Positions 1 to 64,000 of a stretch of 64,000 bases of DNA are shown here, piece by piece. Within the stretch, counting starts at the first letter, position 1, and every line of letters begins with the position of its first letter. Position numbers and translations under genes: made by a program. Source of the DNA: Seonamhaeicola algicola (GTDB lineage: Bacteria > Bacteroidota > Bacteroidia > Flavobacteriales > Flavobacteriaceae); NCBI RefSeq assembly GCF_007997385.1, contig NZ_VOSC01000005.1, forward strand, positions 62,001-126,000, written 5' to 3'. A model generated the notes under the pieces. It searched no databases, was not told the origin of the DNA, and saw only the letters and a program-made list of their open reading frames with translations.

Positions 1-2
1 TG

Positions 3-491
3 GATAATTTAATTACGGGCATTTTAAACTATTCAACCGTTAATAAAACAGATTCTCAAATAGGAATTATAAACACCAATACCTTTGTTAAAGATATAGT
101 TAATGATCTTTCAATACCAAGCCACATTACCATAAAAATTGTAGATAAATTGCCTGAAATTGAAGCTGATAAACCAAGAATTAGGCAGCTTTTTGAAAGT
201 TTAATAGGCAACGCTATTAAATATATTGATAAAGAAAAAGGTTTTATAGAAATTGGTGTAAAAGAAGAAGGGTTACATTGGCAATTTTATGTAAAAGATA
301 ACGGTAAAGGTATTGAAAAAGCATATTTTGATAAAATTTTTAAACCTTTTCAAAAGCTAGAAAATAACACCAATGCTACAGGTATAGGTTTATCAATATC
401 TAAAAAAATAGTGAATGCCTATGGCGGAAAAATATGGTTAAATTCTACTTTAGGTGAAGGCACTACGTTCTATTTCACGTTAAAAAAATAA
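3..491 (+). CDS. Sensor histidine kinase, C-terminal part (5' end outside window)
   Basis: The reading frame is open from the window edge, so this is the C-terminal end of a longer kinase. The first visible residues (DNLITGILNYS) look like the end of a dimerisation helix. A complete HATPase domain follows, with an N-box (GNAIKYI), a G1 box (DNGKGIE) and a G2 box (TGIGLSISKKIV). No receiver domain follows the ATPase domain, so it is not a C-terminal hybrid kinase. An Hpt gene starts 3 bp after its stop, which suggests a multistep phosphorelay with a receiver elsewhere. The sensor part cannot be seen. Confidence 0.9.
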   Translation, partial: DNLITGILNYSTVNKTDSQIGIINTNTFVKDIVNDLSIPSHITIKIVDKLPEIEADKPRIRQLFESLIGNAIKYIDKEKGFIEIGVKEEGLHWQFYVKDNGKGIEKAYFDKIFKPFQKLENNTNATGIGLSISKKIVNAYGGKIWLNSTLGEGTTFYFTLKK

Positions 492-494
492 ACC

Positions 495-812
495 ATGGAG
501 CAACCAAACTTATCATACATTAATACATTATCAGGAGGTGATAAAGCTTTTGAAACCAAACTTATAGGTATAATAAAGCAAGAATATCCTGAAGAGCGCG
601 ATGTTTATTTTAAAAATTTCAAGGCAAAAAATTACAAATTAGCAGCTGAAAATGTTCATAAATTAAAACACAAAATAAATATTTTGGGCTTAAATGAAAG
701 CTATAAAGTGGCTGAAAAATATGAACATAATTTAATTGATAATATTACCGAGGGGAAAGACGATTTTGCCAATATTCTGCAAGCAATCACTAACTTTCTT
801 AATGGTTTGTAA
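495..812 (+). CDS. Histidine phosphotransfer (Hpt) domain protein
   Basis: A 105-residue protein that consists only of an Hpt-like four-helix domain. The segment AENVHKLKHKINILGL resembles the HxLKG phosphorylation motif, with His55 as the predicted phospho-acceptor. The glycine of the motif is replaced by His, but the later Gly is kept. Hpt proteins carry phosphate between receiver domains of hybrid kinases and response regulators. It sits 3 bp behind the histidine kinase and is almost certainly co-transcribed with it. Likely partners in this window are the LytTR regulator at 2009 and the receiver-glycosyltransferase fusion at 17093; that pairing is inference. Confidence 0.8.
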   Translation: MEQPNLSYINTLSGGDKAFETKLIGIIKQEYPEERDVYFKNFKAKNYKLAAENVHKLKHKINILGLNESYKVAEKYEHNLIDNITEGKDDFANILQAITNFLNGL

Positions 813-941
813 TATAATTAACGCTAAACATTTTCTACAAATTATAATACCCTAATAATTTTCATTTATATTTAATTATAATATTTTTACAAACAAACAA
901 TATTTTTGTCTTGTTTGGCATAATATTAATTTAATTAGATA

Positions 942-1883
942 ATGATTAGAAAAAAAATTCTAGTTACAGGCGGTGCAGGTTTTGTAGGTTCTCATTTATG
1001 TGAACGTTTATTAAATGAAAATAATGAAGTATACTGTTTAGATAACTTTTTTACCGGGCAAAAACAAAATATAGTCCATTTGCTAAATAACCCTTATTTT
1101 GAGCTTATTAGGCATGATATTACAAGTCCATTTTTTATAGAAACCGATGAAATTTATAATCTGGCGTGTCCAGCATCACCAATACATTATCAATACAACC
1201 CAATAAAAACAATGAAAACCTCGGTTATGGGGTCTATAAATATGCTAGGGTTAGCTAAACGTGTTAAAGCCAAAATATTACAAGCATCTACAAGTGAAGT
1301 GTATGGCAACCCTTTGCAGCACCCGCAAACTGAATCGTATTGGGGTAATGTAAATCCAATAGGCGAGCGTTCATGCTATGATGAAGGTAAAAGAGCCGCA
1401 GAAACGTTGTTTGTAGATTATCATAAATCTAATAATGTAGATGTTAAAATAGTACGTATTTTTAATACTTATGGCCCTAAAATGCATCCTAATGATGGTA
1501 GAGTAGTATCAAACTTTATTGTACAAGCCTTAAAAAATGAAGATATTACAGTGTACGGTGAAGGCAAACAAACCCGAAGTTTTCAGTATGTTGATGATTT
1601 GGTTGAAGGTATGATTTCCATGATGAACAATACACCTAATAATTTTATAGGGCCAGTTAATATTGGTAATCCGGGAGAGTTTACTATTTTAGAATTAGCA
1701 AAAAAAGTAATAGAATTAACAAATTCTAATTCTAAAATAATATATAAACCAATGCCTTCTGATGATCCTTTAATGCGTAAGCCAGATATTACACTTGCCA
1801 AAAAACAATTAAACTGGCAACCTAAAGTAGCATTAGAAACAGGACTTTTAAAAACAATAGATTATTTTAAAACAATTATTTAA
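942..1883 (+). CDS. UDP-glucuronate decarboxylase (UDP-xylose synthase), NAD-dependent epimerase/dehydratase family
   Basis: A 313-residue extended short-chain dehydrogenase. The NAD-binding GGAGFVGSH motif is at residues 10-18, and the catalytic YxxxK lies within [11 protein letters not shown]. The stretch around [14 protein letters not shown] and [12 protein letters not shown] is characteristic of UXS enzymes rather than dTDP-glucose dehydratases. The known reaction converts UDP-glucuronate to UDP-xylose with release of CO2, giving a nucleotide-sugar donor for cell-surface polysaccharide. It lies between the kinase/Hpt pair and the LytTR regulator, so it may supply xylose to the polysaccharide made by the following genes. 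No LytTR-like repeat is visible upstream of it. Confidence 0.88.
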
Positions 1884-2008
1884 AAGAAAAAACGTGTTAA
1901 AACTTGTATAAAATTCGTATTTTTAGTTAGATTTATATCGCACGCTAATCTCTAAAGTTATTTATAGCTAATTAAACATCAGTTTACCAAACATGTAGTG
2001 TATTTATT

Positions 2009-2731
2009 ATGAATTGTATTATTATAGATGATGAACAAACCGCAAGAGCTATAATTGCGCAACTATGTACAAATTTCTCAAGTTTAAATGTTGTTGAAGA
2101 ATTTCCAAACGCTATTCAGGCTATTAAATATTTAAATCAGAACACTGTAGATTTAATATTTTTAGATATACACATGCCCGATTTTACAGGATTTGATTTT
2201 ATTCAAACCCTAAAAAACCCACCAAATATCATTTTAACAACCAGTGATCCTAAATTTGCTATTGAAGCTTTTGAATATAACTGCATTGTAGATTATTTAG
2301 TGAAACCAGTTGAAATACAAAGGTTTAACAAAGCTGTTTTAAAAGCACAAGCAAGACAAAAACAAGTTGATAAGCAAGATAAGTTAATATCAGAAACAGA
2401 AAAAGAAGAGCGTATTTCAGAAAAAGATTTATATGTAAATATTGATAGACGCCTAATAAAAATTGATATGCCTAGTATTTATTTAATTGAAGCAAAAGGT
2501 GACTACATAAATATTAAAACTGAAAATAAAAACTACACAGTACATTCTACACTTAAAAAAATAGAAGAAAAATTACCAACAGATACCTTTTTAAAGGTAC
2601 ACCGCTCGTACGTAATTAATGTAAAAAAAATTATAGATATTGAAGATAATAGTGTGCTAATTAAAAAAGATGTAATACCCGTAAGCAGGTCAAATAGGCC
2701 AGAACTAATGAAGCGTTTAAACCTATTATAG
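2009..2731 (+). CDS. LytTR-family response regulator
   Basis: A 240-residue protein with an N-terminal receiver domain (acidic pair in IIDDEQ, phospho-acceptor Asp53 in FLDIHMP, conserved Lys in VKPVE). A charged linker leads to a C-terminal LytTR DNA-binding domain (about residues 140-240; FLKVHRSYVIN and ISRSNRPEL-like end VSRSNRPE). LytTR proteins typically bind pairs of direct repeats about two helical turns apart. Exactly such pairs occur in five promoters between 2.7 and 19 kb, making this the best candidate regulator of those genes. The likely phosphodonor is the kinase/Hpt pair upstream. Confidence 0.93.
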   Translation: MNCIIIDDEQTARAIIAQLCTNFSSLNVVEEFPNAIQAIKYLNQNTVDLIFLDIHMPDFTGFDFIQTLKNPPNIILTTSDPKFAIEAFEYNCIVDYLVKPVEIQRFNKAVLKAQARQKQVDKQDKLISETEKEERISEKDLYVNIDRRLIKIDMPSIYLIEAKGDYINIKTENKNYTVHSTLKKIEEKLPTDTFLKVHRSYVINVKKIIDIEDNSVLIKKDVIPVSRSNRPELMKRLNLL

Positions 2732-2751
2732 CTTTATCTTTAAAACACATT

Positions 2752-2819
2752 CATTCGTCTACACTTATCTTTCATTTACCGAAGTTAATCTAAAAAAAAT
2801 TAAGTTTAAACTAATTTTA
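2752..2819 (+). promoter_or_regulatory. Predicted LytTR site pair and -7 box upstream of the gene at 2839
   Basis: Direct repeats CATTCGTCTA (2752-2761) and CATTTACCGA (2773-2782) are 21 bp apart, start to start. A TAATTTTA box (2812-2819), close to the Bacteroidota -7 consensus TAnnTTTG, begins 30 bp after the second repeat. The same arrangement recurs at four other promoters in the window. Assignment to the LytTR regulator at 2009 is inferred from spacing and proximity. Confidence 0.7.
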
Positions 2820-2838
2820 TGACACCAAATCGAGTGTC

Positions 2839-5415
2839 ATGAAAAGAATTCTACTTTTATTATTAATTTATTCAACAAGTTTTTATGCTCAAAATGAGCC
2901 TTTTAACTGCGATTACAATGCGTATTTATTCCAATACAATGATGTTTATGCTATAGACTTAGCATCGGGTAATGCCTACCAAGTTGCAGCCGATGTTACA
3001 CCAGGTAATATAAATGCAGCCGCTTATAACCCTAAAGATGGTTATATATGGGGCTCATTAAGTTCGCCTTCAAAAACTATAGTTCGCATAGGTAAAAATT
3101 TTCAAACTACAACATATTACATAGATGAGCTTTCATCAGGAGGTAGATATATTGGCGATGTTAGTGCCACTGGTATTTATTATTTAAAAGGAGGCGGAAC
3201 AACTTACTATGCAGTAGATTTAGATCCGGAATCTGCAAACTTTGGTAAGCATCATCAAACACTAACCATGTCTCAAAATTTAAATATACATGATTGGGCT
3301 TTTAATGCTGTAGATGGCTTTTTATACACCGTTGAAAAAGGCACAAATATTTTATATAGAGTTAATGCCGAAACAGGTAATGTTATTAGTTTAGGAGAAG
3401 TGCCTATTCTAGCCGGATTAAATTACACATACGGAGCCGTATACTTTGATGCTTCTGGGCGTTTTTATGTATCAGCCAACCAAACAGGCACTATTTATGT
3501 TATACAAAGTGTTCAAGATTTAACAGGTAGCAATGCTATAAATTCTAATTTGTTTGCTTTTGGTCCTGCAAGTTCTCAAAATGACGGAGCAAGATGTCCA
3601 ACAGCACCAGTACCACAAGAAGATTGTATAAATGGTATTGATGATGACGGTGATGGTTTAGTAGATTGTGATGACCCTTCATGTTCAGGAACATTTACGT
3701 GTCCAATTATAACAGTATCTGCTTCTAGTGCCAATACCGGTGGTTTAGAAAGTAACAATAGATTATCTGAAAAAATAAGCAAAAGAAACTTTAACAGAGT
3801 TAAAAACAGTTATAAGTTTGATGTAAATACGGCAAAAAAAGTTAAAAAAAGTTCTAAATACGGAAAAAAAACAAGTAAAAATACAGGTGCTATTCAGTTA
3901 GAAGATTTAGTTCCTTTAGGAGTTGTTAGCGAGGATAGTGCAATAGAATCATCACCAAATGATTTAATTGGTATTACAAATGCAACCAATGTATATTCAG
4001 TAGATTACATAAAAAACAATGTTACTGCAGCTTCAATATTACTTTTAGAAACTCAAAACGGTGTTTATGAACATACTAAAGTAATTTGTGATAGATTATT
4101 GGGGGCTGAAATAATTTCTGTATCTACAATTGAAATTAGAGAACAGGCATTTATAAAAACATTGTTTAAAAATGTTGATGGAGGTGTTGAGTTTGTTTTA
4201 AGCTTAGCGGCCAAAAACGTAAATAATGGTAACGATTTTGAAATTGAAAGCCATTGGAATATAGATAAATACCAAAGTGGTGCCTCATTTTATAATTTTC
4301 AAATTTGGGCAAATTCATTAGATGATTTATATAGGTTAGGTGATGAAGTTTTAAATCTTTTAGAAGTACAAAAACCAATAGTTGGATACAACAACTCTAC
4401 ACCACCAACCGTGTTTATTAAAAAAGGAAAGTACCATAACGGTAAATTAGATTTGCAAATAGTAAACACAAACAGAACGCAAGCTGTAACTTTTGATGCA
4501 GGTGTTAGAGCTTCAGAAACTGAAACAGTAAATTACATTTCATCAAACATTGATTTATCTAGCGGAAGTTATATTTCTAATGTTGAAGTTGATGCGGGTA
4601 CTTTATTTGATGTAGGTTTTAGAATTGGCGATGGCGTTGCAACACCAGATGATTTATTTCTTTCTGATGGTTCTTGGGGTTATGATGATGCTGATGCAAC
4701 TGTTACCAATTATGCTGTAGAACCAAATACATTATCTTTTGATGATAACCAATTTGCTGTAGAGAGAAATTTATCTCTAGAGGCAACCACTAATAATTAT
4801 GTAGCTGCTTACAGATCATTAACAGCTAAATTTAGTCCAGTAAATTTAACAGCTTTTGATACTTTTAATTTTGAAGCTAAAGGTACTGGTAATATGGTTG
4901 TAAGACTTGTTAAAGAAGATATTAGCAATTGGGAAGAGCAATACAAAGTAACCATACCATTAACAAACACATTAACCAATTATAGTGTACCATTTAATAC
5001 CTTTTTATCGTCAACAGGAGCAGAGTTTGAAGCTAATGATGTGGTATCCATTGTATTTACAATGTTAGCTTATGGTGCAGAAGAAACTAAAAAAATGGAT
5101 TTAAAACAGTTACATTTTTCTAAAAGTAGTTTGTCGGATAGTCAAATTTCTGAAGAAGAAGGTGTTGTAACTACAGCAGTACCAAATCCAATGTTTAATA
5201 CAACAAATATAACATTTACAGCAAATGCCACAGAGCTAATAACATTAGATGTTTTTAACCAAGACGGACGTTTAGTTAAACAACTAGAGCACAACGCTAC
5301 TTACGGAAATAACCAAATTAAATTAGACCGAGGAAACTTAAGCTCTGGGCTGTATTTCTGTAAAATTAACAGTAAAGCAACCAATTATAAAACAGTGAAA
5401 TTAATAATAGAATAA
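2839..5415 (+). CDS. Large secreted protein with type IX secretion sorting domain
   Basis: An 858-residue protein with a signal peptide (about residues 1-18, ending SFYAQ). Residues ~20-255 form a propeller-like region with repeated short motifs such as YNPKDGYIW and FNAVDGFLY. A short Asp-rich segment follows (CINGIDDDGDGLVDCDD, possibly calcium binding). After a central region of unknown fold, residues ~630-760 look like a CIA30/CBM11-type beta-sandwich. The last ~75 residues are a type A T9SS C-terminal domain (VPNPMFNTTNITF, then LSSGLYFCKI). It is therefore expected to be exported and attached to the cell surface. Its promoter carries the LytTR-like repeats, so it may be a surface or matrix protein made together with the polysaccharide. 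Function otherwise unknown. Confidence 0.8.
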   Translation: MKRILLLLLIYSTSFYAQNEPFNCDYNAYLFQYNDVYAIDLASGNAYQVAADVTPGNINAAAYNPKDGYIWGSLSSPSKTIVRIGKNFQTTTYYIDELSSGGRYIGDVSATGIYYLKGGGTTYYAVDLDPESANFGKHHQTLTMSQNLNIHDWAFNAVDGFLYTVEKGTNILYRVNAETGNVISLGEVPILAGLNYTYGAVYFDASGRFYVSANQTGTIYVIQSVQDLTGSNAINSNLFAFGPASSQNDGARCPTAPVPQEDCINGIDDDGDGLVDCDDPSCSGTFTCPIITVSASSANTGGLESNNRLSEKISKRNFNRVKNSYKFDVNTAKKVKKSSKYGKKTSKNTGAIQLEDLVPLGVVSEDSAIESSPNDLIGITNATNVYSVDYIKNNVTAASILLLETQNGVYEHTKVICDRLLGAEIISVSTIEIREQAFIKTLFKNVDGGVEFVLSLAAKNVNNGNDFEIESHWNIDKYQSGASFYNFQIWANSLDDLYRLGDEVLNLLEVQKPIVGYNNSTPPTVFIKKGKYHNGKLDLQIVNTNRTQAVTFDAGVRASETETVNYISSNIDLSSGSYISNVEVDAGTLFDVGFRIGDGVATPDDLFLSDGSWGYDDADATVTNYAVEPNTLSFDDNQFAVERNLSLEATTNNYVAAYRSLTAKFSPVNLTAFDTFNFEAKGTGNMVVRLVKEDISNWEEQYKVTIPLTNTLTNYSVPFNTFLSSTGAEFEANDVVSIVFTMLAYGAEETKKMDLKQLHFSKSSLSDSQISEEEGVVTTAVPNPMFNTTNITFTANATELITLDVFNQDGRLVKQLEHNATYGNNQIKLDRGNLSSGLYFCKINSKATNYKTVKLIIE

Positions 5416-5445
5416 ATTAATAGCAACAGTTTATTTTTTAGAAAC

Positions 5446-5477
5446 AAAGGCAAAACTAACTAGTTTTGCCTTTTTTT
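5446..5477. terminator. Bidirectional intrinsic terminator
   Basis: The stem AAAGGCAAAAC/GTTTTGCCTTT has a 6-nt loop, with a T run on the plus side and an A run on the minus side. It lies between the convergent genes ending at 5415 (+) and 5476 (-) and can serve both. Confidence 0.85.
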
Positions 5478-5847
5478 ATAGTTTGTTTACAAGAGCTCGT
5501 GCTGCTACAGTATCATAAATTATTTTTAAGGTTTTTATTTTATTTTCAGCATTAAGTTCAATAATATCAACAACATCAAAAGTTACAATTTCATTGTTTT
5601 TTAGTGTCCATACGTAATTAAAATAGATAGCAAATTCATTTGTGTTGGTATTTTGAAAAACGCCTTTCAATTTTAATTTTGAATTTGATGTGTCATTTTT
5701 TAATTCATTATAAAATACTTCAGCTTTTTTAATACCGTAAATAGGTGAATCTACAATACCATTTGGGGTAAATAATTTTATAATACTGTCAACGTCACCA
5801 TGCTCTAAATAGGCAATGTACTTTTCAGAAATCTCGTTTGCAGTCAT
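5476..5847 (-). CDS. SnoaL/NTF2-like protein
   Basis: A 123-residue single-domain protein of the NTF2-like (SnoaL) type. It begins with a helix of the form EKYIAYLEHGDVDSIIKLF, then TPNGIVDSPIYG, and ends with a beta-sheet (KIKTLKIIYD). Such proteins are small cone-shaped folds that act as isomerases, hydrolases or ligand binders, so the fold does not settle the function. It is a single gene with its own terminator. Nothing nearby indicates a substrate. Confidence 0.7.
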   Translation of the reverse strand: MTANEISEKYIAYLEHGDVDSIIKLFTPNGIVDSPIYGIKKAEVFYNELKNDTSNSKLKLKGVFQNTNTNEFAIYFNYVWTLKNNEIVTFDVVDIIELNAENKIKTLKIIYDTVAARALVNKL

Positions 5848-5963
5848 AATTTTATGCTTTTAAAAGAGAACAAAACTAATAATTTGCAATTATAAATTGT
5901 GGTAATACTATTTAAGATTATTGCTAAACAGGCATGCCTTTGTTTCGTTATTAAAATGCATAA

Positions 5964-5992
5964 AAAACCTGCTAGTAGATTTAGCAGGTTAA
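5964..5992 (-). terminator. Intrinsic terminator after the TPR/beta-barrel gene
   Basis: A 9-bp perfect stem (AACCTGCTA/TAGCAGGTT, arms 5968-5976 and 5984-5992) with a 7-nt loop. Read on the minus strand it is followed by a run of T. It lies just downstream of the stop of the gene at 6025. Confidence 0.85.
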
Positions 5993-6024
5993 AATGGGTG
6001 TGAAATTTTAAAGCTTTTTTGGTA

Positions 6025-8094
6025 TTATTCTTCGTTCTTTTTAAAAATTGGTTTTTCTAAAAAATACCATTTAAAGCGCAAACCAATTTCATTAAACGTA
6101 AAACCAGCAGCAGTTGCAGAGGCTATATTACTACGCGTACCAAATAAATTAAGTTGACATCGTTCTGAGAATTTATAGCCTAATTTAGCTTGAACTCTGT
6201 AAGTACTTTGTTTTGGGTCTTTTTCAATAAATTGAATACCTGTTGCTGCAGTAAGTTCATAAAACCATTCTTTAGCTTTTGCAATACCATCTGTTTTAAT
6301 AAGATTTACAAAAATTTCGGCAGCATTAAACATTTCAGGACTAAAATATATAGTTGGTACTTGGTTTTTAAAGGTTATGTATTGGTAGTTTAATCCGGCC
6401 TTCAAAGAAGGTTTGCTTAAAATGTTGTAATACAATGAGGTGAATAATAGGTTTCTTGCATTATCATCATTTTGCCACGTGTAAAAATACTGTGTAAACC
6501 AACCAATATTAACGTTTGTACTTAAGCTGTAATTGGCGTAAATATTGTTCATCACTATTTGGCGGTCTAATAATTCGGCATTAAAACTTTGTATTTCACG
6601 CTTGTAGCCAACATCTAAAACTTGCAATTTCATGGGTTTAATATGCAATGAAACATCGGTTTCTAATTGTGTGTAAGCTTTATCATTAGCATTAGCAGCT
6701 GTAACACCCACAGTGCCGTTAAATGTAATATTAGGTAATAGTTGATAGCCTAAGCCAAAAGTAAAAGTATTTGAGTTTGCTTCATTATCAGTAACTTTAT
6801 TACTGGTTGTTCTGTAACCGTACGCAGCTTTTAACTTAAATTTGGTAGACATAGGAAACTCAATGCTGGTATTTACAGCATAGGCTTTGTTGTTACCATT
6901 ATCAAAAGAGTAGGAGGCTTTTGTTTCCCAAAAAGGTGTGAAATTTTTGTCTAAATTCTTAATAAAGTTTGAGGCATCTTTTTGTTTTTCATAAAACGTT
7001 AAAGTGTTATTTGCCCATTGGTAAGCATCTTGGTAACGACCAGTTGCTTTTAAAGCGTTTGCTTTACCTAAGTTGCCATCAAATGAGCTGCTATCTATTT
7101 CTAAAATACGGTTATAGTCTGCAATACTGTTTTTAAATTCACTTTTGTAAATATTTAAAGTAGCGCTTAGTGATAAAACCCAAGTCTGATTTGGCTTTTC
7201 TGTTTTAAGTTGATTTATTAAAGTATTAGCTTCTTTAAATTTTTTATTCCAAATTAAAGCCTGTATATAGCGTTCTTTTGTTTGGTTAACTATAAGCGTG
7301 TCTTTTACATTTGGTATGTCGTTAAAAGCTAATTTGCTTGTTTTTAAAGCATCTTTTTCTTTACCTTTTAAATGTTTTACAAGTGCAATGCCATTAAGTG
7401 CAGTGGTTTCACTTTTGGGCAATGTTTTAATTATTTGGTAGGTAGCTTCGGCTTCATCAAATTTTCCAGCAATAATGTATAGGTTGGCAAGGTTTAATAA
7501 AGTAGACTTATCATTATTAAAAAGCTCTAAATTCTTTTTAAGCAAGGTTTCAGCTTCATTATATTGTTGTGCTTGTTGTTTTTGGTAAGCATAGCCCAAA
7601 TAAATGTATTTTTTTGAAACCATAGCATTAGGGTTGCCAGGTGAAACTTCTAGAGCGTTGTTTACTTGTATAAGAGCTTGGTCATAAATTTTTAGGTTAG
7701 AAAGTGTGTTTGCGTACCCTAATAATGCCGCAAAACTTTTGTTGTTTTCTTTTAAAAGCTTTTCATAGTATACTTTGGCATCAGCAAAATTTGAACCCCA
7801 TAATAACGATTCGGCATAGTTTAATTTTACTTCAAAATCATTAGGATACACATCAAGTAATTCTGTGAATATAGTTACAGCTTTTGGGGCGTTTCCAGCT
7901 AACCCAACAGCTCTTCCGTAACAAAGTTTTGCAGTTTTATTCTTTGGGTATTCTTTTAAAATGTTGTTGAAAAAAACTTCGGCTTCGGGGTATTTACCAG
8001 TTTCTAATAATGTAAAGCCTTCTTGCATGTTTTGTGAAAAGCAAAAGGAATTAATTAATAAAAAAACTAATAAATATAGGTGTTTTTTAAGCAT
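6025..8094 (-). CDS. TPR protein with C-terminal outer-membrane beta-barrel (YaiO/PelB-like export pore candidate)
   Basis: A longer reading frame begins at 8133, but the start at 8094 gives a clean signal peptide (MLKKHLYLLVFLLINSFCFSQ), so that start is preferred; the mature protein is exported. Residues ~20-390 are tetratricopeptide repeats (for example YPEAEVFFNNILKEYPKN, FAALLGYANTLSNLKIYDQA). The last ~290 residues are alternating beta-strands ending in aromatic residues, typical of an outer-membrane barrel of the YaiO type. Periplasmic TPR plus barrel is the architecture of exopolysaccharide secretins such as PelB, PgaA and BcsC. It is divergent from the STAS/exporter operon and shares the control region at 8145-8175. 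Export of the local polysaccharide is inferred. Confidence 0.78.
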   Translation of the reverse strand: MLKKHLYLLVFLLINSFCFSQNMQEGFTLLETGKYPEAEVFFNNILKEYPKNKTAKLCYGRAVGLAGNAPKAVTIFTELLDVYPNDFEVKLNYAESLLWGSNFADAKVYYEKLLKENNKSFAALLGYANTLSNLKIYDQALIQVNNALEVSPGNPNAMVSKKYIYLGYAYQKQQAQQYNEAETLLKKNLELFNNDKSTLLNLANLYIIAGKFDEAEATYQIIKTLPKSETTALNGIALVKHLKGKEKDALKTSKLAFNDIPNVKDTLIVNQTKERYIQALIWNKKFKEANTLINQLKTEKPNQTWVLSLSATLNIYKSEFKNSIADYNRILEIDSSSFDGNLGKANALKATGRYQDAYQWANNTLTFYEKQKDASNFIKNLDKNFTPFWETKASYSFDNGNNKAYAVNTSIEFPMSTKFKLKAAYGYRTTSNKVTDNEANSNTFTFGLGYQLLPNITFNGTVGVTAANANDKAYTQLETDVSLHIKPMKLQVLDVGYKREIQSFNAELLDRQIVMNNIYANYSLSTNVNIGWFTQYFYTWQNDDNARNLLFTSLYYNILSKPSLKAGLNYQYITFKNQVPTIYFSPEMFNAAEIFVNLIKTDGIAKAKEWFYELTAATGIQFIEKDPKQSTYRVQAKLGYKFSERCQLNLFGTRSNIASATAAGFTFNEIGLRFKWYFLEKPIFKKNEE

Positions 8095-8144
8095 GATTTT
8101 GGGGTTGGTTTTATATAACTGCAAGTTAGGCATTACTTTTCAAT

Positions 8145-8213
8145 CATTCATCTACAGCAAATTGCCACTCACCGAAATAAAAGGTTTATTCACTGCAAGT
8201 TGGCTGATATTTG
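8145..8213 (+). promoter_or_regulatory. Predicted LytTR site pair and -7 box in a divergent promoter
   Basis: CATTCATCTA (8145-8154) and CACTCACCGA (8166-8175) are 21 bp apart. A GATATTTG box (8206-8213) starts 31 bp after the second repeat and faces the STAS gene at 8254. The repeats also lie 51 bp upstream of the minus-strand start at 8094 and could act on both genes, but no good -7 box is placed for that direction. The 5' leader TAACCCC plus AAATATTA near 8233-8247 recurs before the gene at 19054. Confidence 0.7.
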
Positions 8214-8253
8214 TGTTAAACAGATGAAATAATAACCCCAAATATTATGAATT

Positions 8254-8529
8254 ATGGCTCTTAAAATTAAAGAAAATAATGGAATTTATTTTGCAGAAGG
8301 TACTATTAATGCATCAACGTCATTCAACTTATTAACTCATTTAAATCATTTAATTAATAGCGAAAAAAGTTTAACGCTAAATTTAGATTTAGTAAAAAAC
8401 ATTGATAATAATGGCGTGTTTGCTATTTACAAAGCATATAAAAATGCTTTAATAAAAAATGTGAATTTCAAACTCACCGGAAAAAAAAGTAACGCTATTT
8501 TAAAGCAGTTTAACATTAATAAAGCATAA
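8254..8529 (+). CDS. STAS-domain protein
   Basis: A 91-residue protein whose pattern (short beta-strands, SLTLNLDLVKNIDNNGVFAIYKAYKNA, then a final helix) fits a stand-alone STAS domain of the anti-sigma antagonist type. The usual phosphorylatable Ser in the DxSG position is replaced (NIDNNGV), so regulation by a partner-switching kinase is doubtful. It is the first gene of a probable operon with the exporter 15 bp downstream, behind the LytTR-like repeats. A role in scaffolding or regulating the export complex is possible but not shown. Confidence 0.65.
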   Translation: MALKIKENNGIYFAEGTINASTSFNLLTHLNHLINSEKSLTLNLDLVKNIDNNGVFAIYKAYKNALIKNVNFKLTGKKSNAILKQFNINKA

Positions 8530-8544
8530 TTTAAAAGTGTAGTT

Positions 8545-9801
8545 ATGCAAATTTTAGCAGTTTTAAAATCTAGAAAAATAACACCAGAGCAAATATTTAT
8601 GCTTAGTGTTTTACTTGTAAATGGCGGTAATTACCTGTATAATTTAATACTAGGGCGCATATTGGGGCCCGCACAATTTGCTGATGCCGCTGTGTTAATT
8701 ACATTTTTATTGGTACTATCATTTGCAGCTATGACGTTTCAGTTAGTAACTGCAAAATTTTCAGTATTATTTGAAAATGATGTTCTTGGTAATTTTGTAA
8801 CTAAAATTTATAAACAAGCTTTATTAGTAGGTGTGTTAATGGGTATTGCTATTGTGGTGTTTTCTAAACAGCTGCAAATAGTATTTAATACATCGTCATC
8901 AAATATGTTTGTAATTTTTGGTGTAGGTGTGCCTTTGTATTTTTTAATGAGCGTAAACCGTGGTGTTTACCAAGGTAAAAAAGCGTTTAAAAATTTATCA
9001 ATAACCTATCAACTAGAAATGTTGAGTAGGTTACTTATTACTTTAGGTATTATATTTTTGCTTAACATACAATCTTCAGTAGTTATTGCTATTGGTATAT
9101 TATTGTCTTTTGCCTTTGGTTTAATACCATTTAAATTCAGTTTATTAAACTTTAAAGGACATATTTCGCTTTCAGAAACACAAACAAAAAACATACGTAA
9201 CTTTTTTGTAATTACTGCATTTTATGAGTTAACCCAAATTATAATTAACAATAGTGATATATTATTGGTTAAACATTATTTTGAATCATACGAAGCCGGA
9301 TTATACGCATCATTAGCATTAATTGGGCGTATAGTTTATTTTATAGCGTGGATGTTTGTAATGCTACTGTTACCAACTGTTGTTCAACAGAAAAAAGACG
9401 GATTAGATACAGCACCAACATTGTTTAAATACGTAGGCTATATTGCAGCTATTTCTACAACCATAGTTTTGGTTTGCTCAATAATGCCACAAACTATAAT
9501 AACTATACTATTTGGTAAAAGTTATATAGCAATGGCACCTTTGTTATGGAAATACGCCATTGCAACATCAATGTTTGCCATTTCTAACATATTTGCATAT
9601 TACTATCTGTCTTTAGATAAATATATACCAGTTGTAATTTCAGGCATATTTGGTGTGCTTCAAATAGCTTTAGTTGTTTTTTATCATGAAAGTTTAGCAC
9701 AAGTTGTTCACGTTCAAATAATCGCAATGTTTTTGTTATTATGCATTCAACTGGTGTTTTTTAAACTAAGCCATAATAAAAAAGCGGTTAGTCTAAAGTA
9801 A
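8545..9801 (+). CDS. Polysaccharide flippase/exporter, MOP superfamily (Wzx/PelG-like)
   Basis: A 418-residue integral membrane protein with about 12 hydrophobic segments. The N-terminal segment (YNLILGRILGPAQFADAAVL) has the LGxxLGPxxFG-like signature of the polysaccharide transporter family. These proteins move lipid-linked or nascent polysaccharide across the inner membrane. It follows the STAS gene closely and precedes the GT4 gene, consistent with a role in exporting the product of the local glycosyltransferases. The substrate cannot be read from sequence. Confidence 0.85.
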   Translation: MQILAVLKSRKITPEQIFMLSVLLVNGGNYLYNLILGRILGPAQFADAAVLITFLLVLSFAAMTFQLVTAKFSVLFENDVLGNFVTKIYKQALLVGVLMGIAIVVFSKQLQIVFNTSSSNMFVIFGVGVPLYFLMSVNRGVYQGKKAFKNLSITYQLEMLSRLLITLGIIFLLNIQSSVVIAIGILLSFAFGLIPFKFSLLNFKGHISLSETQTKNIRNFFVITAFYELTQIIINNSDILLVKHYFESYEAGLYASLALIGRIVYFIAWMFVMLLLPTVVQQKKDGLDTAPTLFKYVGYIAAISTTIVLVCSIMPQTIITILFGKSYIAMAPLLWKYAIATSMFAISNIFAYYYLSLDKYIPVVISGIFGVLQIALVVFYHESLAQVVHVQIIAMFLLLCIQLVFFKLSHNKKAVSLK

Positions 9802-9806
9802 ATTAC

Positions 9807-9875
9807 CACTGGTCTACACTAAAAGCTGCTTAGTCTATATCTGCCAAAATATTAAATAAATAAGCCCCAATTTTA
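9807..9875 (+). promoter_or_regulatory. Predicted LytTR site pair and -7 box upstream of the GT4 gene
   Basis: CACTGGTCTA (9807-9816) and GCTTAGTCTA (9828-9837) are 21 bp apart. CAATTTTA (9868-9875) begins 31 bp after the second repeat. This is the weakest -7 match of the five promoters, but the spacing is identical, and it lies in the 98-bp gap before the GT4 gene. Confidence 0.6.
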
Positions 9876-9899
9876 CAATAAATAAAACCACTATTAATT

Positions 9900-11117
9900 A
9901 TGAAATTAGCAATTGTAACAGCGTATCCGCCAAGTAAAGTAACGTTAAATGAGTATGCTTACCATTTGGTTAAACACTTTGCACAAAAAGAGGATATAAG
10001 CGAAATAGTTTTGTTAACAGATAAAACTGAAGGAGAAAAAGATATCAATTTTGATAAAAATGGCTGCAAAATTACAATTAATGAATGTTGGGCTTTTAAC
10101 AACTATAAAAATATTTTAAGTGTTAACAAAGCATTAAAACAAGAAAAACCAGATGCTGTATTGTTCAACTTACAATTTATGAAGTTTGGTGATAAAAAAG
10201 TAGCAGCAGCTTTAGGTTTAATGTTGCCACTAGTTTGTAAACTTAAAAAAATACCAAACATAGTGTTATTACATAATATACTTGAAGAAGTAGATTTAGG
10301 TAGCGCAGGTTTTACAAGTAATAAGTTAATGCAGAAAATTTATGGTTTTATTGGAAGCACATTAACACGTTTAATTTTACAAGCCGATACCGTTGCCGTA
10401 ACAATGCAAAAATATGTAGATATTTTACAAGCTAAATACAAAGCAAATAATGTAAAATTAATACCTCACGGAACTTTTGAAATTCCAGAAGAACCAAATT
10501 ATGCAATACCTGATGGCCCTAAACAAATTATGACATTTGGTAAGTTTGGTACCTACAAAAAAGTTGAAGGCATGATTGAAGCTGTTGAAAAAGTTCGTGC
10601 CAAAACAGGATTAAATTTAGAAGTTGTAATAGCAGGAACCGATAACCCAAATGTACCAGGATACTTAGCCGGTGTTAAAGAAACTTACAAAAATGTACCT
10701 AAACTACGTTTTACCGGTTATGTTGAAGAAGAAGAAGTACCCGTACTATTTAATGAAAGTACTGTTGTTGTATTTCCATATACATCAACCACAGGAAGTT
10801 CTGGTGTATTACACCAAGCCGGAAGCTATGGTAAAGCCGTTGTAATGCCAGATTTAGGTGATTTAGCTCTATTAGTGCAAGATGAAGGTTACAGAGGCGA
10901 ATTTTTTAACCCAACAAGCGTTGAAAGTTTAGCGCTTGCTATTGAAAGAATTGTAACAGATGAAGACTATAGGGTAACCTTAGGTAAAGCTAATTACAAA
11001 GCGGCAACCTCACACCCAATGTCTCAAATTACCGAAATGTATTTAAACACATTTAAAAGTATTATAGCCCGCAAATCTCCAGATAAAATTATAAAAGGAA
11101 AAGAAGTTATTGTTTAG
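9900..11117 (+). CDS. Glycosyltransferase family 4 (GT-B fold)
   Basis: A 405-residue glycosyltransferase. The N-terminal Rossmann-like half starts KLAIVTAYPPSKVTLNEYA. The C-terminal half has the GT4 pattern: KLIPHGTFE, then MTFGKFGTYKKVEGMIEA, FTGYVEEEEVPVLF, and the acceptor-side PYTSTTGSSGVLHQAGSYGK with the position of the usual EGFGLP glutamate replaced. Such enzymes retain anomeric configuration and use nucleotide sugars. PelF is a GT4 enzyme placed next to a PelG flippase, as here. Its 3' end overlaps the convergent glycosidase gene by 11 bp. Confidence 0.88.
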   Translation: MKLAIVTAYPPSKVTLNEYAYHLVKHFAQKEDISEIVLLTDKTEGEKDINFDKNGCKITINECWAFNNYKNILSVNKALKQEKPDAVLFNLQFMKFGDKKVAAALGLMLPLVCKLKKIPNIVLLHNILEEVDLGSAGFTSNKLMQKIYGFIGSTLTRLILQADTVAVTMQKYVDILQAKYKANNVKLIPHGTFEIPEEPNYAIPDGPKQIMTFGKFGTYKKVEGMIEAVEKVRAKTGLNLEVVIAGTDNPNVPGYLAGVKETYKNVPKLRFTGYVEEEEVPVLFNESTVVVFPYTSTTGSSGVLHQAGSYGKAVVMPDLGDLALLVQDEGYRGEFFNPTSVESLALAIERIVTDEDYRVTLGKANYKAATSHPMSQITEMYLNTFKSIIARKSPDKIIKGKEVIV

Positions 11118-12642
11118 TTAATTGTTGAAAAGATGGTTTTAGGTTTCCATCTTTATCAATGCAACCAAAGTGCTCTTGCACTTTTTTACGCCAAGGAAGT
11201 CTGCCCACGACTTCCTTTGGTATTTTATTAAAGTCGTAAAGTGTCCAGAACATAAACTGTATATTTTCTTCTTTAAAAATACGTTGGGTTTTTTTATGAA
11301 AGTCAGCTTGGTCTTCTTTGTTATTTCCAAACGGATTCCATAAACCTTTATATGATGATATACCATATTCTTGCAAGACTAAAGGTTTGTTGTTAATGTT
11401 TTTAGCTAATGTGTTATGTGCTACTAAAAAATCATCAATATTGCGGTAGTAGTGGTATGATACAAAATCTACATTATTAAGCAAGTTTGTTGCTGCTTCA
11501 GGGGCAGACCAACCTATGGTTACAGGGTGGTTTGTATCCCATTTTTTTATGTTAATAAGCATTTGTTCTAACCAAGCTAAAACACGCTGTCTTCCTCTAG
11601 AATCAAAATCTAAATCAGGTTCATTTTTAATATCCCAACCTAATAAAGCCGGATGGTTTTTAACCGCATTTACAATAGCTTCTGCATGCCTGTGTGTTAA
11701 AGTCCAGTTTGATACATCATAATCACCATAAAAATCAAATAAAGTAATTAAAACATCAATGTTATTATTTTGTGCTATATCTAATAACTTTTTTAGAAGT
11801 TCTAATTTTTTGGCTTCAACATTATTTTTACCAAAATCTTCATATTGAATAAAAATTCTAATAGTATTTAAGCCCATTTTGTTAACTATTTTAAAATCGG
11901 CATTAATAATACTGTCATTAAATTTTTTACCAAACGTATCCCAAGGCGAATCTTTTGGATAATAATTTAAGCCTTTAATATTTCGTGTTTTTGCTAATTT
12001 GTTTGCTATATTTCTGGGTTTTGTTTGTGTGGTATCATTAGGAGTTGGTATTTCTTTTAAATGCCTAATACGCCAAAAGCCGTCTTCTAACAGCATCATT
12101 ACTTGGTAGCTTGTAGTATCTTTTTCGGTTAAAACCAATGTTTCGTTTTCATAAACTTCTTGGTATTCTTCAACTCCAAAATCTTTAAAAACAACCATGG
12201 TACCATCGGCACTGTAAAAATCTAAATCGGTGTGGTGTTTTAATGTGGTTCTTTTAAACCAATTGTTATTGGCTTTATTTAAGTGAATGTTTTCAAAAAT
12301 TCTAACTCTGGCGCTATCGGTGTAAAAATCATTAATTCCGTAAGGATCATTTTTTTTGTAAGCAATATTTCTAACATGCCATGCATTCATGTAATCATTC
12401 GTAATTTCACCTAAGGCTTGTTTTTCCATGGGTCTACCTGGGTTTATAGTATCAATCCAGGTTAGGCTAGGTTTATAAACATCGGCCATGGGCACTTCTA
12501 AGTGTAGCATAGATGTACGATCTGCGCCGGTATTCATAAAGGCTAAAACAGAACCAATACCCGCAATAATAAGGGCGTTTACAGCAACAAATGTTGCTAT
12601 TAAAACGGTTCTATAAAGTGTTTTATTTAATTTAATTGCCAT
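11107..12642 (-). CDS. Membrane-anchored TIM-barrel glycoside hydrolase (clan GH-A, GH5/GH2-like)
   Basis: A 511-residue protein with one N-terminal membrane anchor (YRTVLIATFVAVNALIIAGI). An NTF2-like extracytoplasmic segment follows (about residues 60-185), then a GH-A barrel. The barrel shows the acid/base motif KNEPDLDF (Glu near residue 338), a histidine-containing strand (FVSYHYY) and the nucleophile motif VLQEYGIS (Glu near 421), plus the late WTLYDF tryptophan. This is a periplasmic, inner-membrane-tethered glucanase or mannanase type enzyme. Exopolysaccharide operons often include such a hydrolase to trim or release polymer. It is last in a three-gene minus-strand operon and overlaps the preceding gene by 11 bp. 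Confidence 0.82.
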   Translation of the reverse strand: MAIKLNKTLYRTVLIATFVAVNALIIAGIGSVLAFMNTGADRTSMLHLEVPMADVYKPSLTWIDTINPGRPMEKQALGEITNDYMNAWHVRNIAYKKNDPYGINDFYTDSARVRIFENIHLNKANNNWFKRTTLKHHTDLDFYSADGTMVVFKDFGVEEYQEVYENETLVLTEKDTTSYQVMMLLEDGFWRIRHLKEIPTPNDTTQTKPRNIANKLAKTRNIKGLNYYPKDSPWDTFGKKFNDSIINADFKIVNKMGLNTIRIFIQYEDFGKNNVEAKKLELLKKLLDIAQNNNIDVLITLFDFYGDYDVSNWTLTHRHAEAIVNAVKNHPALLGWDIKNEPDLDFDSRGRQRVLAWLEQMLINIKKWDTNHPVTIGWSAPEAATNLLNNVDFVSYHYYRNIDDFLVAHNTLAKNINNKPLVLQEYGISSYKGLWNPFGNNKEDQADFHKKTQRIFKEENIQFMFWTLYDFNKIPKEVVGRLPWRKKVQEHFGCIDKDGNLKPSFQQLTKQ

Positions 12643-13867
12643 ATAAATCTTTAGTGTATTCTTTAGTAATACCAGCCGCTTTTATTTTAAAATTATAAGT
12701 GTCATTTGGTAAATAATGTGTTTCTAAATATATGCTGCTAACACCGTTTTTGGTGGTTGTATTTTTTGTTTCAATAAAATTACCTTTTTTATCATAAATA
12801 TCAATTTTAACTAAAATACCATCGGGTACTAACTGTTTCATAAAACTTTTAAAAGGACCAATAACTAGTTTTCTGTTGTTTTCATAAAATTGAATAGGAT
12901 AATCTTTTATAGCTGCTTCAAAATTAAAATTAATAGTGTTGCTTTCGGCAGCACCTGTTATAAAGGCTTTAATAGTCCATTTTGCTGCATAATCAGGGTG
13001 CAGTGTTCTAGTTTCGGCTATACCACTAATAGTAGTACCAACAGTATTTAAGTAAGCACCTTTTTCGTCTTTAATTATAAAATTAACCAAGGTGCCATCA
13101 CTAACTGTATTACCATATTTATCTTTAATAATGTTGGATTTAAAGGTTATAATTTGATTACCATCGGCATAATTATGAGCACTTGATGCTGTAATTTTAA
13201 AGTCTTCAGCGTTTGAAGGGAACACTATGGTAGTTAATTCTTTTGATGTTGTACCGTTACTTTCTGAAGTTACTAAAATTCTGCCCGCTTTTGTGGTAGA
13301 CCTTACATTGTACCATGCAATAAAATTATTGGTATTAAGCGAGGTTTCGTTTATGTTTTTTTGAAATTGATACTTTACGGTTACCTGTGTGCTATCATCA
13401 ACAGGATTATCATAAATATCGGTAGGTACAACCGTAAGCATGGAGTAGTCGTTATAACCAGCGGTTATACTTCTTGGTCCAAAATAAGTTTCTACATGTG
13501 TTTTGTTTTTAGTATTGGTTTCAATATATAATTTACCTTTTAAAAGGGGTATGTTTTGGTGTAATAATTTCCAATGTAAGTTGCCTGCTAATCGGCAGTA
13601 ATTTTTAGGAATATTAAAAGAAGCTAAAGCTGTATTTGTAGTGTCTTTTTTTATAATAACGCTGCCAAAGGCATTTTTAAGCAGAAGCTTTAATGGGGCG
13701 TTATTATTTGATGTTTTAAATTTTAAATTAATAGGGCTTCCTGCAATAAAATTAGTTTGTGTTGTTTGTAATGAAACCTTAGGGTTTTGCACGTTTTTAC
13801 TAGGTTGTTCTTTTTTTGAAGTACAACCAATGCATATAAATAGTGCTAATATTAAACCTAATTTCAT
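12632..13867 (-). CDS. Secreted lipoprotein with Ig-like (invasin/bacterial Ig) domains
   Basis: The start at 13867 is preferred over 13903: it gives a short lipoprotein signal (MKLGLILALFICIGC) with the lipidated Cys at residue 15, and it lies 1 bp after the preceding stop. The mature part has beta-sandwich repeats with phrases such as VPTDIYDNPVDDSTQVTV and SNIIKDKYGNTVSDGTLV, typical of Ig-like domains of the invasin/Big_1 kind. It has no catalytic motif. It sits between the GT-C-like protein and the glycosidase and probably belongs to the same envelope complex. Confidence 0.72.
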   Translation of the reverse strand: MKLGLILALFICIGCTSKKEQPSKNVQNPKVSLQTTQTNFIAGSPINLKFKTSNNNAPLKLLLKNAFGSVIIKKDTTNTALASFNIPKNYCRLAGNLHWKLLHQNIPLLKGKLYIETNTKNKTHVETYFGPRSITAGYNDYSMLTVVPTDIYDNPVDDSTQVTVKYQFQKNINETSLNTNNFIAWYNVRSTTKAGRILVTSESNGTTSKELTTIVFPSNAEDFKITASSAHNYADGNQIITFKSNIIKDKYGNTVSDGTLVNFIIKDEKGAYLNTVGTTISGIAETRTLHPDYAAKWTIKAFITGAAESNTINFNFEAAIKDYPIQFYENNRKLVIGPFKSFMKQLVPDGILVKIDIYDKKGNFIETKNTTTKNGVSSIYLETHYLPNDTYNFKIKAAGITKEYTKDLYGN

Positions 13868-13868
13868 A

Positions 13869-16800
13869 TTATTTGGGGTTACCAATGTAACTGTTAATTT
13901 CAAATTTTATAAATGCATAACCATTGCCTTTATATGGTTGTATTTGGTTTGGCCCATGGTTATAAATTCTATTGGGTAACACTTTTTCGGCCACTGCTTT
14001 ATTGGGTAAGCCGTTAACATAACAGTTTTCTAAACTACTATTAATTATGGTTAAACTATCTAAACTTACAGGTTTATAATTAAAAAATTGCTTGCGTTGA
14101 ATACGCACACCTTCCGGAATAAACTTGTGGTCTACCCAAAGTAATTCGGCATCTTCATTGTAATAAGATACAATTAACTGCGGAATGGTAACTTCTTGCA
14201 CGCCATGGTTAAATAAAACGCCATTAATACCTTGGTTTGTAAATTCTAAACTTTGTAGGGCAACTTGCTTGTATAAATCGGTATTGGCTGTATTTCCGGC
14301 AGATTGTAGGTTGAATTTTGTGGGTTGTTCTTCAAAATTTAATGGTGTAAACTCATCAGGATTAAACGTTGGCGGAATGGTGTCTTTTGTTGATGACCAC
14401 GCTATACCTTCAAAATTAATTTTAAAAGTTGTAGTTTCTTTGGGCATTAATTTATGTTTAATATGGTGTTTAGCGTTATAGTTAGCCAATTCTTTATTAT
14501 TATCATTGTACAAAGTGGCTTTTATAACAACATCGGCCGGTGAGTTATCTACGTTTTGTAGCTCGCCAATAATACTATATTGCCCTTTATTTTTAACCAA
14601 TTTAGCCGAAAGAATTTCTAAAACAGGTTGTTTTAATACGTCTTCGTGATAGGTTTCTTGCGTGGTTATTTTACGCCTTCCGTGGTTATAAAAAGTAGTT
14701 GTGTTTTGCGTGAATAATTGATCGGGCGGTATATCATTATCAAATTTTGAAGGTTTAATATACCATTTACCTTTTTGTTTAATAAGTTCATGGTAATTGG
14801 TGTGTTGCACTTTTTCTAAAGGTGTTATCCAGTTTGTTGCCACTTTTGCCTTGGCGCTATTTTTAGTAACATCAAACACTTCAATACCTAAAGAATCCAT
14901 TTTTGCATACGAACTTAAAATACCATCGGTAACTGATACTTCAAGCATATATTGTGCAATAGTTACATTGCTATCAGGATCTAAATAAGAATGTGCGCGG
15001 TTAAACTCTTTAAAATCTAAGGCATCATAATAAGCGGTTAATACATTTTTTGGAGATAGCTGCGTTGTGTTTTTCACATAAAATAAATAAATACCATAAC
15101 CAATACAAGCTAGTACAATTACCGCCCAAAAATGTGAGAATATTAAAAGTTTAGATGGGAATTTTTTATACTGAAGTTCAAAAGATTTAAACGGCGATTT
15201 TTCAACTTTTTTAGATTTTAACAGTCGTATCCAAATCATTTGAATATTAATAAAGAAAGCTATTAATACAGTAGTAATAGGGATAATGCCCCACATAATT
15301 TTCATTACCGTTGGTACATCTTGTTTCGGCATTATTTGTGGAATTGGCGCAACATTAAGTTTTTCCCAAACCATAATACCATTTTCTAGCTGTTGTAACC
15401 GTTGCCAACCGCAGTAATATAAAATAGGATCATAAAACTTATCATTTGAAAAAATGTATTTTAAATTATATTTTTCGGGAACAGTTAAAAATTGTTGTAA
15501 AGAGCCTATGCCTTCAACACCTCTAAATTTTGAGTTTTCAATGCGTTCAATGGCACGTGTGGTAAGCTCAGGTAAACGTCTTGCAGAATGGTAATTTCCA
15601 TCTACAGTCATAGCATTGGTTTGGGCAGATAACCATGCCATTTGATCGCCAAATCCTAAAGGTAAATAACGCCAAGAGTCGTGTGAATCGGCGCCTAAAA
15701 AGTTAACAATAGGTAGCATATTAATTTGTGCCGGTTGCGATGGCCTAAAATAGCTCAACGTCATGGTGAATATTACCATAAAAAGCATACCACCTGCAAT
15801 TAAACCACCCAATACTCTGTGATACACTTCGCCAAACTTTTTTTGCACCAAGGTTTTTAAATCGCCTTCAACCATACGATAACCAAATTCTGCAAAAATT
15901 GGTAAAGCCATAATAGTTGCCCAAAGCGTGAACCTATCTAAAGTTAAAATATTAAAAGCAGTTTCACCTAAAAGCATTAAAGGCACAGGAGTGGTTCCGC
16001 CAGTACCTAAAATGGTTAACATAGTGAAAGATAAACCAAAAAAAAGGTAGCGTTTGCTATAATATCTATAAAAAAAGTAGGGTAGAATAAACAGTAAAAC
16101 TCCCCATGGAATTAAAAAAAACACTAAACCTGAAGAGGTTACTTCTAAAAAATTGTCTCTAGAGCCATGCGGTATAGGTACTTGGGTAATAGGGTTGCGT
16201 TTTGAGTTATACCAATACGGAAAAATGCAAAATACAATTAAAAACAAACCGCTACCACCAAAAGTAGCAATACGCCAAAAGTGTTTAAGTGTAGTACGCC
16301 AAAATACTTTAAAAGTAAGTTCTTTATATGAGTTTACTTGTTCTCTTGATGCATCCATTACTACCATGCCTATAAGCGGTGCTAAAAAGAAAACCATACC
16401 AAAAATAGGTGTAACATGGTGGCAGGTAACAGTAACAGCCAGCATTGAAACCGATGTTAAAAAGTATTTTAATTTACCTGTTTTTATATACAAGTAAATT
16501 TCTACCATAGAGTGCATTAATACAGATAGGGCAACAATGCTGGGTAATTGACCAAAAATATGGAGGGTTTCAACAAAAGTAGATGAAAACACAGCTAAAA
16601 CAGAGCCGTAACCAGCAATTCTTCGGCTACCTGTCATTAATAATGTATAACGGTAAGCGCCAGTTATAAAAAGTACAATACCAATTAATGCTACGGTATA
16701 CATACCAAATTTAAGGCCACCAATGTATGATAATAATGCAATAGATTGGTGTACTAAAGGCGGGTACGATTGTACTGTAAAACCAGTGTACCAGCGGTAT

Positions 16801-16961
16801 TCCCAAGGGTCAAACCAACTATCGGCGTAGCTATCAGCAAAAAATAAATGTATTAAAGCATCGTACGTATATTCTAAAGTAAAAAAGATTGCCGACCCAT
16901 GAAACGCAATACCTACAATTAAAGCAAGAATTAAAAGTGTATTGGTTTTTTCGGTTTTCAA
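13869..16961 (-). CDS. Large GT-C-like polytopic membrane protein with periplasmic NTF2-like and FxLYD-like domains
   Basis: A 1030-residue protein; the start is TTG, and no ATG lies between it and the first membrane helix. Residues 1-420 hold about 10 membrane segments. The first periplasmic loop carries acidic and aromatic residues (YTYDALIHLFFADSYAD, then FDPWEYRW and YPPLVH), as in GT-C transferases that use polyprenyl-phosphate sugars. Further helices lie near residues 565 and 615. After these come an NTF2-like domain (about 635-750) and an FxLYD-like beta domain (PVLEILSAKLVKNKG onward), both extracytoplasmic. It heads the operon with the lipoprotein and glycosidase. Transfer of a lipid-linked sugar onto the polymer is inferred. 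It is divergent from the receiver-GT2 fusion. Confidence 0.72.
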   Translation of the reverse strand: MKTEKTNTLLILALIVGIAFHGSAIFFTLEYTYDALIHLFFADSYADSWFDPWEYRWYTGFTVQSYPPLVHQSIALLSYIGGLKFGMYTVALIGIVLFITGAYRYTLLMTGSRRIAGYGSVLAVFSSTFVETLHIFGQLPSIVALSVLMHSMVEIYLYIKTGKLKYFLTSVSMLAVTVTCHHVTPIFGMVFFLAPLIGMVVMDASREQVNSYKELTFKVFWRTTLKHFWRIATFGGSGLFLIVFCIFPYWYNSKRNPITQVPIPHGSRDNFLEVTSSGLVFFLIPWGVLLFILPYFFYRYYSKRYLFFGLSFTMLTILGTGGTTPVPLMLLGETAFNILTLDRFTLWATIMALPIFAEFGYRMVEGDLKTLVQKKFGEVYHRVLGGLIAGGMLFMVIFTMTLSYFRPSQPAQINMLPIVNFLGADSHDSWRYLPLGFGDQMAWLSAQTNAMTVDGNYHSARRLPELTTRAIERIENSKFRGVEGIGSLQQFLTVPEKYNLKYIFSNDKFYDPILYYCGWQRLQQLENGIMVWEKLNVAPIPQIMPKQDVPTVMKIMWGIIPITTVLIAFFINIQMIWIRLLKSKKVEKSPFKSFELQYKKFPSKLLIFSHFWAVIVLACIGYGIYLFYVKNTTQLSPKNVLTAYYDALDFKEFNRAHSYLDPDSNVTIAQYMLEVSVTDGILSSYAKMDSLGIEVFDVTKNSAKAKVATNWITPLEKVQHTNYHELIKQKGKWYIKPSKFDNDIPPDQLFTQNTTTFYNHGRRKITTQETYHEDVLKQPVLEILSAKLVKNKGQYSIIGELQNVDNSPADVVIKATLYNDNNKELANYNAKHHIKHKLMPKETTTFKINFEGIAWSSTKDTIPPTFNPDEFTPLNFEEQPTKFNLQSAGNTANTDLYKQVALQSLEFTNQGINGVLFNHGVQEVTIPQLIVSYYNEDAELLWVDHKFIPEGVRIQRKQFFNYKPVSLDSLTIINSSLENCYVNGLPNKAVAEKVLPNRIYNHGPNQIQPYKGNGYAFIKFEINSYIGNPK

Positions 16962-16996
16962 TAGTAGTATAATTTTATTTATCTATACAAATCGGT

Positions 16997-17065
16997 CATT
17001 CGTCTAAGCTAATCCTAGACTTTAGCTAAATTAAAATTTTTCTGAGACTTCGCATAGTATTTTTA
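16997..17065 (+). promoter_or_regulatory. Predicted LytTR site pair and -7 box upstream of the receiver-GT2 fusion
   Basis: CATTCGTCTA (16997-17006) is identical to the first repeat at 2752. The second, weaker copy ACTTTAGCTA (17019-17028) is 22 bp on. TATTTTTA (17058-17065) begins 30 bp later. The site lies between the divergent starts at 16961 (-) and 17093 (+); the geometry fits the plus-strand gene. Confidence 0.65.
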
Positions 17066-17092
17066 CACTGTAAACAACAAAACTCCCAAGTC

Positions 17093-18283
17093 ATGAAAAT
17101 TTTAGCAATTGATGATCAGCAGCTAGTGCTCCTACCACTAGAAAAAAGATTAAAAGAATTAGGTTATGATGTAAAAATAGAAACCGATGCCAAAAAAGGC
17201 CTTTCTACTTTTGATGCTTTTAACCCTAATTTAGTTATTGTTGATATAAATATGCCTTATGTTTCTGGTTTAGAAATTGTAAAATACATAAGAAGCTCAA
17301 AAAATCCTGATACACAAATTATGGTTTTATCAGGAAATACACAAGATAATATTATAACTGAAGGTTTTGATTTAGGTATAAGTGATTATATGAAAAAGCC
17401 TTTAAGTTTAAATGAAATTACAGCAAGAATAAAACGTTTAATTGGCCAGCCAAATATTGCGGTAGCTAACAATTCGTCATCAAATGCTGTTATACAACAA
17501 CGTTGTGTTGGGGTAGTTATACCGTGTTATAATGAAGAAGAACGTTTATTAAGTAAAGAATTTACAGATTACATACAAAAACACACGGGGTATCATTTAT
17601 GTTTTGTTAATGATGGAAGTAAAGATGGTACGTTAGAAGTTTTAAATAATTTGCGTAAAGGTCGTGAAGATTTTATAACAGTGTACGATTGTGAGAAAAA
17701 TGGAGGTAAAGCCGAAGCTGTAAGACTTGGCATGTTACACATGGCTAAAAAAGAAGATTTAGATTACATAGGTTTTCTTGACGCCGATTTGTCTACAGAT
17801 TTATCAGATTTTGATGATTTAGTAACAACTATTGAAAATTCAAACTTCAAAATAGTTAGTGGCTCTAGAATTAGCAGAATGGGTGCAAATATTACCAAAG
17901 AATCTGCTAGAAAAATTATAAGTATGACTATTAACTATATAATTAGAAAAATTTTAGGTATGAATTTTAAAGACACGCAATGTGGCGCCAAAATTTTTAG
18001 TAAAGATGTTATACAAATAGCATTCAGAGAAAAGTTTGTTACGCAGTGGATTTTTGATGTAGAAATATTTAAAAGAATGGCAGGCTATTTTGGTACTGAA
18101 AAAGCAAAAAGCCTAATATGTGAACAACCATTAAAACGTTGGATACATGCTGATGGATCAAAGTTATCAATGAAAGATTCTATAAAAATTGTAATGCAGT
18201 TAGGGCAAATAGCTTGGGTGTACCGTAAAAAGAACTTAAAAAAATATAAAAGTCAGCAAGTTGAGTATACGTTACACTCTTAA
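17093..18283 (+). CDS. Response-regulator receiver fused to a DPG-synthase-like GT2 glycosyltransferase
   Basis: A 396-residue fusion. Residues 1-118 are a complete receiver: acidic pair Asp7/Asp8, phospho-acceptor Asp51 (VIVDINMP), Ser80 (VLSGN) and Lys102 (KKPL). Residues ~137-370 are a GT2 domain of the dolichyl-phosphate glucose/mannose synthase type: VVIPCYNEEERL, FVNDGSKDGT, the DxD motif Asp230-Ala-Asp232 (FLDADLSTD), ISRMGANITKE and DTQCGAKIF. No membrane helix is seen, as in soluble-domain family members. Family enzymes transfer glucose or mannose from a nucleotide sugar to a polyprenyl phosphate. The receiver has no DNA-binding output, so phosphorylation probably controls the transferase itself. 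It is followed by a half-length GT2 paralogue. Confidence 0.92.
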   Translation: MKILAIDDQQLVLLPLEKRLKELGYDVKIETDAKKGLSTFDAFNPNLVIVDINMPYVSGLEIVKYIRSSKNPDTQIMVLSGNTQDNIITEGFDLGISDYMKKPLSLNEITARIKRLIGQPNIAVANNSSSNAVIQQRCVGVVIPCYNEEERLLSKEFTDYIQKHTGYHLCFVNDGSKDGTLEVLNNLRKGREDFITVYDCEKNGGKAEAVRLGMLHMAKKEDLDYIGFLDADLSTDLSDFDDLVTTIENSNFKIVSGSRISRMGANITKESARKIISMTINYIIRKILGMNFKDTQCGAKIFSKDVIQIAFREKFVTQWIFDVEIFKRMAGYFGTEKAKSLICEQPLKRWIHADGSKLSMKDSIKIVMQLGQIAWVYRKKNLKKYKSQQVEYTLHS

Positions 18284-18297
18284 TTTAAAAAGAGGAA

Positions 18298-18789
18298 ATG
18301 AAATTAGGTTTAATAATTATTTTTAATAACAACGAAACCAGCTTAAATAGTACATTTTTTAATGAGTTACTACACATAGCAAATAATTTTGAGTTATGCC
18401 TAGTAAATAATGGAAGTAATGATGCAACCTTAGAGAAACTTCTAGATTTAAAAGATTTATTTGAGTCTCAAATAACCGTTGTAGATATAAAGAAAAAGCA
18501 AGCTTTAGAAGCTGCAAATAAAGCAGGAGCAAGGTATTTATTAAACAAAGGTTCTTTAAAACACATAGGTTATATAAATGTGAATGATTTAAGTAATATT
18601 CAGCATTTAAATAAAATATTAGCTGCATTTAACAAAAGTAAACAACAAGTTATAATGCATAATTTAAGTGTGTTAAAAAGCAATCAAAATACTAGAGTAA
18701 CAGTAAAAAATATTTTTTCAATATTAAAGTATTTTAGTGTATTAAAATTAAAAGTTAAAGATTATAGTTTGAATGAATTAGTGAATTAA
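18298..18789 (+). CDS. Half-length degenerate GT2-like protein
   Basis: A 163-residue protein that resembles only the nucleotide-binding half of the neighbouring GT2 domain: GLIIIFNNNETSL, CLVNNGSNDATLEKLL (against FVNDGSKDGTLEVL) and HIGYINVNDLSN (against YIGFLDADLST). The aspartates of the donor-binding and DxD motifs are replaced by Asn, and the acceptor half is missing. It has a normal stop and a terminator downstream, so it is not a sequencing frameshift of a longer gene. A good purine-rich site (AGAGGAA) precedes its ATG, 14 bp after the fusion gene. It is probably a pseudo-enzyme partner; function unproven. Confidence 0.7.
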   Translation: MKLGLIIIFNNNETSLNSTFFNELLHIANNFELCLVNNGSNDATLEKLLDLKDLFESQITVVDIKKKQALEAANKAGARYLLNKGSLKHIGYINVNDLSNIQHLNKILAAFNKSKQQVIMHNLSVLKSNQNTRVTVKNIFSILKYFSVLKLKVKDYSLNELVN

Positions 18790-18846
18790 AAATATGGTGT
18801 TTTTTGTTTATTGGTAAGTTGATTTTTTAAATCAATTACAACCACT

Positions 18847-18879
18847 GAGGCCTTACAGTAATGTGAGGCCTCTTTTTTT
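18847..18879 (+). terminator. Intrinsic terminator after the receiver-GT2 operon
   Basis: A 10-bp stem with one G-U pair (GAGGCCTTAC/GTGAGGCCTC), a 6-nt loop and a run of seven T. It ends the two-gene operon 17093-18789. Confidence 0.88.
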
Positions 18880-18956
18880 ATGCAAGAAACTGTATTTGAT
18901 AGTATTCAAATAATCGATAAAATACAGGCTTAAATGCTTTGTTTATAATTTTATAC

Positions 18957-19025
18957 AACTCATCTACACATAAGCTTCATTCGCCTAAAAATAGTAATGC
19001 TGCCTCTTGTTGTGGTGTATATTTG
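18957..19025 (+). promoter_or_regulatory. Predicted LytTR site pair and consensus -7 box upstream of the gene at 19054
   Basis: AACTCATCTA (18957-18966) and CATTCGCCTA (18978-18987) are 21 bp apart. A perfect TATATTTG box (19018-19025) starts 31 bp after the second repeat. The leader contains TAACCCC followed by AAATATTA, as before the STAS gene at 8254, so the two promoters look like relatives. Confidence 0.72.
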
Positions 19026-19053
19026 TGGTATAACCCCTAAATATTAAAATGCT

Positions 19054-19449
19054 ATGAAAAAGAACTTTGCAACAGATACAGCGGATATTAAAATGTCAGT
19101 AGGAATTAAAGAATATTTAGAGAATTTAGAATTTGATTTTGTTGATAATAATTTATTAGAAAACATAAAAAACTTCTTTAAAGATAAACATGCTAAAAAA
19201 AATGCATTACGAGAAAAACAAGTTACTTTTTTAAATGAAGATAATGGCATAAGTCATGCAGATGAAGTATCATTTATTTTAAATCACGGTATTGAAATTA
19301 AACAAGCAACTAATGTGAAAGATTTACCAGTATTGAAAAGCTTAAGAAAAATTTCATTTCATGGCGTAACATATTTTTTAAGAATTAAAGATTACGAAAA
19401 AGAACAAGCGGTTTATAACCATATCATTGAGAATTATATGGTAGTATAG
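19054..19449 (+). CDS. Hypothetical protein in the predicted LytTR regulon
   Basis: A 131-residue soluble protein without signal peptide or membrane segment. I do not recognise the family. The N-terminal half is charged and helical (IKEYLENLEFDFVDNN, then FFKDKHAKKNALREKQ). The C-terminal half looks alpha/beta (SLRKISFHGVTYFLRIKDYEKEQ). Its promoter shares repeats, spacing and part of the leader with the exporter promoter. It stands alone between a terminator and the Hsp20-like gene. An intracellular accessory or feedback protein of the polysaccharide system is a guess from co-regulation only. Confidence 0.7.
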   Translation: MKKNFATDTADIKMSVGIKEYLENLEFDFVDNNLLENIKNFFKDKHAKKNALREKQVTFLNEDNGISHADEVSFILNHGIEIKQATNVKDLPVLKSLRKISFHGVTYFLRIKDYEKEQAVYNHIIENYMVV

Positions 19450-19661
19450 CAGCCTAATTAATAGCGTTTTATTTTGCTGTCCGTTCATTGTTTTAACAAG
19501 TGTTGAAACATTGGGCGGATAGTTTTTTTATAATATGCCCTAAAGTAATTGTGTTTTTTGTTTTTTTATGCTATATTTAGCATTGACCTTCAGCTAGATA
19601 GATGTTCTTTCTATTCTATTTTCTTAGTACGCATAATATAACCTAATAATTCCTAACAATT

Positions 19662-20039
19662 ATGTCACCTGCATCTAGTTTAACTATTCAAAAACCGCAA
19701 AAGAGAAAAAGTTCAATTACCACTAACAACACAAAACCACAAACTAAAAATCCATTAAACGTATTAGAAACAGATTTTGGTTTTCAATACAAACTTAAAA
19801 TACCTGGATATATTAAAGATGATTTTAGGTTTTATGTTACAAAAAACGATTTGGTAGTAACCACGCAAAAAGAGGCATTAAAAACAGCGCATACTACTAA
19901 TAAGCATACATATTGCTACCCGTCTGCTTTGTTTAAAATGAATATACCTTTACCTAAAAAGGCTATTAAAAATGAAATATCTGTAGATTATAAAAATGAA
20001 ACATTAAGTTTTAATTTGTATAAGAAATCAGGTTCATAA
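19662..20039 (+). CDS. Hsp20/alpha-crystallin-like protein
   Basis: A 125-residue protein. A basic, Thr/Asn-rich N-terminal tail of ~45 residues precedes an alpha-crystallin-like beta-sandwich: FQYKLKIPGYIKDDFRFYV, NDLVVTTQ, FKMNIPLPKKAIKNEI, VDYKNETLSFNLYKK. The usual C-terminal IxI extension is absent, so classical oligomerisation is doubtful. Small heat-shock proteins bind unfolding proteins without ATP. It ends 3 bp before the convergent moaA stop. The upstream 212 bp holds no clear copy of the LytTR-like repeat pair. Confidence 0.7.
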   Translation: MSPASSLTIQKPQKRKSSITTNNTKPQTKNPLNVLETDFGFQYKLKIPGYIKDDFRFYVTKNDLVVTTQKEALKTAHTTNKHTYCYPSALFKMNIPLPKKAIKNEISVDYKNETLSFNLYKKSGS

Positions 20040-20042
20040 ACA

Positions 20043-21050
20043 CTATCCGCCAATAGTAATCATACTTCGGTTTTTACCGTGTAATTGCGGTTCTTGTAGT
20101 TTTTTAAGGGTATCCATTCCGCCACGAACTTTAAGTTTTGCAAGAACCGCTTTTTTTATAATAGGCTCAATAGCATTACCACTACGTAACGTTGTAAGTA
20201 AATTAGATTCTTTTGCCGAAAACAAACAGTTTTTTAATTGCCCATTGGCAGTTAAGCGCAGCCTGTTACAACTATCGCAAAACGGATTGGTTACAGAGCT
20301 TATAATAGCAAAACTACCTTTATAATTGTTAATTTTATAATTTTTAGCAGTGTCATTAGCGGCATCTTCAAGTTTTGTAATAGTGTTTTTATTAAATGTT
20401 TCGTTTACCTTTTGCATAACTTCAGCATATGATACCATTTTACTTAAATCCCATTTATTACCATCAAAAGGCATAAACTCTATAAACCTAATAGAAATAG
20501 GAAGTTTTTTAGTGAGTTCAATAAAATCAATAATTTCATTATCATTGAAACCTTTAATTAAAACGGCATTTACTTTAACTTTAAATCCTTCTTTAACTAA
20601 AAGATGAATGTTTTTAAAAACTTTATTAAATTGATTTCTAAGGGTTATATGGTTAAATTTTTCTTTGTTTAAAGAATCTAAACTTACATTAATTTTATTG
20701 ATGTTATTAGCTTTTAAAACATCAATAAACTTATCAATAATTACAGCGTTTGAGGTGATGGATAGTTCTACTGGTAACGATGCTAGTTTTTCTAAAATTA
20801 TAGGAATATCTTTTCTAACAAAAGGTTCGCCACCTGTTAATCTAATTTTTGTAACACCATTATTAACAAAGGTTTTTGCTATTTCAAAAACTTCTTCATA
20901 GGTCATTAAATGGCTTTTAGGAGATAATTGCACACCTTCAGCAGGCATACAATATGTGCAGCGTAAATTACATCTTTCAGTTAAAGAAATACGCAAATAG
21001 GTGTGTTCTCTACCAAAAGAATCTTGTAATATTTTGGAATTTTTCGTCAT
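20043..21050 (-). CDS. moaA: GTP 3',8-cyclase (MoaA)
   Basis: A 335-residue radical-SAM enzyme. The SAM-cluster motif is Cys27-x3-Cys31-x2-Cys34 (CNLRCTYCMP). The second cluster motif near the C-terminus is CDSCNRLRLTANGQ followed by LKNCLF. The protein ends in the conserved GG. It converts GTP to 3',8-cyclo-GTP, the first step of molybdenum-cofactor synthesis, with MoaC completing cyclic pyranopterin monophosphate. It is the last gene of the minus-strand Moco operon. Confidence 0.97.
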   Translation of the reverse strand: MTKNSKILQDSFGREHTYLRISLTERCNLRCTYCMPAEGVQLSPKSHLMTYEEVFEIAKTFVNNGVTKIRLTGGEPFVRKDIPIILEKLASLPVELSITSNAVIIDKFIDVLKANNINKINVSLDSLNKEKFNHITLRNQFNKVFKNIHLLVKEGFKVKVNAVLIKGFNDNEIIDFIELTKKLPISIRFIEFMPFDGNKWDLSKMVSYAEVMQKVNETFNKNTITKLEDAANDTAKNYKINNYKGSFAIISSVTNPFCDSCNRLRLTANGQLKNCLFSAKESNLLTTLRSGNAIEPIIKKAVLAKLKVRGGMDTLKKLQEPQLHGKNRSMITIGG

Positions 21051-21090
21051 ATTATATTTTCAATAAACTATCATCAACTAATGGCTAAAA

Positions 21091-22002
21091 TCAATCATGT
21101 CTGGCGCCTTTCAATATTCTAAAAACGTGTAATACTGAAGGGAAAATAGCATCCATTGATTCTTTGGCACCATTTGTAGAACCTGGTAAAGCTAAAACTA
21201 AGGTATTGTTAATTGTACCAGCAATACTGCGTGATAACATTGCAAAAGGCATACGTTGTTGGCCATAGTTTCTAATGGCTTCTTCAATACCAGGAATTCT
21301 TCTATCTAAAAGTGGTAATAAGGCTTCGGGTGTTATGTCTCTAACCGAAAGTCCTGTGCCACCTGTATAAATAACCATATCTATACCCTGGTTTTTATAA
21401 GTTTTAACTTTGTTTTGTATAGCTTCAATCTCATCAGGAATTATAGTGTATTCTAAAATTGAAACGTTACATGATTTTAGTTTTTCAATTATAGCTTTTC
21501 CTGCTTTATCTTCTTTATTTCCAGCCGAAATACTATCACTACAAACAACAACTGCAGCGGTTAAATCATTTCTAAAAGTATCTTTAAAATCAGATTTTCC
21601 GCCTTTCTTTTTAAGAAGTTTAATGGCATGTATTTCAATGCCTTTATCAATAGGTTTAAGCATATCGTACATGTTTAAAGCAACCACACTGGCACCATGC
21701 ATGGCTTCAACTTCAACGCCTGTTTTATAAATAGTTTTAACGGTAAAAAGCACAGTTATTTCTAGTTCGTTAATTTCATATTCAACGCCTGTAAATTCAA
21801 TGGGTAAGGGATGACAATCTGGTAAAATATCTGGTGTGCGCTTTACACCTAATAACCCAGCGGCTTTACTCATGGCAAATACGTTGCCTTTGGGTACAGT
21901 GTTGTTTTTAATAGCTTCAATTGTTTCAGGTTTACTTACAACAACTTTGGCTTGTGCTATTGCAGTTCTTAATGTTGTATTTTTAAATGTAATGTCAACC
22001 AT
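21091..22002 (-). CDS. Bifunctional MoaC-MoaB fusion
   Basis: A 303-residue two-domain protein. Residues 1-~150 are MoaC (PKGNVFAMSKAAGLLGVKRT, LPDCHPLPI, EVEAMHGASVVALNMYDM), the cyclic pyranopterin monophosphate synthase. Residues ~155-303 are a MoaB/MogA domain (VVVCSDSISAG, YTGGTGLSVRDITPEA, LPGSTNGAKESM), which adenylylates molybdopterin. The fusion joins an early and a late step of the pathway and is seen in other Bacteroidota. It begins 3 bp after moaE. Confidence 0.95.
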   Translation of the reverse strand: MVDITFKNTTLRTAIAQAKVVVSKPETIEAIKNNTVPKGNVFAMSKAAGLLGVKRTPDILPDCHPLPIEFTGVEYEINELEITVLFTVKTIYKTGVEVEAMHGASVVALNMYDMLKPIDKGIEIHAIKLLKKKGGKSDFKDTFRNDLTAAVVVCSDSISAGNKEDKAGKAIIEKLKSCNVSILEYTIIPDEIEAIQNKVKTYKNQGIDMVIYTGGTGLSVRDITPEALLPLLDRRIPGIEEAIRNYGQQRMPFAMLSRSIAGTINNTLVLALPGSTNGAKESMDAIFPSVLHVFRILKGARHD

Positions 22003-22005
22003 AAC

Positions 22006-22449
22006 TTAATTATTTACTTTCCATTGATGTGTTTCATCTTCAAAAATTTCTTTTCCAAAAACAGGAACTTCGGCTTTAATGGCCTCAACTATGTATTCTA
22101 AGGCTTTAAAAACCACTTTGCGCCTAGGTGATGATACAAAAACAAATAAGCAAATTTCTCCAGCTTTAACAGTACCTAAACTATGATAAATGTGCATGCA
22201 TGTTAAATCAAATTTTTTAAAAGCTGCTTCTCTAATATCATGAAATTTTTGGTTGGCCATGTCTTCATACGCCGTATATTGTATAGCGGCTACTGTTTTA
22301 CCATCAATAACATCGGCGCGTACCTGACCCAAAAATATGTTATGAGCCCCAATACTAGTTTTTGTTTGATGTTTGTATATTGAATTGCCTATGAAATTGG
22401 AAGAAATAGCACCTTCCATGAATACGTTTTTAATTTTTTTATTGTTCAT
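22006..22449 (-). CDS. moaE: Molybdopterin synthase large subunit (MoaE)
   Basis: A 147-residue protein with the MoaE pattern: GAHNIFLGQVRADVIDGKTV, IQYTAYEDMANQKF, IYHSLGTVKAGEICLFVFVSSPRRKVVF and PVFGKEIFEDETHQWK, which includes the catalytic lysine region. It forms the MoaD2MoaE2 heterotetramer that adds two sulphurs to cyclic pyranopterin monophosphate. moaD lies directly upstream, 22 bp away. Confidence 0.96.
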   Translation of the reverse strand: MNNKKIKNVFMEGAISSNFIGNSIYKHQTKTSIGAHNIFLGQVRADVIDGKTVAAIQYTAYEDMANQKFHDIREAAFKKFDLTCMHIYHSLGTVKAGEICLFVFVSSPRRKVVFKALEYIVEAIKAEVPVFGKEIFEDETHQWKVNN

Positions 22450-22471
22450 TTTAATGTGTTATATATTTTAT

Positions 22472-22711
22472 TTATCCGCCAGAAAAAGGTGGTAATAATG
22501 CTATTTCTGAGCCATTTAACTTAGTGTCTAAACTAACTAGCTCTTTATTTTGAGCTATTTTGAAATCTTTGTTTTTTAATTGGCTGTACTTGTTGTTAAG
22601 TGTTTCTAATAAATCAGAGATTTGCTCACCATTAACATTTACAAGCTCTTCGTTTGTGTTGGTAGCATCAACTATTTGTCCGAAATATTTAACTTTTATA
22701 TTCATTTTCAA
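22472..22711 (-). CDS. moaD: Molybdopterin synthase sulfur carrier subunit (MoaD)
   Basis: A 79-residue ubiquitin-fold protein ending in the diagnostic PPFSGG; the terminal Gly-Gly is thiocarboxylated and donates sulphur to MoaE. Length is normal. It overlaps the end of mobA by 23 bp, indicating coupled translation. Confidence 0.95.
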   Translation of the reverse strand: MKMNIKVKYFGQIVDATNTNEELVNVNGEQISDLLETLNNKYSQLKNKDFKIAQNKELVSLDTKLNGSEIALLPPFSGG

Positions 22712-23267
22712 TAGTTTTTAGTTCTTCTTTTGTATTCACATTCATAGTTGTTTTATGGTTGGTGTTTAATACGATGGTTTTAGTATTACACATTTTTAAC
22801 ACATGCCTTAACCGTCTTTCATCATTTTTTAAAGCTTTAAGGAAAATAGGCGCACATTGTTTTTTGTAAAGTGCAATTAAAGGCATGGTTTTACCGTTGC
22901 TTTCAATTAGAATAACATCAGAATCATCAATACTCTCAATTAATTTGTGTAAAATTTCGGTTTTTATCAACGGTATATCACAACTAAGAATTAGGTTGTT
23001 TTTAGTTTCAGACGCATGTAAACCCGAGTAAATACCGGCAACAGGACCTTGGTTTTTATAAATATCTTTAACTAATTGGTAACCAAAAACGTTATAATCT
23101 TCATTGTCTGTAACAATTAAAATTTTTGAAACTAAAGGTTTTAATGCTTCAATACTATATTGAACAAATTGTTTGTTGTTTAATTTTACAAAACCTTTGT
23201 CTGTGCCCATTCTAGAGCTTTTTCCTCCAGCTAAAATTATACCTGTTATGTTATTTTGTTGTTTCAT
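22689..23267 (-). CDS. mobA: Molybdenum cofactor guanylyltransferase (MobA)
   Basis: A nucleotidyltransferase with GIILAGGKSSRMGTDKG close to the start and SCDIPLIKTE in the centre. It attaches GMP to molybdopterin to give the MGD form of the cofactor. I chose the start at 23267, 1 bp after the stop of the permease gene, because it puts the LAGG motif at the usual distance. An in-frame ATG at 23291 would add 8 residues and overlap the permease gene. Its presence implies that the target enzyme uses an MGD-type cofactor, such as an assimilatory nitrate reductase. Confidence 0.92.
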   Translation of the reverse strand: MKQQNNITGIILAGGKSSRMGTDKGFVKLNNKQFVQYSIEALKPLVSKILIVTDNEDYNVFGYQLVKDIYKNQGPVAGIYSGLHASETKNNLILSCDIPLIKTEILHKLIESIDDSDVILIESNGKTMPLIALYKKQCAPIFLKALKNDERRLRHVLKMCNTKTIVLNTNHKTTMNVNTKEELKTIENEYKS

Positions 23268-23268
23268 T

Positions 23269-24009
23269 TTAAGTAAAAAATAGTTTAGCACAGGCTATTA
23301 TTAAAACAAAGGCTAAAATGTATCGTAAACTGTTGTTGTTTAGTTTTTTACTTCCGTAGTAACCACCTAAAAAACCTCCAATTAAGGCAATGGCTACTAG
23401 TATAAAAGCATCTTTTTCTAAAATGATACCGCTGCTAATTTGGCCTATTAAACCTGAAGCGGAATTTACCCAAATAAATAAAGCAGATACTGCGGCAGCT
23501 TCTTTCATTTTACCCCAATGTAAAAGTAAAATTACAGGACTTAAAATGATACCGCCACCAATACCAATAAGCCCTGAAAAGAACCCAATAATACCGCCAA
23601 AAACAAGTGCTTGCCAAAGTTTTACTGGTTTTATAGTATTACCTTCTTTACCAAATACATTTAGCATTTTTAAGATGGCAAAAATGAGTAAAACGGCTAA
23701 TATTTTTTTGTAAACAGAGGCATCAACCTCAATAGTACCTCCTAAAAAAGCTAATGGTATTGAAGCTACTGCAAACGAGGTGAATAACTTTTTGTTAAAA
23801 AACCCTTCTTTATAGTAATAGTAAAATGATATACCAGCTACAAATAAATTTAGTAATAAGGCGGTAGGTTTCATGGTTTCAGGAGCAAAAGAAAATAAAG
23901 CCATTAATGCTAAATAACCACTAGCCCCACCATGACCTACGCTAGCGTATAAAAACGATACCGTTGGAAGTATTAGTAAAAATAAATATATATTTTCTGT
24001 TTGTAGCAT
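23269..24009 (-). CDS. TSUP (TauE/SafE) family membrane transporter
   Basis: A 246-residue protein with about 8 membrane helices in two related halves, marked by VGHGGASGYLALMALF and GLIGIGGGIILSPVILL. TSUP proteins move sulphite, sulphonates or other small anions. It is embedded in the Moco operon, between the ModE-like regulator and mobA with 1-39 bp gaps. An oxyanion related to Moco, such as molybdate or sulphite, is therefore a sensible candidate substrate; this is inference. Confidence 0.88.
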   Translation of the reverse strand: MLQTENIYLFLLILPTVSFLYASVGHGGASGYLALMALFSFAPETMKPTALLLNLFVAGISFYYYYKEGFFNKKLFTSFAVASIPLAFLGGTIEVDASVYKKILAVLLIFAILKMLNVFGKEGNTIKPVKLWQALVFGGIIGFFSGLIGIGGGIILSPVILLLHWGKMKEAAAVSALFIWVNSASGLIGQISSGIILEKDAFILVAIALIGGFLGGYYGSKKLNNNSLRYILAFVLIIACAKLFFT

Positions 24010-24048
24010 AAAAGTTATAAGTACTTAAAGTGCCTAGCGTATTTAAAG

Positions 24049-24387
24049 TTATAATTGATTTATTTTTTCCAATTGCTCATCTAAAAATGCCCAACAATTT
24101 TTATTTATTTCATCAAAGGCATTTACAAGTGCTTCTCCATACTGAGTTAACTGTGCACCACCACCGCCTTTTCCTCCAATACTATTTATGGTTACAGGCT
24201 TTTTAGCAGATTTATTAACAGAATTTAAAAGTGTCCATGCTTTTTTATAGGAAATGTTTAAACTTTTTGCAGCTTTTGATAAAGATCCTGTTTTTTGAAT
24301 GGCTTTTAATAAATGCACACGTCCTTCACCTAACAACACATTATTGTTTGTTTCTATCCAAATTCTACTTTTAATTTTATAATTCAT
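24049..24387 (-). CDS. ModE-type winged-helix regulator, DNA-binding domain only
   Basis: A 112-residue protein matching only the N-terminal LysR-like winged helix of ModE: RVHLLKAIQKTGSLSKAAKSLNISYKKAWTLL, then a Gly-rich wing (GGKGGGGAQLTQYGEAL). The C-terminal molybdate-binding (MopI/TOBE) domains of full-length ModE are absent, so it may sense the metal through another route or act constitutively. It lies 11 bp after moeA within the Moco operon. Confidence 0.88.
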   Translation of the reverse strand: MNYKIKSRIWIETNNNVLLGEGRVHLLKAIQKTGSLSKAAKSLNISYKKAWTLLNSVNKSAKKPVTINSIGGKGGGGAQLTQYGEALVNAFDEINKNCWAFLDEQLEKINQL

Positions 24388-24398
24388 TTCAGTAAATT

Positions 24399-25577
24399 TT
24401 AAACAGGTAATAAAATAGTTTCTACTTCATCACCAATATTAACTTCAGTAACTGTTTCAGGAATAAAAACTAAAGCGTTTGAAAGTGCAAAGGTTTGCAG
24501 CATTGATGAGTTTTGGCCTTCTAAAAATGCTACATTACCATTAGAGTATATAGCTTTTAAAAATTGTGGTCTGTCGCCCTTTTTTATAAATTTTGAAGTT
24601 GATTTTGCTGTTACTCTTGGCAGGTTAGTAGTTTTAAAACCCATCATTTTTTGTAAAGCAATATAAACATAAACATAAAAACAAGATAGAGCTGCTGCAG
24701 GATTTCCGGGTAAAGCAAAAACAGCGGTGTTTTCTTTTTTACCAAAAAATAATGGTTTACCAGGTTTTTGTTTCACTTTATAAAACACTTCTTCAACTTG
24801 TATTTCTTTCAAGGCTTTTCCAACAAAATCATAATCGCCAACCGAAATACCTCCAGTAATTAACACCAAATTATGAGTGTTTACGGCATATTTTAAAGTG
24901 TTTACAGTTTGCTTATAATCATCTTCAACTTTATAAAGTGTAATATCGTAAAATTTTAAACTATATAATGCGCTTAAAAGCATTTTAGAGTTGCTTTCAT
25001 AAATTTTACCATGCGTAAGTGTTTGCCCAGGTTCTATAAGTTCGTTACCAGTAGTTACAATGGCTATAGTTGGTTTTTTGTAAACGTTAACCTCTGTAAT
25101 ACCCAAAGACAATAGGTAGCCAATACCTGCAGGTGTTAGTTTAGTGCCTTTTTTTAAAGCAACGTTTCCTTGTTTAACTTGTTCACCCAAAGGGCGAATA
25201 TTTTGCTCTAAATCAATGTTGTGGGCAAGCTCAATTTTATTATTAGTTGCTACTACTTTTTCTTGCATTATAACTGCGTTGGCAGTATTTGGTACTGGTG
25301 CGCCAGTAAAAATTCTAACAGCTTCACCGGGTTTTAAAGCAGGTTTATGTCCATCACCCGCTTTTACTTCATCAATTACCATATAAGTTAGGCTATCATG
25401 TAAATTTAAGGCGTAACCATCCATTGCAGATTGCCTAAAAGGAGGCATGTTAATAGGAGATAATATGTCTTCAAAAAGCAAATATCCATTAGCCTTTTCA
25501 ATGGGTTTTACTGTTGGTTTTACTAGCTTGTTAGTGTTTGTTGTTACTGTTGTAATTGCTTCTTGTATGGTAACCAT
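24399..25577 (-). CDS. moeA: Molybdopterin molybdenumtransferase (MoeA)
   Basis: A protein of ~390 residues with the MoeA signatures PPFRQSAMDGYAL, RIFTGAPVPNTANAVIMQEKV, GNELIEPGQTLTHGKIYESNS, LITGGISVGDYDFV and PGKPLFFG/FALPGNPAAAL. It inserts molybdate into adenylylated molybdopterin. I prefer the start at 25577 (MVTIQEAI) to 25598: a consensus -7 box lies at 25607-25600 on the minus strand, so transcription should begin near 25593, downstream of the longer start codon. It is the first gene of the eight-gene operon. Confidence 0.93.
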   Translation of the reverse strand: MVTIQEAITTVTTNTNKLVKPTVKPIEKANGYLLFEDILSPINMPPFRQSAMDGYALNLHDSLTYMVIDEVKAGDGHKPALKPGEAVRIFTGAPVPNTANAVIMQEKVVATNNKIELAHNIDLEQNIRPLGEQVKQGNVALKKGTKLTPAGIGYLLSLGITEVNVYKKPTIAIVTTGNELIEPGQTLTHGKIYESNSKMLLSALYSLKFYDITLYKVEDDYKQTVNTLKYAVNTHNLVLITGGISVGDYDFVGKALKEIQVEEVFYKVKQKPGKPLFFGKKENTAVFALPGNPAAALSCFYVYVYIALQKMMGFKTTNLPRVTAKSTSKFIKKGDRPQFLKAIYSNGNVAFLEGQNSSMLQTFALSNALVFIPETVTEVNIGDEVETILLPV

Positions 25578-25599
25578 TACTTTTTTCGTTATATTCATA

Positions 25600-25607
25600 C
25601 AAATATA
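25600..25607 (-). promoter_or_regulatory. -7 promoter box of the Moco operon
   Basis: On the minus strand this reads TATATTTG, a perfect match to TAnnTTTG. It sits 23 bp before the preferred moeA start at 25577 and helps decide that start. Confidence 0.6.
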
Positions 25608-25815
25608 GCGATTATGAATTTTAATTGCATTGATTGTATATATGATTATTCCGTATTTTTTATCTGTGTATTATTTTTATCTCAAAAAAAATGTATTTGT
25701 TTTTTATGATACCCATAAAAATTAATGATTACACTTAAAACTAAGTATTGTTACGTATATTTGTTTACATCTAAATTTTTTAAATCTTCCCAAATAGTTT
25801 ATAAAAATCCAACTA

Positions 25816-26520
25816 ATGAAAGTAACCTGTACAAATTGCGAAAACAAAAATTGCTTAATAAGCAGTAATACTTCGGTGTTAGAAAATTCAGATTTTTTGA
25901 AAAATAAAAGCGAAATATTCTGTAAAAAAGGGCAGCAGTTTATTATTGAAGGTGCTCCTGTTAATGGTTTGTTTTTTATTTTAAAAGGAAAAGTAAAAGT
26001 ATTTAGAACGGGAATTAATGGTAAAGAACAAATAGTAAGGTTTGCTAAAGAAGGTGAAATTATTGGACACAGAGGTTTTGGTACTGAAGAGTATTATTCT
26101 ATTGGAGCAATTGCTTTACAGAATGTAGATTTATGTTATTTCTCTAAAGATGATTTACAAACGGCGCTTAAAGAAAACCCTGATTTTACTTATGATATGA
26201 TGCTTTTTTATGCCAATGAATTAAACAGAAGCGAATCTAAAGTAAAATCACTCTCACAAATGACGGTTCGTGAACGTGTGGTTGATACCTTATTATATAT
26301 AAACCGAAAGTTTGGCACCTTAAAAGGATTTTTAAACTTGCCTTTAAGTAGAAAAGAATATGCTGATTATGCTGGTACATCAGAAGAACAAGTTATAAGA
26401 GTTTTTTCAGCATTAAAAAAAGAAGGTCTTATTGTAGCCAGCGGTAAAAAAGTTGGCATTGTTGATGTTAACGTACTTAAAAAGGAAATTAGCGATCATA
26501 ATTTCTTTCTAGATAGCTAG
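25816..26520 (+). CDS. Crp/Fnr family regulator with FNR-type cysteines
   Basis: A 234-residue regulator with an N-terminal cyclic-nucleotide-binding fold (about residues 25-140), a dimerisation helix and a C-terminal helix-turn-helix (LPLSRKEYADYAGTSEEQVI). Four cysteines match E. coli FNR in position: Cys5-x2-Cys8-x4-Cys13 near the start and Cys107 in VDLCYFSKDDLQ, which aligns with FNR Cys122. This predicts an oxygen-labile 4Fe-4S cluster. It is divergent from the Moco operon and precedes globin and nitrate-uptake genes, so control of these by oxygen or NO is likely. I found no unambiguous TTGAT-N4-ATCAA site. Confidence 0.88.
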   Translation: MKVTCTNCENKNCLISSNTSVLENSDFLKNKSEIFCKKGQQFIIEGAPVNGLFFILKGKVKVFRTGINGKEQIVRFAKEGEIIGHRGFGTEEYYSIGAIALQNVDLCYFSKDDLQTALKENPDFTYDMMLFYANELNRSESKVKSLSQMTVRERVVDTLLYINRKFGTLKGFLNLPLSRKEYADYAGTSEEQVIRVFSALKKEGLIVASGKKVGIVDVNVLKKEISDHNFFLDS

Positions 26521-26541
26521 TGTTTGCTTTCAAAACATGGT

Positions 26542-26559
26542 GTAAAAACAGTTTTTTAC
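26542..26559. promoter_or_regulatory. Palindrome upstream of the globin gene
   Basis: Inverted repeat GTAAAAA-CAGT-TTTTTAC, 22 bp after the fnr-like stop. TTTG at 26578-26581 may end a -7 box, which would place the dyad near -35, so it could be an operator. It could instead be a weak terminator of the regulator gene. Confidence 0.35.
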
Positions 26560-26620
26560 CTGACATTGTCTATAGTATTTGCAGTAAAACCGTTTTAGTT
26601 TTGCTTCAAACACAAACGTT

Positions 26621-27040
26621 ATGGAAACAAAAACAATCACTTTAGTGCAAGAATCGTTTAAAAAAGTAAGTCCCAATGCTTTGGCTGTATCTCAATTATT
26701 CTATAACAAATTATTTCAGTTAGATCCGCCTTTAAAAGCGCTATTTCCTACAAATGAGGCAGATATGCAACAACAAAGTAGTAAATTAATGTCTATGTTA
26801 GGTGTAGCAGTAACAAGCTTAAAAGACTTAGATACACTAAAACCAGCCTTAGAAGATTTAGCCAAAAGGCATTTAGAATATAAAGTAGAAGCATTTCATT
26901 ACCATATTATAGGAGAGGCGTTAATGGCTACTTTAAAAGAAGGTTTGAAAGAAGATTTTACTACCGAAGTACAAAACGCTTGGGAGCAAACCTTTACAAC
27001 AGTTTCAAATTTTATGATTAATGCTGCATATAAAAACTAA
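26621..27040 (+). CDS. Single-domain globin of the flavohaemoglobin type
   Basis: A 139-residue globin. The B-C region QLFYNKLFQLDPPLKALFP and the proximal-His region AKRHLEYKVEAFHYHIIGEAL follow flavohaemoglobin globin domains. The FAD/NAD reductase domain of Hmp is absent, so it needs an external reductase. These proteins bind O2 and NO and commonly take part in NO detoxification. The position between an FNR-type regulator and nitrate-transport genes supports a protective role during nitrate or nitrite metabolism. Confidence 0.9.
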   Translation: METKTITLVQESFKKVSPNALAVSQLFYNKLFQLDPPLKALFPTNEADMQQQSSKLMSMLGVAVTSLKDLDTLKPALEDLAKRHLEYKVEAFHYHIIGEALMATLKEGLKEDFTTEVQNAWEQTFTTVSNFMINAAYKN

Positions 27041-27128
27041 GTAAATACTTAATTTAATTAAAAAAACATAGAATAATTTTTTCTAAAAAGCACATTTTAA
27101 ATATTTAAAGATTAGTTAGTTGCTTTTT

Positions 27129-27154
27129 AAACCTGCCAAATGGCAGGTTTTTTT
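27129..27154 (+). terminator. Intrinsic terminator after the globin gene
   Basis: A perfect stem (AAACCTGCC/GGCAGGTTT) with a 4-nt loop followed by a T run. It separates the globin from the nitrate-transport operon. Confidence 0.9.
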
Positions 27155-27193
27155 GTGGATAAAAAAGTGTTTTATCTATGGTGTTTATCATAC

Positions 27194-27246
27194 TAAGTAT
27201 AAATTACTACTTATATATTTGTTTCAAAATTAAGTATAAATACTTA
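27194..27246 (+). promoter_or_regulatory. nrtA promoter flanked by two related palindromes
   Basis: A consensus -7 box TATATTTG (27214-27221) lies between two dyads. The upstream one is TAAGTA (27194-27199) with TACTTA (27208-27213). The downstream one is the perfect TAAGTAT-AA-ATACTTA (27231-27246). The downstream copy would cover the start of the transcript, which suits a repressor. The regulator is not identified. Confidence 0.55.
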
Positions 27247-27268
27247 GAAATTAATTAACATCTTAAAT

Positions 27269-28654
27269 ATGAAAACACTAATCAAAAAAACAATTTTTAT
27301 ACTGCCAGTGGCAGTTTTACTATTTGCTTGCGGTGGTAAAGAAAAAAAGAAAGAAGCAGATGTAGAAAAAACAGCTGCCGAAGTTTCAAAAACAAAACAA
27401 TTAGAAATTGAAAAGCCTCAATTAACATTTGGTTTTATTAAACTTACTGATATGGCACCACTAGCCATTGCAAAAGAAAAAGGCTTTTTTGAAGATGAAG
27501 GTTTATTTGTGTCTGTTGAAGCGCAATCTAACTGGAAAAACGTTTTAGATCGTGTAATTGATGGGCAGTTAGATGGCTCACACATGCTAGCAGGCCAACC
27601 AATTGCTGCAGGCGCAGGTTTTGGGCGTCAAGCCGAATTAGTCACGCCTTTTTCAATGGATTTAAATGGTAATGGTATTACAGTTTCAAATGATGTTTGG
27701 AGTAAAATGAAAGCTAATGTGCCAAAAGATGCCGATGGTAAACCAATACATCCTATAAAAGCCGATGCCTTAAAACCTGTAATTGCAGATTATAAAAATT
27801 CAGGTAAAGCCTTTAAAATGGGTATGGTTTTCCCTGTATCTACACACAATTATGAAATTAGATATTGGTTAGCCGCTGCCGGAATTCATCCGGGTATGTA
27901 CACTGCTGAAAATGTACAAGGACAAATTGATGCAGAGGTTTTACTTTCTGTAACGCCACCACCACAAATGCCTGCAACTTTAGAGGCTGGTACTATTTAC
28001 GGTTATTGTGTGGGTGAACCATGGAACCAACAAGCTGTATTTAAAGGTATTGGTGTGCCTGTAACTACAAATTATGATATCTGGAAAAATAACCCAGAAA
28101 AAGTATTTGTAATGACCAAAAAGTTTGTAGATGAAAACCCAAACACCGCTATAGCTGTAACCAAAGCTTTAATTAGAGCTGGTAAATGGCTAGATGAGCC
28201 TGGAAACAGAGCAGAGGCTGTTAAAATATTATCAATGTCGCAATATGTTGGAGCAGATGAAGCTGTTTTAGCTAACTCAATGACTGGTACGTTTGAGTTT
28301 GAGAAAGGCGACAAGCGTTCAATGCCAGATTTTAACGTATTCTACAAATACAATGCCACTTATCCGTTTTACTCTGATGGTATTTGGTTTTTAACGCAAA
28401 TGAGACGTTGGGGGCAAATTCCTGAGGCAAAACCAGCTGAATGGTACGCTGAAACTATTAAAGATATTTACAGACCAGATATCTGGAAAAAAGCCGCGGA
28501 GTTGTTAGTAGCTGAGGGTAACATTCCTGCTGCAGACATTCCTGATACTGATGGCTATAAACCTGCAACAACAGATTTTATAGACGGAAATTCATATGAT
28601 GCTAAAGATCCTGTAGCATACATCAATAGCTTTAAAATAGGTAATAAAGATTAA
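27269..28654 (+). CDS. nrtA: Nitrate/nitrite ABC transporter substrate-binding lipoprotein (NrtA-like)
   Basis: A 461-residue protein with a lipoprotein signal ending LLFACGG. The binding-protein fold shows the NrtA/CmpA pattern: [62 protein letters not shown] and [12 protein letters not shown]. NrtA proteins capture nitrate and nitrite in the periplasm. Permease and two ATPase genes follow. Bicarbonate binding (CmpA-like) is the main alternative, but the adjacent Moco genes favour nitrate. Confidence 0.92.
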
Positions 28655-28683
28655 GATTAATTTTTTTATGTCGTTCCTAGTGT

Positions 28684-28734
28684 GAAGTATGAGTAGAAAC
28701 CTCATAATAAAAACTATGAGGTTTCTCATACTTC
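28684..28734 (+). other. Long intercistronic stem-loop between nrtA and the permease gene
   Basis: A 19-bp stem with one 3-nt bulge: GAAGTATGAG plus AAACCTCAT on the left arm pair with ATGAGGTTT plus CTCATACTTC on the right. There is no T run after it. Such hairpins between binding-protein and permease genes commonly stabilise the upstream mRNA or cause partial termination, giving excess binding protein. Confidence 0.75.
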
Positions 28735-28792
28735 ATAATTAAACAACATATTAAAATACAAGTAAATAGAATAAATAGAAACAAACGTAGTC

Positions 28793-29899
28793 ATGAAACA
28801 AAGTATAACATTAGGAAAAGTAACAAAATTTATGGGCTTAGGTTTTTTAACCACCCTTAAAGATTTGTTTACAGGTAAATTAGATAAAGAAGATTTTAAA
28901 AGTTTTTTACGTAAAGTAGTTGTGCCAATAGTATCTATATTATTATTTGTTGGGTTATGGCATATGGGCGCTAAAACATTGTATAATATTGAGGCAGATT
29001 TTAAAATAAATAAAGCTTTAGAAGAACGCGGACAAGCAGCTGCCGATGCCGAAGCAGCTTGTATAGCATCAGGTAATGTAACTTGCCAGCCTAATTCATT
29101 GCCATCACCGGCACAAGTATGGGATTCTTATAAATCACTCTTAAGAGACCACAGTACAATTAGTGCAGATAAAGCTGCTTTTAAAGAAAAAACAGCGGCT
29201 TTAAATGAAAAGCGTATTGCCGAAGGTAAAAATCCTATTGTTTATACAGGCCGTCCATCGTTTGTTGATCAAATTTTTAGAAGTTTAAAAACAGTATTTG
29301 CAGGTTTTTTACTTGCTTTAGTAATTGCTGTGCCACTAGGTATTTTTATAGGGTTAAGCCCTACATTAAAAAGTGCTTTTAACTGGTTTATTCAAATTTT
29401 TAAACCTGTATCGCCAGTAGTTTGGTACTTATTAGTTTTTATGATTGTGAAAACATTATTAATAGATTCTAGTGAAGACAGCTCATTCACTATTTCATTT
29501 ATAAGTGTTGGTTTATGCTCAATGTGGGCAACATTAGTAAATACAGCCATGGGTGTTTCATCGGTTGATAAAGATTATATCAATGTAGCTAAAGTATTGA
29601 AGTTAGGTACGTTTCAAAAAATATTCAAAGTTATTTTGCCTTCGTCTTTACCATTAATTTTTACCGGTTTAAAAATTACAATCTCTGTAGGTTGGATGGT
29701 ATTAATTGCTATTGAATTATTAGCACAAAGTCCTGGTTTAGGAACTTTTGTATGGGAAGAATTTCAAAATGGTGCAAATGATTCTAACGCAAAAATTATA
29801 GTAGCCATGTTTGTTATTGGTATTATAGGATTCTTGTTAGATAGGTTAATGTTAACCATTCAAAACTCAGTGTCTTTTGTAAAAACTGATGCTATATAA
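28793..29899 (+). CDS. nrtB: Nitrate ABC transporter permease (NrtB-like)
   Basis: A 368-residue membrane protein of the binding-protein-dependent permease family. One N-terminal helix precedes a long extracytoplasmic region (about residues 60-150), then a five-to-six-helix core. The coupling motif, EAA-like, is around INVAKVLKLGTFQKIFKVILPSSLPLIFTG. The extended N-terminal region is common in Bacteroidota NrtB homologues. It forms the membrane channel with the two ATPases downstream. Confidence 0.9.
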   Translation: MKQSITLGKVTKFMGLGFLTTLKDLFTGKLDKEDFKSFLRKVVVPIVSILLFVGLWHMGAKTLYNIEADFKINKALEERGQAAADAEAACIASGNVTCQPNSLPSPAQVWDSYKSLLRDHSTISADKAAFKEKTAALNEKRIAEGKNPIVYTGRPSFVDQIFRSLKTVFAGFLLALVIAVPLGIFIGLSPTLKSAFNWFIQIFKPVSPVVWYLLVFMIVKTLLIDSSEDSSFTISFISVGLCSMWATLVNTAMGVSSVDKDYINVAKVLKLGTFQKIFKVILPSSLPLIFTGLKITISVGWMVLIAIELLAQSPGLGTFVWEEFQNGANDSNAKIIVAMFVIGIIGFLLDRLMLTIQNSVSFVKTDAI

Positions 29900-29977
29900 A
29901 CTAGGTTGAATTGTTTAACTGTTTAATCCTGGAGTAGAATAAACACATCAACACATAAACTAACAAACACTAAAAAC

Positions 29978-30820
29978 ATGGCATACTTACAATTAAATAA
30001 TGTACACAAAACATATGTACAAGGCGAAGATGAAGTGCTTTCAAATATAAATTTAACTATTGAAGAAGGCGAGTTTGTAGCTATTGTTGGGTTTACTGGT
30101 AGTGGTAAAACAACATTGGTAAACTTAATAAATGGTTTATTGCAACCAACCAGAGGCGAAGTGCTTTTTAAAGGGCAGCCCGTTACTGGTACTAGCCATG
30201 AACGAGGTGTAATTTTTCAAAATTACTCATTATTACCATGGTTAACAGTAGGGCAAAATGTGTTTATGGCTGTAAAAGAAGCGTTTCCTAAAACACCAAA
30301 AAAAGAGCTTAACCAAATGGTAGCAAACTATGTAGATATGGTAAGTTTAACGCCAGCTATAAATAAATTACCAAGAGAATTATCTGGAGGTATGCGCCAG
30401 CGTGTTGCAGTAGCAAGAGCTTTAGCTATGAAACCCGAAATGATTATTATGGATGAACCTTTAGGTGCTTTAGATGCTTTAACAAGAGGTAATTTACAAG
30501 ATGAAATTTTAAATATTTGGGGAAAAGATAAACGTACAGCCTTGCTTATTACTAATGATGTTGATGAAGGTATTTATATGGCCGATAGAATAATTCCGTT
30601 GCGTCCTGGGCCAAACGCCACTTTGGGGCCAGAGTTTAAAATTGATATTGAACGCCCACGTGATAAAACTGAATTGAATGATAATGAAAACTTTAAACAA
30701 ACGCGTAATGCCATTATTGAATATTTAATGGATATAGGTAATGAACGAAAGGCTGAAGCCCAAACAGCATACGCTTTGCCAGACTTAACACCTAAAGATT
30801 TTGTAAACCAATTTAAATAA
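29978..30820 (+). CDS. Nitrate ABC transporter ATPase 1 (no H-loop histidine)
   Basis: A 280-residue ABC ATPase with Walker A (GFTGSGKTT), Q-loop (FQNYSLLPW), canonical signature LSGGM (residues 135-139) and Walker B (IIMDEP). The switch histidine is replaced by Asn193 (LLITNDVDEG). A C-terminal extension of ~60 residues follows. Its partner, encoded 1 bp downstream, has the opposite set of changes, so the pair forms one canonical and one degenerate ATP site. Confidence 0.92.
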   Translation: MAYLQLNNVHKTYVQGEDEVLSNINLTIEEGEFVAIVGFTGSGKTTLVNLINGLLQPTRGEVLFKGQPVTGTSHERGVIFQNYSLLPWLTVGQNVFMAVKEAFPKTPKKELNQMVANYVDMVSLTPAINKLPRELSGGMRQRVAVARALAMKPEMIIMDEPLGALDALTRGNLQDEILNIWGKDKRTALLITNDVDEGIYMADRIIPLRPGPNATLGPEFKIDIERPRDKTELNDNENFKQTRNAIIEYLMDIGNERKAEAQTAYALPDLTPKDFVNQFK

Positions 30821-30821
30821 C

Positions 30822-31661
30822 ATGCGCATTATGAGTACAATTACAACAAATACAACAACTAAAGGTTATGTTGAAAATGGCATTTTTCCATCAAATGATG
30901 TCATGTTAGATTTAAAAAACCTAAAAAAAGTATACCCAACACCAAAGGGAGATTATGTAGTTTTAGAAAACTTAAACCTTCAAATTAGAAAAGAAGAATT
31001 TGTAACCATTATAGGGCATTCGGGCTGTGGTAAAACTACCATGTTATCAATGATAGCGGGTTTAAACAACATTTCAGGTGGTAACATTTCAGTTTTAGGA
31101 AAGCACATAAAAGGGCCAGGGCCAGATAGAGGTGTTATTTTTCAAGCACCAAGTTTGATGCCTTGGATGACATCACTTCAAAATGTATTGTTGGGCGTAA
31201 ACCAAGTGTTTCCACATGCAACAAAAGCACAACGTAATGATATTGCTAAGTATTACCTACAAAAAGTAGGTTTAGAAGATGCGTTTCATAAAAAAGCTGC
31301 AGATTTATCGCAAGGTATGCAGCAACGTGTTGGTATTGCCCGTGCGTTTGCTATTAAACCTAAAGTTTTATTGTTAGATGAGCCTTTTGGAATGTTAGAT
31401 TCTTTAACACGTGGCGAACTGCAAGATATACTTATTGAAATTTGGAATAAAGAAAAAATTACGGCTGTTATGATTACACATGATGTTGATGAAGCTATTT
31501 TTTTAGCAGACAGAGTGGTAATGATGACTAGCGGACCACGCGCTAAAATTGGTGATGTGCTTAGTATAGATTTTGAACGTCCGCGCACGCGTAAAGCAGT
31601 TTTAGAGCACAACGATTACTACAAATACAGAAAACATTTAATAGACTTTTTAGAGCATTAA
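30822..31661 (+). CDS. Nitrate ABC transporter ATPase 2 (altered signature)
   Basis: A 279-residue ABC ATPase with Walker A (GHSGCGKTT), Walker B (LLLDEPFG), H-loop His220 (MITHDVDEA) and an altered signature LSQGM (residues 162-166). It lacks the substrate-binding-protein-like C-terminal domain of cyanobacterial NrtC. An ATG at 30831 is an equally possible start. It pairs with the preceding ATPase to power nitrate uptake. Confidence 0.92.
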   Translation: MRIMSTITTNTTTKGYVENGIFPSNDVMLDLKNLKKVYPTPKGDYVVLENLNLQIRKEEFVTIIGHSGCGKTTMLSMIAGLNNISGGNISVLGKHIKGPGPDRGVIFQAPSLMPWMTSLQNVLLGVNQVFPHATKAQRNDIAKYYLQKVGLEDAFHKKAADLSQGMQQRVGIARAFAIKPKVLLLDEPFGMLDSLTRGELQDILIEIWNKEKITAVMITHDVDEAIFLADRVVMMTSGPRAKIGDVLSIDFERPRTRKAVLEHNDYYKYRKHLIDFLEH

Positions 31662-31721
31662 TAAAAACTTAAAGTGGTTTTAAACATGAGTTTTATCATA
31701 ATTCAACCGCTTGTAGGCAAG

Positions 31722-31729
31722 TATATTTG
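31722..31729 (+). promoter_or_regulatory. -7 box before the porin gene
   Basis: TATATTTG, a perfect match to the Bacteroidota -7 consensus, centred in the short dyad GCAA-N6-TTGC. It suggests that the porin has its own promoter after the ABC operon. Confidence 0.55.
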
Positions 31730-31798
31730 CTTACCAATTAATTAAAAATAACTACAAAAAACAACTTATTAAAAATGCTAAAATTAAAATTTAACAAT

Positions 31799-33061
31799 AT
31801 GAAAAAACAATACGTATTATTAGCAGTTTTTGCCTTAGCAATACAATTTGCACAAGCGCAATTTACATTAGATGGAGAGTTTAGACCACGTACAGAATAC
31901 CGTCACGGATTTGGAAACCTTATTGCAGATGATGCCGATGCTGGTTTTGGAATTTCTACAAGAGCGCGTTTAAATGCTGGTTGGACTACCGATGCTTATA
32001 AGGTGTATTTAAGCCTGCAAGATGTAATGGTTTGGGGTGAAAATCGTCAAATATTACCTTGGGATCAAAATAATTCATTTGCTGTTTTTGAAGCTTGGGC
32101 TGAAATTAAATTAGCCGAAAGCTGGTCAACTAAAATTGGTCGCCAGGTCTTATCATATGATGATCAAAGAATTTTAGGAGGTTTAGATTGGGCACAACAG
32201 GGCCGAAACCATGATGCAGCCATGATAAAACATAAAAAAGGTAAGTTTATGTTAGACTTTGCATTGGCTTTCAATCAAGATTATTCTAACCCAACGGGTT
32301 TTGTATCAGTAGGTACAGGTTATAATACTTCAGGTTTCTTTTCATACAAAACCATGCAAATGTTATATATGAAACAAGCTTGGGAAAAATTTACAGGTAG
32401 TTTGTTATTATTAAATAATGGTTTTCAAAAATTTGATGACGCTAGTGCTCCAGATGGTGTAAATAATATTCAAACATTTGGTACGCATTTAACATATAAA
32501 GCAGGAAGTTTTGGTCTTGCTGGTAATGGTTATTTACAGTTTGGTGATGATAGAAAAACAGCGTTTTTACTAGGTTTAGATGCTACTTACAAGGCTTCTG
32601 AAAAAGTAACACTTGGTGCTGGTATTGAGATAATTAGTGGTGATAAAGCTGATACTGCTGAAACTGAAGCATTTTTCCCATTATATGGTACTAACCACAA
32701 ATTTAATGGTTTTATGGATTATTTTTACGTAGGTAACCACGCTAACTCAATTGGTTTATCTGATATTCATGTGAGTGCTAATTTTGATTTAGGAAACAAA
32801 TCTAGCTTATTAGTTAAAGCACTTAATTTTAGTGGAGAGAAAGAATTAGCTAGTGGAGAAAAATCTTTAGGTACTGAAATTGATATTGTATACAAAAAAG
32901 CCTTTAAAGGGTATGCTTTAGTAATGGGTTACTCGCACATGTTTGCTGCCGATGGTATGTATGAGCTTAAAGGAATAAGTGAAGATGCTGCTGCAAGCGG
33001 ACAAAACTGGGCATGGGCTATGTTAGTTATTAAGCCTAAGTTTTTAAATACAGCCAAATAA
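31799..33061 (+). CDS. Outer-membrane porin, alginate-export (Alginate_exp) family type
   Basis: The start at 31799 gives a clean signal peptide (MKKQYVLLAVFALAIQFAQAQ); an upstream in-frame ATG at 31775 adds 8 residues and is less likely. The mature ~400 residues show beta-barrel strands beginning FTLDGEFRPRTEYRHGF and passing through WSTKIGRQVLSYDDQRILGGLDW, a hallmark of the alginate_exp family. Members are anion-selective outer-membrane channels. Directly behind the nitrate importer, this is probably the outer-membrane entry for nitrate; inference. Confidence 0.85.
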   Translation: MKKQYVLLAVFALAIQFAQAQFTLDGEFRPRTEYRHGFGNLIADDADAGFGISTRARLNAGWTTDAYKVYLSLQDVMVWGENRQILPWDQNNSFAVFEAWAEIKLAESWSTKIGRQVLSYDDQRILGGLDWAQQGRNHDAAMIKHKKGKFMLDFALAFNQDYSNPTGFVSVGTGYNTSGFFSYKTMQMLYMKQAWEKFTGSLLLLNNGFQKFDDASAPDGVNNIQTFGTHLTYKAGSFGLAGNGYLQFGDDRKTAFLLGLDATYKASEKVTLGAGIEIISGDKADTAETEAFFPLYGTNHKFNGFMDYFYVGNHANSIGLSDIHVSANFDLGNKSSLLVKALNFSGEKELASGEKSLGTEIDIVYKKAFKGYALVMGYSHMFAADGMYELKGISEDAAASGQNWAWAMLVIKPKFLNTAK

Positions 33062-33110
33062 TATTAAAATATAATCTGATTTTTCAGGTTAATCATGACT
33101 ATTTCATTTT

Positions 33111-33140
33111 AAAAGTCTCACTTTTTAGTGAGACTTTTTA
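33111..33140 (+). terminator. Intrinsic terminator after the porin gene
   Basis: A perfect 12-bp stem (AAAAGTCTCACT/AGTGAGACTTTT) with a TTTT loop and trailing T run. Confidence 0.9.
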
Positions 33141-33232
33141 TGTTTACTCAACCAACCCCATACTTAACGCATTGTAGTTTTTTTGTGCTTTAATTAGGTG
33201 CTAGCTTTATAACATCATTAAAATTATACGTT

Positions 33233-33886
33233 ATGAAACATCAACTAAATTTAAACATTAACAAGCCATGTTCAGAAAATTTCAATAAATTTGATAAAAC
33301 TGATAAAGGTGGATTTTGTAAAAATTGCCAAAAAGAAGTTGTAGACTTCAGAGAAATGACGGCTACTGAACTTGTTAAGTTCTTCGAAAAAAATAAAAAT
33401 AATACCTGCGGAATATTAAAAATATCACAAATGAAAACGCTTAACAAAACCTCAATCGTCCCCAAAAAATATACGTTTAATTATGCTAAGTTATTAGGTT
33501 TAGCTTGTTTTTGGTTATTTGCATTTCAAAATATAACAGCTCAAAAAATAACCAAAACACAAACAAATTCATTAAAAGTTGTACAAAATGAATTGTTGGC
33601 AGGTGTGGTTTTAGATCATGATAATTTACCGCTACCAGGTGTTAGTATTGTTTTAAAAGGCACCAAAATTGGTGTTACCACAGATTTTGAAGGCAAATTT
33701 ACTTTTCCTAAACCATTAAAAGCTAATGATGTTTTAGTTTTTAGTTATTTAGGTTATTCACCAAAACGTGTAAAAGTTGCCGAAAATCAAAAGAATTTAA
33801 ACGTAACCATGGATGCTGAATTAGTAGAGTTAATGGGGGCTGTAAGTACTAACAAAGTTTATACATCTAAACGTAATAAAAATTAA
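33233..33886 (+). CDS. Membrane protein with carboxypeptidase-regulatory-like domain
   Basis: A 217-residue protein. The cytoplasmic N-terminus holds a Cys-rich motif (KPCSENFNKF, then FCKNCQKEVVDF) shared by several Bacteroidota envelope proteins. One membrane helix follows (about residues 84-103), then an extracytoplasmic CarboxypepD_reg-like beta-sandwich (AGVVLDHDNLPLPGVSIVLKG, then DFEGKFTF). It has no TonB-box or plug domain, so it is not a receptor. The transglutaminase-like gene starts 8 bp later. Confidence 0.78.
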   Translation: MKHQLNLNINKPCSENFNKFDKTDKGGFCKNCQKEVVDFREMTATELVKFFEKNKNNTCGILKISQMKTLNKTSIVPKKYTFNYAKLLGLACFWLFAFQNITAQKITKTQTNSLKVVQNELLAGVVLDHDNLPLPGVSIVLKGTKIGVTTDFEGKFTFPKPLKANDVLVFSYLGYSPKRVKVAENQKNLNVTMDAELVELMGAVSTNKVYTSKRNKN

Positions 33887-33894
33887 TAAGTTTA

Positions 33895-34899
33895 ATGAAT
33901 AGGCTGCTTTTAGTTTTAGCATTATTGTTAAGTTTTAAGCATTTTTCTCAAGTTTCAGATTTTGAACATATAAATTTCAATAAAGCAGATTTTATTGCTA
34001 AAAAAAATAAAGGTGCTACACTTAAAAATTTGCCAGTTTTGGTACATCAACTAACATCTGAACTAACTACAGATGTAGAAAAATTTAGGGCTATTTATAT
34101 TTGGGTTTGCTCTAATATATCAAATGATTATGCAAACCACGTTTTAAATTTAAGAAAACGAGAAAAGTTTAAAAGTGATAGTATTGCTCTAAATACATGG
34201 AATAATCAATTTAGAAAAAAGGCTTTAAAAAAACTTATTAGACAAAAGAAAACCATTTGTACTGGTTATGCTTATTTACTTCAAGAAATGGCTTCTTTAG
34301 CAGGTTTAAATTGCAAAATGGTTCATGGTTATGGTAGAACCACTGAATCAAATATTGAAACCTTAAGTATTCCCAACCATTCTTGGAATGTGATTTTATT
34401 AAACAATAAGTGGTATTTATGCGATCCTACTTGGGCAAGTGGTTTTTTTAATTTAGAAACAGGCCGTTTTGAGCATGATTATAATGATGGGTATTTTTTA
34501 TCAGAACCTAATTTATTTGTAAAAAATCATTATCCGTTAAATACAGAATGGCTTTTAACAGAACAAAAAATACACATAACAGATTTTTTGAGTGGCCCTT
34601 TGGTGTATGGTGATACTTTTAAACATAAAATATTACCATTGGCACCTTTTAAAATGACTACCACTATCAAAAAAAATAAGAAGGTGTTATTTAGGTTTCA
34701 AATACCTTCAAAATGCGAAAAAGAAAAATTGATTTTAATAATTAATGGAGTATCTGTTAAAAAACATTCATACTATGCGTTTAATAAAGATTTTTCTGTT
34801 GTGGAGTTTAATAGTTTATTTAAACGAAAGGGTGTTTTTGATGTGTATTTAAAAGTAAATAATGATGTAGTAAGCACGCATGTTATAAAGGTTAAGTGA
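33895..34899 (+). CDS. Secreted transglutaminase-like protein
   Basis: A 334-residue protein with a signal peptide (about residues 1-19) and a transglutaminase-type cysteine-protease fold. The nucleophile Cys lies in TICTGYAYLLQEMASLAG, the His in IPNHSWNVILL and the Asp in WYLCDPTWASG, so the catalytic triad is complete. The last ~120 residues form a separate beta-rich domain. In bacteria such proteins are usually proteases or peptide-crosslinking enzymes of the periplasm. Confidence 0.85.
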   Translation: MNRLLLVLALLLSFKHFSQVSDFEHINFNKADFIAKKNKGATLKNLPVLVHQLTSELTTDVEKFRAIYIWVCSNISNDYANHVLNLRKREKFKSDSIALNTWNNQFRKKALKKLIRQKKTICTGYAYLLQEMASLAGLNCKMVHGYGRTTESNIETLSIPNHSWNVILLNNKWYLCDPTWASGFFNLETGRFEHDYNDGYFLSEPNLFVKNHYPLNTEWLLTEQKIHITDFLSGPLVYGDTFKHKILPLAPFKMTTTIKKNKKVLFRFQIPSKCEKEKLILIINGVSVKKHSYYAFNKDFSVVEFNSLFKRKGVFDVYLKVNNDVVSTHVIKVK

Positions 34900-34988
34900 T
34901 TAAAATAATTAAAAAACAGATACTTCCATTATTTTCATGGTAAATACTTATTACTCTAATTTTTAATTAATATTGGATAATTAAAAAA

Positions 34989-35070
34989 GGGTGTTTTACA
35001 CTTTCAAATAGGGTAAAAAACGCTTTCAAAAAGGTAGTTCTTCCTCTTACATTAAGATGTAATAGTTTTC
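34989..35070 (+). promoter_or_regulatory. Tandem 20-bp direct repeats before the 704-residue protein gene
   Basis: Two units, 34989-35008 and 35011-35030, share GGGT at the left and CTTTCAAA at the right, with a 22-bp period. A TAGTTTTC box (35063-35070), close to TAnnTTTG, starts 33 bp after them. The layout suggests a response-regulator site, perhaps for the NarL-type regulator at 39399. Confidence 0.5.
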
Positions 35071-35104
35071 AAATTTGTTGAATAATTTAAAAAATCAATA
35101 AACC

Positions 35105-37219
35105 ATGAAAACATCAGATTTAAAATTAAATGATCGCTCCGGATTCAAAATTAATTTATTATCAAATTTAAACTACTATGGAAATTTAGATACAAAAGCG
35201 TTTGGGTATCCAGTAAAAAAAATTGTTTCTTCAACAGAATATGAAGAACTAAAGTGTATTAGTTACCACCCAAAAAACAGAGCGTTAAGAGCCACTGTAC
35301 ATATTAAAAATCAATCAGGCTATTTAGGAAGTCATTGTAATTCTGGTAGCTATGAGTATGTTCGTTTTTATATTGATTATGAAAACAATGGAAACTGGGA
35401 AGATTTAGGAGTTTCTAGTTTTAGAATTCATGATATTGAAGACCACAAAGGGTTATGTTATGGTGTTAAACTAATTATTAATCCAAAAATTAGGAAAAGA
35501 TGTAGTGAAGAGCCTGTGTTGCCTAATGTAAGAGCTATTTTATCATGGAATGTAGAGCCTCCTGTAAACACACCAAGCTATAAGCCAGTATGGGGAAATG
35601 TTAAAGAAGCCAGAATACAAATTGCACCTAAACCTCAATTTCAAATTCCTCCAATTTTTGATAATCCAATTGATGTATCAGACTTTATTAACCCGGTAAT
35701 TGGTAGTATGCCCGAATTAAGTTTTCCAAACCCAATGGTTAAGATTAGTGAATTAAAAAAAAAATACAAGAACGATGTTGATGAAGCCCGTTTAGTAACA
35801 ATGGCTTTAAAAAATGTAAACACAAATTTTAGCTTAAAAGATATTATAAAAAGTAAAAAGCAATTTGAAATAGCTAAAATAGATATTTCTAAAGTATTAG
35901 ATATTTTAAAGAGCCCTAAGTTTAATACAACATATGAAGAGTTGAAATGTATTAGTTTAAATAGAAAATTAAATGAAATACATGCAGATATACATTTAAA
36001 AAAGTCATCTGGTTATTCTGGTAATTTGTGCAGTAGTGGTAGTAAAGAATATGTAGCTTTTTATATGGATTTTGGATCTGGTTGGGAATTCATGGGAACA
36101 TCTTCTGTTACAGTTTTTGATATCAACCAAATACCAAAAGAAGGTCTTTGGTACAATGCGTACATGCCTGTAGATTTAACTCCGCATCAAAAAAAATATT
36201 GTAAAGAAGGTAAAGCAAAAATAAAAGGTATATTATCATGGAATACACCACCAACACCTAATGCCCCCAATTTTGTAGCTACATGGGGAGATTGGGAAGT
36301 TTGTGATGTAGAAATTAAACCATTACCTAAAGGTTTTTTAGGTCTTAAAAATCAACCATGGATAGAAAGCTTAGGTGGTGTAGATACTGAAATTATTAAC
36401 ACAATATCAGGCTTAGCCAAAGGCCCTAGTTTAATGGCAAATAGTATTGTTGCAGATTACAGCCCATTTGATGGAAATGTGTATGTTACAGGGAAAATTT
36501 TAAATCAAATTCCTGTAACCAAATACAAAATAATGATAAAAGAACCAGGAGGTGTGTTTTTACCTTTCAACAAGAAATTTAATGTAAATGTAACTACGTT
36601 TAATACTATTTTAGGAACTAATTCTAGTGTCAATATTGAACAAACACCAACAGGAGATTTTTATGATTATATACCAAAATCAACAGGAAACATTCAAAAA
36701 TTTGTTAACGATGATATTTTATTAAAATTCAAACCTACTGATTTTGGAATTCATGAGTTATATATAGAAAGCAACACTGGTGAGCAAAGTGAAACTGTTA
36801 GATTTATGGTAGATAAAGATGCGCCTAAAGTAGCAATAGAAATAACTTCAGGTATGGGCAATTGTGGTAAGTTTTCTATAGGAGATGTAGTTGAAGGTAC
36901 TTTTGAAGTAAAAAATGATACCCATTTAGATTATTTAAAACTAAGTTTAGCTCCGTTTAATCCTGCAGGAACAATTCAAACAACAAATATTACTTCAAGT
37001 GATATAACTGTATCTTCAGGTAGCTTAACCATATCTTTAGATGATAAGGATAGTAGCTTAGATTATGTTACCGGAACCTGGAAAATTGATACCGCCAATT
37101 TACCAGCATGTGGCTATACTGTACATATTAGAGCCGAAGATAGAACTATAGTAAATAGTACTACAGTAGGTAAGCATTCAGGTAGTGTTTCAGTTGGCTT
37201 TTGCTTAGAAGCAGCATAA
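35105..37219 (+). CDS. Large hypothetical protein with a duplicated domain
   Basis: A 704-residue protein with no signal peptide or membrane helix. A ~150-residue unit occurs twice. Unit A (about residues 46-180) has YEELKCISYHPKN, SGYLGSHCNSGSYEYVRFY and AILSWNVEPP. Unit B (about 278-410) has YEELKCISLNRKL, SGYSGNLCSSGSKEYVAFY and GILSWNTPP. The paired cysteines are conserved between units. The C-terminal ~280 residues are beta-rich, with Ig-like phrases (VYVTGKILNQIPVTKYKI, FGIHELYIESNTGEQ). I do not recognise the family. Cysteine-paired beta domains without a leader suggest either a non-classical export route or cytoplasmic storage. Confidence 0.75.
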   Translation: MKTSDLKLNDRSGFKINLLSNLNYYGNLDTKAFGYPVKKIVSSTEYEELKCISYHPKNRALRATVHIKNQSGYLGSHCNSGSYEYVRFYIDYENNGNWEDLGVSSFRIHDIEDHKGLCYGVKLIINPKIRKRCSEEPVLPNVRAILSWNVEPPVNTPSYKPVWGNVKEARIQIAPKPQFQIPPIFDNPIDVSDFINPVIGSMPELSFPNPMVKISELKKKYKNDVDEARLVTMALKNVNTNFSLKDIIKSKKQFEIAKIDISKVLDILKSPKFNTTYEELKCISLNRKLNEIHADIHLKKSSGYSGNLCSSGSKEYVAFYMDFGSGWEFMGTSSVTVFDINQIPKEGLWYNAYMPVDLTPHQKKYCKEGKAKIKGILSWNTPPTPNAPNFVATWGDWEVCDVEIKPLPKGFLGLKNQPWIESLGGVDTEIINTISGLAKGPSLMANSIVADYSPFDGNVYVTGKILNQIPVTKYKIMIKEPGGVFLPFNKKFNVNVTTFNTILGTNSSVNIEQTPTGDFYDYIPKSTGNIQKFVNDDILLKFKPTDFGIHELYIESNTGEQSETVRFMVDKDAPKVAIEITSGMGNCGKFSIGDVVEGTFEVKNDTHLDYLKLSLAPFNPAGTIQTTNITSSDITVSSGSLTISLDDKDSSLDYVTGTWKIDTANLPACGYTVHIRAEDRTIVNSTTVGKHSGSVSVGFCLEAA

Positions 37220-37250
37220 GCTATAATTTAAATATATTTTAATTTTACCA

Positions 37251-37278
37251 AGAGTCTCTTAATTAGGAGGCTCTTTTT
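37251..37278 (+). terminator. Intrinsic terminator after the 704-residue protein gene
   Basis: An 8-bp stem with one G-U pair (AGAGTCTC/GAGGCTCT), an 8-nt loop and a run of T. Confidence 0.75.
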
Positions 37279-37457
37279 ATTTAAAAAAAGAAAAAAAAAT
37301 AAAATTGGGGAAAAACACCCTTGACTTAATGGTGTGAAAAAAGGAATTTTGTTTACCTAAATTATTTAAAATCATTTTGATATAAAATTTATCAAAAGCA
37401 AGCTCAAAAAAAAACCACATGAGTTTTAATGTGTTTTAAACTTTAAATTAAACTATT

Positions 37458-37985
37458 ATGAAATCAAAAACACCACTTTGGATTATTATTGTTTTACTAC
37501 TACTTTTTATTTTTTGGAAGTTTTATAATGAACCTCAACCAGTAGTTCCAGAGGCACCAAAACAAGCAATTAATTATGATGATGCTAATACATTAGAAGA
37601 AGAATATAAAATGACACGATGGCAAATTTTAAATGATACTTTAAAATTGAAAACACCTGATGGTACCCCAGCAGCAGACACTCGTGAATTCTTATTTTCT
37701 TTAGATACATTGAAACAATACATAGATTATGTTGAATATCATGCAAACGAAATGGGGTACTCTAACTTAGGAATCCGTATTTATAATGCGGCTTACCCTA
37801 AAGGTAGCGCATCTCCTGATGCCGGTTTTTCTACTGTTGTTTTAGTACCAACAGGCAATAAAACTGATACACAAAAAGCAGGTTTTTTGGTAAATACTAG
37901 CACTTCATTATTAATGAATGATAATATTAATTCACTTAAAGCACTCAATTTTGCACATGCCGGAAAACCACCTAAGGATTTATAG
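37458..37985 (+). CDS. Hypothetical single-pass membrane protein
   Basis: A 175-residue protein with one N-terminal membrane helix (LWIIIVLLLLFIFW) and a soluble extracytoplasmic part containing DTREFLFSLDTLKQYIDYV and LGIRIYNAAYPKG. The family is not recognised. It lies after the terminator of the 704-residue gene and before the membrane/kinase genes. Upstream, at about 37307-37344, is a G-rich/A-rich segment faintly like the repeats at 34989. Confidence 0.65.
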   Translation: MKSKTPLWIIIVLLLLFIFWKFYNEPQPVVPEAPKQAINYDDANTLEEEYKMTRWQILNDTLKLKTPDGTPAADTREFLFSLDTLKQYIDYVEYHANEMGYSNLGIRIYNAAYPKGSASPDAGFSTVVLVPTGNKTDTQKAGFLVNTSTSLLMNDNINSLKALNFAHAGKPPKDL

Positions 37986-38036
37986 AATGTTCTGTTTTTT
38001 TAGTAAAAAATAAAGTTTTTAATTATTAATTAATCA

Positions 38037-38678
38037 ATGCAATATTTACCGTATTTAATAAACTTACTACAATTAATTACTGCAATTATTGCGTTAAAAT
38101 CTTATAAAAAATATAAGTTTTCAAATGAAAAATATTTTTTACCATTTATTTGGGTAACTTTTGTTTTTGATTTTACAAGTGGAATAATAGCCGATTTTTT
38201 TTTAATCAATATTTATTGGATGTATAATTTATACATTGGTATTAGTATCTTATTTTATTTTTATTGGTACTACTTAATTTTAGAATATAAATTGAATAAA
38301 AAATTAGTGCTATTATTTAGTTTTATATTTACAATAGTATTTTTTTTAAACTTCATAAATAATAGAGCTAATGAGTTTCTTGTTTACGGGTTTGTAACGG
38401 GTGCCATTTTTATTGTTATATTAACTGGTTTTTATATGTACCAAATAATAAACTCTGAAAACACTTCATCAATAAAATATAAATTAAGCTTTTGGATTGC
38501 TCTGGCGCTTATATTATTTTATGTAGGCATGGTGCCTTTCATGCTATTGTCAAGATACTTTAACGTTTGGGGAGATAGTATTACATTTTTTATAATTTTA
38601 TTATGCTTAAATGTCATTCTTTATGGTTGTTATAATATAGGTTTTTTATGGACGAAAAAGAAATACAATCATTTTTAA
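38037..38678 (+). CDS. Polytopic membrane protein, function unknown
   Basis: A 213-residue protein with about 6-7 membrane segments and almost no large loops, rich in Phe, Tyr and Ile. The family is not recognised. Its end overlaps the start of the histidine kinase gene by 31 bp, so the two are translated together. It may be a sensory membrane module for that kinase, which itself has only one helix. Confidence 0.7.
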   Translation: MQYLPYLINLLQLITAIIALKSYKKYKFSNEKYFLPFIWVTFVFDFTSGIIADFFLINIYWMYNLYIGISILFYFYWYYLILEYKLNKKLVLLFSFIFTIVFFLNFINNRANEFLVYGFVTGAIFIVILTGFYMYQIINSENTSSIKYKLSFWIALALILFYVGMVPFMLLSRYFNVWGDSITFFIILLCLNVILYGCYNIGFLWTKKKYNHF

Positions 38679-39394
38679 TTACCTCATCGGTTGTTTTGGT
38701 TTCTTTAGTAGTAACCATGATTTTTCTATTTCTTATTTTTCAGAAAAGAAAAAATAAATTACTTATAGAGCAAAAGGAAGCAGAGCGCCATTTTGAAAAA
38801 GAAATATCAAAAGCTCAAATAGAAATAAGAGAGCAAATTTTAAGAAACATCAGTTGGGAATTACACGATAATATAGGTCAACTTTTAACACTAGCTAAAA
38901 TACAAGTACAAAGTCATACGGGCTTAGATGATGTAAAAGAAACGCTTAATATTAGTTTGAAAGAATTAAGAAGTCTAGCTAAGTTAGTGCATCCAGATAT
39001 TCTAAAGCACAAATTGCTTACAGAAATAATTGCCTTAGAAATTGAACGTTTTAATAGGTTAAATGTTATTAAAGCTAAACTAAAGGTAATAGGAGAGCCT
39101 GTAAAATTAAATGCTAAAAAAGAACTTATTTTTTTTAGAATTTTACAAGAGTTCTTTTCAAATACAATAAAACATGCCAAGGCTAGTAAATTGTATGTAG
39201 AACTAAATTATGGAGCTAAAGATTTAACTATTATGGTTGAAGATAATGGGCAAGGTTTTGAAACGAATGAGCAGGCATGTTCAGGAATAGGGTTAAGCAA
39301 TATAAAAAGTAGAATTAAGTTAATAAATGCAAAAGCAGACTTTGTATCTAAACCTAATGAGGGTACTAAACTAACAATAACCTACAAATATTAA
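38648..39394 (+). CDS. Sensor histidine kinase, NarX/DesK (HisKA_3) type
   Basis: A 248-residue kinase with one membrane helix (about residues 10-32) and a short coiled region. The HisKA_3 phosphorylation motif has His73 in SWELHDNIGQLL. The HATPase domain carries FFSNTIKHAKAS, VEDNGQGF and SGIGLSNIKSRI. It has essentially no periplasmic sensor domain, so the signal is probably received through the overlapping membrane protein. Its cognate regulator starts 4 bp downstream. Confidence 0.9.
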   Translation: MDEKEIQSFLITSSVVLVSLVVTMIFLFLIFQKRKNKLLIEQKEAERHFEKEISKAQIEIREQILRNISWELHDNIGQLLTLAKIQVQSHTGLDDVKETLNISLKELRSLAKLVHPDILKHKLLTEIIALEIERFNRLNVIKAKLKVIGEPVKLNAKKELIFFRILQEFFSNTIKHAKASKLYVELNYGAKDLTIMVEDNGQGFETNEQACSGIGLSNIKSRIKLINAKADFVSKPNEGTKLTITYKY

Positions 39395-39398
39395 TCAA

Positions 39399-40040
39399 AT
39401 GAAAACCTACTCTGTAGTTATAGTAGAAGATCATAAACTCTTGTCTCAAGCAATTGCTGGTTTAGTAAATTCATTTGAAGAATTCAAAGTATCGTATCTA
39501 TGCTACAATGGTAAAGAATTGTTAACAAAATTTAAAATACCAGAAAATAGGCCAGATATAGTACTTATAGATGTTAATATGCCAATTCTAAATGGTATTG
39601 AAACTACACGAATTATTACCCAAGAATACCCTGATGTAAGAGTAATAGCATTATCAGTAGTTGAGGATGAAGCTACTATTATAAATATGCTAAAAGTAGG
39701 AGCAAAAGGCTATTTACTTAAAGATATAGAAAAGAATATTTTAGAAATAGCACTAAAAGAAGTTATCAAGAATGGCTATTATTACACCCAAGATGTCTCA
39801 CATATATTGGTTAATTCTTTAAACGGAAAAGACACTTCAATAATAAAATTAAAAGAACGAGAAATAGAGTTTATTAAATACGCATGTTCTGAAATGACGT
39901 ACAAGGAAATTTCAGAAAAAATGTTTTTAAGTCCTAAAACCATTGATGGTTACAGAGATAGTTTATTTCAAAAATTACATCTTAAAAATAGAATAGGACT
40001 TGTGTTGTATGCTATAAAACATAAAATTTTTGAAGTTTAG
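39399..40040 (+). CDS. NarL/FixJ-type response regulator
   Basis: A 213-residue regulator: a receiver with acidic pair Glu10/Asp11, phospho-acceptor Asp58 (VLIDVNMP) and Lys in LLKDIE, then a LuxR-type helix-turn-helix (LKEREIEFIKYACSEMTYKEISEKMFLSPKT). It is the partner of the kinase immediately upstream. The direct repeats at 34989-35030 are a candidate target. Confidence 0.93.
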   Translation: MKTYSVVIVEDHKLLSQAIAGLVNSFEEFKVSYLCYNGKELLTKFKIPENRPDIVLIDVNMPILNGIETTRIITQEYPDVRVIALSVVEDEATIINMLKVGAKGYLLKDIEKNILEIALKEVIKNGYYYTQDVSHILVNSLNGKDTSIIKLKEREIEFIKYACSEMTYKEISEKMFLSPKTIDGYRDSLFQKLHLKNRIGLVLYAIKHKIFEV

Positions 40041-40105
40041 AATAATCTAGTGACTATTATTTCTAGTTAAAATATTTTCTTACATTTGATTAGAAACCTT
40101 ATTCT

Positions 40106-41641
40106 ATGCTTAAAAAAGTTTTTGGTAGTGCCGTTTTTGGTGTAGAGGCTACCACAATTACCGTAGAGGTAAATGTAGATTCTGGTATTGGTTATCATTT
40201 AGTAGGTTTGCCAGATAATGCTATAAAAGAAAGCAATTATCGTATTGCTGCTGCACTTCAAAATAACGGCTATAAAATTCCTGGAAAAAAGATAACAATC
40301 AATATGGCACCTGCTGATTTACGAAAGGAGGGAAGTGCTTATGATTTAACCTTAGCAATAGGTATTCTAGCTGCTTCAAAACAAATTAAAGCTGAAAACT
40401 TAGAACAATATTTAATTATGGGTGAATTGTCTTTAGATGGCAGTTTACACCCTATAAAAGGGGCGTTACCCATAGCTATTAAAGCTAGAGAAGAAGGATT
40501 CAAAGGATTCATTTTACCTGCAGCCAATGCTAAAGAAGCGGCTATAATTAATGATTTAGAGGTGTATGGCGTTGATAATATTAAACAAGTTATTAACTAT
40601 TTTGATAAAGGCGAAGCTTTAGAGCAAACTATTATTGATACTAGAAAAGAATTTGAAAAAAATCTAGATTTTCCTGAACACGATTTTGCCGATGTAAAAG
40701 GACAAGAAGGAATTAAGCGTTGCATGGAAATTGCTGCTGCTGGAGGTCATAACATTATTTTAATAGGTCCGCCAGGTGCAGGTAAAACCATGTTAGCAAA
40801 GCGGCTACCAAGCATTTTACCTCCTATGACGTTACATGAAGCGCTTGAAACAACTAAAATACACTCGGTAGTTGGTAGGGTAAAAGATGCAGGTTTATTA
40901 TCACAGCGCCCTTTTAGAAGCCCTCATCATACCATATCAAATGTTGCACTTGTAGGCGGTGGTAGTTATCCGCAACCCGGTGAAATATCGTTATCGCATA
41001 ACGGTGTGTTGTTTTTAGATGAACTACCAGAATTTAAACGCGATGTTTTAGAGGTAATGCGCCAACCGTTAGAAGATAGAGAGGTAACCATTTCAAGGGC
41101 AAAATTTACGGTAACATATCCGTCATCATTTATGCTAGTAGCTAGCATGAACCCAAGTCCAGGTGGTTATTTTAACGACCCTGATGCACCTGTAACCTCA
41201 AGTCCTGCTGAAATGCAACGGTATTTAAGCAAAATTTCAGGACCATTGTTAGATAGAATTGATATTCATATTGAGGTAACACCAGTGCCTTTTGATAAGC
41301 TATCAGAAGATAGAAAAGGCGAATCTTCAGTAGATATAAGAAAGCGTGTTACAGCAGCAAGAAACATACAAAGTAAGCGCTTTTTAAATAATGAGAAAGT
41401 ACATTACAATGCACAAATGAATACCAAGCAAATACGAAAACATTGCGCTTTAGATGAAAGCTCAAAACAGTTATTAAAAACAGCTATTGAACGTTTAAAC
41501 CTTTCGGCTAGGGCTTATGATAGAATTTTAAAAGTAGCTAGAACTATTGCCGATTTAGAAGCTTCGGAAAATATTGAAGGTGCTCATATTAGTGAAGCCA
41601 TACAATACCGAAGTTTAGATAGAGATGGCTGGTTGGGGTAA
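40106..41641 (+). CDS. YifB/ComM-family Mg-chelatase-like AAA+ ATPase
   Basis: A 511-residue protein of normal family length. The N-terminal Lon-like/ChlI domain (GVEATTITVEVNVDSGIGYHLVGLPDNA) is followed by an AAA+ core: Walker A GPPGAGKT, FRSPHHTISNVALVGGG, Walker B VLFLDELPEF and SMNPSPGGYF. The end has the family C-terminal domain with NLSARAYDRILKVARTIADL. ComM homologues act as branch-migration helicases in natural transformation. Confidence 0.95.
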   Translation: MLKKVFGSAVFGVEATTITVEVNVDSGIGYHLVGLPDNAIKESNYRIAAALQNNGYKIPGKKITINMAPADLRKEGSAYDLTLAIGILAASKQIKAENLEQYLIMGELSLDGSLHPIKGALPIAIKAREEGFKGFILPAANAKEAAIINDLEVYGVDNIKQVINYFDKGEALEQTIIDTRKEFEKNLDFPEHDFADVKGQEGIKRCMEIAAAGGHNIILIGPPGAGKTMLAKRLPSILPPMTLHEALETTKIHSVVGRVKDAGLLSQRPFRSPHHTISNVALVGGGSYPQPGEISLSHNGVLFLDELPEFKRDVLEVMRQPLEDREVTISRAKFTVTYPSSFMLVASMNPSPGGYFNDPDAPVTSSPAEMQRYLSKISGPLLDRIDIHIEVTPVPFDKLSEDRKGESSVDIRKRVTAARNIQSKRFLNNEKVHYNAQMNTKQIRKHCALDESSKQLLKTAIERLNLSARAYDRILKVARTIADLEASENIEGAHISEAIQYRSLDRDGWLG

Positions 41642-41670
41642 GTTACTTCTAAATCAAAATCAATAAAACC

Positions 41671-41707
41671 AAAAAAGGATGGCTTAATTTTAAAACCATC
41701 CTTTTTT
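41671..41707. terminator. Bidirectional intrinsic terminator
   Basis: The stem AAAAAAGGATGG/CCATCCTTTTTT spans a 13-nt loop, between the convergent yifB-type gene (+) and beta-galactosidase gene (-). Confidence 0.85.
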
Positions 41708-41727
41708 CGATATAAAGATATTATTTA

Positions 41728-44991
<3,264 letters not shown>

Positions 44992-45159
44992 TTAATTTGG
45001 TTTAGATGTTTTATATTTACTTAAACACAAAGATATTTATTAATAAAGGTTAGCCCTAGTTTATATATGCAACAAATAGTCAAAAAAAGGCAATAATTGG
45101 TCAAATAGGGGTTTTTGGTTTTTAAAACGTCATTATTAGTAAATAACAAACACACCAAA

Positions 45160-46278
45160 ATGAAGAAACATATTTGTATTTTAATAATTTTAAGTTTTGT
45201 GGCATGTAATAAAACCAATAAAAAAGCTTCAGAAAAAATTGATGTTGAAAAGTCTATTGATTTAGAAACAGTACCAAATTTAGACTTAGAACAGGCCAAT
45301 AAATTAGCAGAATTACCATTACATTGCATGAATATAGAGTACCCCAATAAATTATCGCAAACCCTGGGTAGTGAAGCCGATTTAAAATCGCCAAAAACAT
45401 TACATCCGGCATTTTACGGGTGTTTTGATTGGCATTCGTCTGTACACGGGCACTGGAGTTTGGTTAAACTACTAAAAATGTTTCCAGACTTAGAGAAAGC
45501 AGAATATATAAAAGAACGTTTGCTTAAAAATATTTCAAAAGAAAATATTGAAGCTGAAGTTGCTTATTTTAGAGGAAAACATAACACCTCATACGAACGT
45601 ACGTATGGTTGGACATGGCTTTTAAAATTAGCCGAAGAATTACACACTTGGAATGATGAAACAGCCAGAATACTAGAAAATAACTTACAGCCATTAACGC
45701 ATTTAATTTGTGAAAAATATATTGAGTATTTACCAAAATTAAACTATCCACTACGTGTTGGAACGCACACAAACACAGCGTTTGGGTTATCATTTGCGTT
45801 TGATTATGCCAAAACTGTAAATAACCAAGCATTAAAAAAAGCAATTACTGATAGAGTGTTGTACTTTTTTAAAAATGATAAAGCTTGCCCACTAAGTTGG
45901 GAACCTAGCGGAAGCGATTTTTTATCACCTTGTTTAGAAGAAGCTGCTTTAATGAAGCGCTTACTGCCAGCAAACGCGTTTAAAGTATGGATGCACGAAT
46001 TCCTTCCGCAGTTAAAAGATAAAAATTTTACATGGGATGTTGGTGTAGTATCTGATAGAACCGACGGACATTTAGTGCATTTAGATGGTGTAAACTTCTC
46101 AAGAGCATGGAACTTAAACACCATTGCCAATGGCATGCCTGAATACAATCATTTAAAAAACTTAGCTAATAAACATATAAATTATTCTTTACCAAGTATT
46201 TTTAATGATGATTACATGGGAAGCCATTGGTTAGGTAGTTTTGCAATTTATGCGTTAAGTACTGTTGTAAATGATTAA
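45160..46278 (+). CDS. DUF2891-family lipoprotein
   Basis: The ATG at 45160 gives a lipoprotein signal (MKKHICILIILSFVAC), so it is preferred over an upstream TTG at 45115. The ~370-residue protein matches DUF2891 as I know it: LHPAFYGCFDWHSSVHGHW, YERTYGWTWLLKLAEELH, RVGTHTNTAFGLSFAFDYA and DFLSPCLEEAALM. Helical content with conserved His, Trp and Asp suggests an alpha/alpha-toroid enzyme, but no activity is established. Its stop overlaps the transporter start by 8 bp, placing it in the 5-oxoprolinase operon. Confidence 0.85.
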   Translation: MKKHICILIILSFVACNKTNKKASEKIDVEKSIDLETVPNLDLEQANKLAELPLHCMNIEYPNKLSQTLGSEADLKSPKTLHPAFYGCFDWHSSVHGHWSLVKLLKMFPDLEKAEYIKERLLKNISKENIEAEVAYFRGKHNTSYERTYGWTWLLKLAEELHTWNDETARILENNLQPLTHLICEKYIEYLPKLNYPLRVGTHTNTAFGLSFAFDYAKTVNNQALKKAITDRVLYFFKNDKACPLSWEPSGSDFLSPCLEEAALMKRLLPANAFKVWMHEFLPQLKDKNFTWDVGVVSDRTDGHLVHLDGVNFSRAWNLNTIANGMPEYNHLKNLANKHINYSLPSIFNDDYMGSHWLGSFAIYALSTVVND

Positions 46279-47491
46279 AAACTGGTTTAAAAATTTAGGG
46301 CCAGGGCCACTTTTAGCAGCAGCTTTTATTGGTCCAGGTACCATTACTATGTGCACTATTGCAGGTGTTAGTTTTGGTTATGCCTTACTTTGGGCCATGG
46401 TAATTTCAATAATAGTTACTATTGTACTGCAAGAAATGGCCGCTAGGTTAGGCATAATAACACAAAAAGGCTTATCTGAAGTTATTAGAACCGAAATTAA
46501 GAGTCCAGTTTTTAAAACATTTATAGTCGTTTTAATCCTTTCTGCAATTGTAATAGGAAATGCGGCCTATGAAGCTGGTAATATTTCTGGTGCCGTCTTA
46601 GGTTTAGAAGCTATTTTGGTTAACCCATCCTTAAATTTGTTTGGGGTAACTTTTAAAAGTTTTAGTTTAATAATTGGAGCCTTAGCATTCGTATTACTTT
46701 ACATTGGAAATTATAAAGTTATTGAACGTGCACTTATAACACTAGTTATTCTTATGAGTTTGGCCTTTCTTACCTGTGCAATACTAACGAAACCTAATGT
46801 GTTAGATATTCTAAAAGGGGCTTTTATTCCGAAGTTTCCCGAAAATGGGTTATTGATAATTGTTGGACTTATTGGAACAACCGTTGTGCCTTACAATCTC
46901 TTTTTACATGCTTCGTTAGTAAAGGAGAAGTGGCAAAAAATATCAGATTTACGGATAGCAAGAAAAGATACTTTTGTTGCTGTTGTACTAGGCGGTTTGG
47001 TGTCAATGTGTATTATAATTTCTGCCTCTGCCATACAAGGCGAATCTGTTAGTAGTGCTGCAGATTTGGCTAAAGGATTAGAGCCTTTATTTGGTAGTTT
47101 TTCTAAATACGTTTTGGCTATTGGTTTGTTTGCAGCAGGTATAACCAGTGCAATTACAGCGCCTTTAGCTGCCGCTTATGTAGCTAGCGGATGCTTAGGG
47201 TGGTCTTCTAATTTAAAATCTATAAAATTTAGATGTGTTTGGATGTTTATTTTGGTTTTGGGTGTAGCGTTTTCATCTACTAACATCAAACCAATTCAAA
47301 TTATAAAATTTGCCCAAGTAGCAAATGGCATTTTATTACCAGTAATAGCAGTGATTTTAATATATATTATGAATAAAACCTCTGTTCTTGGAAAATATAA
47401 GAATAATACCAAACAAAATATTTTAGGATTTCTTATCTTAGGAATAACTATTTTACTTTCGGCAGTAGCCTTAGGTAAAGTGTTTTTATAG
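46271..47491 (+). CDS. Nramp-like transporter lacking the metal-binding residues
   Basis: A 406-residue protein with ~11 membrane helices and the Nramp/LeuT-like fold pattern. The signature DPGN of helix 1 reads GPGT (residues 21-24). In helix 6 the usual MPHN reads VPYN (GTTVVPYNLFLHASLV). The metal ligands Asp, Asn and Met are therefore replaced. The same type of protein (YcsG) adjoins the oxoprolinase genes of Bacillus subtilis. With pxpABC starting 8 bp downstream, an organic substrate such as 5-oxoproline is more likely than a divalent metal; inference. Confidence 0.88.
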   Translation: MIKNWFKNLGPGPLLAAAFIGPGTITMCTIAGVSFGYALLWAMVISIIVTIVLQEMAARLGIITQKGLSEVIRTEIKSPVFKTFIVVLILSAIVIGNAAYEAGNISGAVLGLEAILVNPSLNLFGVTFKSFSLIIGALAFVLLYIGNYKVIERALITLVILMSLAFLTCAILTKPNVLDILKGAFIPKFPENGLLIIVGLIGTTVVPYNLFLHASLVKEKWQKISDLRIARKDTFVAVVLGGLVSMCIIISASAIQGESVSSAADLAKGLEPLFGSFSKYVLAIGLFAAGITSAITAPLAAAYVASGCLGWSSNLKSIKFRCVWMFILVLGVAFSSTNIKPIQIIKFAQVANGILLPVIAVILIYIMNKTSVLGKYKNNTKQNILGFLILGITILLSAVALGKVFL

Positions 47492-47499
47492 TATTTTTT

Positions 47500-48240
47500 A
47501 TGAACCATCTTGTTATTGACATAAATGCCGATTTAGGTGAAGGTATTGGAAATGAAGCTGATTTAATGCCTTACCTGTCGTCTTGCAATATTGCTTGTGG
47601 TGGGCATGCTGGAGATGATACGTCTATGCACGATGCTGTAAAACTTGCCAAAACTCATAAAGTTAAAATAGGAGCGCATCCATCATTTCCCGATAGGGAG
47701 AATTTCGGACGTATAAAAATGGATATATCTTGTGCGGCTTTGTTCACTTCATTAAAGCATCAGATTACAGATTTATTGAGTGTGTTATACAAAGAAAATG
47801 CCACGCTTCATCATATAAAACCACACGGAGCACTTTATAATTTAGCAGCTAAAGATGAAAAGGTTGCTAATGTTATTATTGAAGTTGTTAAAAGTATGCA
47901 TAGGCCTGTGCAATTGTATGTACCTTATAAATCTGTTATTGCGCAACTGGCCAAAGAAAACGGTATTGCCATTACTTACGAAGCATTTGCTGATAGAAAC
48001 TACAATGACGATTTAAGTTTAGTATCTAGAAAAGAAAAGAATGCTGTAATACATGATGCAGATACTTTGGTAAATCATGTTTTAAATTTTGTGGCTTTCA
48101 AAAAGGTAAAAACCATTAATAATACCGAAATTCCTATTTTAGCAGAAACCGTTTGTGTTCATGGAGATAATCCTGAAGCCATAGAACTCGTGAAACAACT
48201 TCATAAACGCCTGCTAGAAAATAATATTAAAGTACAATAG
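47500..48240 (+). CDS. pxpA: 5-oxoprolinase subunit A (LamB/YcsF family)
   Basis: A 246-residue protein with the family start IDINADLGEGIGNEADLM and CNIACGGHAGDDTSM, then IGAHPSFPDRENFGR and HIKPHGALYNLAA. PxpA acts with PxpB and PxpC to open 5-oxoproline to glutamate using ATP. All three subunits are present in order and nearly abutting. Confidence 0.95.
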   Translation: MNHLVIDINADLGEGIGNEADLMPYLSSCNIACGGHAGDDTSMHDAVKLAKTHKVKIGAHPSFPDRENFGRIKMDISCAALFTSLKHQITDLLSVLYKENATLHHIKPHGALYNLAAKDEKVANVIIEVVKSMHRPVQLYVPYKSVIAQLAKENGIAITYEAFADRNYNDDLSLVSRKEKNAVIHDADTLVNHVLNFVAFKKVKTINNTEIPILAETVCVHGDNPEAIELVKQLHKRLLENNIKVQ

Positions 48241-48966
48241 GTGACGTACCAACTTAAATATAAACCGTTTGGGGAACAATCAGTTTTAATAGAATGGCCT
48301 CAAATTATAAGTAAAGAAATCCTTAAAGATGTTTTAAGTTTTAAAGCTAAGTTAGAGGCAGAAAAAAGAATCCATGACGTAAATCATGCATATAATTCGT
48401 TATTGGTTAGTTTTAATGATTTTACCAATGGTTTAGAATCTAAAATAAACGAGTTAGAAGCCATTTATAATACGGCGCATATAGTTAATAAATATGCATT
48501 TAAAAGATGGCGTATACCAGTATGTTACGATACTCATTTTGGAATAGATTTACACGAATTAGCTTTAACCAATAATCTATCAGTTGATGAGGTAATACGG
48601 CGCCATTCAACAATAAGTTATACTGTTTATTTTATTGGTTTTTTACCAGGTTTCCTTTATTTAGGAGGCTTAGATAAAACGCTTTATACACCAAGGAAAG
48701 CCTCTCCAAGATTAAAGATAGAGAAAGGCGCAGTAGCTATAGGAGGAGGGCAAACTGGTATATATCCTAGTGAAAGTCCTGGAGGTTGGAATATTATTGG
48801 AAATTCTCCAATTAATTTCTTTGACATAAAAGCACAAACTCCATGTTTTGCCAATGCAGGAGATGAAATTCAGTTTTATCAGGTTTCAAAAGAAATACAT
48901 AGTAATATTAAAACTTTAGTTGAAGCCGGTGTATATCAAATAGAAAGTGAGGTGATTAATGATTAA
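48241..48966 (+). CDS. pxpB: 5-oxoprolinase subunit B (KipI family)
   Basis: A 241-residue protein starting with GTG directly after the pxpA stop. Family motifs are YKPFGEQSVLIEW, VYFIGFLPGFLYLGGLD, TPRKASPRLKIEKGAVAIGGGQTGIYP (in two parts) and SPGGWNIIGNSP. Related proteins were earlier described as inhibitors of sporulation kinase KinA. In this gene order it is the oxoprolinase subunit. It overlaps pxpC by 8 bp. Confidence 0.94.
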   Translation: MTYQLKYKPFGEQSVLIEWPQIISKEILKDVLSFKAKLEAEKRIHDVNHAYNSLLVSFNDFTNGLESKINELEAIYNTAHIVNKYAFKRWRIPVCYDTHFGIDLHELALTNNLSVDEVIRRHSTISYTVYFIGFLPGFLYLGGLDKTLYTPRKASPRLKIEKGAVAIGGGQTGIYPSESPGGWNIIGNSPINFFDIKAQTPCFANAGDEIQFYQVSKEIHSNIKTLVEAGVYQIESEVIND

Positions 48967-49810
48967 GGTTTTAAATGCAGGATTATACACTACTATTCAA
49001 GATTTTGGCAGGTTTGGTGTGCAAAATTATGGCATACCATATTCTGGTGTAATGGACAAACAATCTGCTTCCTTTTCCAATGCTATTTTGGGTAACTCTT
49101 TAGATTTACCAGTTATGGAAATTACCATGTTAGGGCCCAAATTACAATTTGAAACTAAGACGAGGATTTGCATTTCTGGAGCAAATATATCGCCAAAATT
49201 AAATAACAAAATTATTTCTAATAATAAGTCAATTTTAGTTGAAGCGGGCGATGTGCTTTCCTTTGGAAAACTAAAAAAAGGCTTTCGTGCTTATCTATCT
49301 GTTCAAGGAGGTTTTAAAACAGAGAACGTTTTAAAAAGTTATAGTATGTACCAAAATATCACGCTTAAAAGTAGCGTAGAAAAAGGTGATGTTTTAAAAA
49401 TTGCTTCTTTTAAAGATAGTGTAATGCTGGCTAACGCTTCAATAAAGGTAGCAGATACATATTTAGAAACAAATAAACTAGAAGTTGCCAAAGGTCCTGA
49501 GTTTGATCAACTTTCCGAAGACCAAAAAAAGTATTTGTTAAGTAATACATTCAGTATTTCAAAAGATAATAATAGAATGGCTTATCAACTTAATGAAGTG
49601 TTAGAAAATACATTAAAACCTATAATAACCTCTTTGGTAAAACCAGGTACAGTACAGCTAACACCTTCTGGAAAACTTATAGTTTTAATGCGTGACTGCC
49701 AGACAACAGGAGGTTACCCAAGAGTTTTACAGCTTTCAGAATCAAGTATTAATATACTTTCACAAAAATATACAGGGCAAATAATAACTTTTAAAACGAA
49801 TATTTTATAA
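48959..49810 (+). CDS. pxpC: 5-oxoprolinase subunit C (KipA family)
   Basis: A 283-residue protein with TTIQDFGRFGVQNYGIPYSGVMD, LGNSLDLPVMEITMLGP, FRAYLSVQGGF and the C-terminal MRDCQTTGGYPRVLQL. It completes the PxpABC complex. It shares the cyclophilin-like fold with PxpB, to which it is fused in some urea-carboxylase proteins. Confidence 0.94.
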   Translation: MIKVLNAGLYTTIQDFGRFGVQNYGIPYSGVMDKQSASFSNAILGNSLDLPVMEITMLGPKLQFETKTRICISGANISPKLNNKIISNNKSILVEAGDVLSFGKLKKGFRAYLSVQGGFKTENVLKSYSMYQNITLKSSVEKGDVLKIASFKDSVMLANASIKVADTYLETNKLEVAKGPEFDQLSEDQKKYLLSNTFSISKDNNRMAYQLNEVLENTLKPIITSLVKPGTVQLTPSGKLIVLMRDCQTTGGYPRVLQLSESSINILSQKYTGQIITFKTNIL

Positions 49811-49869
49811 ATACGTTTTTCTCCTTAAAGAGTCTTAAGTTTGTGATTAAGAAATTTAAATTAGTAAAA

Positions 49870-51285
49870 ATGGGTTTAAAAAGATTATTATTATCTATAA
49901 GTTTTTTAGTTTTTGTTTACATAGCGTGTGCGCAAACGGAAAGTGAAAACGTATATTTTACAACTGGATTTAAAATAGGTGAAGTTTCTAACAGTTCTGC
50001 TATCATTTGGACGAGGTTATGTGCCGATTCGATTCCTGTCCCTATTCACCACCAGCAAAAAGAAAAAACATTCAGGCCACCAATAAATTTTAATAATAAT
50101 GCTCCTGTAGATGAAATGGATGGTGCTGTTAGAGGTACTTTTGGAGAGGTTAAAATAGAATTATTTTCTGCAAAAGATACTATTTCCATTGATTGGGCTT
50201 TTGTATCTGCCCTAAAGGATTATACCTATAAAAGGAAAGTTGAAAACTTAAAACCTAATACTTTTTATAACATTAAGCTAACCGGTAGAAAAGGTGCAGA
50301 GTTTTCAGAGACTGTGGTATATGGTAGTTTTTTCACAGCTCCAGATCCAAACGACATAGAACCTGTTCTTTTTACGTCATCTACTTGTCAATTATTTTGG
50401 AGTTATGACGATCCTAAACGCGGATTCAAAATTTATGATGAAATGAAAAAGCTTAAGCCTAAGTTTCATTCACAAACAGGAGATTATGTCTATTACGATA
50501 AACCAGGACCTTTTGTTAAAACTATTGAAATGGCCAGACATAAGTGGCATGCAATGAACTCGTGGCCTTCTTTAAAAGAGTTTTATATGCAAACGCCGTT
50601 GTACATTGAAAAGGATGACCATGACTTGTTAAGAGATGATGCGTATCCAGGAAGAGCACCTTTAGGAGAAGTTACTTTTGAAGACGGATTAGCTCTGTGG
50701 TATGAACAAACTCCAATTGGAAAAAAACCTTACAGAACCCAGAGATGGGGTAAAGATTTACAAGTTTGGTTTGTTGAGGTTAGAGAATTTAGATCAGATA
50801 ATACAATTGAAGATAGTGCTGAAAAAACAATTTGGGGTAAAGCACAAATACAATGGTTTAAAGAAACTATTGAAGCATCTGACGCAACGTTTAAAGTCTT
50901 AATAAGCCCAACTCCAATTGTGGGTCCAGATAGGCCAACAGGAAAGAATGATAACCATTCAAACAAAGCATTTCAAACCGAAGGCGCTTGGTTAAGGTCG
51001 TATTTGGCTGAAAACAAGGTTTTTGTAGTAAATGGCGATAGGCATTGGCAATATGCATCGGTAGACTCTATTAGTGGCCTAAGAGAATTTAGTCAAGGTG
51101 CCGTGAGTGATTTTCATGCTGGTGGTTGGGAAGAAAGTAATGTGCTACCACAGCACAAATTTTTAAGAGTAAAAGGAGGCTTTTTAGCCACCAAGGTATA
51201 TCGTAAAAGAGATAAACCATTTATTGAATTTCTTCATTACGATGTAGATGGAAATATCGTTCATAAAGAAACTTTTAAGGAATAG
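49870..51285 (+). CDS. Secreted PhoD-like alkaline phosphatase/phosphodiesterase
   Basis: The ATG at 49870 gives a signal peptide (MGLKRLLLSISFLVFVYIACAQ); an upstream GTG at 49843 is less likely. An N-terminal fibronectin-like domain (YFTTGFKIGEVSNSSAIIWTR) precedes a metallophosphatase core with HSQTGDYVYYDKPGP, EKDDHDLLRDD and NGDRHWQYAS, the metal-binding positions of the PhoD family. A phosphomonoesterase or phosphodiesterase of the periplasm or surface is expected. It follows pxpC by 59 bp; no functional link is evident. Confidence 0.88.
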   Translation: MGLKRLLLSISFLVFVYIACAQTESENVYFTTGFKIGEVSNSSAIIWTRLCADSIPVPIHHQQKEKTFRPPINFNNNAPVDEMDGAVRGTFGEVKIELFSAKDTISIDWAFVSALKDYTYKRKVENLKPNTFYNIKLTGRKGAEFSETVVYGSFFTAPDPNDIEPVLFTSSTCQLFWSYDDPKRGFKIYDEMKKLKPKFHSQTGDYVYYDKPGPFVKTIEMARHKWHAMNSWPSLKEFYMQTPLYIEKDDHDLLRDDAYPGRAPLGEVTFEDGLALWYEQTPIGKKPYRTQRWGKDLQVWFVEVREFRSDNTIEDSAEKTIWGKAQIQWFKETIEASDATFKVLISPTPIVGPDRPTGKNDNHSNKAFQTEGAWLRSYLAENKVFVVNGDRHWQYASVDSISGLREFSQGAVSDFHAGGWEESNVLPQHKFLRVKGGFLATKVYRKRDKPFIEFLHYDVDGNIVHKETFKE

Positions 51286-51329
51286 TAATTAGTTATAAAA
51301 GTTTACGACAAAAACCCAAAATAAAATAT

Positions 51330-52067
51330 ATGCTTAGAAGAATCTGTTTAATTGTTTTTATCACTAGTGTTTTGGTTAACTGTAAACAAGACGAAAAATT
51401 AACTGCAAAAACTATCATTGATAGCACAATTGAGGTATCTGGAGGTAACAAAGTTTCCAATTCAACTATAGAATTTAATTTCAGGGATATTCATTACACT
51501 GCTCATAGAAATAATGGCATATTCGAGCTTGGGAGAACATTTGTAAAAGAGAATGATACCATTGTAGATTGGCTAACTAATATCGGTTTTCAGAGAACAG
51601 TAAACAGAGAATTAATTAAGGTTGCTGATAGCATGGTTTCAAGGTATTCTGCTTCAGTTAATTCTGTACATTATTTTTCAGTATTACCATATGGTTTAAA
51701 TGATGCTGCCGTTAATAAGAACTACATAAGTGAAGTTAAGATTAAAGGAGAAACATACCATAAAATCAGAATTACATTTAATGAAGATGGAGGAGGAGAG
51801 GACTTTGATGATGTATTCCTATATTACGTAAATAAAGAAAATTTTAAAGTAGACTATTTAGCTTATTCCTATGCTGAAGATCATGGTATTGGCTTACGAT
51901 TTAGAGAAGCTTACAATGAGCGGATTATAAAAGGGATACGTTTTGTAGATTACAACAACTACAAATTTGAAGGAGAGGCAAAATTGGAAGACTTAGAAAC
52001 TCTGTTTGAAGCCAACAAGTTAAAACTATTATCTAAGATTGAATTAAAAGAAGTTGCAGTAAATTAA
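51330..52067 (+). CDS. Hypothetical lipoprotein (DUF6503-like)
   Basis: A 245-residue protein with a lipoprotein signal ([13 protein letters not shown]). The body is a beta-rich fold with the phrase [27 protein letters not shown] (in part) near the start, as in LolA-like outer-membrane lipoproteins of Bacteroidota such as DUF6503. A carrier or binding role is possible. Its stop overlaps the convergent deoD stop by 4 bp. Confidence 0.68.
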
Positions 52068-52762
52068 GCCAACTCTAAGGCTATTTCTATCATTTCTTTA
52101 AATGTAGTTTCTCTGTCTTTGCTTGGTAATCTGTCTCCTGTAACTAAAGAGTCGGAAATTGTTAAAATACTCAAAGCGTTAACGTTGTGCTTAGCAGCAA
52201 TGGTGTATAAACCAGCGGTTTCCATTTCAACACAAAGTACGCCAAAATTTGCCCACTTTTTATAATCTTCAAAATTATCAGCATAAAAAGCATCCGAAGT
52301 CAAAACATTTCCCGCTTTAATAGGAATATTTTTAGTTTTAGCAACTTCAACCGCTTTTTGAAATAATTCAAAGTTTGCGGTAGGAGCATAATCGGCACCA
52401 TTAAATAGCTGTTTGTTTAAACCAGAATTTGATGAGGCAGCCATGGCTAAAACCACATCTCTTACTTTAACATCATTTTTATATGAACCTGCGCTACCCA
52501 CACGTATTAAATTTTTAACATTGTATTCATTTATTAACTCGTGTGCATAAATAGAAATAGAAGGTAACCCCATACCTGTGCCCATTACAGAAATACGTTT
52601 ACCCTTGTAAGTACCTGTAAAACCAAGCATGCCTCTAACATCATTAAAACAAACAGGGTTATCAAAAAATGTTTCGGCAATCCATTTAGCACGTAAAGGA
52701 TCACCGGGTAATAAAATGGTTTCTGCTATAGCGTCTTTTTTAGCATTAATATGTACGCTCAT
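52064..52762 (-). CDS. deoD: Purine-nucleoside phosphorylase (DeoD type)
   Basis: A 232-residue enzyme of normal length. Motifs are [57 protein letters not shown] and VEMETAGLY. It cleaves purine (deoxy)nucleosides with phosphate, giving (deoxy)ribose-1-phosphate. It lies 3 bp after deoC, forming a deoxynucleoside salvage operon. Confidence 0.96.
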
Positions 52763-52765
52763 GTT

Positions 52766-53431
52766 TTAGTAATTTGAATTAGAAGTTTCGTCATTAATAA
52801 TTGCAATTCCCGATGATGTGCCAAGTCTTTCAACACCTAAATTTATATATTCTAAAGCTGTTTTTTTATCCTTAATACCACCTGAAGCTTTTATTTTTAC
52901 GCAAGATTTACAAACACTTTTCATGAGTTTAACATCATTAATAGTAGCGCCACCTGTACCAAACCCTGTAGATGTTTTTATAAAATTGGCACCGCTTTGT
53001 ATGGCTAATTCGCTGGCTTTAATAATTTCAACCTCTTCAAGGTAACAGGTTTCTAAAATAACTTTTAAAACATTGTTGGGCATTATAGCTTTTACAGCCT
53101 CAATGTCTTTCCAAACAGCATCAAACTCTTTACTCTTTAATAGTCCAACGTTTATAACCATATCAATTTCATCTGCGCCATCTTTTAAGGCGGCTTTTGT
53201 TTCTGCCACTTTAGCGTCCGTAGACATTGCGCCTAACGGAAACCCAATAACACTACATACTTTTACTGTAGTATTTTTTAGTTGTTGTTTAGCTAGTTTT
53301 ACATAACAACTGTTAACACAAACCGAAAAAAATTGATGTGCTTTTGCTTCGTCACACAATGTAATAATATCATTTTTTGTTGCAGTTGCTTTTAATAAAG
53401 TGTGGTCTATGTATGTGTTTAGTGGTTTCAT
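52766..53431 (-). CDS. deoC: Deoxyribose-phosphate aldolase (DeoC)
   Basis: A 221-residue class I aldolase with all key residues: Asp90 (DEIDMVIN), Schiff-base Lys152 (FIKTSTGF) and Lys181 (KIKASGGI). The N-terminal IDHTLLKA and the phosphate-binding GTSSGIAI are also normal. It splits deoxyribose-5-phosphate to acetaldehyde and glyceraldehyde-3-phosphate. It is co-transcribed with deoD. Confidence 0.96.
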   Translation of the reverse strand: MKPLNTYIDHTLLKATATKNDIITLCDEAKAHQFFSVCVNSCYVKLAKQQLKNTTVKVCSVIGFPLGAMSTDAKVAETKAALKDGADEIDMVINVGLLKSKEFDAVWKDIEAVKAIMPNNVLKVILETCYLEEVEIIKASELAIQSGANFIKTSTGFGTGGATINDVKLMKSVCKSCVKIKASGGIKDKKTALEYINLGVERLGTSSGIAIINDETSNSNY

Positions 53432-53495
53432 AAGGTTAATTTTAACAAAAATGCTAATTTTTAAGGTTTTAAATTATGATTTACGTTAGTTTAAA

Positions 53496-53525
53496 ACAAA
53501 AAAAAGAGCTTAAAAAAGCTCTTTT
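53496..53525 (-). terminator. Intrinsic terminator after the second deoC-like gene
   Basis: Perfect stem AAAAGAGCTT/AAGCTCTTTT (53502-53511 and 53516-53525) with a 4-nt loop. On the minus strand it is followed by a long T run. Confidence 0.8.
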
Positions 53526-53550
53526 ATATTTTAGTGTGTTTGTTTTTGTT

Positions 53551-54198
53551 TTAAGCTGAAATTGCACTTATTTTAAAAGTGGTGTTTGTACTAATTCTAT
53601 CAACACCAATATCTAAAAATTTGTTTGCTGTATCACTATCGGTTATGCCTCCTGAAGCGCATATTTTTACGTAGTTTTTTACAGTTTTCTTTATAATTTT
53701 TACAACGGTAAAGGTGGCGCCACCTTTTGAAAATCCGGTTGATGTTTTAATGTAGTCTACATTAGCATCTAAACAAATTTGGCAAGCTTTTATAATTTCA
53801 TTTTTATTAAGTTCAGATATTTCTAAAATAACTTTTAAAGGTATTGCACCTATAGCTAATTTAACATCGCTAATATCTTTTAAAACAGATACGTAGTTTT
53901 TGCTTTTTAATAGGCCAATATTAATAACCATATCAATTTCATTGGCGCCATTATTTATGGCTGTTTTGGCTTCTTTTATTTTAGTAGAAGTATTTGCAGC
54001 CCCAAATGGAAAAGCAACTGTAGATGCAATTTTTATATTACTATTTTCAAGTAATTCTTTAGCTAATGGTACGTAGCAACTGTTTACACAAACGGCATTG
54101 GCATCTTGCTTTTTGGCTTCAAGGCAAAAGTCAATAATATCTCTTTCGGTAGTTTTAGGATTAAGTTGTGTAAATTCAATGTGCTTAAATAAGTTCAT
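53551..54198 (-). CDS. Divergent DeoC paralogue with lost active-site residues
   Basis: A 215-residue protein clearly homologous to the neighbouring DeoC (NEIDMVINIGLLKSKN, YIKTSTGFSKGGAT). Lys151 and Asp89 are kept, but the second catalytic Lys is Cys180 (KICASGGI). The N-terminal DHTLLK is EFTQLN, and the phosphate-binding GTSSG is STNTT. It is therefore unlikely to be a normal deoxyribose-phosphate aldolase. It may be a non-catalytic partner or have a new substrate. It has its own terminator and a 404-bp upstream region. Confidence 0.85.
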   Translation of the reverse strand: MNLFKHIEFTQLNPKTTERDIIDFCLEAKKQDANAVCVNSCYVPLAKELLENSNIKIASTVAFPFGAANTSTKIKEAKTAINNGANEIDMVINIGLLKSKNYVSVLKDISDVKLAIGAIPLKVILEISELNKNEIIKACQICLDANVDYIKTSTGFSKGGATFTVVKIIKKTVKNYVKICASGGITDSDTANKFLDIGVDRISTNTTFKISAISA

Positions 54199-54602
54199 AA
54201 TTATAAGTAGGTTTTTTTTTCTATTTTATTGGGGTAAAATAGATGCTATTAATGTTAAAAATTGAGGGAAGTAATGTTTTATTAGGGATTAACATTTTTA
54301 CTAAATTATAAATTATTAACAGATTTTAGGGCTAAGTTTTGTGTTTTTCGATGAACTACATACTTGTTTTTTTTAACTTCTTAAAAGTCAAAAAATTGCA
54401 TTTTAGCTAGTTTTTGAGATTTTAAACGGATTTTTAGTAGTTTTTATCGGAATTGAAGATTTTTTAACCTAGGCTTTTAAAATAAATGAAATGGCAATTA
54501 TTAATTGTAATTTATAATTGAATGTGCATAAAAAAAAAGCAATCTTTAAACTCAAATTAATGTGTTTTCAGATTGCTTTTTCAAACTAACTAACCAACTA
54601 AA
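54199..54602. other. Intergenic region between clpB and the deoC-like gene
   Basis: This 404-bp stretch is A+T rich and without an open reading frame of note. It should hold the promoter of the minus-strand deoC-like gene and, at its right end, the clpB terminator. I see no repeat family, RNA gene or insertion element in it. Confidence 0.6.
54531..54581 (-). terminator. Intrinsic terminator after clpB
   Basis: The arms AAAAAGCAATCT and AGATTGCTTTTT pair across a 24-nt loop; on the minus strand a T run follows. It lies 22 bp after the clpB stop. Confidence 0.75.
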
Positions 54603-57209
54603 CTAAAATTCTTCAGTAACTAAATCACCTTGGTTTCTAAAAACCAAATTATCATCAAAAGCATCAAGTAAAATAATGCTATCTGTTGTTACTTTACCTG
54701 CTAATATTTCTTTACTCAATGCATTTAAAACTTCTTTTTGAATAACACGTTTTACGGGTCTTGCTCCATATTCTGGGTTATAACCTTTACCTGCTAAATA
54801 CGCAATGGCTTCAGGTGTAGCATCAAAAGTAATGCCTTGTTGTGCTATCATTTTTGTTATGCCTTTAAGCTGCAAGCCAACAATGTTTATAATGTTTTCT
54901 TTTGATAAAGGTGTAAACATAATAGTGTCATCTATTCTATTTAAAAACTCAGGGCGCACGCTTTGTTTTAACAATGCAAGTACATCTAGTTTTGCAGTTT
55001 CAATAGCAGAATTAATATCTTTTGTAGCTTCAAAACGCTCTTGAATAATGTTACTTCCCATGTTTGAAGTCATGATAATAATGGTGTTTTTAAAATCTGC
55101 AATTCTACCTTTGTTATCAGTTAATCTGCCTTCATCTAATACTTGTAATAGAATATTGAATGTATCAGGGTGTGCTTTTTCAATTTCATCTAAAAGTACT
55201 ACAGAGTAAGGTTTACGTCTTACAGCTTCGGTTAATTGACCACCTTCATCATAACCAACATACCCAGGAGGCGCACCTACTAATCTACTCACAGCATGAC
55301 GCTCTTGGTATTCACTCATATCAATTCTGGTCATAGCATTTTCATCATCAAATAAGTATTCTGCTAAAGCCTTAGCTAATTCGGTTTTACCAACACCCGT
55401 TGTACCTAAAAATAGGAAAGTGCCAATGGGTTTTTGCGGGTTTTGTAATCCTGCTCTACTACGTCTAACGGCATCACTTACTGCTTCAATAGCTTCTTCT
55501 TGGCCAACAACACGTTTGTGTAATTCATCTTCTAATTTTAAAAGTTTTTCGCGTTCACTTTGTATCATTTTAGTAACCGGTATTCCTGTCCATTTTGCTA
55601 CAACTTCAGCAATATCTTCGTAGGTTACTTCTTCTTTTATAAGCGAATTATCGGCCTGTGCTTGTAATTGCGTTTGGTAAGTTTCAAGCAATTGTTGTGC
55701 TTCTTTAATTTTACCATAGCGTAGTTCGGCTACTTTACCATAATCTCCATCACGTTCAGCACGTTCAGCTTCTATTTTATAGTTTTCAATATCTTGTTTA
55801 GTATTTTGAATATTATCTACAACGTCTTTTTCGCTTTTCCATTTAGCATTAATTTCATTGCGTGTTTCTTTTAAATTAGCTAAATCTGAACGAAGCGATT
55901 TTAATTTACTTTCATCTTTTTCACGTTTAATTGCTTCAATTTCAATTTCTAGCTGCATAATTTTTCTGTCTAAAACATCTAATTCTTCAGGTTTAGAATT
56001 GATTTCCATACGCAATTTTGAAGCAGCTTCATCCATTAAATCAATAGCCTTGTCTGGTAAATACCTATTAGTTATGTAACGAGTAGATAGCTCTACAGCG
56101 CCAATAATAGCTTCGTCTTTAATACGCACTTTATGGTGTGTTTCGTACTTTTCTTTAATACCTCTTAAAATAGAAATAGCACTTTCAGTATCAGGCTCGT
56201 CTACCATAACCTTTTGGAAACGACGCTCTAAGGCTTTGTCTTTTTCAAAATATTTTTGGTATTCATCTAAAGTTGTTGCGCCAATAGCTCTTAATTCACC
56301 ACGAGCTAAAGCGGGTTTTAAAATATTAGCTGCATCCATAGCACCTTGGCCGCCACCAGCACCTACAAGTGTGTGAATTTCATCAATAAACAGTACTATA
56401 TCTCCATTACTTGTTGTAACTTCTTTAATAACCGCTTTTAGGCGTTCTTCAAATTCACCTTTGTATTTAGCACCGGCAATAAGTGCGCCCATATCTAAAG
56501 CAAAAATTTGTTTATCTTTTAGGTTTTCAGGAATATCACCATCAATAATTCTGTGGGCTAAACCTTCGGCAATGGCGGTTTTACCTGTACCAGGTTCACC
56601 TACTAAAATAGGGTTGTTTTTGGTTCTGCGTGATAAAATTTGAAGTATGCGTCGTATTTCTTCATCTCTACCAATAACCGGATCTAACTTACCATCTTTA
56701 GCTAATTGATTTAAATTTTTAGCATATTTATTCAAAGAATTATAAGTATCTTCTTGACTTTGCGATGTTACATTTTGGCCTTTACGAAGCTCATTAATGG
56801 CTGCGTTTAACGTAACTTCAGTAACACCTTGGTCTTTTAGCATTTGGGCAATTTTACTTTTAGATTTAAAAACGGCCATAATTAAATGCTCAACAGATAC
56901 GTAATCGTCTTTTTTGTTTTTTGCAATATTTGCAGCTTCATTTAGCGTTTTTCCGGCTTCGCGAGACAGCATCAAATCGGTGCCAGTTACTTTAGCAAAA
57001 CTTTCCAATTGCTTATCTAAAGCTTGTTTTAAAATACTAACGTTTACATTTAGTTTTTTTAAGATAAATGGTAATACGTTTTCATCTACTTCAAAAATAC
57101 CTTTAAAAAGGTGTTCATTTTCTATTTGTTGGTGGCCAAAACCTTGCGCTATTTGTTGCGCTTGTTGTATGGCTTCTTGTGATTTTATTGTATAATTATT
57201 AAAGTTCAT
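54603..57209 (-). CDS. clpB: ATP-dependent disaggregase ClpB
   Basis: An 868-residue protein of normal length. The double-Clp N-domain ([19 protein letters not shown]) is followed by AAA-1 (Walker A GEPGTGKT) and AAA-1 Walker B ([15 protein letters not shown]). The M-domain coiled coil is at about residues 405-520. AAA-2 has Walker A GTTGVGKT and [26 protein letters not shown]. It rescues aggregated proteins with DnaK. It is divergent from the ytxJ operon. Confidence 0.97.
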
Positions 57210-57252
57210 AGCTTAAATTTGTTTTTCTTTACACTGGGTAATAGTCAATAAT

Positions 57253-57339
57253 CTTACCAACATAATTTAAGAGACAAAATGGCGGTTTTTAATCTGTTGT
57301 TAATGACTTTTAGTCAGTTTGTAAGTAATGTTGGTAAAG
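57253..57339. promoter_or_regulatory. Separated inverted repeat in the clpB/ytxJ divergent promoter
   Basis: CTTACCAACAT (57253-57263) is matched by its reverse complement ATGTTGGTAA-G (57328-57339, with one extra A). The two lie 64 bp apart, one near each divergent start. A shared operator for a stress regulator is possible; no known consensus is recognised. Confidence 0.4.
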
Positions 57340-57367
57340 TCGACTTAACTATAAAATTAAAATAGTA

Positions 57368-57757
57368 ATGGGAATTTTTAATAAAATATTTGGAGGTTCA
57401 GGTGAACCTAAAGAAGAAAACGTATTGCCTTGGATTGCATTAAACAACCTAGAGCAGTTAACAGAAATTGAAAAAAAATCTGAAACAAAAACACAAGTAA
57501 TATTTAAACACTCAACACGTTGCGGCATTAGCCGTATGGTAATGAATCAGTTTATTGCAGCATATAATTTAAATGAAAACGATTTAGATTTATATTATTT
57601 AGATTTATTAAACCACAGAAACGTATCAAATGAAGTTGGTTATAAATTTCAAGTACTGCACGAGTCGCCACAAATATTAGTTATAAAAAATGGGCAAACT
57701 GTTGCGCACGCATCACACGGAGCTATTAATGATGTGCAATTAGAAACCTTTGTTTAA
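57368..57757 (+). CDS. YtxJ-like bacillithiol-system redox protein
   Basis: A 129-residue thioredoxin-fold protein of the YtxJ family: VIFKHSTRCGISRMVMNQF with a single active cysteine (C-x-x-S form), DLYYLDLLNHRNVSNEV and HESPQILVIKNGQ. Such proteins are predicted monothiol bacilliredoxins. It suggests that the host makes bacillithiol or a related thiol. The next gene starts immediately after its stop. Confidence 0.88.
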   Translation: MGIFNKIFGGSGEPKEENVLPWIALNNLEQLTEIEKKSETKTQVIFKHSTRCGISRMVMNQFIAAYNLNENDLDLYYLDLLNHRNVSNEVGYKFQVLHESPQILVIKNGQTVAHASHGAINDVQLETFV

Positions 57758-58153
57758 TTGACGGCACACTATCTTTTTGTTTACGGCACATTATTACAAA
57801 ATGCCGAAAACGAAATGTCGGCGTTTTTAAAAGCACATGCTACCGTAATTTCTAAAGGTTATTTTATAGGTCAGTTGTATAAAATATCGTGGTTTCCGGG
57901 TGCTATTTTAAGTAATGACCAAACACAAAAAGTTTACGGTACTTTGGTAAAACTTACAAAAAACGTATTTGAAGTTTTAGATGATTACGAAGATTTTAAA
58001 CCCAATAACCCTAGTAAGAGCCTTTTTATACGTCAAAAAGTTACAGTTTTTGCAAAAAACAATCGTGTTTACAATGCATGGGTGTATCTTTACAACCAAA
58101 ATGTAAACCCACAAAACCGCATAGTTTCCGGAGATTTTTTAAAAGATGCCTAA
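57758..58153 (+). CDS. Gamma-glutamylcyclotransferase-like (AIG2/GGCT) protein
   Basis: A 131-residue protein with the YGTL motif (LFVYGTLLQNAEN) and VFEVLDDYEDFKP, which contains the usual acidic residue region. The start is a TTG directly abutting the preceding TAA, with no ATG available nearby. Family members form 5-oxoproline from gamma-glutamyl compounds, though many bacterial ones have unknown substrates. It overlaps the next gene by 8 bp. Confidence 0.82.
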   Translation: MTAHYLFVYGTLLQNAENEMSAFLKAHATVISKGYFIGQLYKISWFPGAILSNDQTQKVYGTLVKLTKNVFEVLDDYEDFKPNNPSKSLFIRQKVTVFAKNNRVYNAWVYLYNQNVNPQNRIVSGDFLKDA

Positions 58154-59837
58154 CCCTAAATTTACAGACACCCTTTTTCATCCGCTTCACAAACAAAATA
58201 AAACCGTAATACCTCGGTTATTCACGTTTCCTTTTTATTATGAACCACATACTTTAAGCATTTTAGCTGCTAAAGATTTACAAAACTACCTTGAGCATGA
58301 GGCTAATTTTAATCATAATTTTGGATTAAAACCTAATGCAGAAGGTTTAGTAATAGGGAAGATGTTTGGTGTTATGGTAGTTGAAAATGAAGCAGGCACT
58401 ATTGGGTATTTAGCAGCTTTTTCAGGAAAACTAGCCGAAAGTAATTTACACAAAGGTTTTGTACCCACGGTTTATGACACGTTGAATCCTGAAGGATTTT
58501 ATAAAATAGGCGAGCAGGAACTAAATGCCATTAATGAAAAAATAGAGGTTTTAGAAAATTCTGAAGCTTATAAATTAGCTAAAAGTAATTTAGAAACGTG
58601 CTTAAAAACTTATGAAAACGACTTAAAAGCTTTAAAGCAAACTATAAAAGAAAAGAAAGCAAAGCGCAATAAACTTAGAGATTCTGAAGCTGAAAAATTA
58701 ACACCAGAAGCTTATGTAGATTTGCTTGAAAAACTTAAAAATGAAAGTATTTATTATCATTTTAGGTTAAAAGATTTAAAAACCAATTGGAAACTTAAAA
58801 TTAAAGCAGCGCAAATTCAGTTTGATACCATACAAACTACATTAACTACTTTAAAAGAAAAACGCCGTTTACAGTCGGCTTCACTTCAAAAACAATTACA
58901 TAAACAATATGCGTTTTTAAATTATAAAGGCGAAAGCAAAGATTTACTAGATATTTTTAAAAATACCACTGTTAGAATTCCGCCAGCAGGAGCAGGTGAA
59001 TGTGCAGCGCCCAAGTTATTTCAGTATGCTTATCAAAATAATTTAAAGCCTATAGCCATGGCAGAGTTTTGGTGGGGCGCATCACCAAAATCTGAAGTGC
59101 GTAAACACAAACAATTTTATCCGTCGTGCCGTAGTAAATGCGAGCCTATTTTAGAGCATATGATGCAAGGGCTACAGGTAGAACCTAACCCTATTTTAGA
59201 AGTTAAAAAACACCATAAGCCTCTAGAAATTTTGTTTGAAGATGATTATTTATTGGTAGTAAATAAACCACATGAATTTTTATCGGTACCAGGAAAAACT
59301 AATTTAGAGTCTGTACAAACAAAAATGCAACAATACTTGCCAAAAAGTAAAGGCCCGCTGTTGGTGCATAGGTTAGATATGTCAACATCAGGTATTTTAC
59401 TGGTGGCAAAAAATGAAAAAACACATAAAAACCTTCAAAAGCAATTTATAAAACGTACAGTAAAAAAACGTTACGTTGCTGTTTTAGATGGCGAACTTTC
59501 TAATAAAGAAGGTATTATAAATTTACCCTTGCGTGTAGATTTAGATAACCGCCCACAGCAATTGGTGTGTTATGAGCATGGTAAACCAGCAAAAACAAAA
59601 TATAAAGTAATAAAGGTTGAAGATGGAAAAACCCGCATTCATTTTTATCCAATTACAGGCAGAACACATCAATTACGGGTACATGCAGCACATAGTAATG
59701 GCTTAAATATACCCATTGTTGGCGATGATTTGTATGGTACCAAGGCAAAACGCTTACACTTACACGCAGCTGCTTTAACATTTGAGCATCCTGTTACTAA
59801 AAAGGAGTTGCATATTGTTTGCGAGGCGCCTTTTTAG
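58146..59837 (+). CDS. RluA-family pseudouridine synthase with N-terminal extension
   Basis: A 563-residue protein. The C-terminal ~210 residues are an RluA-type synthase with the catalytic Asp in HRLDMSTSGILLVAKN and ITGRTHQLRVHAAH. The first ~355 residues are not part of the catalytic fold. They include a beta-rich start, a long coiled coil (about residues 120-245) and a conserved-looking segment with GAGECAAPK (Glu285, Cys286) and Cys328-x3-Cys332. These three cysteines with an adjacent Glu recall zinc-dependent deaminase sites, but no such activity is established. RNA target unknown. Confidence 0.9.
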   Translation: MPNPKFTDTLFHPLHKQNKTVIPRLFTFPFYYEPHTLSILAAKDLQNYLEHEANFNHNFGLKPNAEGLVIGKMFGVMVVENEAGTIGYLAAFSGKLAESNLHKGFVPTVYDTLNPEGFYKIGEQELNAINEKIEVLENSEAYKLAKSNLETCLKTYENDLKALKQTIKEKKAKRNKLRDSEAEKLTPEAYVDLLEKLKNESIYYHFRLKDLKTNWKLKIKAAQIQFDTIQTTLTTLKEKRRLQSASLQKQLHKQYAFLNYKGESKDLLDIFKNTTVRIPPAGAGECAAPKLFQYAYQNNLKPIAMAEFWWGASPKSEVRKHKQFYPSCRSKCEPILEHMMQGLQVEPNPILEVKKHHKPLEILFEDDYLLVVNKPHEFLSVPGKTNLESVQTKMQQYLPKSKGPLLVHRLDMSTSGILLVAKNEKTHKNLQKQFIKRTVKKRYVAVLDGELSNKEGIINLPLRVDLDNRPQQLVCYEHGKPAKTKYKVIKVEDGKTRIHFYPITGRTHQLRVHAAHSNGLNIPIVGDDLYGTKAKRLHLHAAALTFEHPVTKKELHIVCEAPF

Positions 59838-61397
59838 TTAAATTAAAGTTAGATAATTAGTTAAGTTATCATTACGTTGTAAGCCAATTTTTTTACGTAT
59901 TCTAGAGCGGGCCATATGCACGCTGTTTATTGAAATTCCTAACAAGTGAGACATTTCTTTGCTGTCAAAATTAAGCTTTATTAATGCACAATGTTTTAAA
60001 TCTGTAGGAGTTAAATCTGGATGTTTTTCTAATAATTTATCATAAAAAGAACTGTTAACTTGTGTGAATCTTAAATGAAAATCGTCCCAAATTTTTTTAT
60101 TAGTAAGTTTATATTTACGTTTTAAGGTTTTATATAGTTCAGGGTTGTTTTGTTCAATAGCTTCTAAAAGTTCTTTAACTGCAGATTCTTTTTCTATAAT
60201 TTGAAGCGCATTAGAGGTAAGTTCTTTATTTTTTAAATTTAAAATAGCTTTATTTTTTTCTCTTAAATTAGCCATTTGTTTCATTTTACTTCGCTGTTTA
60301 ACAGCAATAAAAAACAATGCAATAAAAAGTATAAGCACTCCAATTGAAAGCTTTAACCATAAACTAGCACGTTTATTTGCTTTAAGAATTTTAATTTGTG
60401 ATTGTAGTTGTACTTCCTTTTTTTCTAGAGCTTTTTTATAGTTGTTTTTTATTTCAAAAAGTTGCTTATTTAAAATGCTCTGAGCGTTAAATAAACTATC
60501 TGAAATAATTTTTGATTGTTGTATGTTTTTGTAAGCTTCAATATAATTTTTTGTTTCATAATTTAAAACAGATAATGCTTCTAATACTATTGGCTTTAAC
60601 TTGATGTTGTAGGTTAAAGAATCTATGGCGCGTAATGATTTTTTATAATAAAACTTAGCACTGTCAGTTTGATTGAGTGCTTGTTTTAGTTCTCCAATAT
60701 GAAAAGAGATAGAGGTTTGAAATCCATTATTTTGCTTTTCTAAAAAGGGCAAAATATTATTAAAATACTTTTTTGAAAGTTTGTAGTTTTTCTTTTTTAA
60801 ATATGTAATGCCGTAAACACCATCAACAAAATAAAGTTTTTTTAAGTTTCCTTGTGCTATATAGCAAGAGTCTAAATACACAAGTGCTTTATTGTAATTT
60901 TTCATTTCTAAATATTGAACAGCAACATCAAGATATGATGAAATTACGGTATTAGAACTTTCATTCATTTTCAAGGCATGTGTTTTAGCTAATTTTAAGC
61001 CAGCCTTTGTGTGCTTTAAGGCAATACTATCTTTACCAAATGCAGTATATAAAATACCTAGCATTTGATGGAATTTGTATAAAGGTTTTTTGTTTTCAAT
61101 ACTATCGGCTGTAGGTAAAGCTTCCCAAATTAAATCGAAAGCTTCATTGAAATGGCCTTTCCTATGGGCTATATCAGCAAGGTAATTAATGCATATTAAA
61201 TAGTTTAAAATATTACATTTTTGTTTAAAATAAGTAGCACCTTCACTAAAATAGCCAAAAGCTTTTTCTGTGTTTTTTTGTGCCATTATGTACTGCTCTT
61301 TGTTAAATCGCTCTTCTGTATAAATTGAATCTAAAACCTGAGAAATACTATTTATTGTAGTTAAAATACAAAGCATTAAAGGCAAACATTTTTTCAT
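59838..61397 (-). CDS. TPR sensor with C-terminal LuxR-like DNA-binding domain
   Basis: A 519-residue protein: signal peptide, periplasmic TPR repeats (about residues 25-300), a coiled segment, one membrane helix (about 335-355), a cytoplasmic coiled coil, and a C-terminal helix-turn-helix (LTPTDLKHCALIKLNFDSKEMSHLLGISINSVHMARSRIRKK in several pieces). This one-component layout is common beside polysaccharide-utilisation genes of Bacteroidota. It is divergent from the fucosidase genes and probably regulates them. Its stop abuts the stop of the convergent synthase gene. Confidence 0.85.
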   Translation of the reverse strand: MKKCLPLMLCILTTINSISQVLDSIYTEERFNKEQYIMAQKNTEKAFGYFSEGATYFKQKCNILNYLICINYLADIAHRKGHFNEAFDLIWEALPTADSIENKKPLYKFHQMLGILYTAFGKDSIALKHTKAGLKLAKTHALKMNESSNTVISSYLDVAVQYLEMKNYNKALVYLDSCYIAQGNLKKLYFVDGVYGITYLKKKNYKLSKKYFNNILPFLEKQNNGFQTSISFHIGELKQALNQTDSAKFYYKKSLRAIDSLTYNIKLKPIVLEALSVLNYETKNYIEAYKNIQQSKIISDSLFNAQSILNKQLFEIKNNYKKALEKKEVQLQSQIKILKANKRASLWLKLSIGVLILFIALFFIAVKQRSKMKQMANLREKNKAILNLKNKELTSNALQIIEKESAVKELLEAIEQNNPELYKTLKRKYKLTNKKIWDDFHLRFTQVNSSFYDKLLEKHPDLTPTDLKHCALIKLNFDSKEMSHLLGISINSVHMARSRIRKKIGLQRNDNLTNYLTLI

Positions 61398-61666
61398 AAA
61401 TAAAAAGTTAGGGTTTTAAAAGTAATAATTACTGTTAAAAATAGAGTTGAAATTAGCAACGCAAACCTTTAAATATAGTTATAATATAGTCTGTTTTTGT
61501 TTATTTAAAGATTAATAAATGAACTTTGAAGTATTGAAAAACAAGTGATTGTGCAGGATTTAAAATTTGATGGAGTTTTTTAAAATTCAAATTAAAATAT
61601 AGTGCCTTGGGTCTTGTTAATATAGTTTCAATTACAAATAAGCCAATATAATTAAATAAGTAAGAT

Positions 61667-63241
61667 ATGACTATTAGAACAATTTTAAACACAGTTTTTT
61701 TATACATAGCGTTGTTTTCAATTATTAATACAAACGCTCAAAATAATATTAGTGAGACTAAGAAAATTGAACAAAAAGAAAGAAAACGCTATAAAGAAGA
61801 ATGGGTATCTATAGCCAAACATTCTTGCCCAGAGTGGTTTAGAGATGCTAAATTTGGAATTTATACACATTACGGGCCTGCAGTAAACGCTACAAAATAC
61901 AAACAAACGGAATGGTGGGGTTGGGCTATGTATAATACCAAACAAAAATTTTGGACTAATGCTATTAGGCCAAACTCACCTGATACAACCAGTGCCTTTA
62001 AATTGCAATTAGAAAAATGGGGGCACCCAAATAACTTTGGTTACAAAGATTTTATAAAAGAATTTAAACCAACAAAATTTAATGCAGAAGAGTGGGCAGA
62101 TTTATTTGATAAAGCTGGTGCAAAATTTTGTGGCCCTATGGGAACACATCATGATAATTACATGTTGTGGGATTCTGAAGTTACACGTTGGAATAGTGTT
62201 AAAACTGTTGGCGTTAATATTGTGGGTGATTTAGAAAAAGCCATTAGAAAACGAGGTATGAAATATTTAATCACGTTTCATCATGCCTTCTCTTGGTGGT
62301 TTTTTAGTGAATCTTATAAATATGACGGTGGTGTTCCTGGAAATGAAGATTTGTATTGTAAACCCCATGAATTTTCTAGTGATCAGGATAGTTTTGATGA
62401 ATATCCTGATGCCGAATATGAAGATCTTTGGTTTAAAAAACTTGAAGAGGCAGCATTAAAATATCATCCTGATTTATATTGGTTTGATATGGGCTTGGAA
62501 CTGTTGAGTGATGATATTAGAAAAAAAGCCTATGCCAGATTATTAAACCTAGCCGCTTCTAAAAATCAAGATATAGGGATTAGTTATAAAATTAAGTTCC
62601 AACAATGCATTCCTGCTTCAGCTGGTATTTTAGATTTTGAAAAAGGAAGATCTGTAAGAGCTTTAGAACGTCCGTGGCTAACAGATACACCATTAGCAGG
62701 TTGGTTTTATAATGGAAGACCTTCTCGTTCTACTGAAGCAATTGTAGAAATTCTAGTTGATATTGTTAGTAAAAATGGATGTTTATTGCTAGATGTTAGC
62801 CCCAAACCAGATGGTTCTATACCACAGGATCAAAAAGAAACGTTATTAGGTATTGGCGAGTGGTTAAAAATAAATGGTGAAGCAATTTACAATACACGCC
62901 CATGGATTATTGCTGGAGAAGGCCCAACAGAATTAGATAAAGATGGACATTTTAACGAAAACTGGGAGGCTATTTATACAGAAAAAGACATCCGTTTTAC
63001 CCAAAGTAAAAACAAAAACATCCTTTATATAACCGTATTAGATAAACCAACTAAAGGAGAAGTAGTAGTCACAAAACTAGCTAGTATTTATCCCTATTTA
63101 GAGCGCGATATTGCCGAAGTTAAACTCTTAGGAACTAATGCAATTATTTCGTGGAAAAGAGATGAAAAGGGTTTGCATTTAGAATTTCCACAAAGCGCTA
63201 ATGGTAAGCATGCTTTTAGTTATCAATTAAAATTAAAATAA
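61667..63241 (+). CDS. Secreted GH29 alpha-L-fucosidase
   Basis: A 524-residue protein with a signal peptide (ending NTNAQ). The GH29 barrel shows WFRDAKFGIYTHYGP (substrate-binding His68), MGTHHDNYMLWDSEVTRWN and the nucleophile Asp in DLYWFDMGLEL. A C-terminal beta-sandwich closes the protein (about residues 400-524). It removes alpha-L-fucose from fucosylated glycans in the periplasm. A second family member follows 8 bp downstream. Confidence 0.93.
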   Translation: MTIRTILNTVFLYIALFSIINTNAQNNISETKKIEQKERKRYKEEWVSIAKHSCPEWFRDAKFGIYTHYGPAVNATKYKQTEWWGWAMYNTKQKFWTNAIRPNSPDTTSAFKLQLEKWGHPNNFGYKDFIKEFKPTKFNAEEWADLFDKAGAKFCGPMGTHHDNYMLWDSEVTRWNSVKTVGVNIVGDLEKAIRKRGMKYLITFHHAFSWWFFSESYKYDGGVPGNEDLYCKPHEFSSDQDSFDEYPDAEYEDLWFKKLEEAALKYHPDLYWFDMGLELLSDDIRKKAYARLLNLAASKNQDIGISYKIKFQQCIPASAGILDFEKGRSVRALERPWLTDTPLAGWFYNGRPSRSTEAIVEILVDIVSKNGCLLLDVSPKPDGSIPQDQKETLLGIGEWLKINGEAIYNTRPWIIAGEGPTELDKDGHFNENWEAIYTEKDIRFTQSKNKNILYITVLDKPTKGEVVVTKLASIYPYLERDIAEVKLLGTNAIISWKRDEKGLHLEFPQSANGKHAFSYQLKLK

Positions 63242-63249
63242 AAATTAAA

Positions 63250-64000
63250 ATGAAACATTTTATAACATTAATAATGTGTTTGGTGTTAATGCAATTTAAT
63301 GCCCAAAACAAAAAAGAAAACGCTAGTGAGGTAGACCATATAGCCCAAGCAAAAAAAGCAGGTAATACATTTAAAGAAGAATGGCCATCTATAGCAAAAC
63401 ACAGTACACCAGAGTGGTTTAGAGATGCAAAATTTGGCATTTTTACCTGCATTGGGCCGGCAACACTTGGCACACAACATAAAACTACTGAGTGGTACGG
63501 TTGGGCAATGTATGATACAATTGGTGTTTACTGGAATAATGCTCCAAGACAAAAAGATCCTAAACCTTCAAATGTATATCTTAAACATAAAGAATTATTT
63601 GGTGGTACACCACATGAATTTGGTTATAAAGACATTATTAAGCAATTTAAACCCACCAAATTTGATGCCGAAGAGTGGGCAGAATTATTTCAAAAATCTG
63701 GAGCTAAATTTATGGGGCCTATTGGAGTATTTCATGATAATTATTTGAATTGGGATTCTGATGTTAGCCGATGGAATAGTAAAGATATGGCCGGTGTAGA
63801 TATTACAGGCAATTTAGAAAAATCTATAAAAAAACGAGGTATGAAATTATTAATTACTTACCACCATGCTTTTACTTGGTACTGGTACTACCACTCATTT
63901 GCTTTTGATGGCGGTGTTCCTGGTAATGAAGACTTATATGGAAAAGTACACAGCTTTTCTTCTGATAGCGATAGCTTTGAACCTTATCCTGATGCTGATT
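63250..64000 (+). CDS. GH29 alpha-L-fucosidase-like protein, 3' end outside window
   Basis: The frame is open from the ATG at 63250 to the window end (250 codons). It starts with a signal peptide (LIMCLVLMQFNAQ) and aligns along its length with the preceding fucosidase: WFRDAKFGIFTCIGP, EWYGWAMYDT, FGYKDIIKQFKPTKF, FHDNYLNWDSDVSRWN. The substrate-binding His is Cys67, and the first His of the HHD motif is Phe. Specificity or activity may differ. The nucleophile region is not in the window. Confidence 0.9.
   Translation, partial: MKHFITLIMCLVLMQFNAQNKKENASEVDHIAQAKKAGNTFKEEWPSIAKHSTPEWFRDAKFGIFTCIGPATLGTQHKTTEWYGWAMYDTIGVYWNNAPRQKDPKPSNVYLKHKELFGGTPHEFGYKDIIKQFKPTKFDAEEWAELFQKSGAKFMGPIGVFHDNYLNWDSDVSRWNSKDMAGVDITGNLEKSIKKRGMKLLITYHHAFTWYWYYHSFAFDGGVPGNEDLYGKVHSFSSDSDSFEPYPDAD

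What the first reader, a model, noticed from the sequence alone, without database searches (positions are those of the whole stretch)
2752..19025. Five promoters share a LytTR-like tandem repeat with fixed geometry
Pairs of ~10-bp direct repeats (consensus near CATTYRYCKA) occur at 2752/2773, 8145/8166, 9807/9828, 16997/17019 and 18957/18978. The period is 21 bp in four cases and 22 bp in one. In every case a TAnnTTTR-like -7 box starts 30-31 bp after the second copy, on the same strand as the downstream gene. LytTR regulators are known to bind two direct repeats about two helical turns apart, and a LytTR response regulator lies at 2009. This defines a compact local regulon: T9SS protein, STAS/exporter, GT4, receiver-GT2 and an unknown protein.
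Basis: partly seen in the sequence, partly recalled or inferred. Interest (0 to 1): 0.85.

Follow-up and report, generated by a model that had tools for sequence, protein, structure and literature searches.

The report
LytTR operators driving a polysaccharide locus
Five promoters in this bacterium carry the same paired DNA tag at a fixed distance from the transcription start box, and in many relatives the tag accompanies one particular regulator gene and its gas-sensor-type signalling genes, so one signalling system very probably controls a polysaccharide-making gene set.

Summary
All five repeat pairs are at the stated coordinates, with a -7-like box 30-31 bp after copy 2; copy 1 lies 60-61 bp from that box in all five. 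The receiver-GT2 promoter has a third copy at 16976. A model built only from other genomes ranks four of the five sites 1, 2, 3 and 5 in the 3.7-Mb genome; it misses the fifth, 16997. Comparative evidence supports the LytTR reading. Of 199 family genomes, 72 of 82 with an ortholog of the LytTR protein at 2009 have the motif, against 4 of 117 without it (phylogeny not corrected), although 20 of 21 genomes lacking both carry other LytTR proteins. Sites recur before STAS/flippase, GT4 and GT2 orthologs and before the sensor operon receiver-H-NOX-kinase-(FIST-kinase)-Hpt-like-LytTR, which lies mostly left of the window. In two GT2-less relatives examined the same operators precede other polysaccharide genes. 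The regulon is thus wider than proposed. Binding, direction of control and nitric-oxide input are inferred, not shown. The operator architecture is a known LytTR kind; nine literature searches listed no paper on this regulon.

The parts
2009..2731 (+). LytTR response regulator, proposed binder of the operators
   Evidence: Pfam LytTR 2.1e-21 and Response_reg 4e-19; Asp53 and Lys99 invariant in 29 of 29 aligned sequences
2752..2785 (+). operator pair before T9SS-sorted secreted protein (copies 2752, 2773)
   Evidence: rank 2 in genome with model R2, E 2.8e-7
2812..2819 (+). -7-like box TAATTTTA
2839..5415 (+). T9SS-sorted secreted protein, regulon gene
   Evidence: Por_Secre_tail 2.2e-11
8145..8178 (+). 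operator pair before STAS/flippase (copies 8145, 8166)
   Evidence: rank 1 in genome, E 3.8e-12 with R2
8206..8213 (+). -7-like box GATATTTG
8254..8529 (+). STAS protein
   Evidence: PF01740 3.3e-6
8545..9801 (+). polysaccharide flippase-like membrane protein
   Evidence: PF13440 1.6e-10
9807..9840 (+). operator pair before GT4 (copies 9807, 9828)
   Evidence: rank 5 in genome, E 1.6e-4 with R2
9868..9875 (+). -7-like box CAATTTTA
9900..11117 (+). GT4 glycosyltransferase
   Evidence: PF00534 3e-19
16976..17031 (+). three-copy operator before receiver-GT2 (copies 16976, 16997, 17019)
   Evidence: third copy also seen in many relatives
17058..17065 (+). -7-like box TATTTTTA
17093..18283 (+). receiver domain fused to GT2 glycosyltransferase
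   Evidence: Response_reg 3.2e-22, Glycos_transf_2 7.5e-22
18957..18990 (+). operator pair before unknown 131-aa protein (copies 18957, 18978)
   Evidence: rank 3 in genome, E 1.8e-6 with R2
19018..19025 (+). -7-like box TATATTTG
19054..19449 (+). unknown 131-aa protein, regulon gene also in two same-genus relatives (G002, G003)
   Evidence: sites in L253 and L259; tblastn 34% and 44% identity; no Pfam family
150..812 (+). 3' end of sensor operon: histidine kinase end (150-491) and Hpt-like protein (495-812)
   Evidence: Hpt match only E 0.095
942..1883 (+). UDP-sugar epimerase/decarboxylase-type enzyme between Hpt-like gene and LytTR
   Evidence: PF16363 4.8e-55

Best explanation
The repeat pairs are operators of the LytTR response regulator encoded at 2009-2731. 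The regulator binds two imperfect 10-13-bp direct repeats (best copy YCATTCRTC(T/G)ACA, second copy weaker, near CATTCRYC(T/G)AAA) two helical turns apart, just upstream of the sigma-A promoter, and activates transcription. If the -7 box occupies -12 to -5, as reported in Flavobacterium, copy 2 lies near -52 to -43 and copy 1 starts near -73. Two promoters (receiver-GT2 and, outside the window, the sensor operon) carry a further copy 21 bp upstream, presumably for stronger or more cooperative binding. The regulator is the last gene of an operon-like run with a free receiver, an H-NOX haem protein, two histidine kinases, a FIST protein and an Hpt-like protein, and that run carries the operator too, so the system is probably autoregulated. 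Shown: the sites, their geometry, conservation and co-occurrence with this LytTR ortholog. Inferred: binding by this protein, activation rather than repression, phosphorylation through the operon's kinases, and nitric oxide as a signal.
For: Four of five window sites are ranks 1, 2, 3 and 5 genome-wide with a model lacking all window sites (150 of 11975 first-look candidates scored). 112 sites >=17 bits in window plus 48 loci, all on the + strand of the locus; 85 of 112 have the box at the expected offset, and most of the other 27 are, by my reading, the upstream pair of three-copy arrays. With gap free between 19 and 24, 102 sites >=22 bits have gap 21 (85) or 22 (17); 79 boxes lie 60-62 bp and 17 lie 82 bp from copy 1 (the box was not used in that matrix, the gap was). 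LytTR ortholog in 38 of 38 receiver-GT2 genomes searched. Motif in 72 of 82 LytTR genomes against 4 of 117 others; among genomes without the GT2 17 of 26 against 4 of 116. In the own genus G001, G002, G003, G005 have both, G004 and G006 neither. Other LytTR proteins exist in 20 of 21 genomes lacking both. LytTR is the only DNA-binding domain that Pfam finds in the sensor operon and in the window's cargo. In single-contig genome G166 LytTR and GT2 are 2.3 Mb apart yet two sites lie 7-9 kb before the GT2, as for a trans-acting factor. LytTR sites are 9-11-nt repeats with 11-13-nt spacers (PMC4847170, passages); AlgR's core CCGTTCGTC (PMC4064291, passages) differs by one base from CCATTCGTC and occurs exactly in the own sensor-operon operator.
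Against: No binding or expression data. Ten of 82 LytTR genomes have no motif at E<=1e-4 and four genomes have a motif without the ortholog at the cut (G137 is a cut-off miss; G009 looks spurious; G115 and G224 unexplained); the family scan scored only 24 candidates per genome, so weak sites may be missed. Co-occurrence counts are not corrected for common descent. The 16997 site is not recovered by the independent model. Training sites came from loci chosen by GT2 homology. Seven of the 38 genomes have a second close LytTR copy (59-78% identity), so the ortholog is not always unique. The AlphaFold model of the regulator was poor (mean pLDDT 60.8) and gave nothing.
Confidence: 0.86

Rival explanations
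1. The repeats are operators of a different DNA-binding protein (another LytTR paralog or an unrelated factor) that happens to co-occur with the locus.
For: The own genome has three LytTR-type matches at E<=1e-30; no binding has been shown; G115 and G224 have motif hits (one and two) without the ortholog, only paralogs at 35-39% identity.
Against: The motif follows this ortholog even when the GT2 is absent (17 of 26 against 4 of 116). Other LytTR proteins are present in 20 of 21 genomes that lack both motif and ortholog. No other DNA-binding domain was found in the operon or the window's cargo.
Confidence: 0.1
2. The five promoters are recent duplicates of one promoter, so the likeness reflects descent and not regulation.
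For: All five lie within about 16 kb and on the same strand. In G137 about 238-bp units with the site really are tandem copies.
Against: Only the repeats and the -7 box are alike; the spacer between copy 2 and the box is not conserved. The STAS, GT4 and GT2 promoters are conserved each before its own ortholog across many genera, and sites occur at loci unlinked to LytTR.
Confidence: 0.02
3. Chance resemblance in AT-rich intergenic DNA.
For: Single half-sites are not enriched; two of five sites drop just below a non-site in leave-one-out.
Against: 73 against 0 hits in reversed relatives; genome-wide ranks 1, 2, 3 and 5 with an independent model.
Confidence: 0.01
4. The regulator binds there but acts as a repressor, or as a switch between both states.
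For: No expression data; LytTR AlgR is reported both to activate and to repress (PMC4064291, passages).
Against: The operators end near -43, upstream of the core promoter at constant distance, as is usual for activators (inference).
Confidence: 0.15

Closest known systems
LytTR operators of AlgR (Pseudomonas aeruginosa)
   Same: Half-site CCGTTCGTC nearly equals YCATTCRTC and is found exactly in the own sensor-operon operator; both involve exopolysaccharide genes (PMC4064291 passages)
   Different: AlgR sites are not necessarily direct repeats at fixed spacing; here the pair, its period and its distance to the -7 box are fixed
YpdB / AgrA-type tandem LytTR sites
   Same: Two repeats with an 11-13-nt spacer (PMC4847170 passages)
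   Different: Different half-site; an extra copy in two promoters; coupled to a Bacteroidota -7 promoter
H-NOX/kinase biofilm control in Proteobacteria
   Same: Haem NO-binding protein gene next to histidine kinase genes, biofilm-type output (papers seen only in search listings with abstract openings)
   Different: Here the only DNA-binding output found in the operon is a LytTR regulator, with FIST and Hpt-like genes, in Flavobacteriaceae

Membership tests
LytTR-regulated operators | two imperfect direct repeats of about 9-11 nt with 11-13-nt spacer (period about 20-24) | tested here: met
   periods 21 or 22 in all five and in 102 of 102 sites >=22 bits (matrix trained on gaps 21/22, so partly circular)
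LytTR-regulated operators | cognate LytTR protein encoded and co-occurring | tested here: met
LytTR-regulated operators | protein binds the repeats | not testable with these tools
   needs gel shift or DAP-seq
LytTR response regulator family | receiver plus LytTR domain | tested here: met
   Pfam E 4e-19 and 2.1e-21; Asp53 and Lys99 invariant in 29 of 29
Bacteroidota sigma-A promoter | TAnnTTTG-like -7 box | tested here: met
   present in five of five, but four of five depart from the strict TAnnTTTG at one or two bases; consensus from PMC9723704 (passages)
H-NOX | HNOB domain | tested here: met
   PF07700 E 3.7e-41; a YxSxR haem motif (recalled) is visible in the sequence
H-NOX | binds NO and signals to the neighbouring kinase | not testable with these tools
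   needs biochemistry
Hpt phosphotransfer protein | Hpt domain | tested here: inconclusive
   E 0.095, below cut-off

The most novel reading that the evidence does not exclude
A nitric-oxide-sensing H-NOX/FIST phosphorelay controls an exchangeable surface-polysaccharide locus at two levels at once. Its LytTR regulator switches on the cargo promoters through one operator of fixed geometry. The same relay also phosphorylates receiver domains fused to sugar transferases of the cargo (receiver-GT2 here, receiver-Bac_transf in G100). Across Flavobacteriaceae the cargo is swapped while the operator tag is kept, and in some species it includes small RNA genes.
Probability: 0.3. Interest if true: 0.78.

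Novelty: new variant of a known kind. Interest (0 to 1): 0.62.

Why it matters
Flavobacteriaceae are described as a major but understudied family of soil, marine and fresh water (abstract opening of PMC9723704). This regulon has a motif sharp enough to be found in 76 of 199 genera scanned, a named candidate regulator, a probable gas-sensor input and a clear output, so it can be tested by one deletion and one binding assay. The constant copy-1-to-box distance also suggests where an activator sits on a Bacteroidota promoter. The motif gives a way to read which polysaccharide genes a species has placed under this control.

Tried and rejected
Single half-site search of the genome: not enriched, rejected as a test. 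AlphaFold of LytTR with an alignment of 29 sequences: low confidence, not used. PDB sequence search for a DNA-bound LytTR template: only weak matches to the DNA-binding half in what was shown, so contact residues were not mapped. Rfam on loci with candidate small RNAs: no family there except one tRNA elsewhere, and none in window 1-22000. Promoter duplication and chance were considered and rejected (see rivals). Site C27:5037 in the own genome (rank 5 with R1, 4 with R2) lies about 330 bp before a large secreted-protein gene, without the standard -7 spacing by eye; not counted as a member. G009's hit has no gene mapped downstream on its strand nearby; treated as spurious. In G037 (50% identical LytTR) no site was found in the 10 kb around LytTR (L267), though two hits lie elsewhere.
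Full report
CHECK OF THE OBSERVATION. The five pairs are at 2752/2773, 8145/8166, 9807/9828, 16997/17019 and 18957/18978, with -7-like boxes starting at 2812, 8206, 9868, 17058 and 19018, 27-48 bp before the start codon of the next gene on the same strand. Measured from copy 1 the box is 60, 61, 61, 61 and 61 bp away; at 16997 the 22-bp period is offset by a spacer one base shorter, so copy 1 rather than copy 2 holds the more constant distance. The receiver-GT2 promoter has a further copy at 16976, 82 bp (61+21) from its box. Leave-one-out matrices: the left-out sites 2752, 8145 and 18957 beat every non-site in the window; 9807 and 16997 come just below an intragenic match at 47564 (-). Single half-sites are not enriched in the genome.

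RELATIVES. A scan with the receiver-GT2 protein gave 80 loci, of which I used 48 (L032-L079); the other 32 match only part of the protein at 27-40% identity. The matrix from the five window sites gave 73 hits at >=19 bits and none in the reversed sequences, 111 against 17 at >=16. Hits lie before STAS/flippase, GT4 and receiver-GT2 orthologs, not in every locus. With a refined matrix, 112 sites >=17 bits were found in window plus 48 loci, all on the + strand of the locus; 85 have the box at the expected place, and most of the other 27 are the upstream pair of three-copy arrays. In a scan with free gap (19-24), 102 sites >=22 bits had gap 21 (85) or 22 (17); 79 boxes lay 60-62 bp and 17 lay 82 bp from copy 1. 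The matrix had been trained on gaps 21 and 22, so the gap count is partly circular; the box distance is not.

GENOME-WIDE SPECIFICITY. Model R1 (77 sites, sequence only) ranks the five window sites 1, 2, 3, 4 and 6 in the 3.7-Mb genome, but five of its 77 sequences are those sites. Model R2, without them (72 sites), ranks 8145, 2752, 18957 and 9807 as 1, 2, 3 and 5; at 16997 it shows only a shifted partial match (E 0.52). In both searches 150 first-look candidates were scored (of 12959 and 11975).

WHICH REGULATOR. The LytTR protein at 2009 has an ortholog in 38 of 38 genomes with a receiver-GT2 locus that I searched, the own genome and 37 of the 48 loci's genomes (59-81% identity in the others). 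In 31 of the 38 the next match is about 42% or less; seven have a second close copy (59-78%). Among 59 relatives, own genome included, 16 of the 19 with a LytTR match at 1e-55 have a motif hit at E<=1e-5 (not G008, G017, G058), against 1 of the 40 without; in the own genus G001, G002, G003 and G005 have both and G004 and G006 neither. Among 199 family genomes, one per genus in the tally, 72 of 82 with LytTR (E<=1e-70) have a motif hit (R2, E<=1e-4, 24 candidates scored per genome), against 4 of 117 without. One of the four, G137, has a 57%-identical LytTR at 1.9e-70 with a site 116 bp downstream. Among genomes without the GT2 the figures are 17 of 26 against 4 of 116. LytTR domains as such are no substitute: 20 of 21 genomes that lack both ortholog and motif have other LytTR proteins (the 21 are G004, G006 and 19 ortholog- and motif-negative genomes named in the lists). 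None of this is corrected for common descent. LytTR and GT2 are within 35 kb on one contig in 43 of 56 genomes that have both; in G190, one of the other 13, a second GT2 copy is about 7 kb from LytTR, and in most of the 13 the two lie on different contigs of draft genomes. In the single-contig genome G166 they are 2.3 Mb apart and two sites lie before the GT2, as expected of a factor acting in trans. Pfam finds no other DNA-binding domain in the operon or the window's cargo.

THE WIDER SYSTEM. Directly left of the window lies an operon-like run of a free receiver, an H-NOX protein (PF07700, 3.7e-41), a PAS-GAF histidine kinase, a FIST protein, a second kinase and an Hpt-like protein, followed by a UDP-sugar enzyme and LytTR (Hpt by weak match only). 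Its promoter, at G000:C28:57139, carries ACCGTTCGTCGACAC with a -7-like box 82 bp away by my count. I mapped 21 genomes with this run, own included, chosen because they had motif hits, so they show position and not frequency. A site (>=17 bits, >=18) precedes the run in 20 of 21 (not G137), a site lies within about 1 kb after LytTR in 18 of 21 (not G001, G015, G016), and an H-NOX gene is found by blastp in 19 of 21 (not G011, G181); these are my counts. In two GT2-less genomes, G100 and G149, a site precedes a UDP-glucose dehydrogenase gene, and in G100 a receiver fused to a bacterial sugar transferase lies further along. In the own genome, G002, G005, G137 and G181 the module lies between genes of nitrate-assimilation type (molybdopterin oxidoreductase with redox domains; a rubredoxin/nitrite-sulfite-reductase-type protein) and a moaA-type gene (Pfam of the own copies; positions; the nitrate role itself is recalled).

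MECHANISM. Given a -7 box at -12 to -5 (PMC9723704, passages), copy 2 lies near -52 to -43 and copy 1 starts near -73, a usual activator position. I therefore propose that phosphorylated LytTR binds cooperatively and recruits RNA polymerase. Activation, phosphorylation by the operon's kinases and NO as signal are inference.

COMPARISON AND NOVELTY. Two repeats with an 11-13-nt spacer are the standard LytTR architecture (PMC4847170 and PMC4064291, passages), so the operators are a known kind. What I did not find described is this half-site in Bacteroidota, the fixed coupling to the -7 box, the third copy, the H-NOX operon as source, and the exchangeable cargo. Literature searches of the open-access library listed no paper on this regulon; I read passages of four papers only (PMC4064291, PMC4847170, PMC9723704, PMC6769237), and subscription papers are mostly not held, so this is weak evidence of absence.

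Noticed in passing
L274 7861, 9441, 9679, 9917; L261 10816, 11445; L262 16763, 18326: Operators followed, before any ORF of 80 aa, by a short stretch ending in a hairpin and T-run; in G137 three such units are about 238-bp tandem copies. Candidate small RNA genes under the same control; no Rfam family.
   Followed up: partly
L275 15272-16459: A second receiver-sugar-transferase fusion (Response_reg plus Bac_transf) in an alternative cargo cluster, parallel to the receiver-GT2 of the window.
   Followed up: no
window 20043-22002 and L031 99-4927: The signalling module and cargo lie between nitrate-assimilation-type genes and molybdenum-cofactor genes in several genomes, a possible link between nitrate use and NO sensing.
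   Followed up: partly
G011, G016, G025 and others: GT2 relatives matching only the transferase part (no receiver) occur in otherwise similar loci; in G011 an operator still precedes it (L263).
   Followed up: no
G000:C27:5037-5094 (-), L195: High-ranking motif match (E 2.6e-5) about 330 bp before a large secreted-protein gene, without the standard -7 spacing.
   Followed up: partly
L265 10284 and L266 8900: The operator after LytTR in these two genomes leads to a very short ORF with a membrane-peptide look instead of the T9SS protein (by eye).
   Followed up: no
G066:C2:151227 and C2:340122: Two equally scoring LytTR copies on one contig of the Tamlana nanhaiensis genome; six other genomes also have a second close copy.
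   Followed up: no
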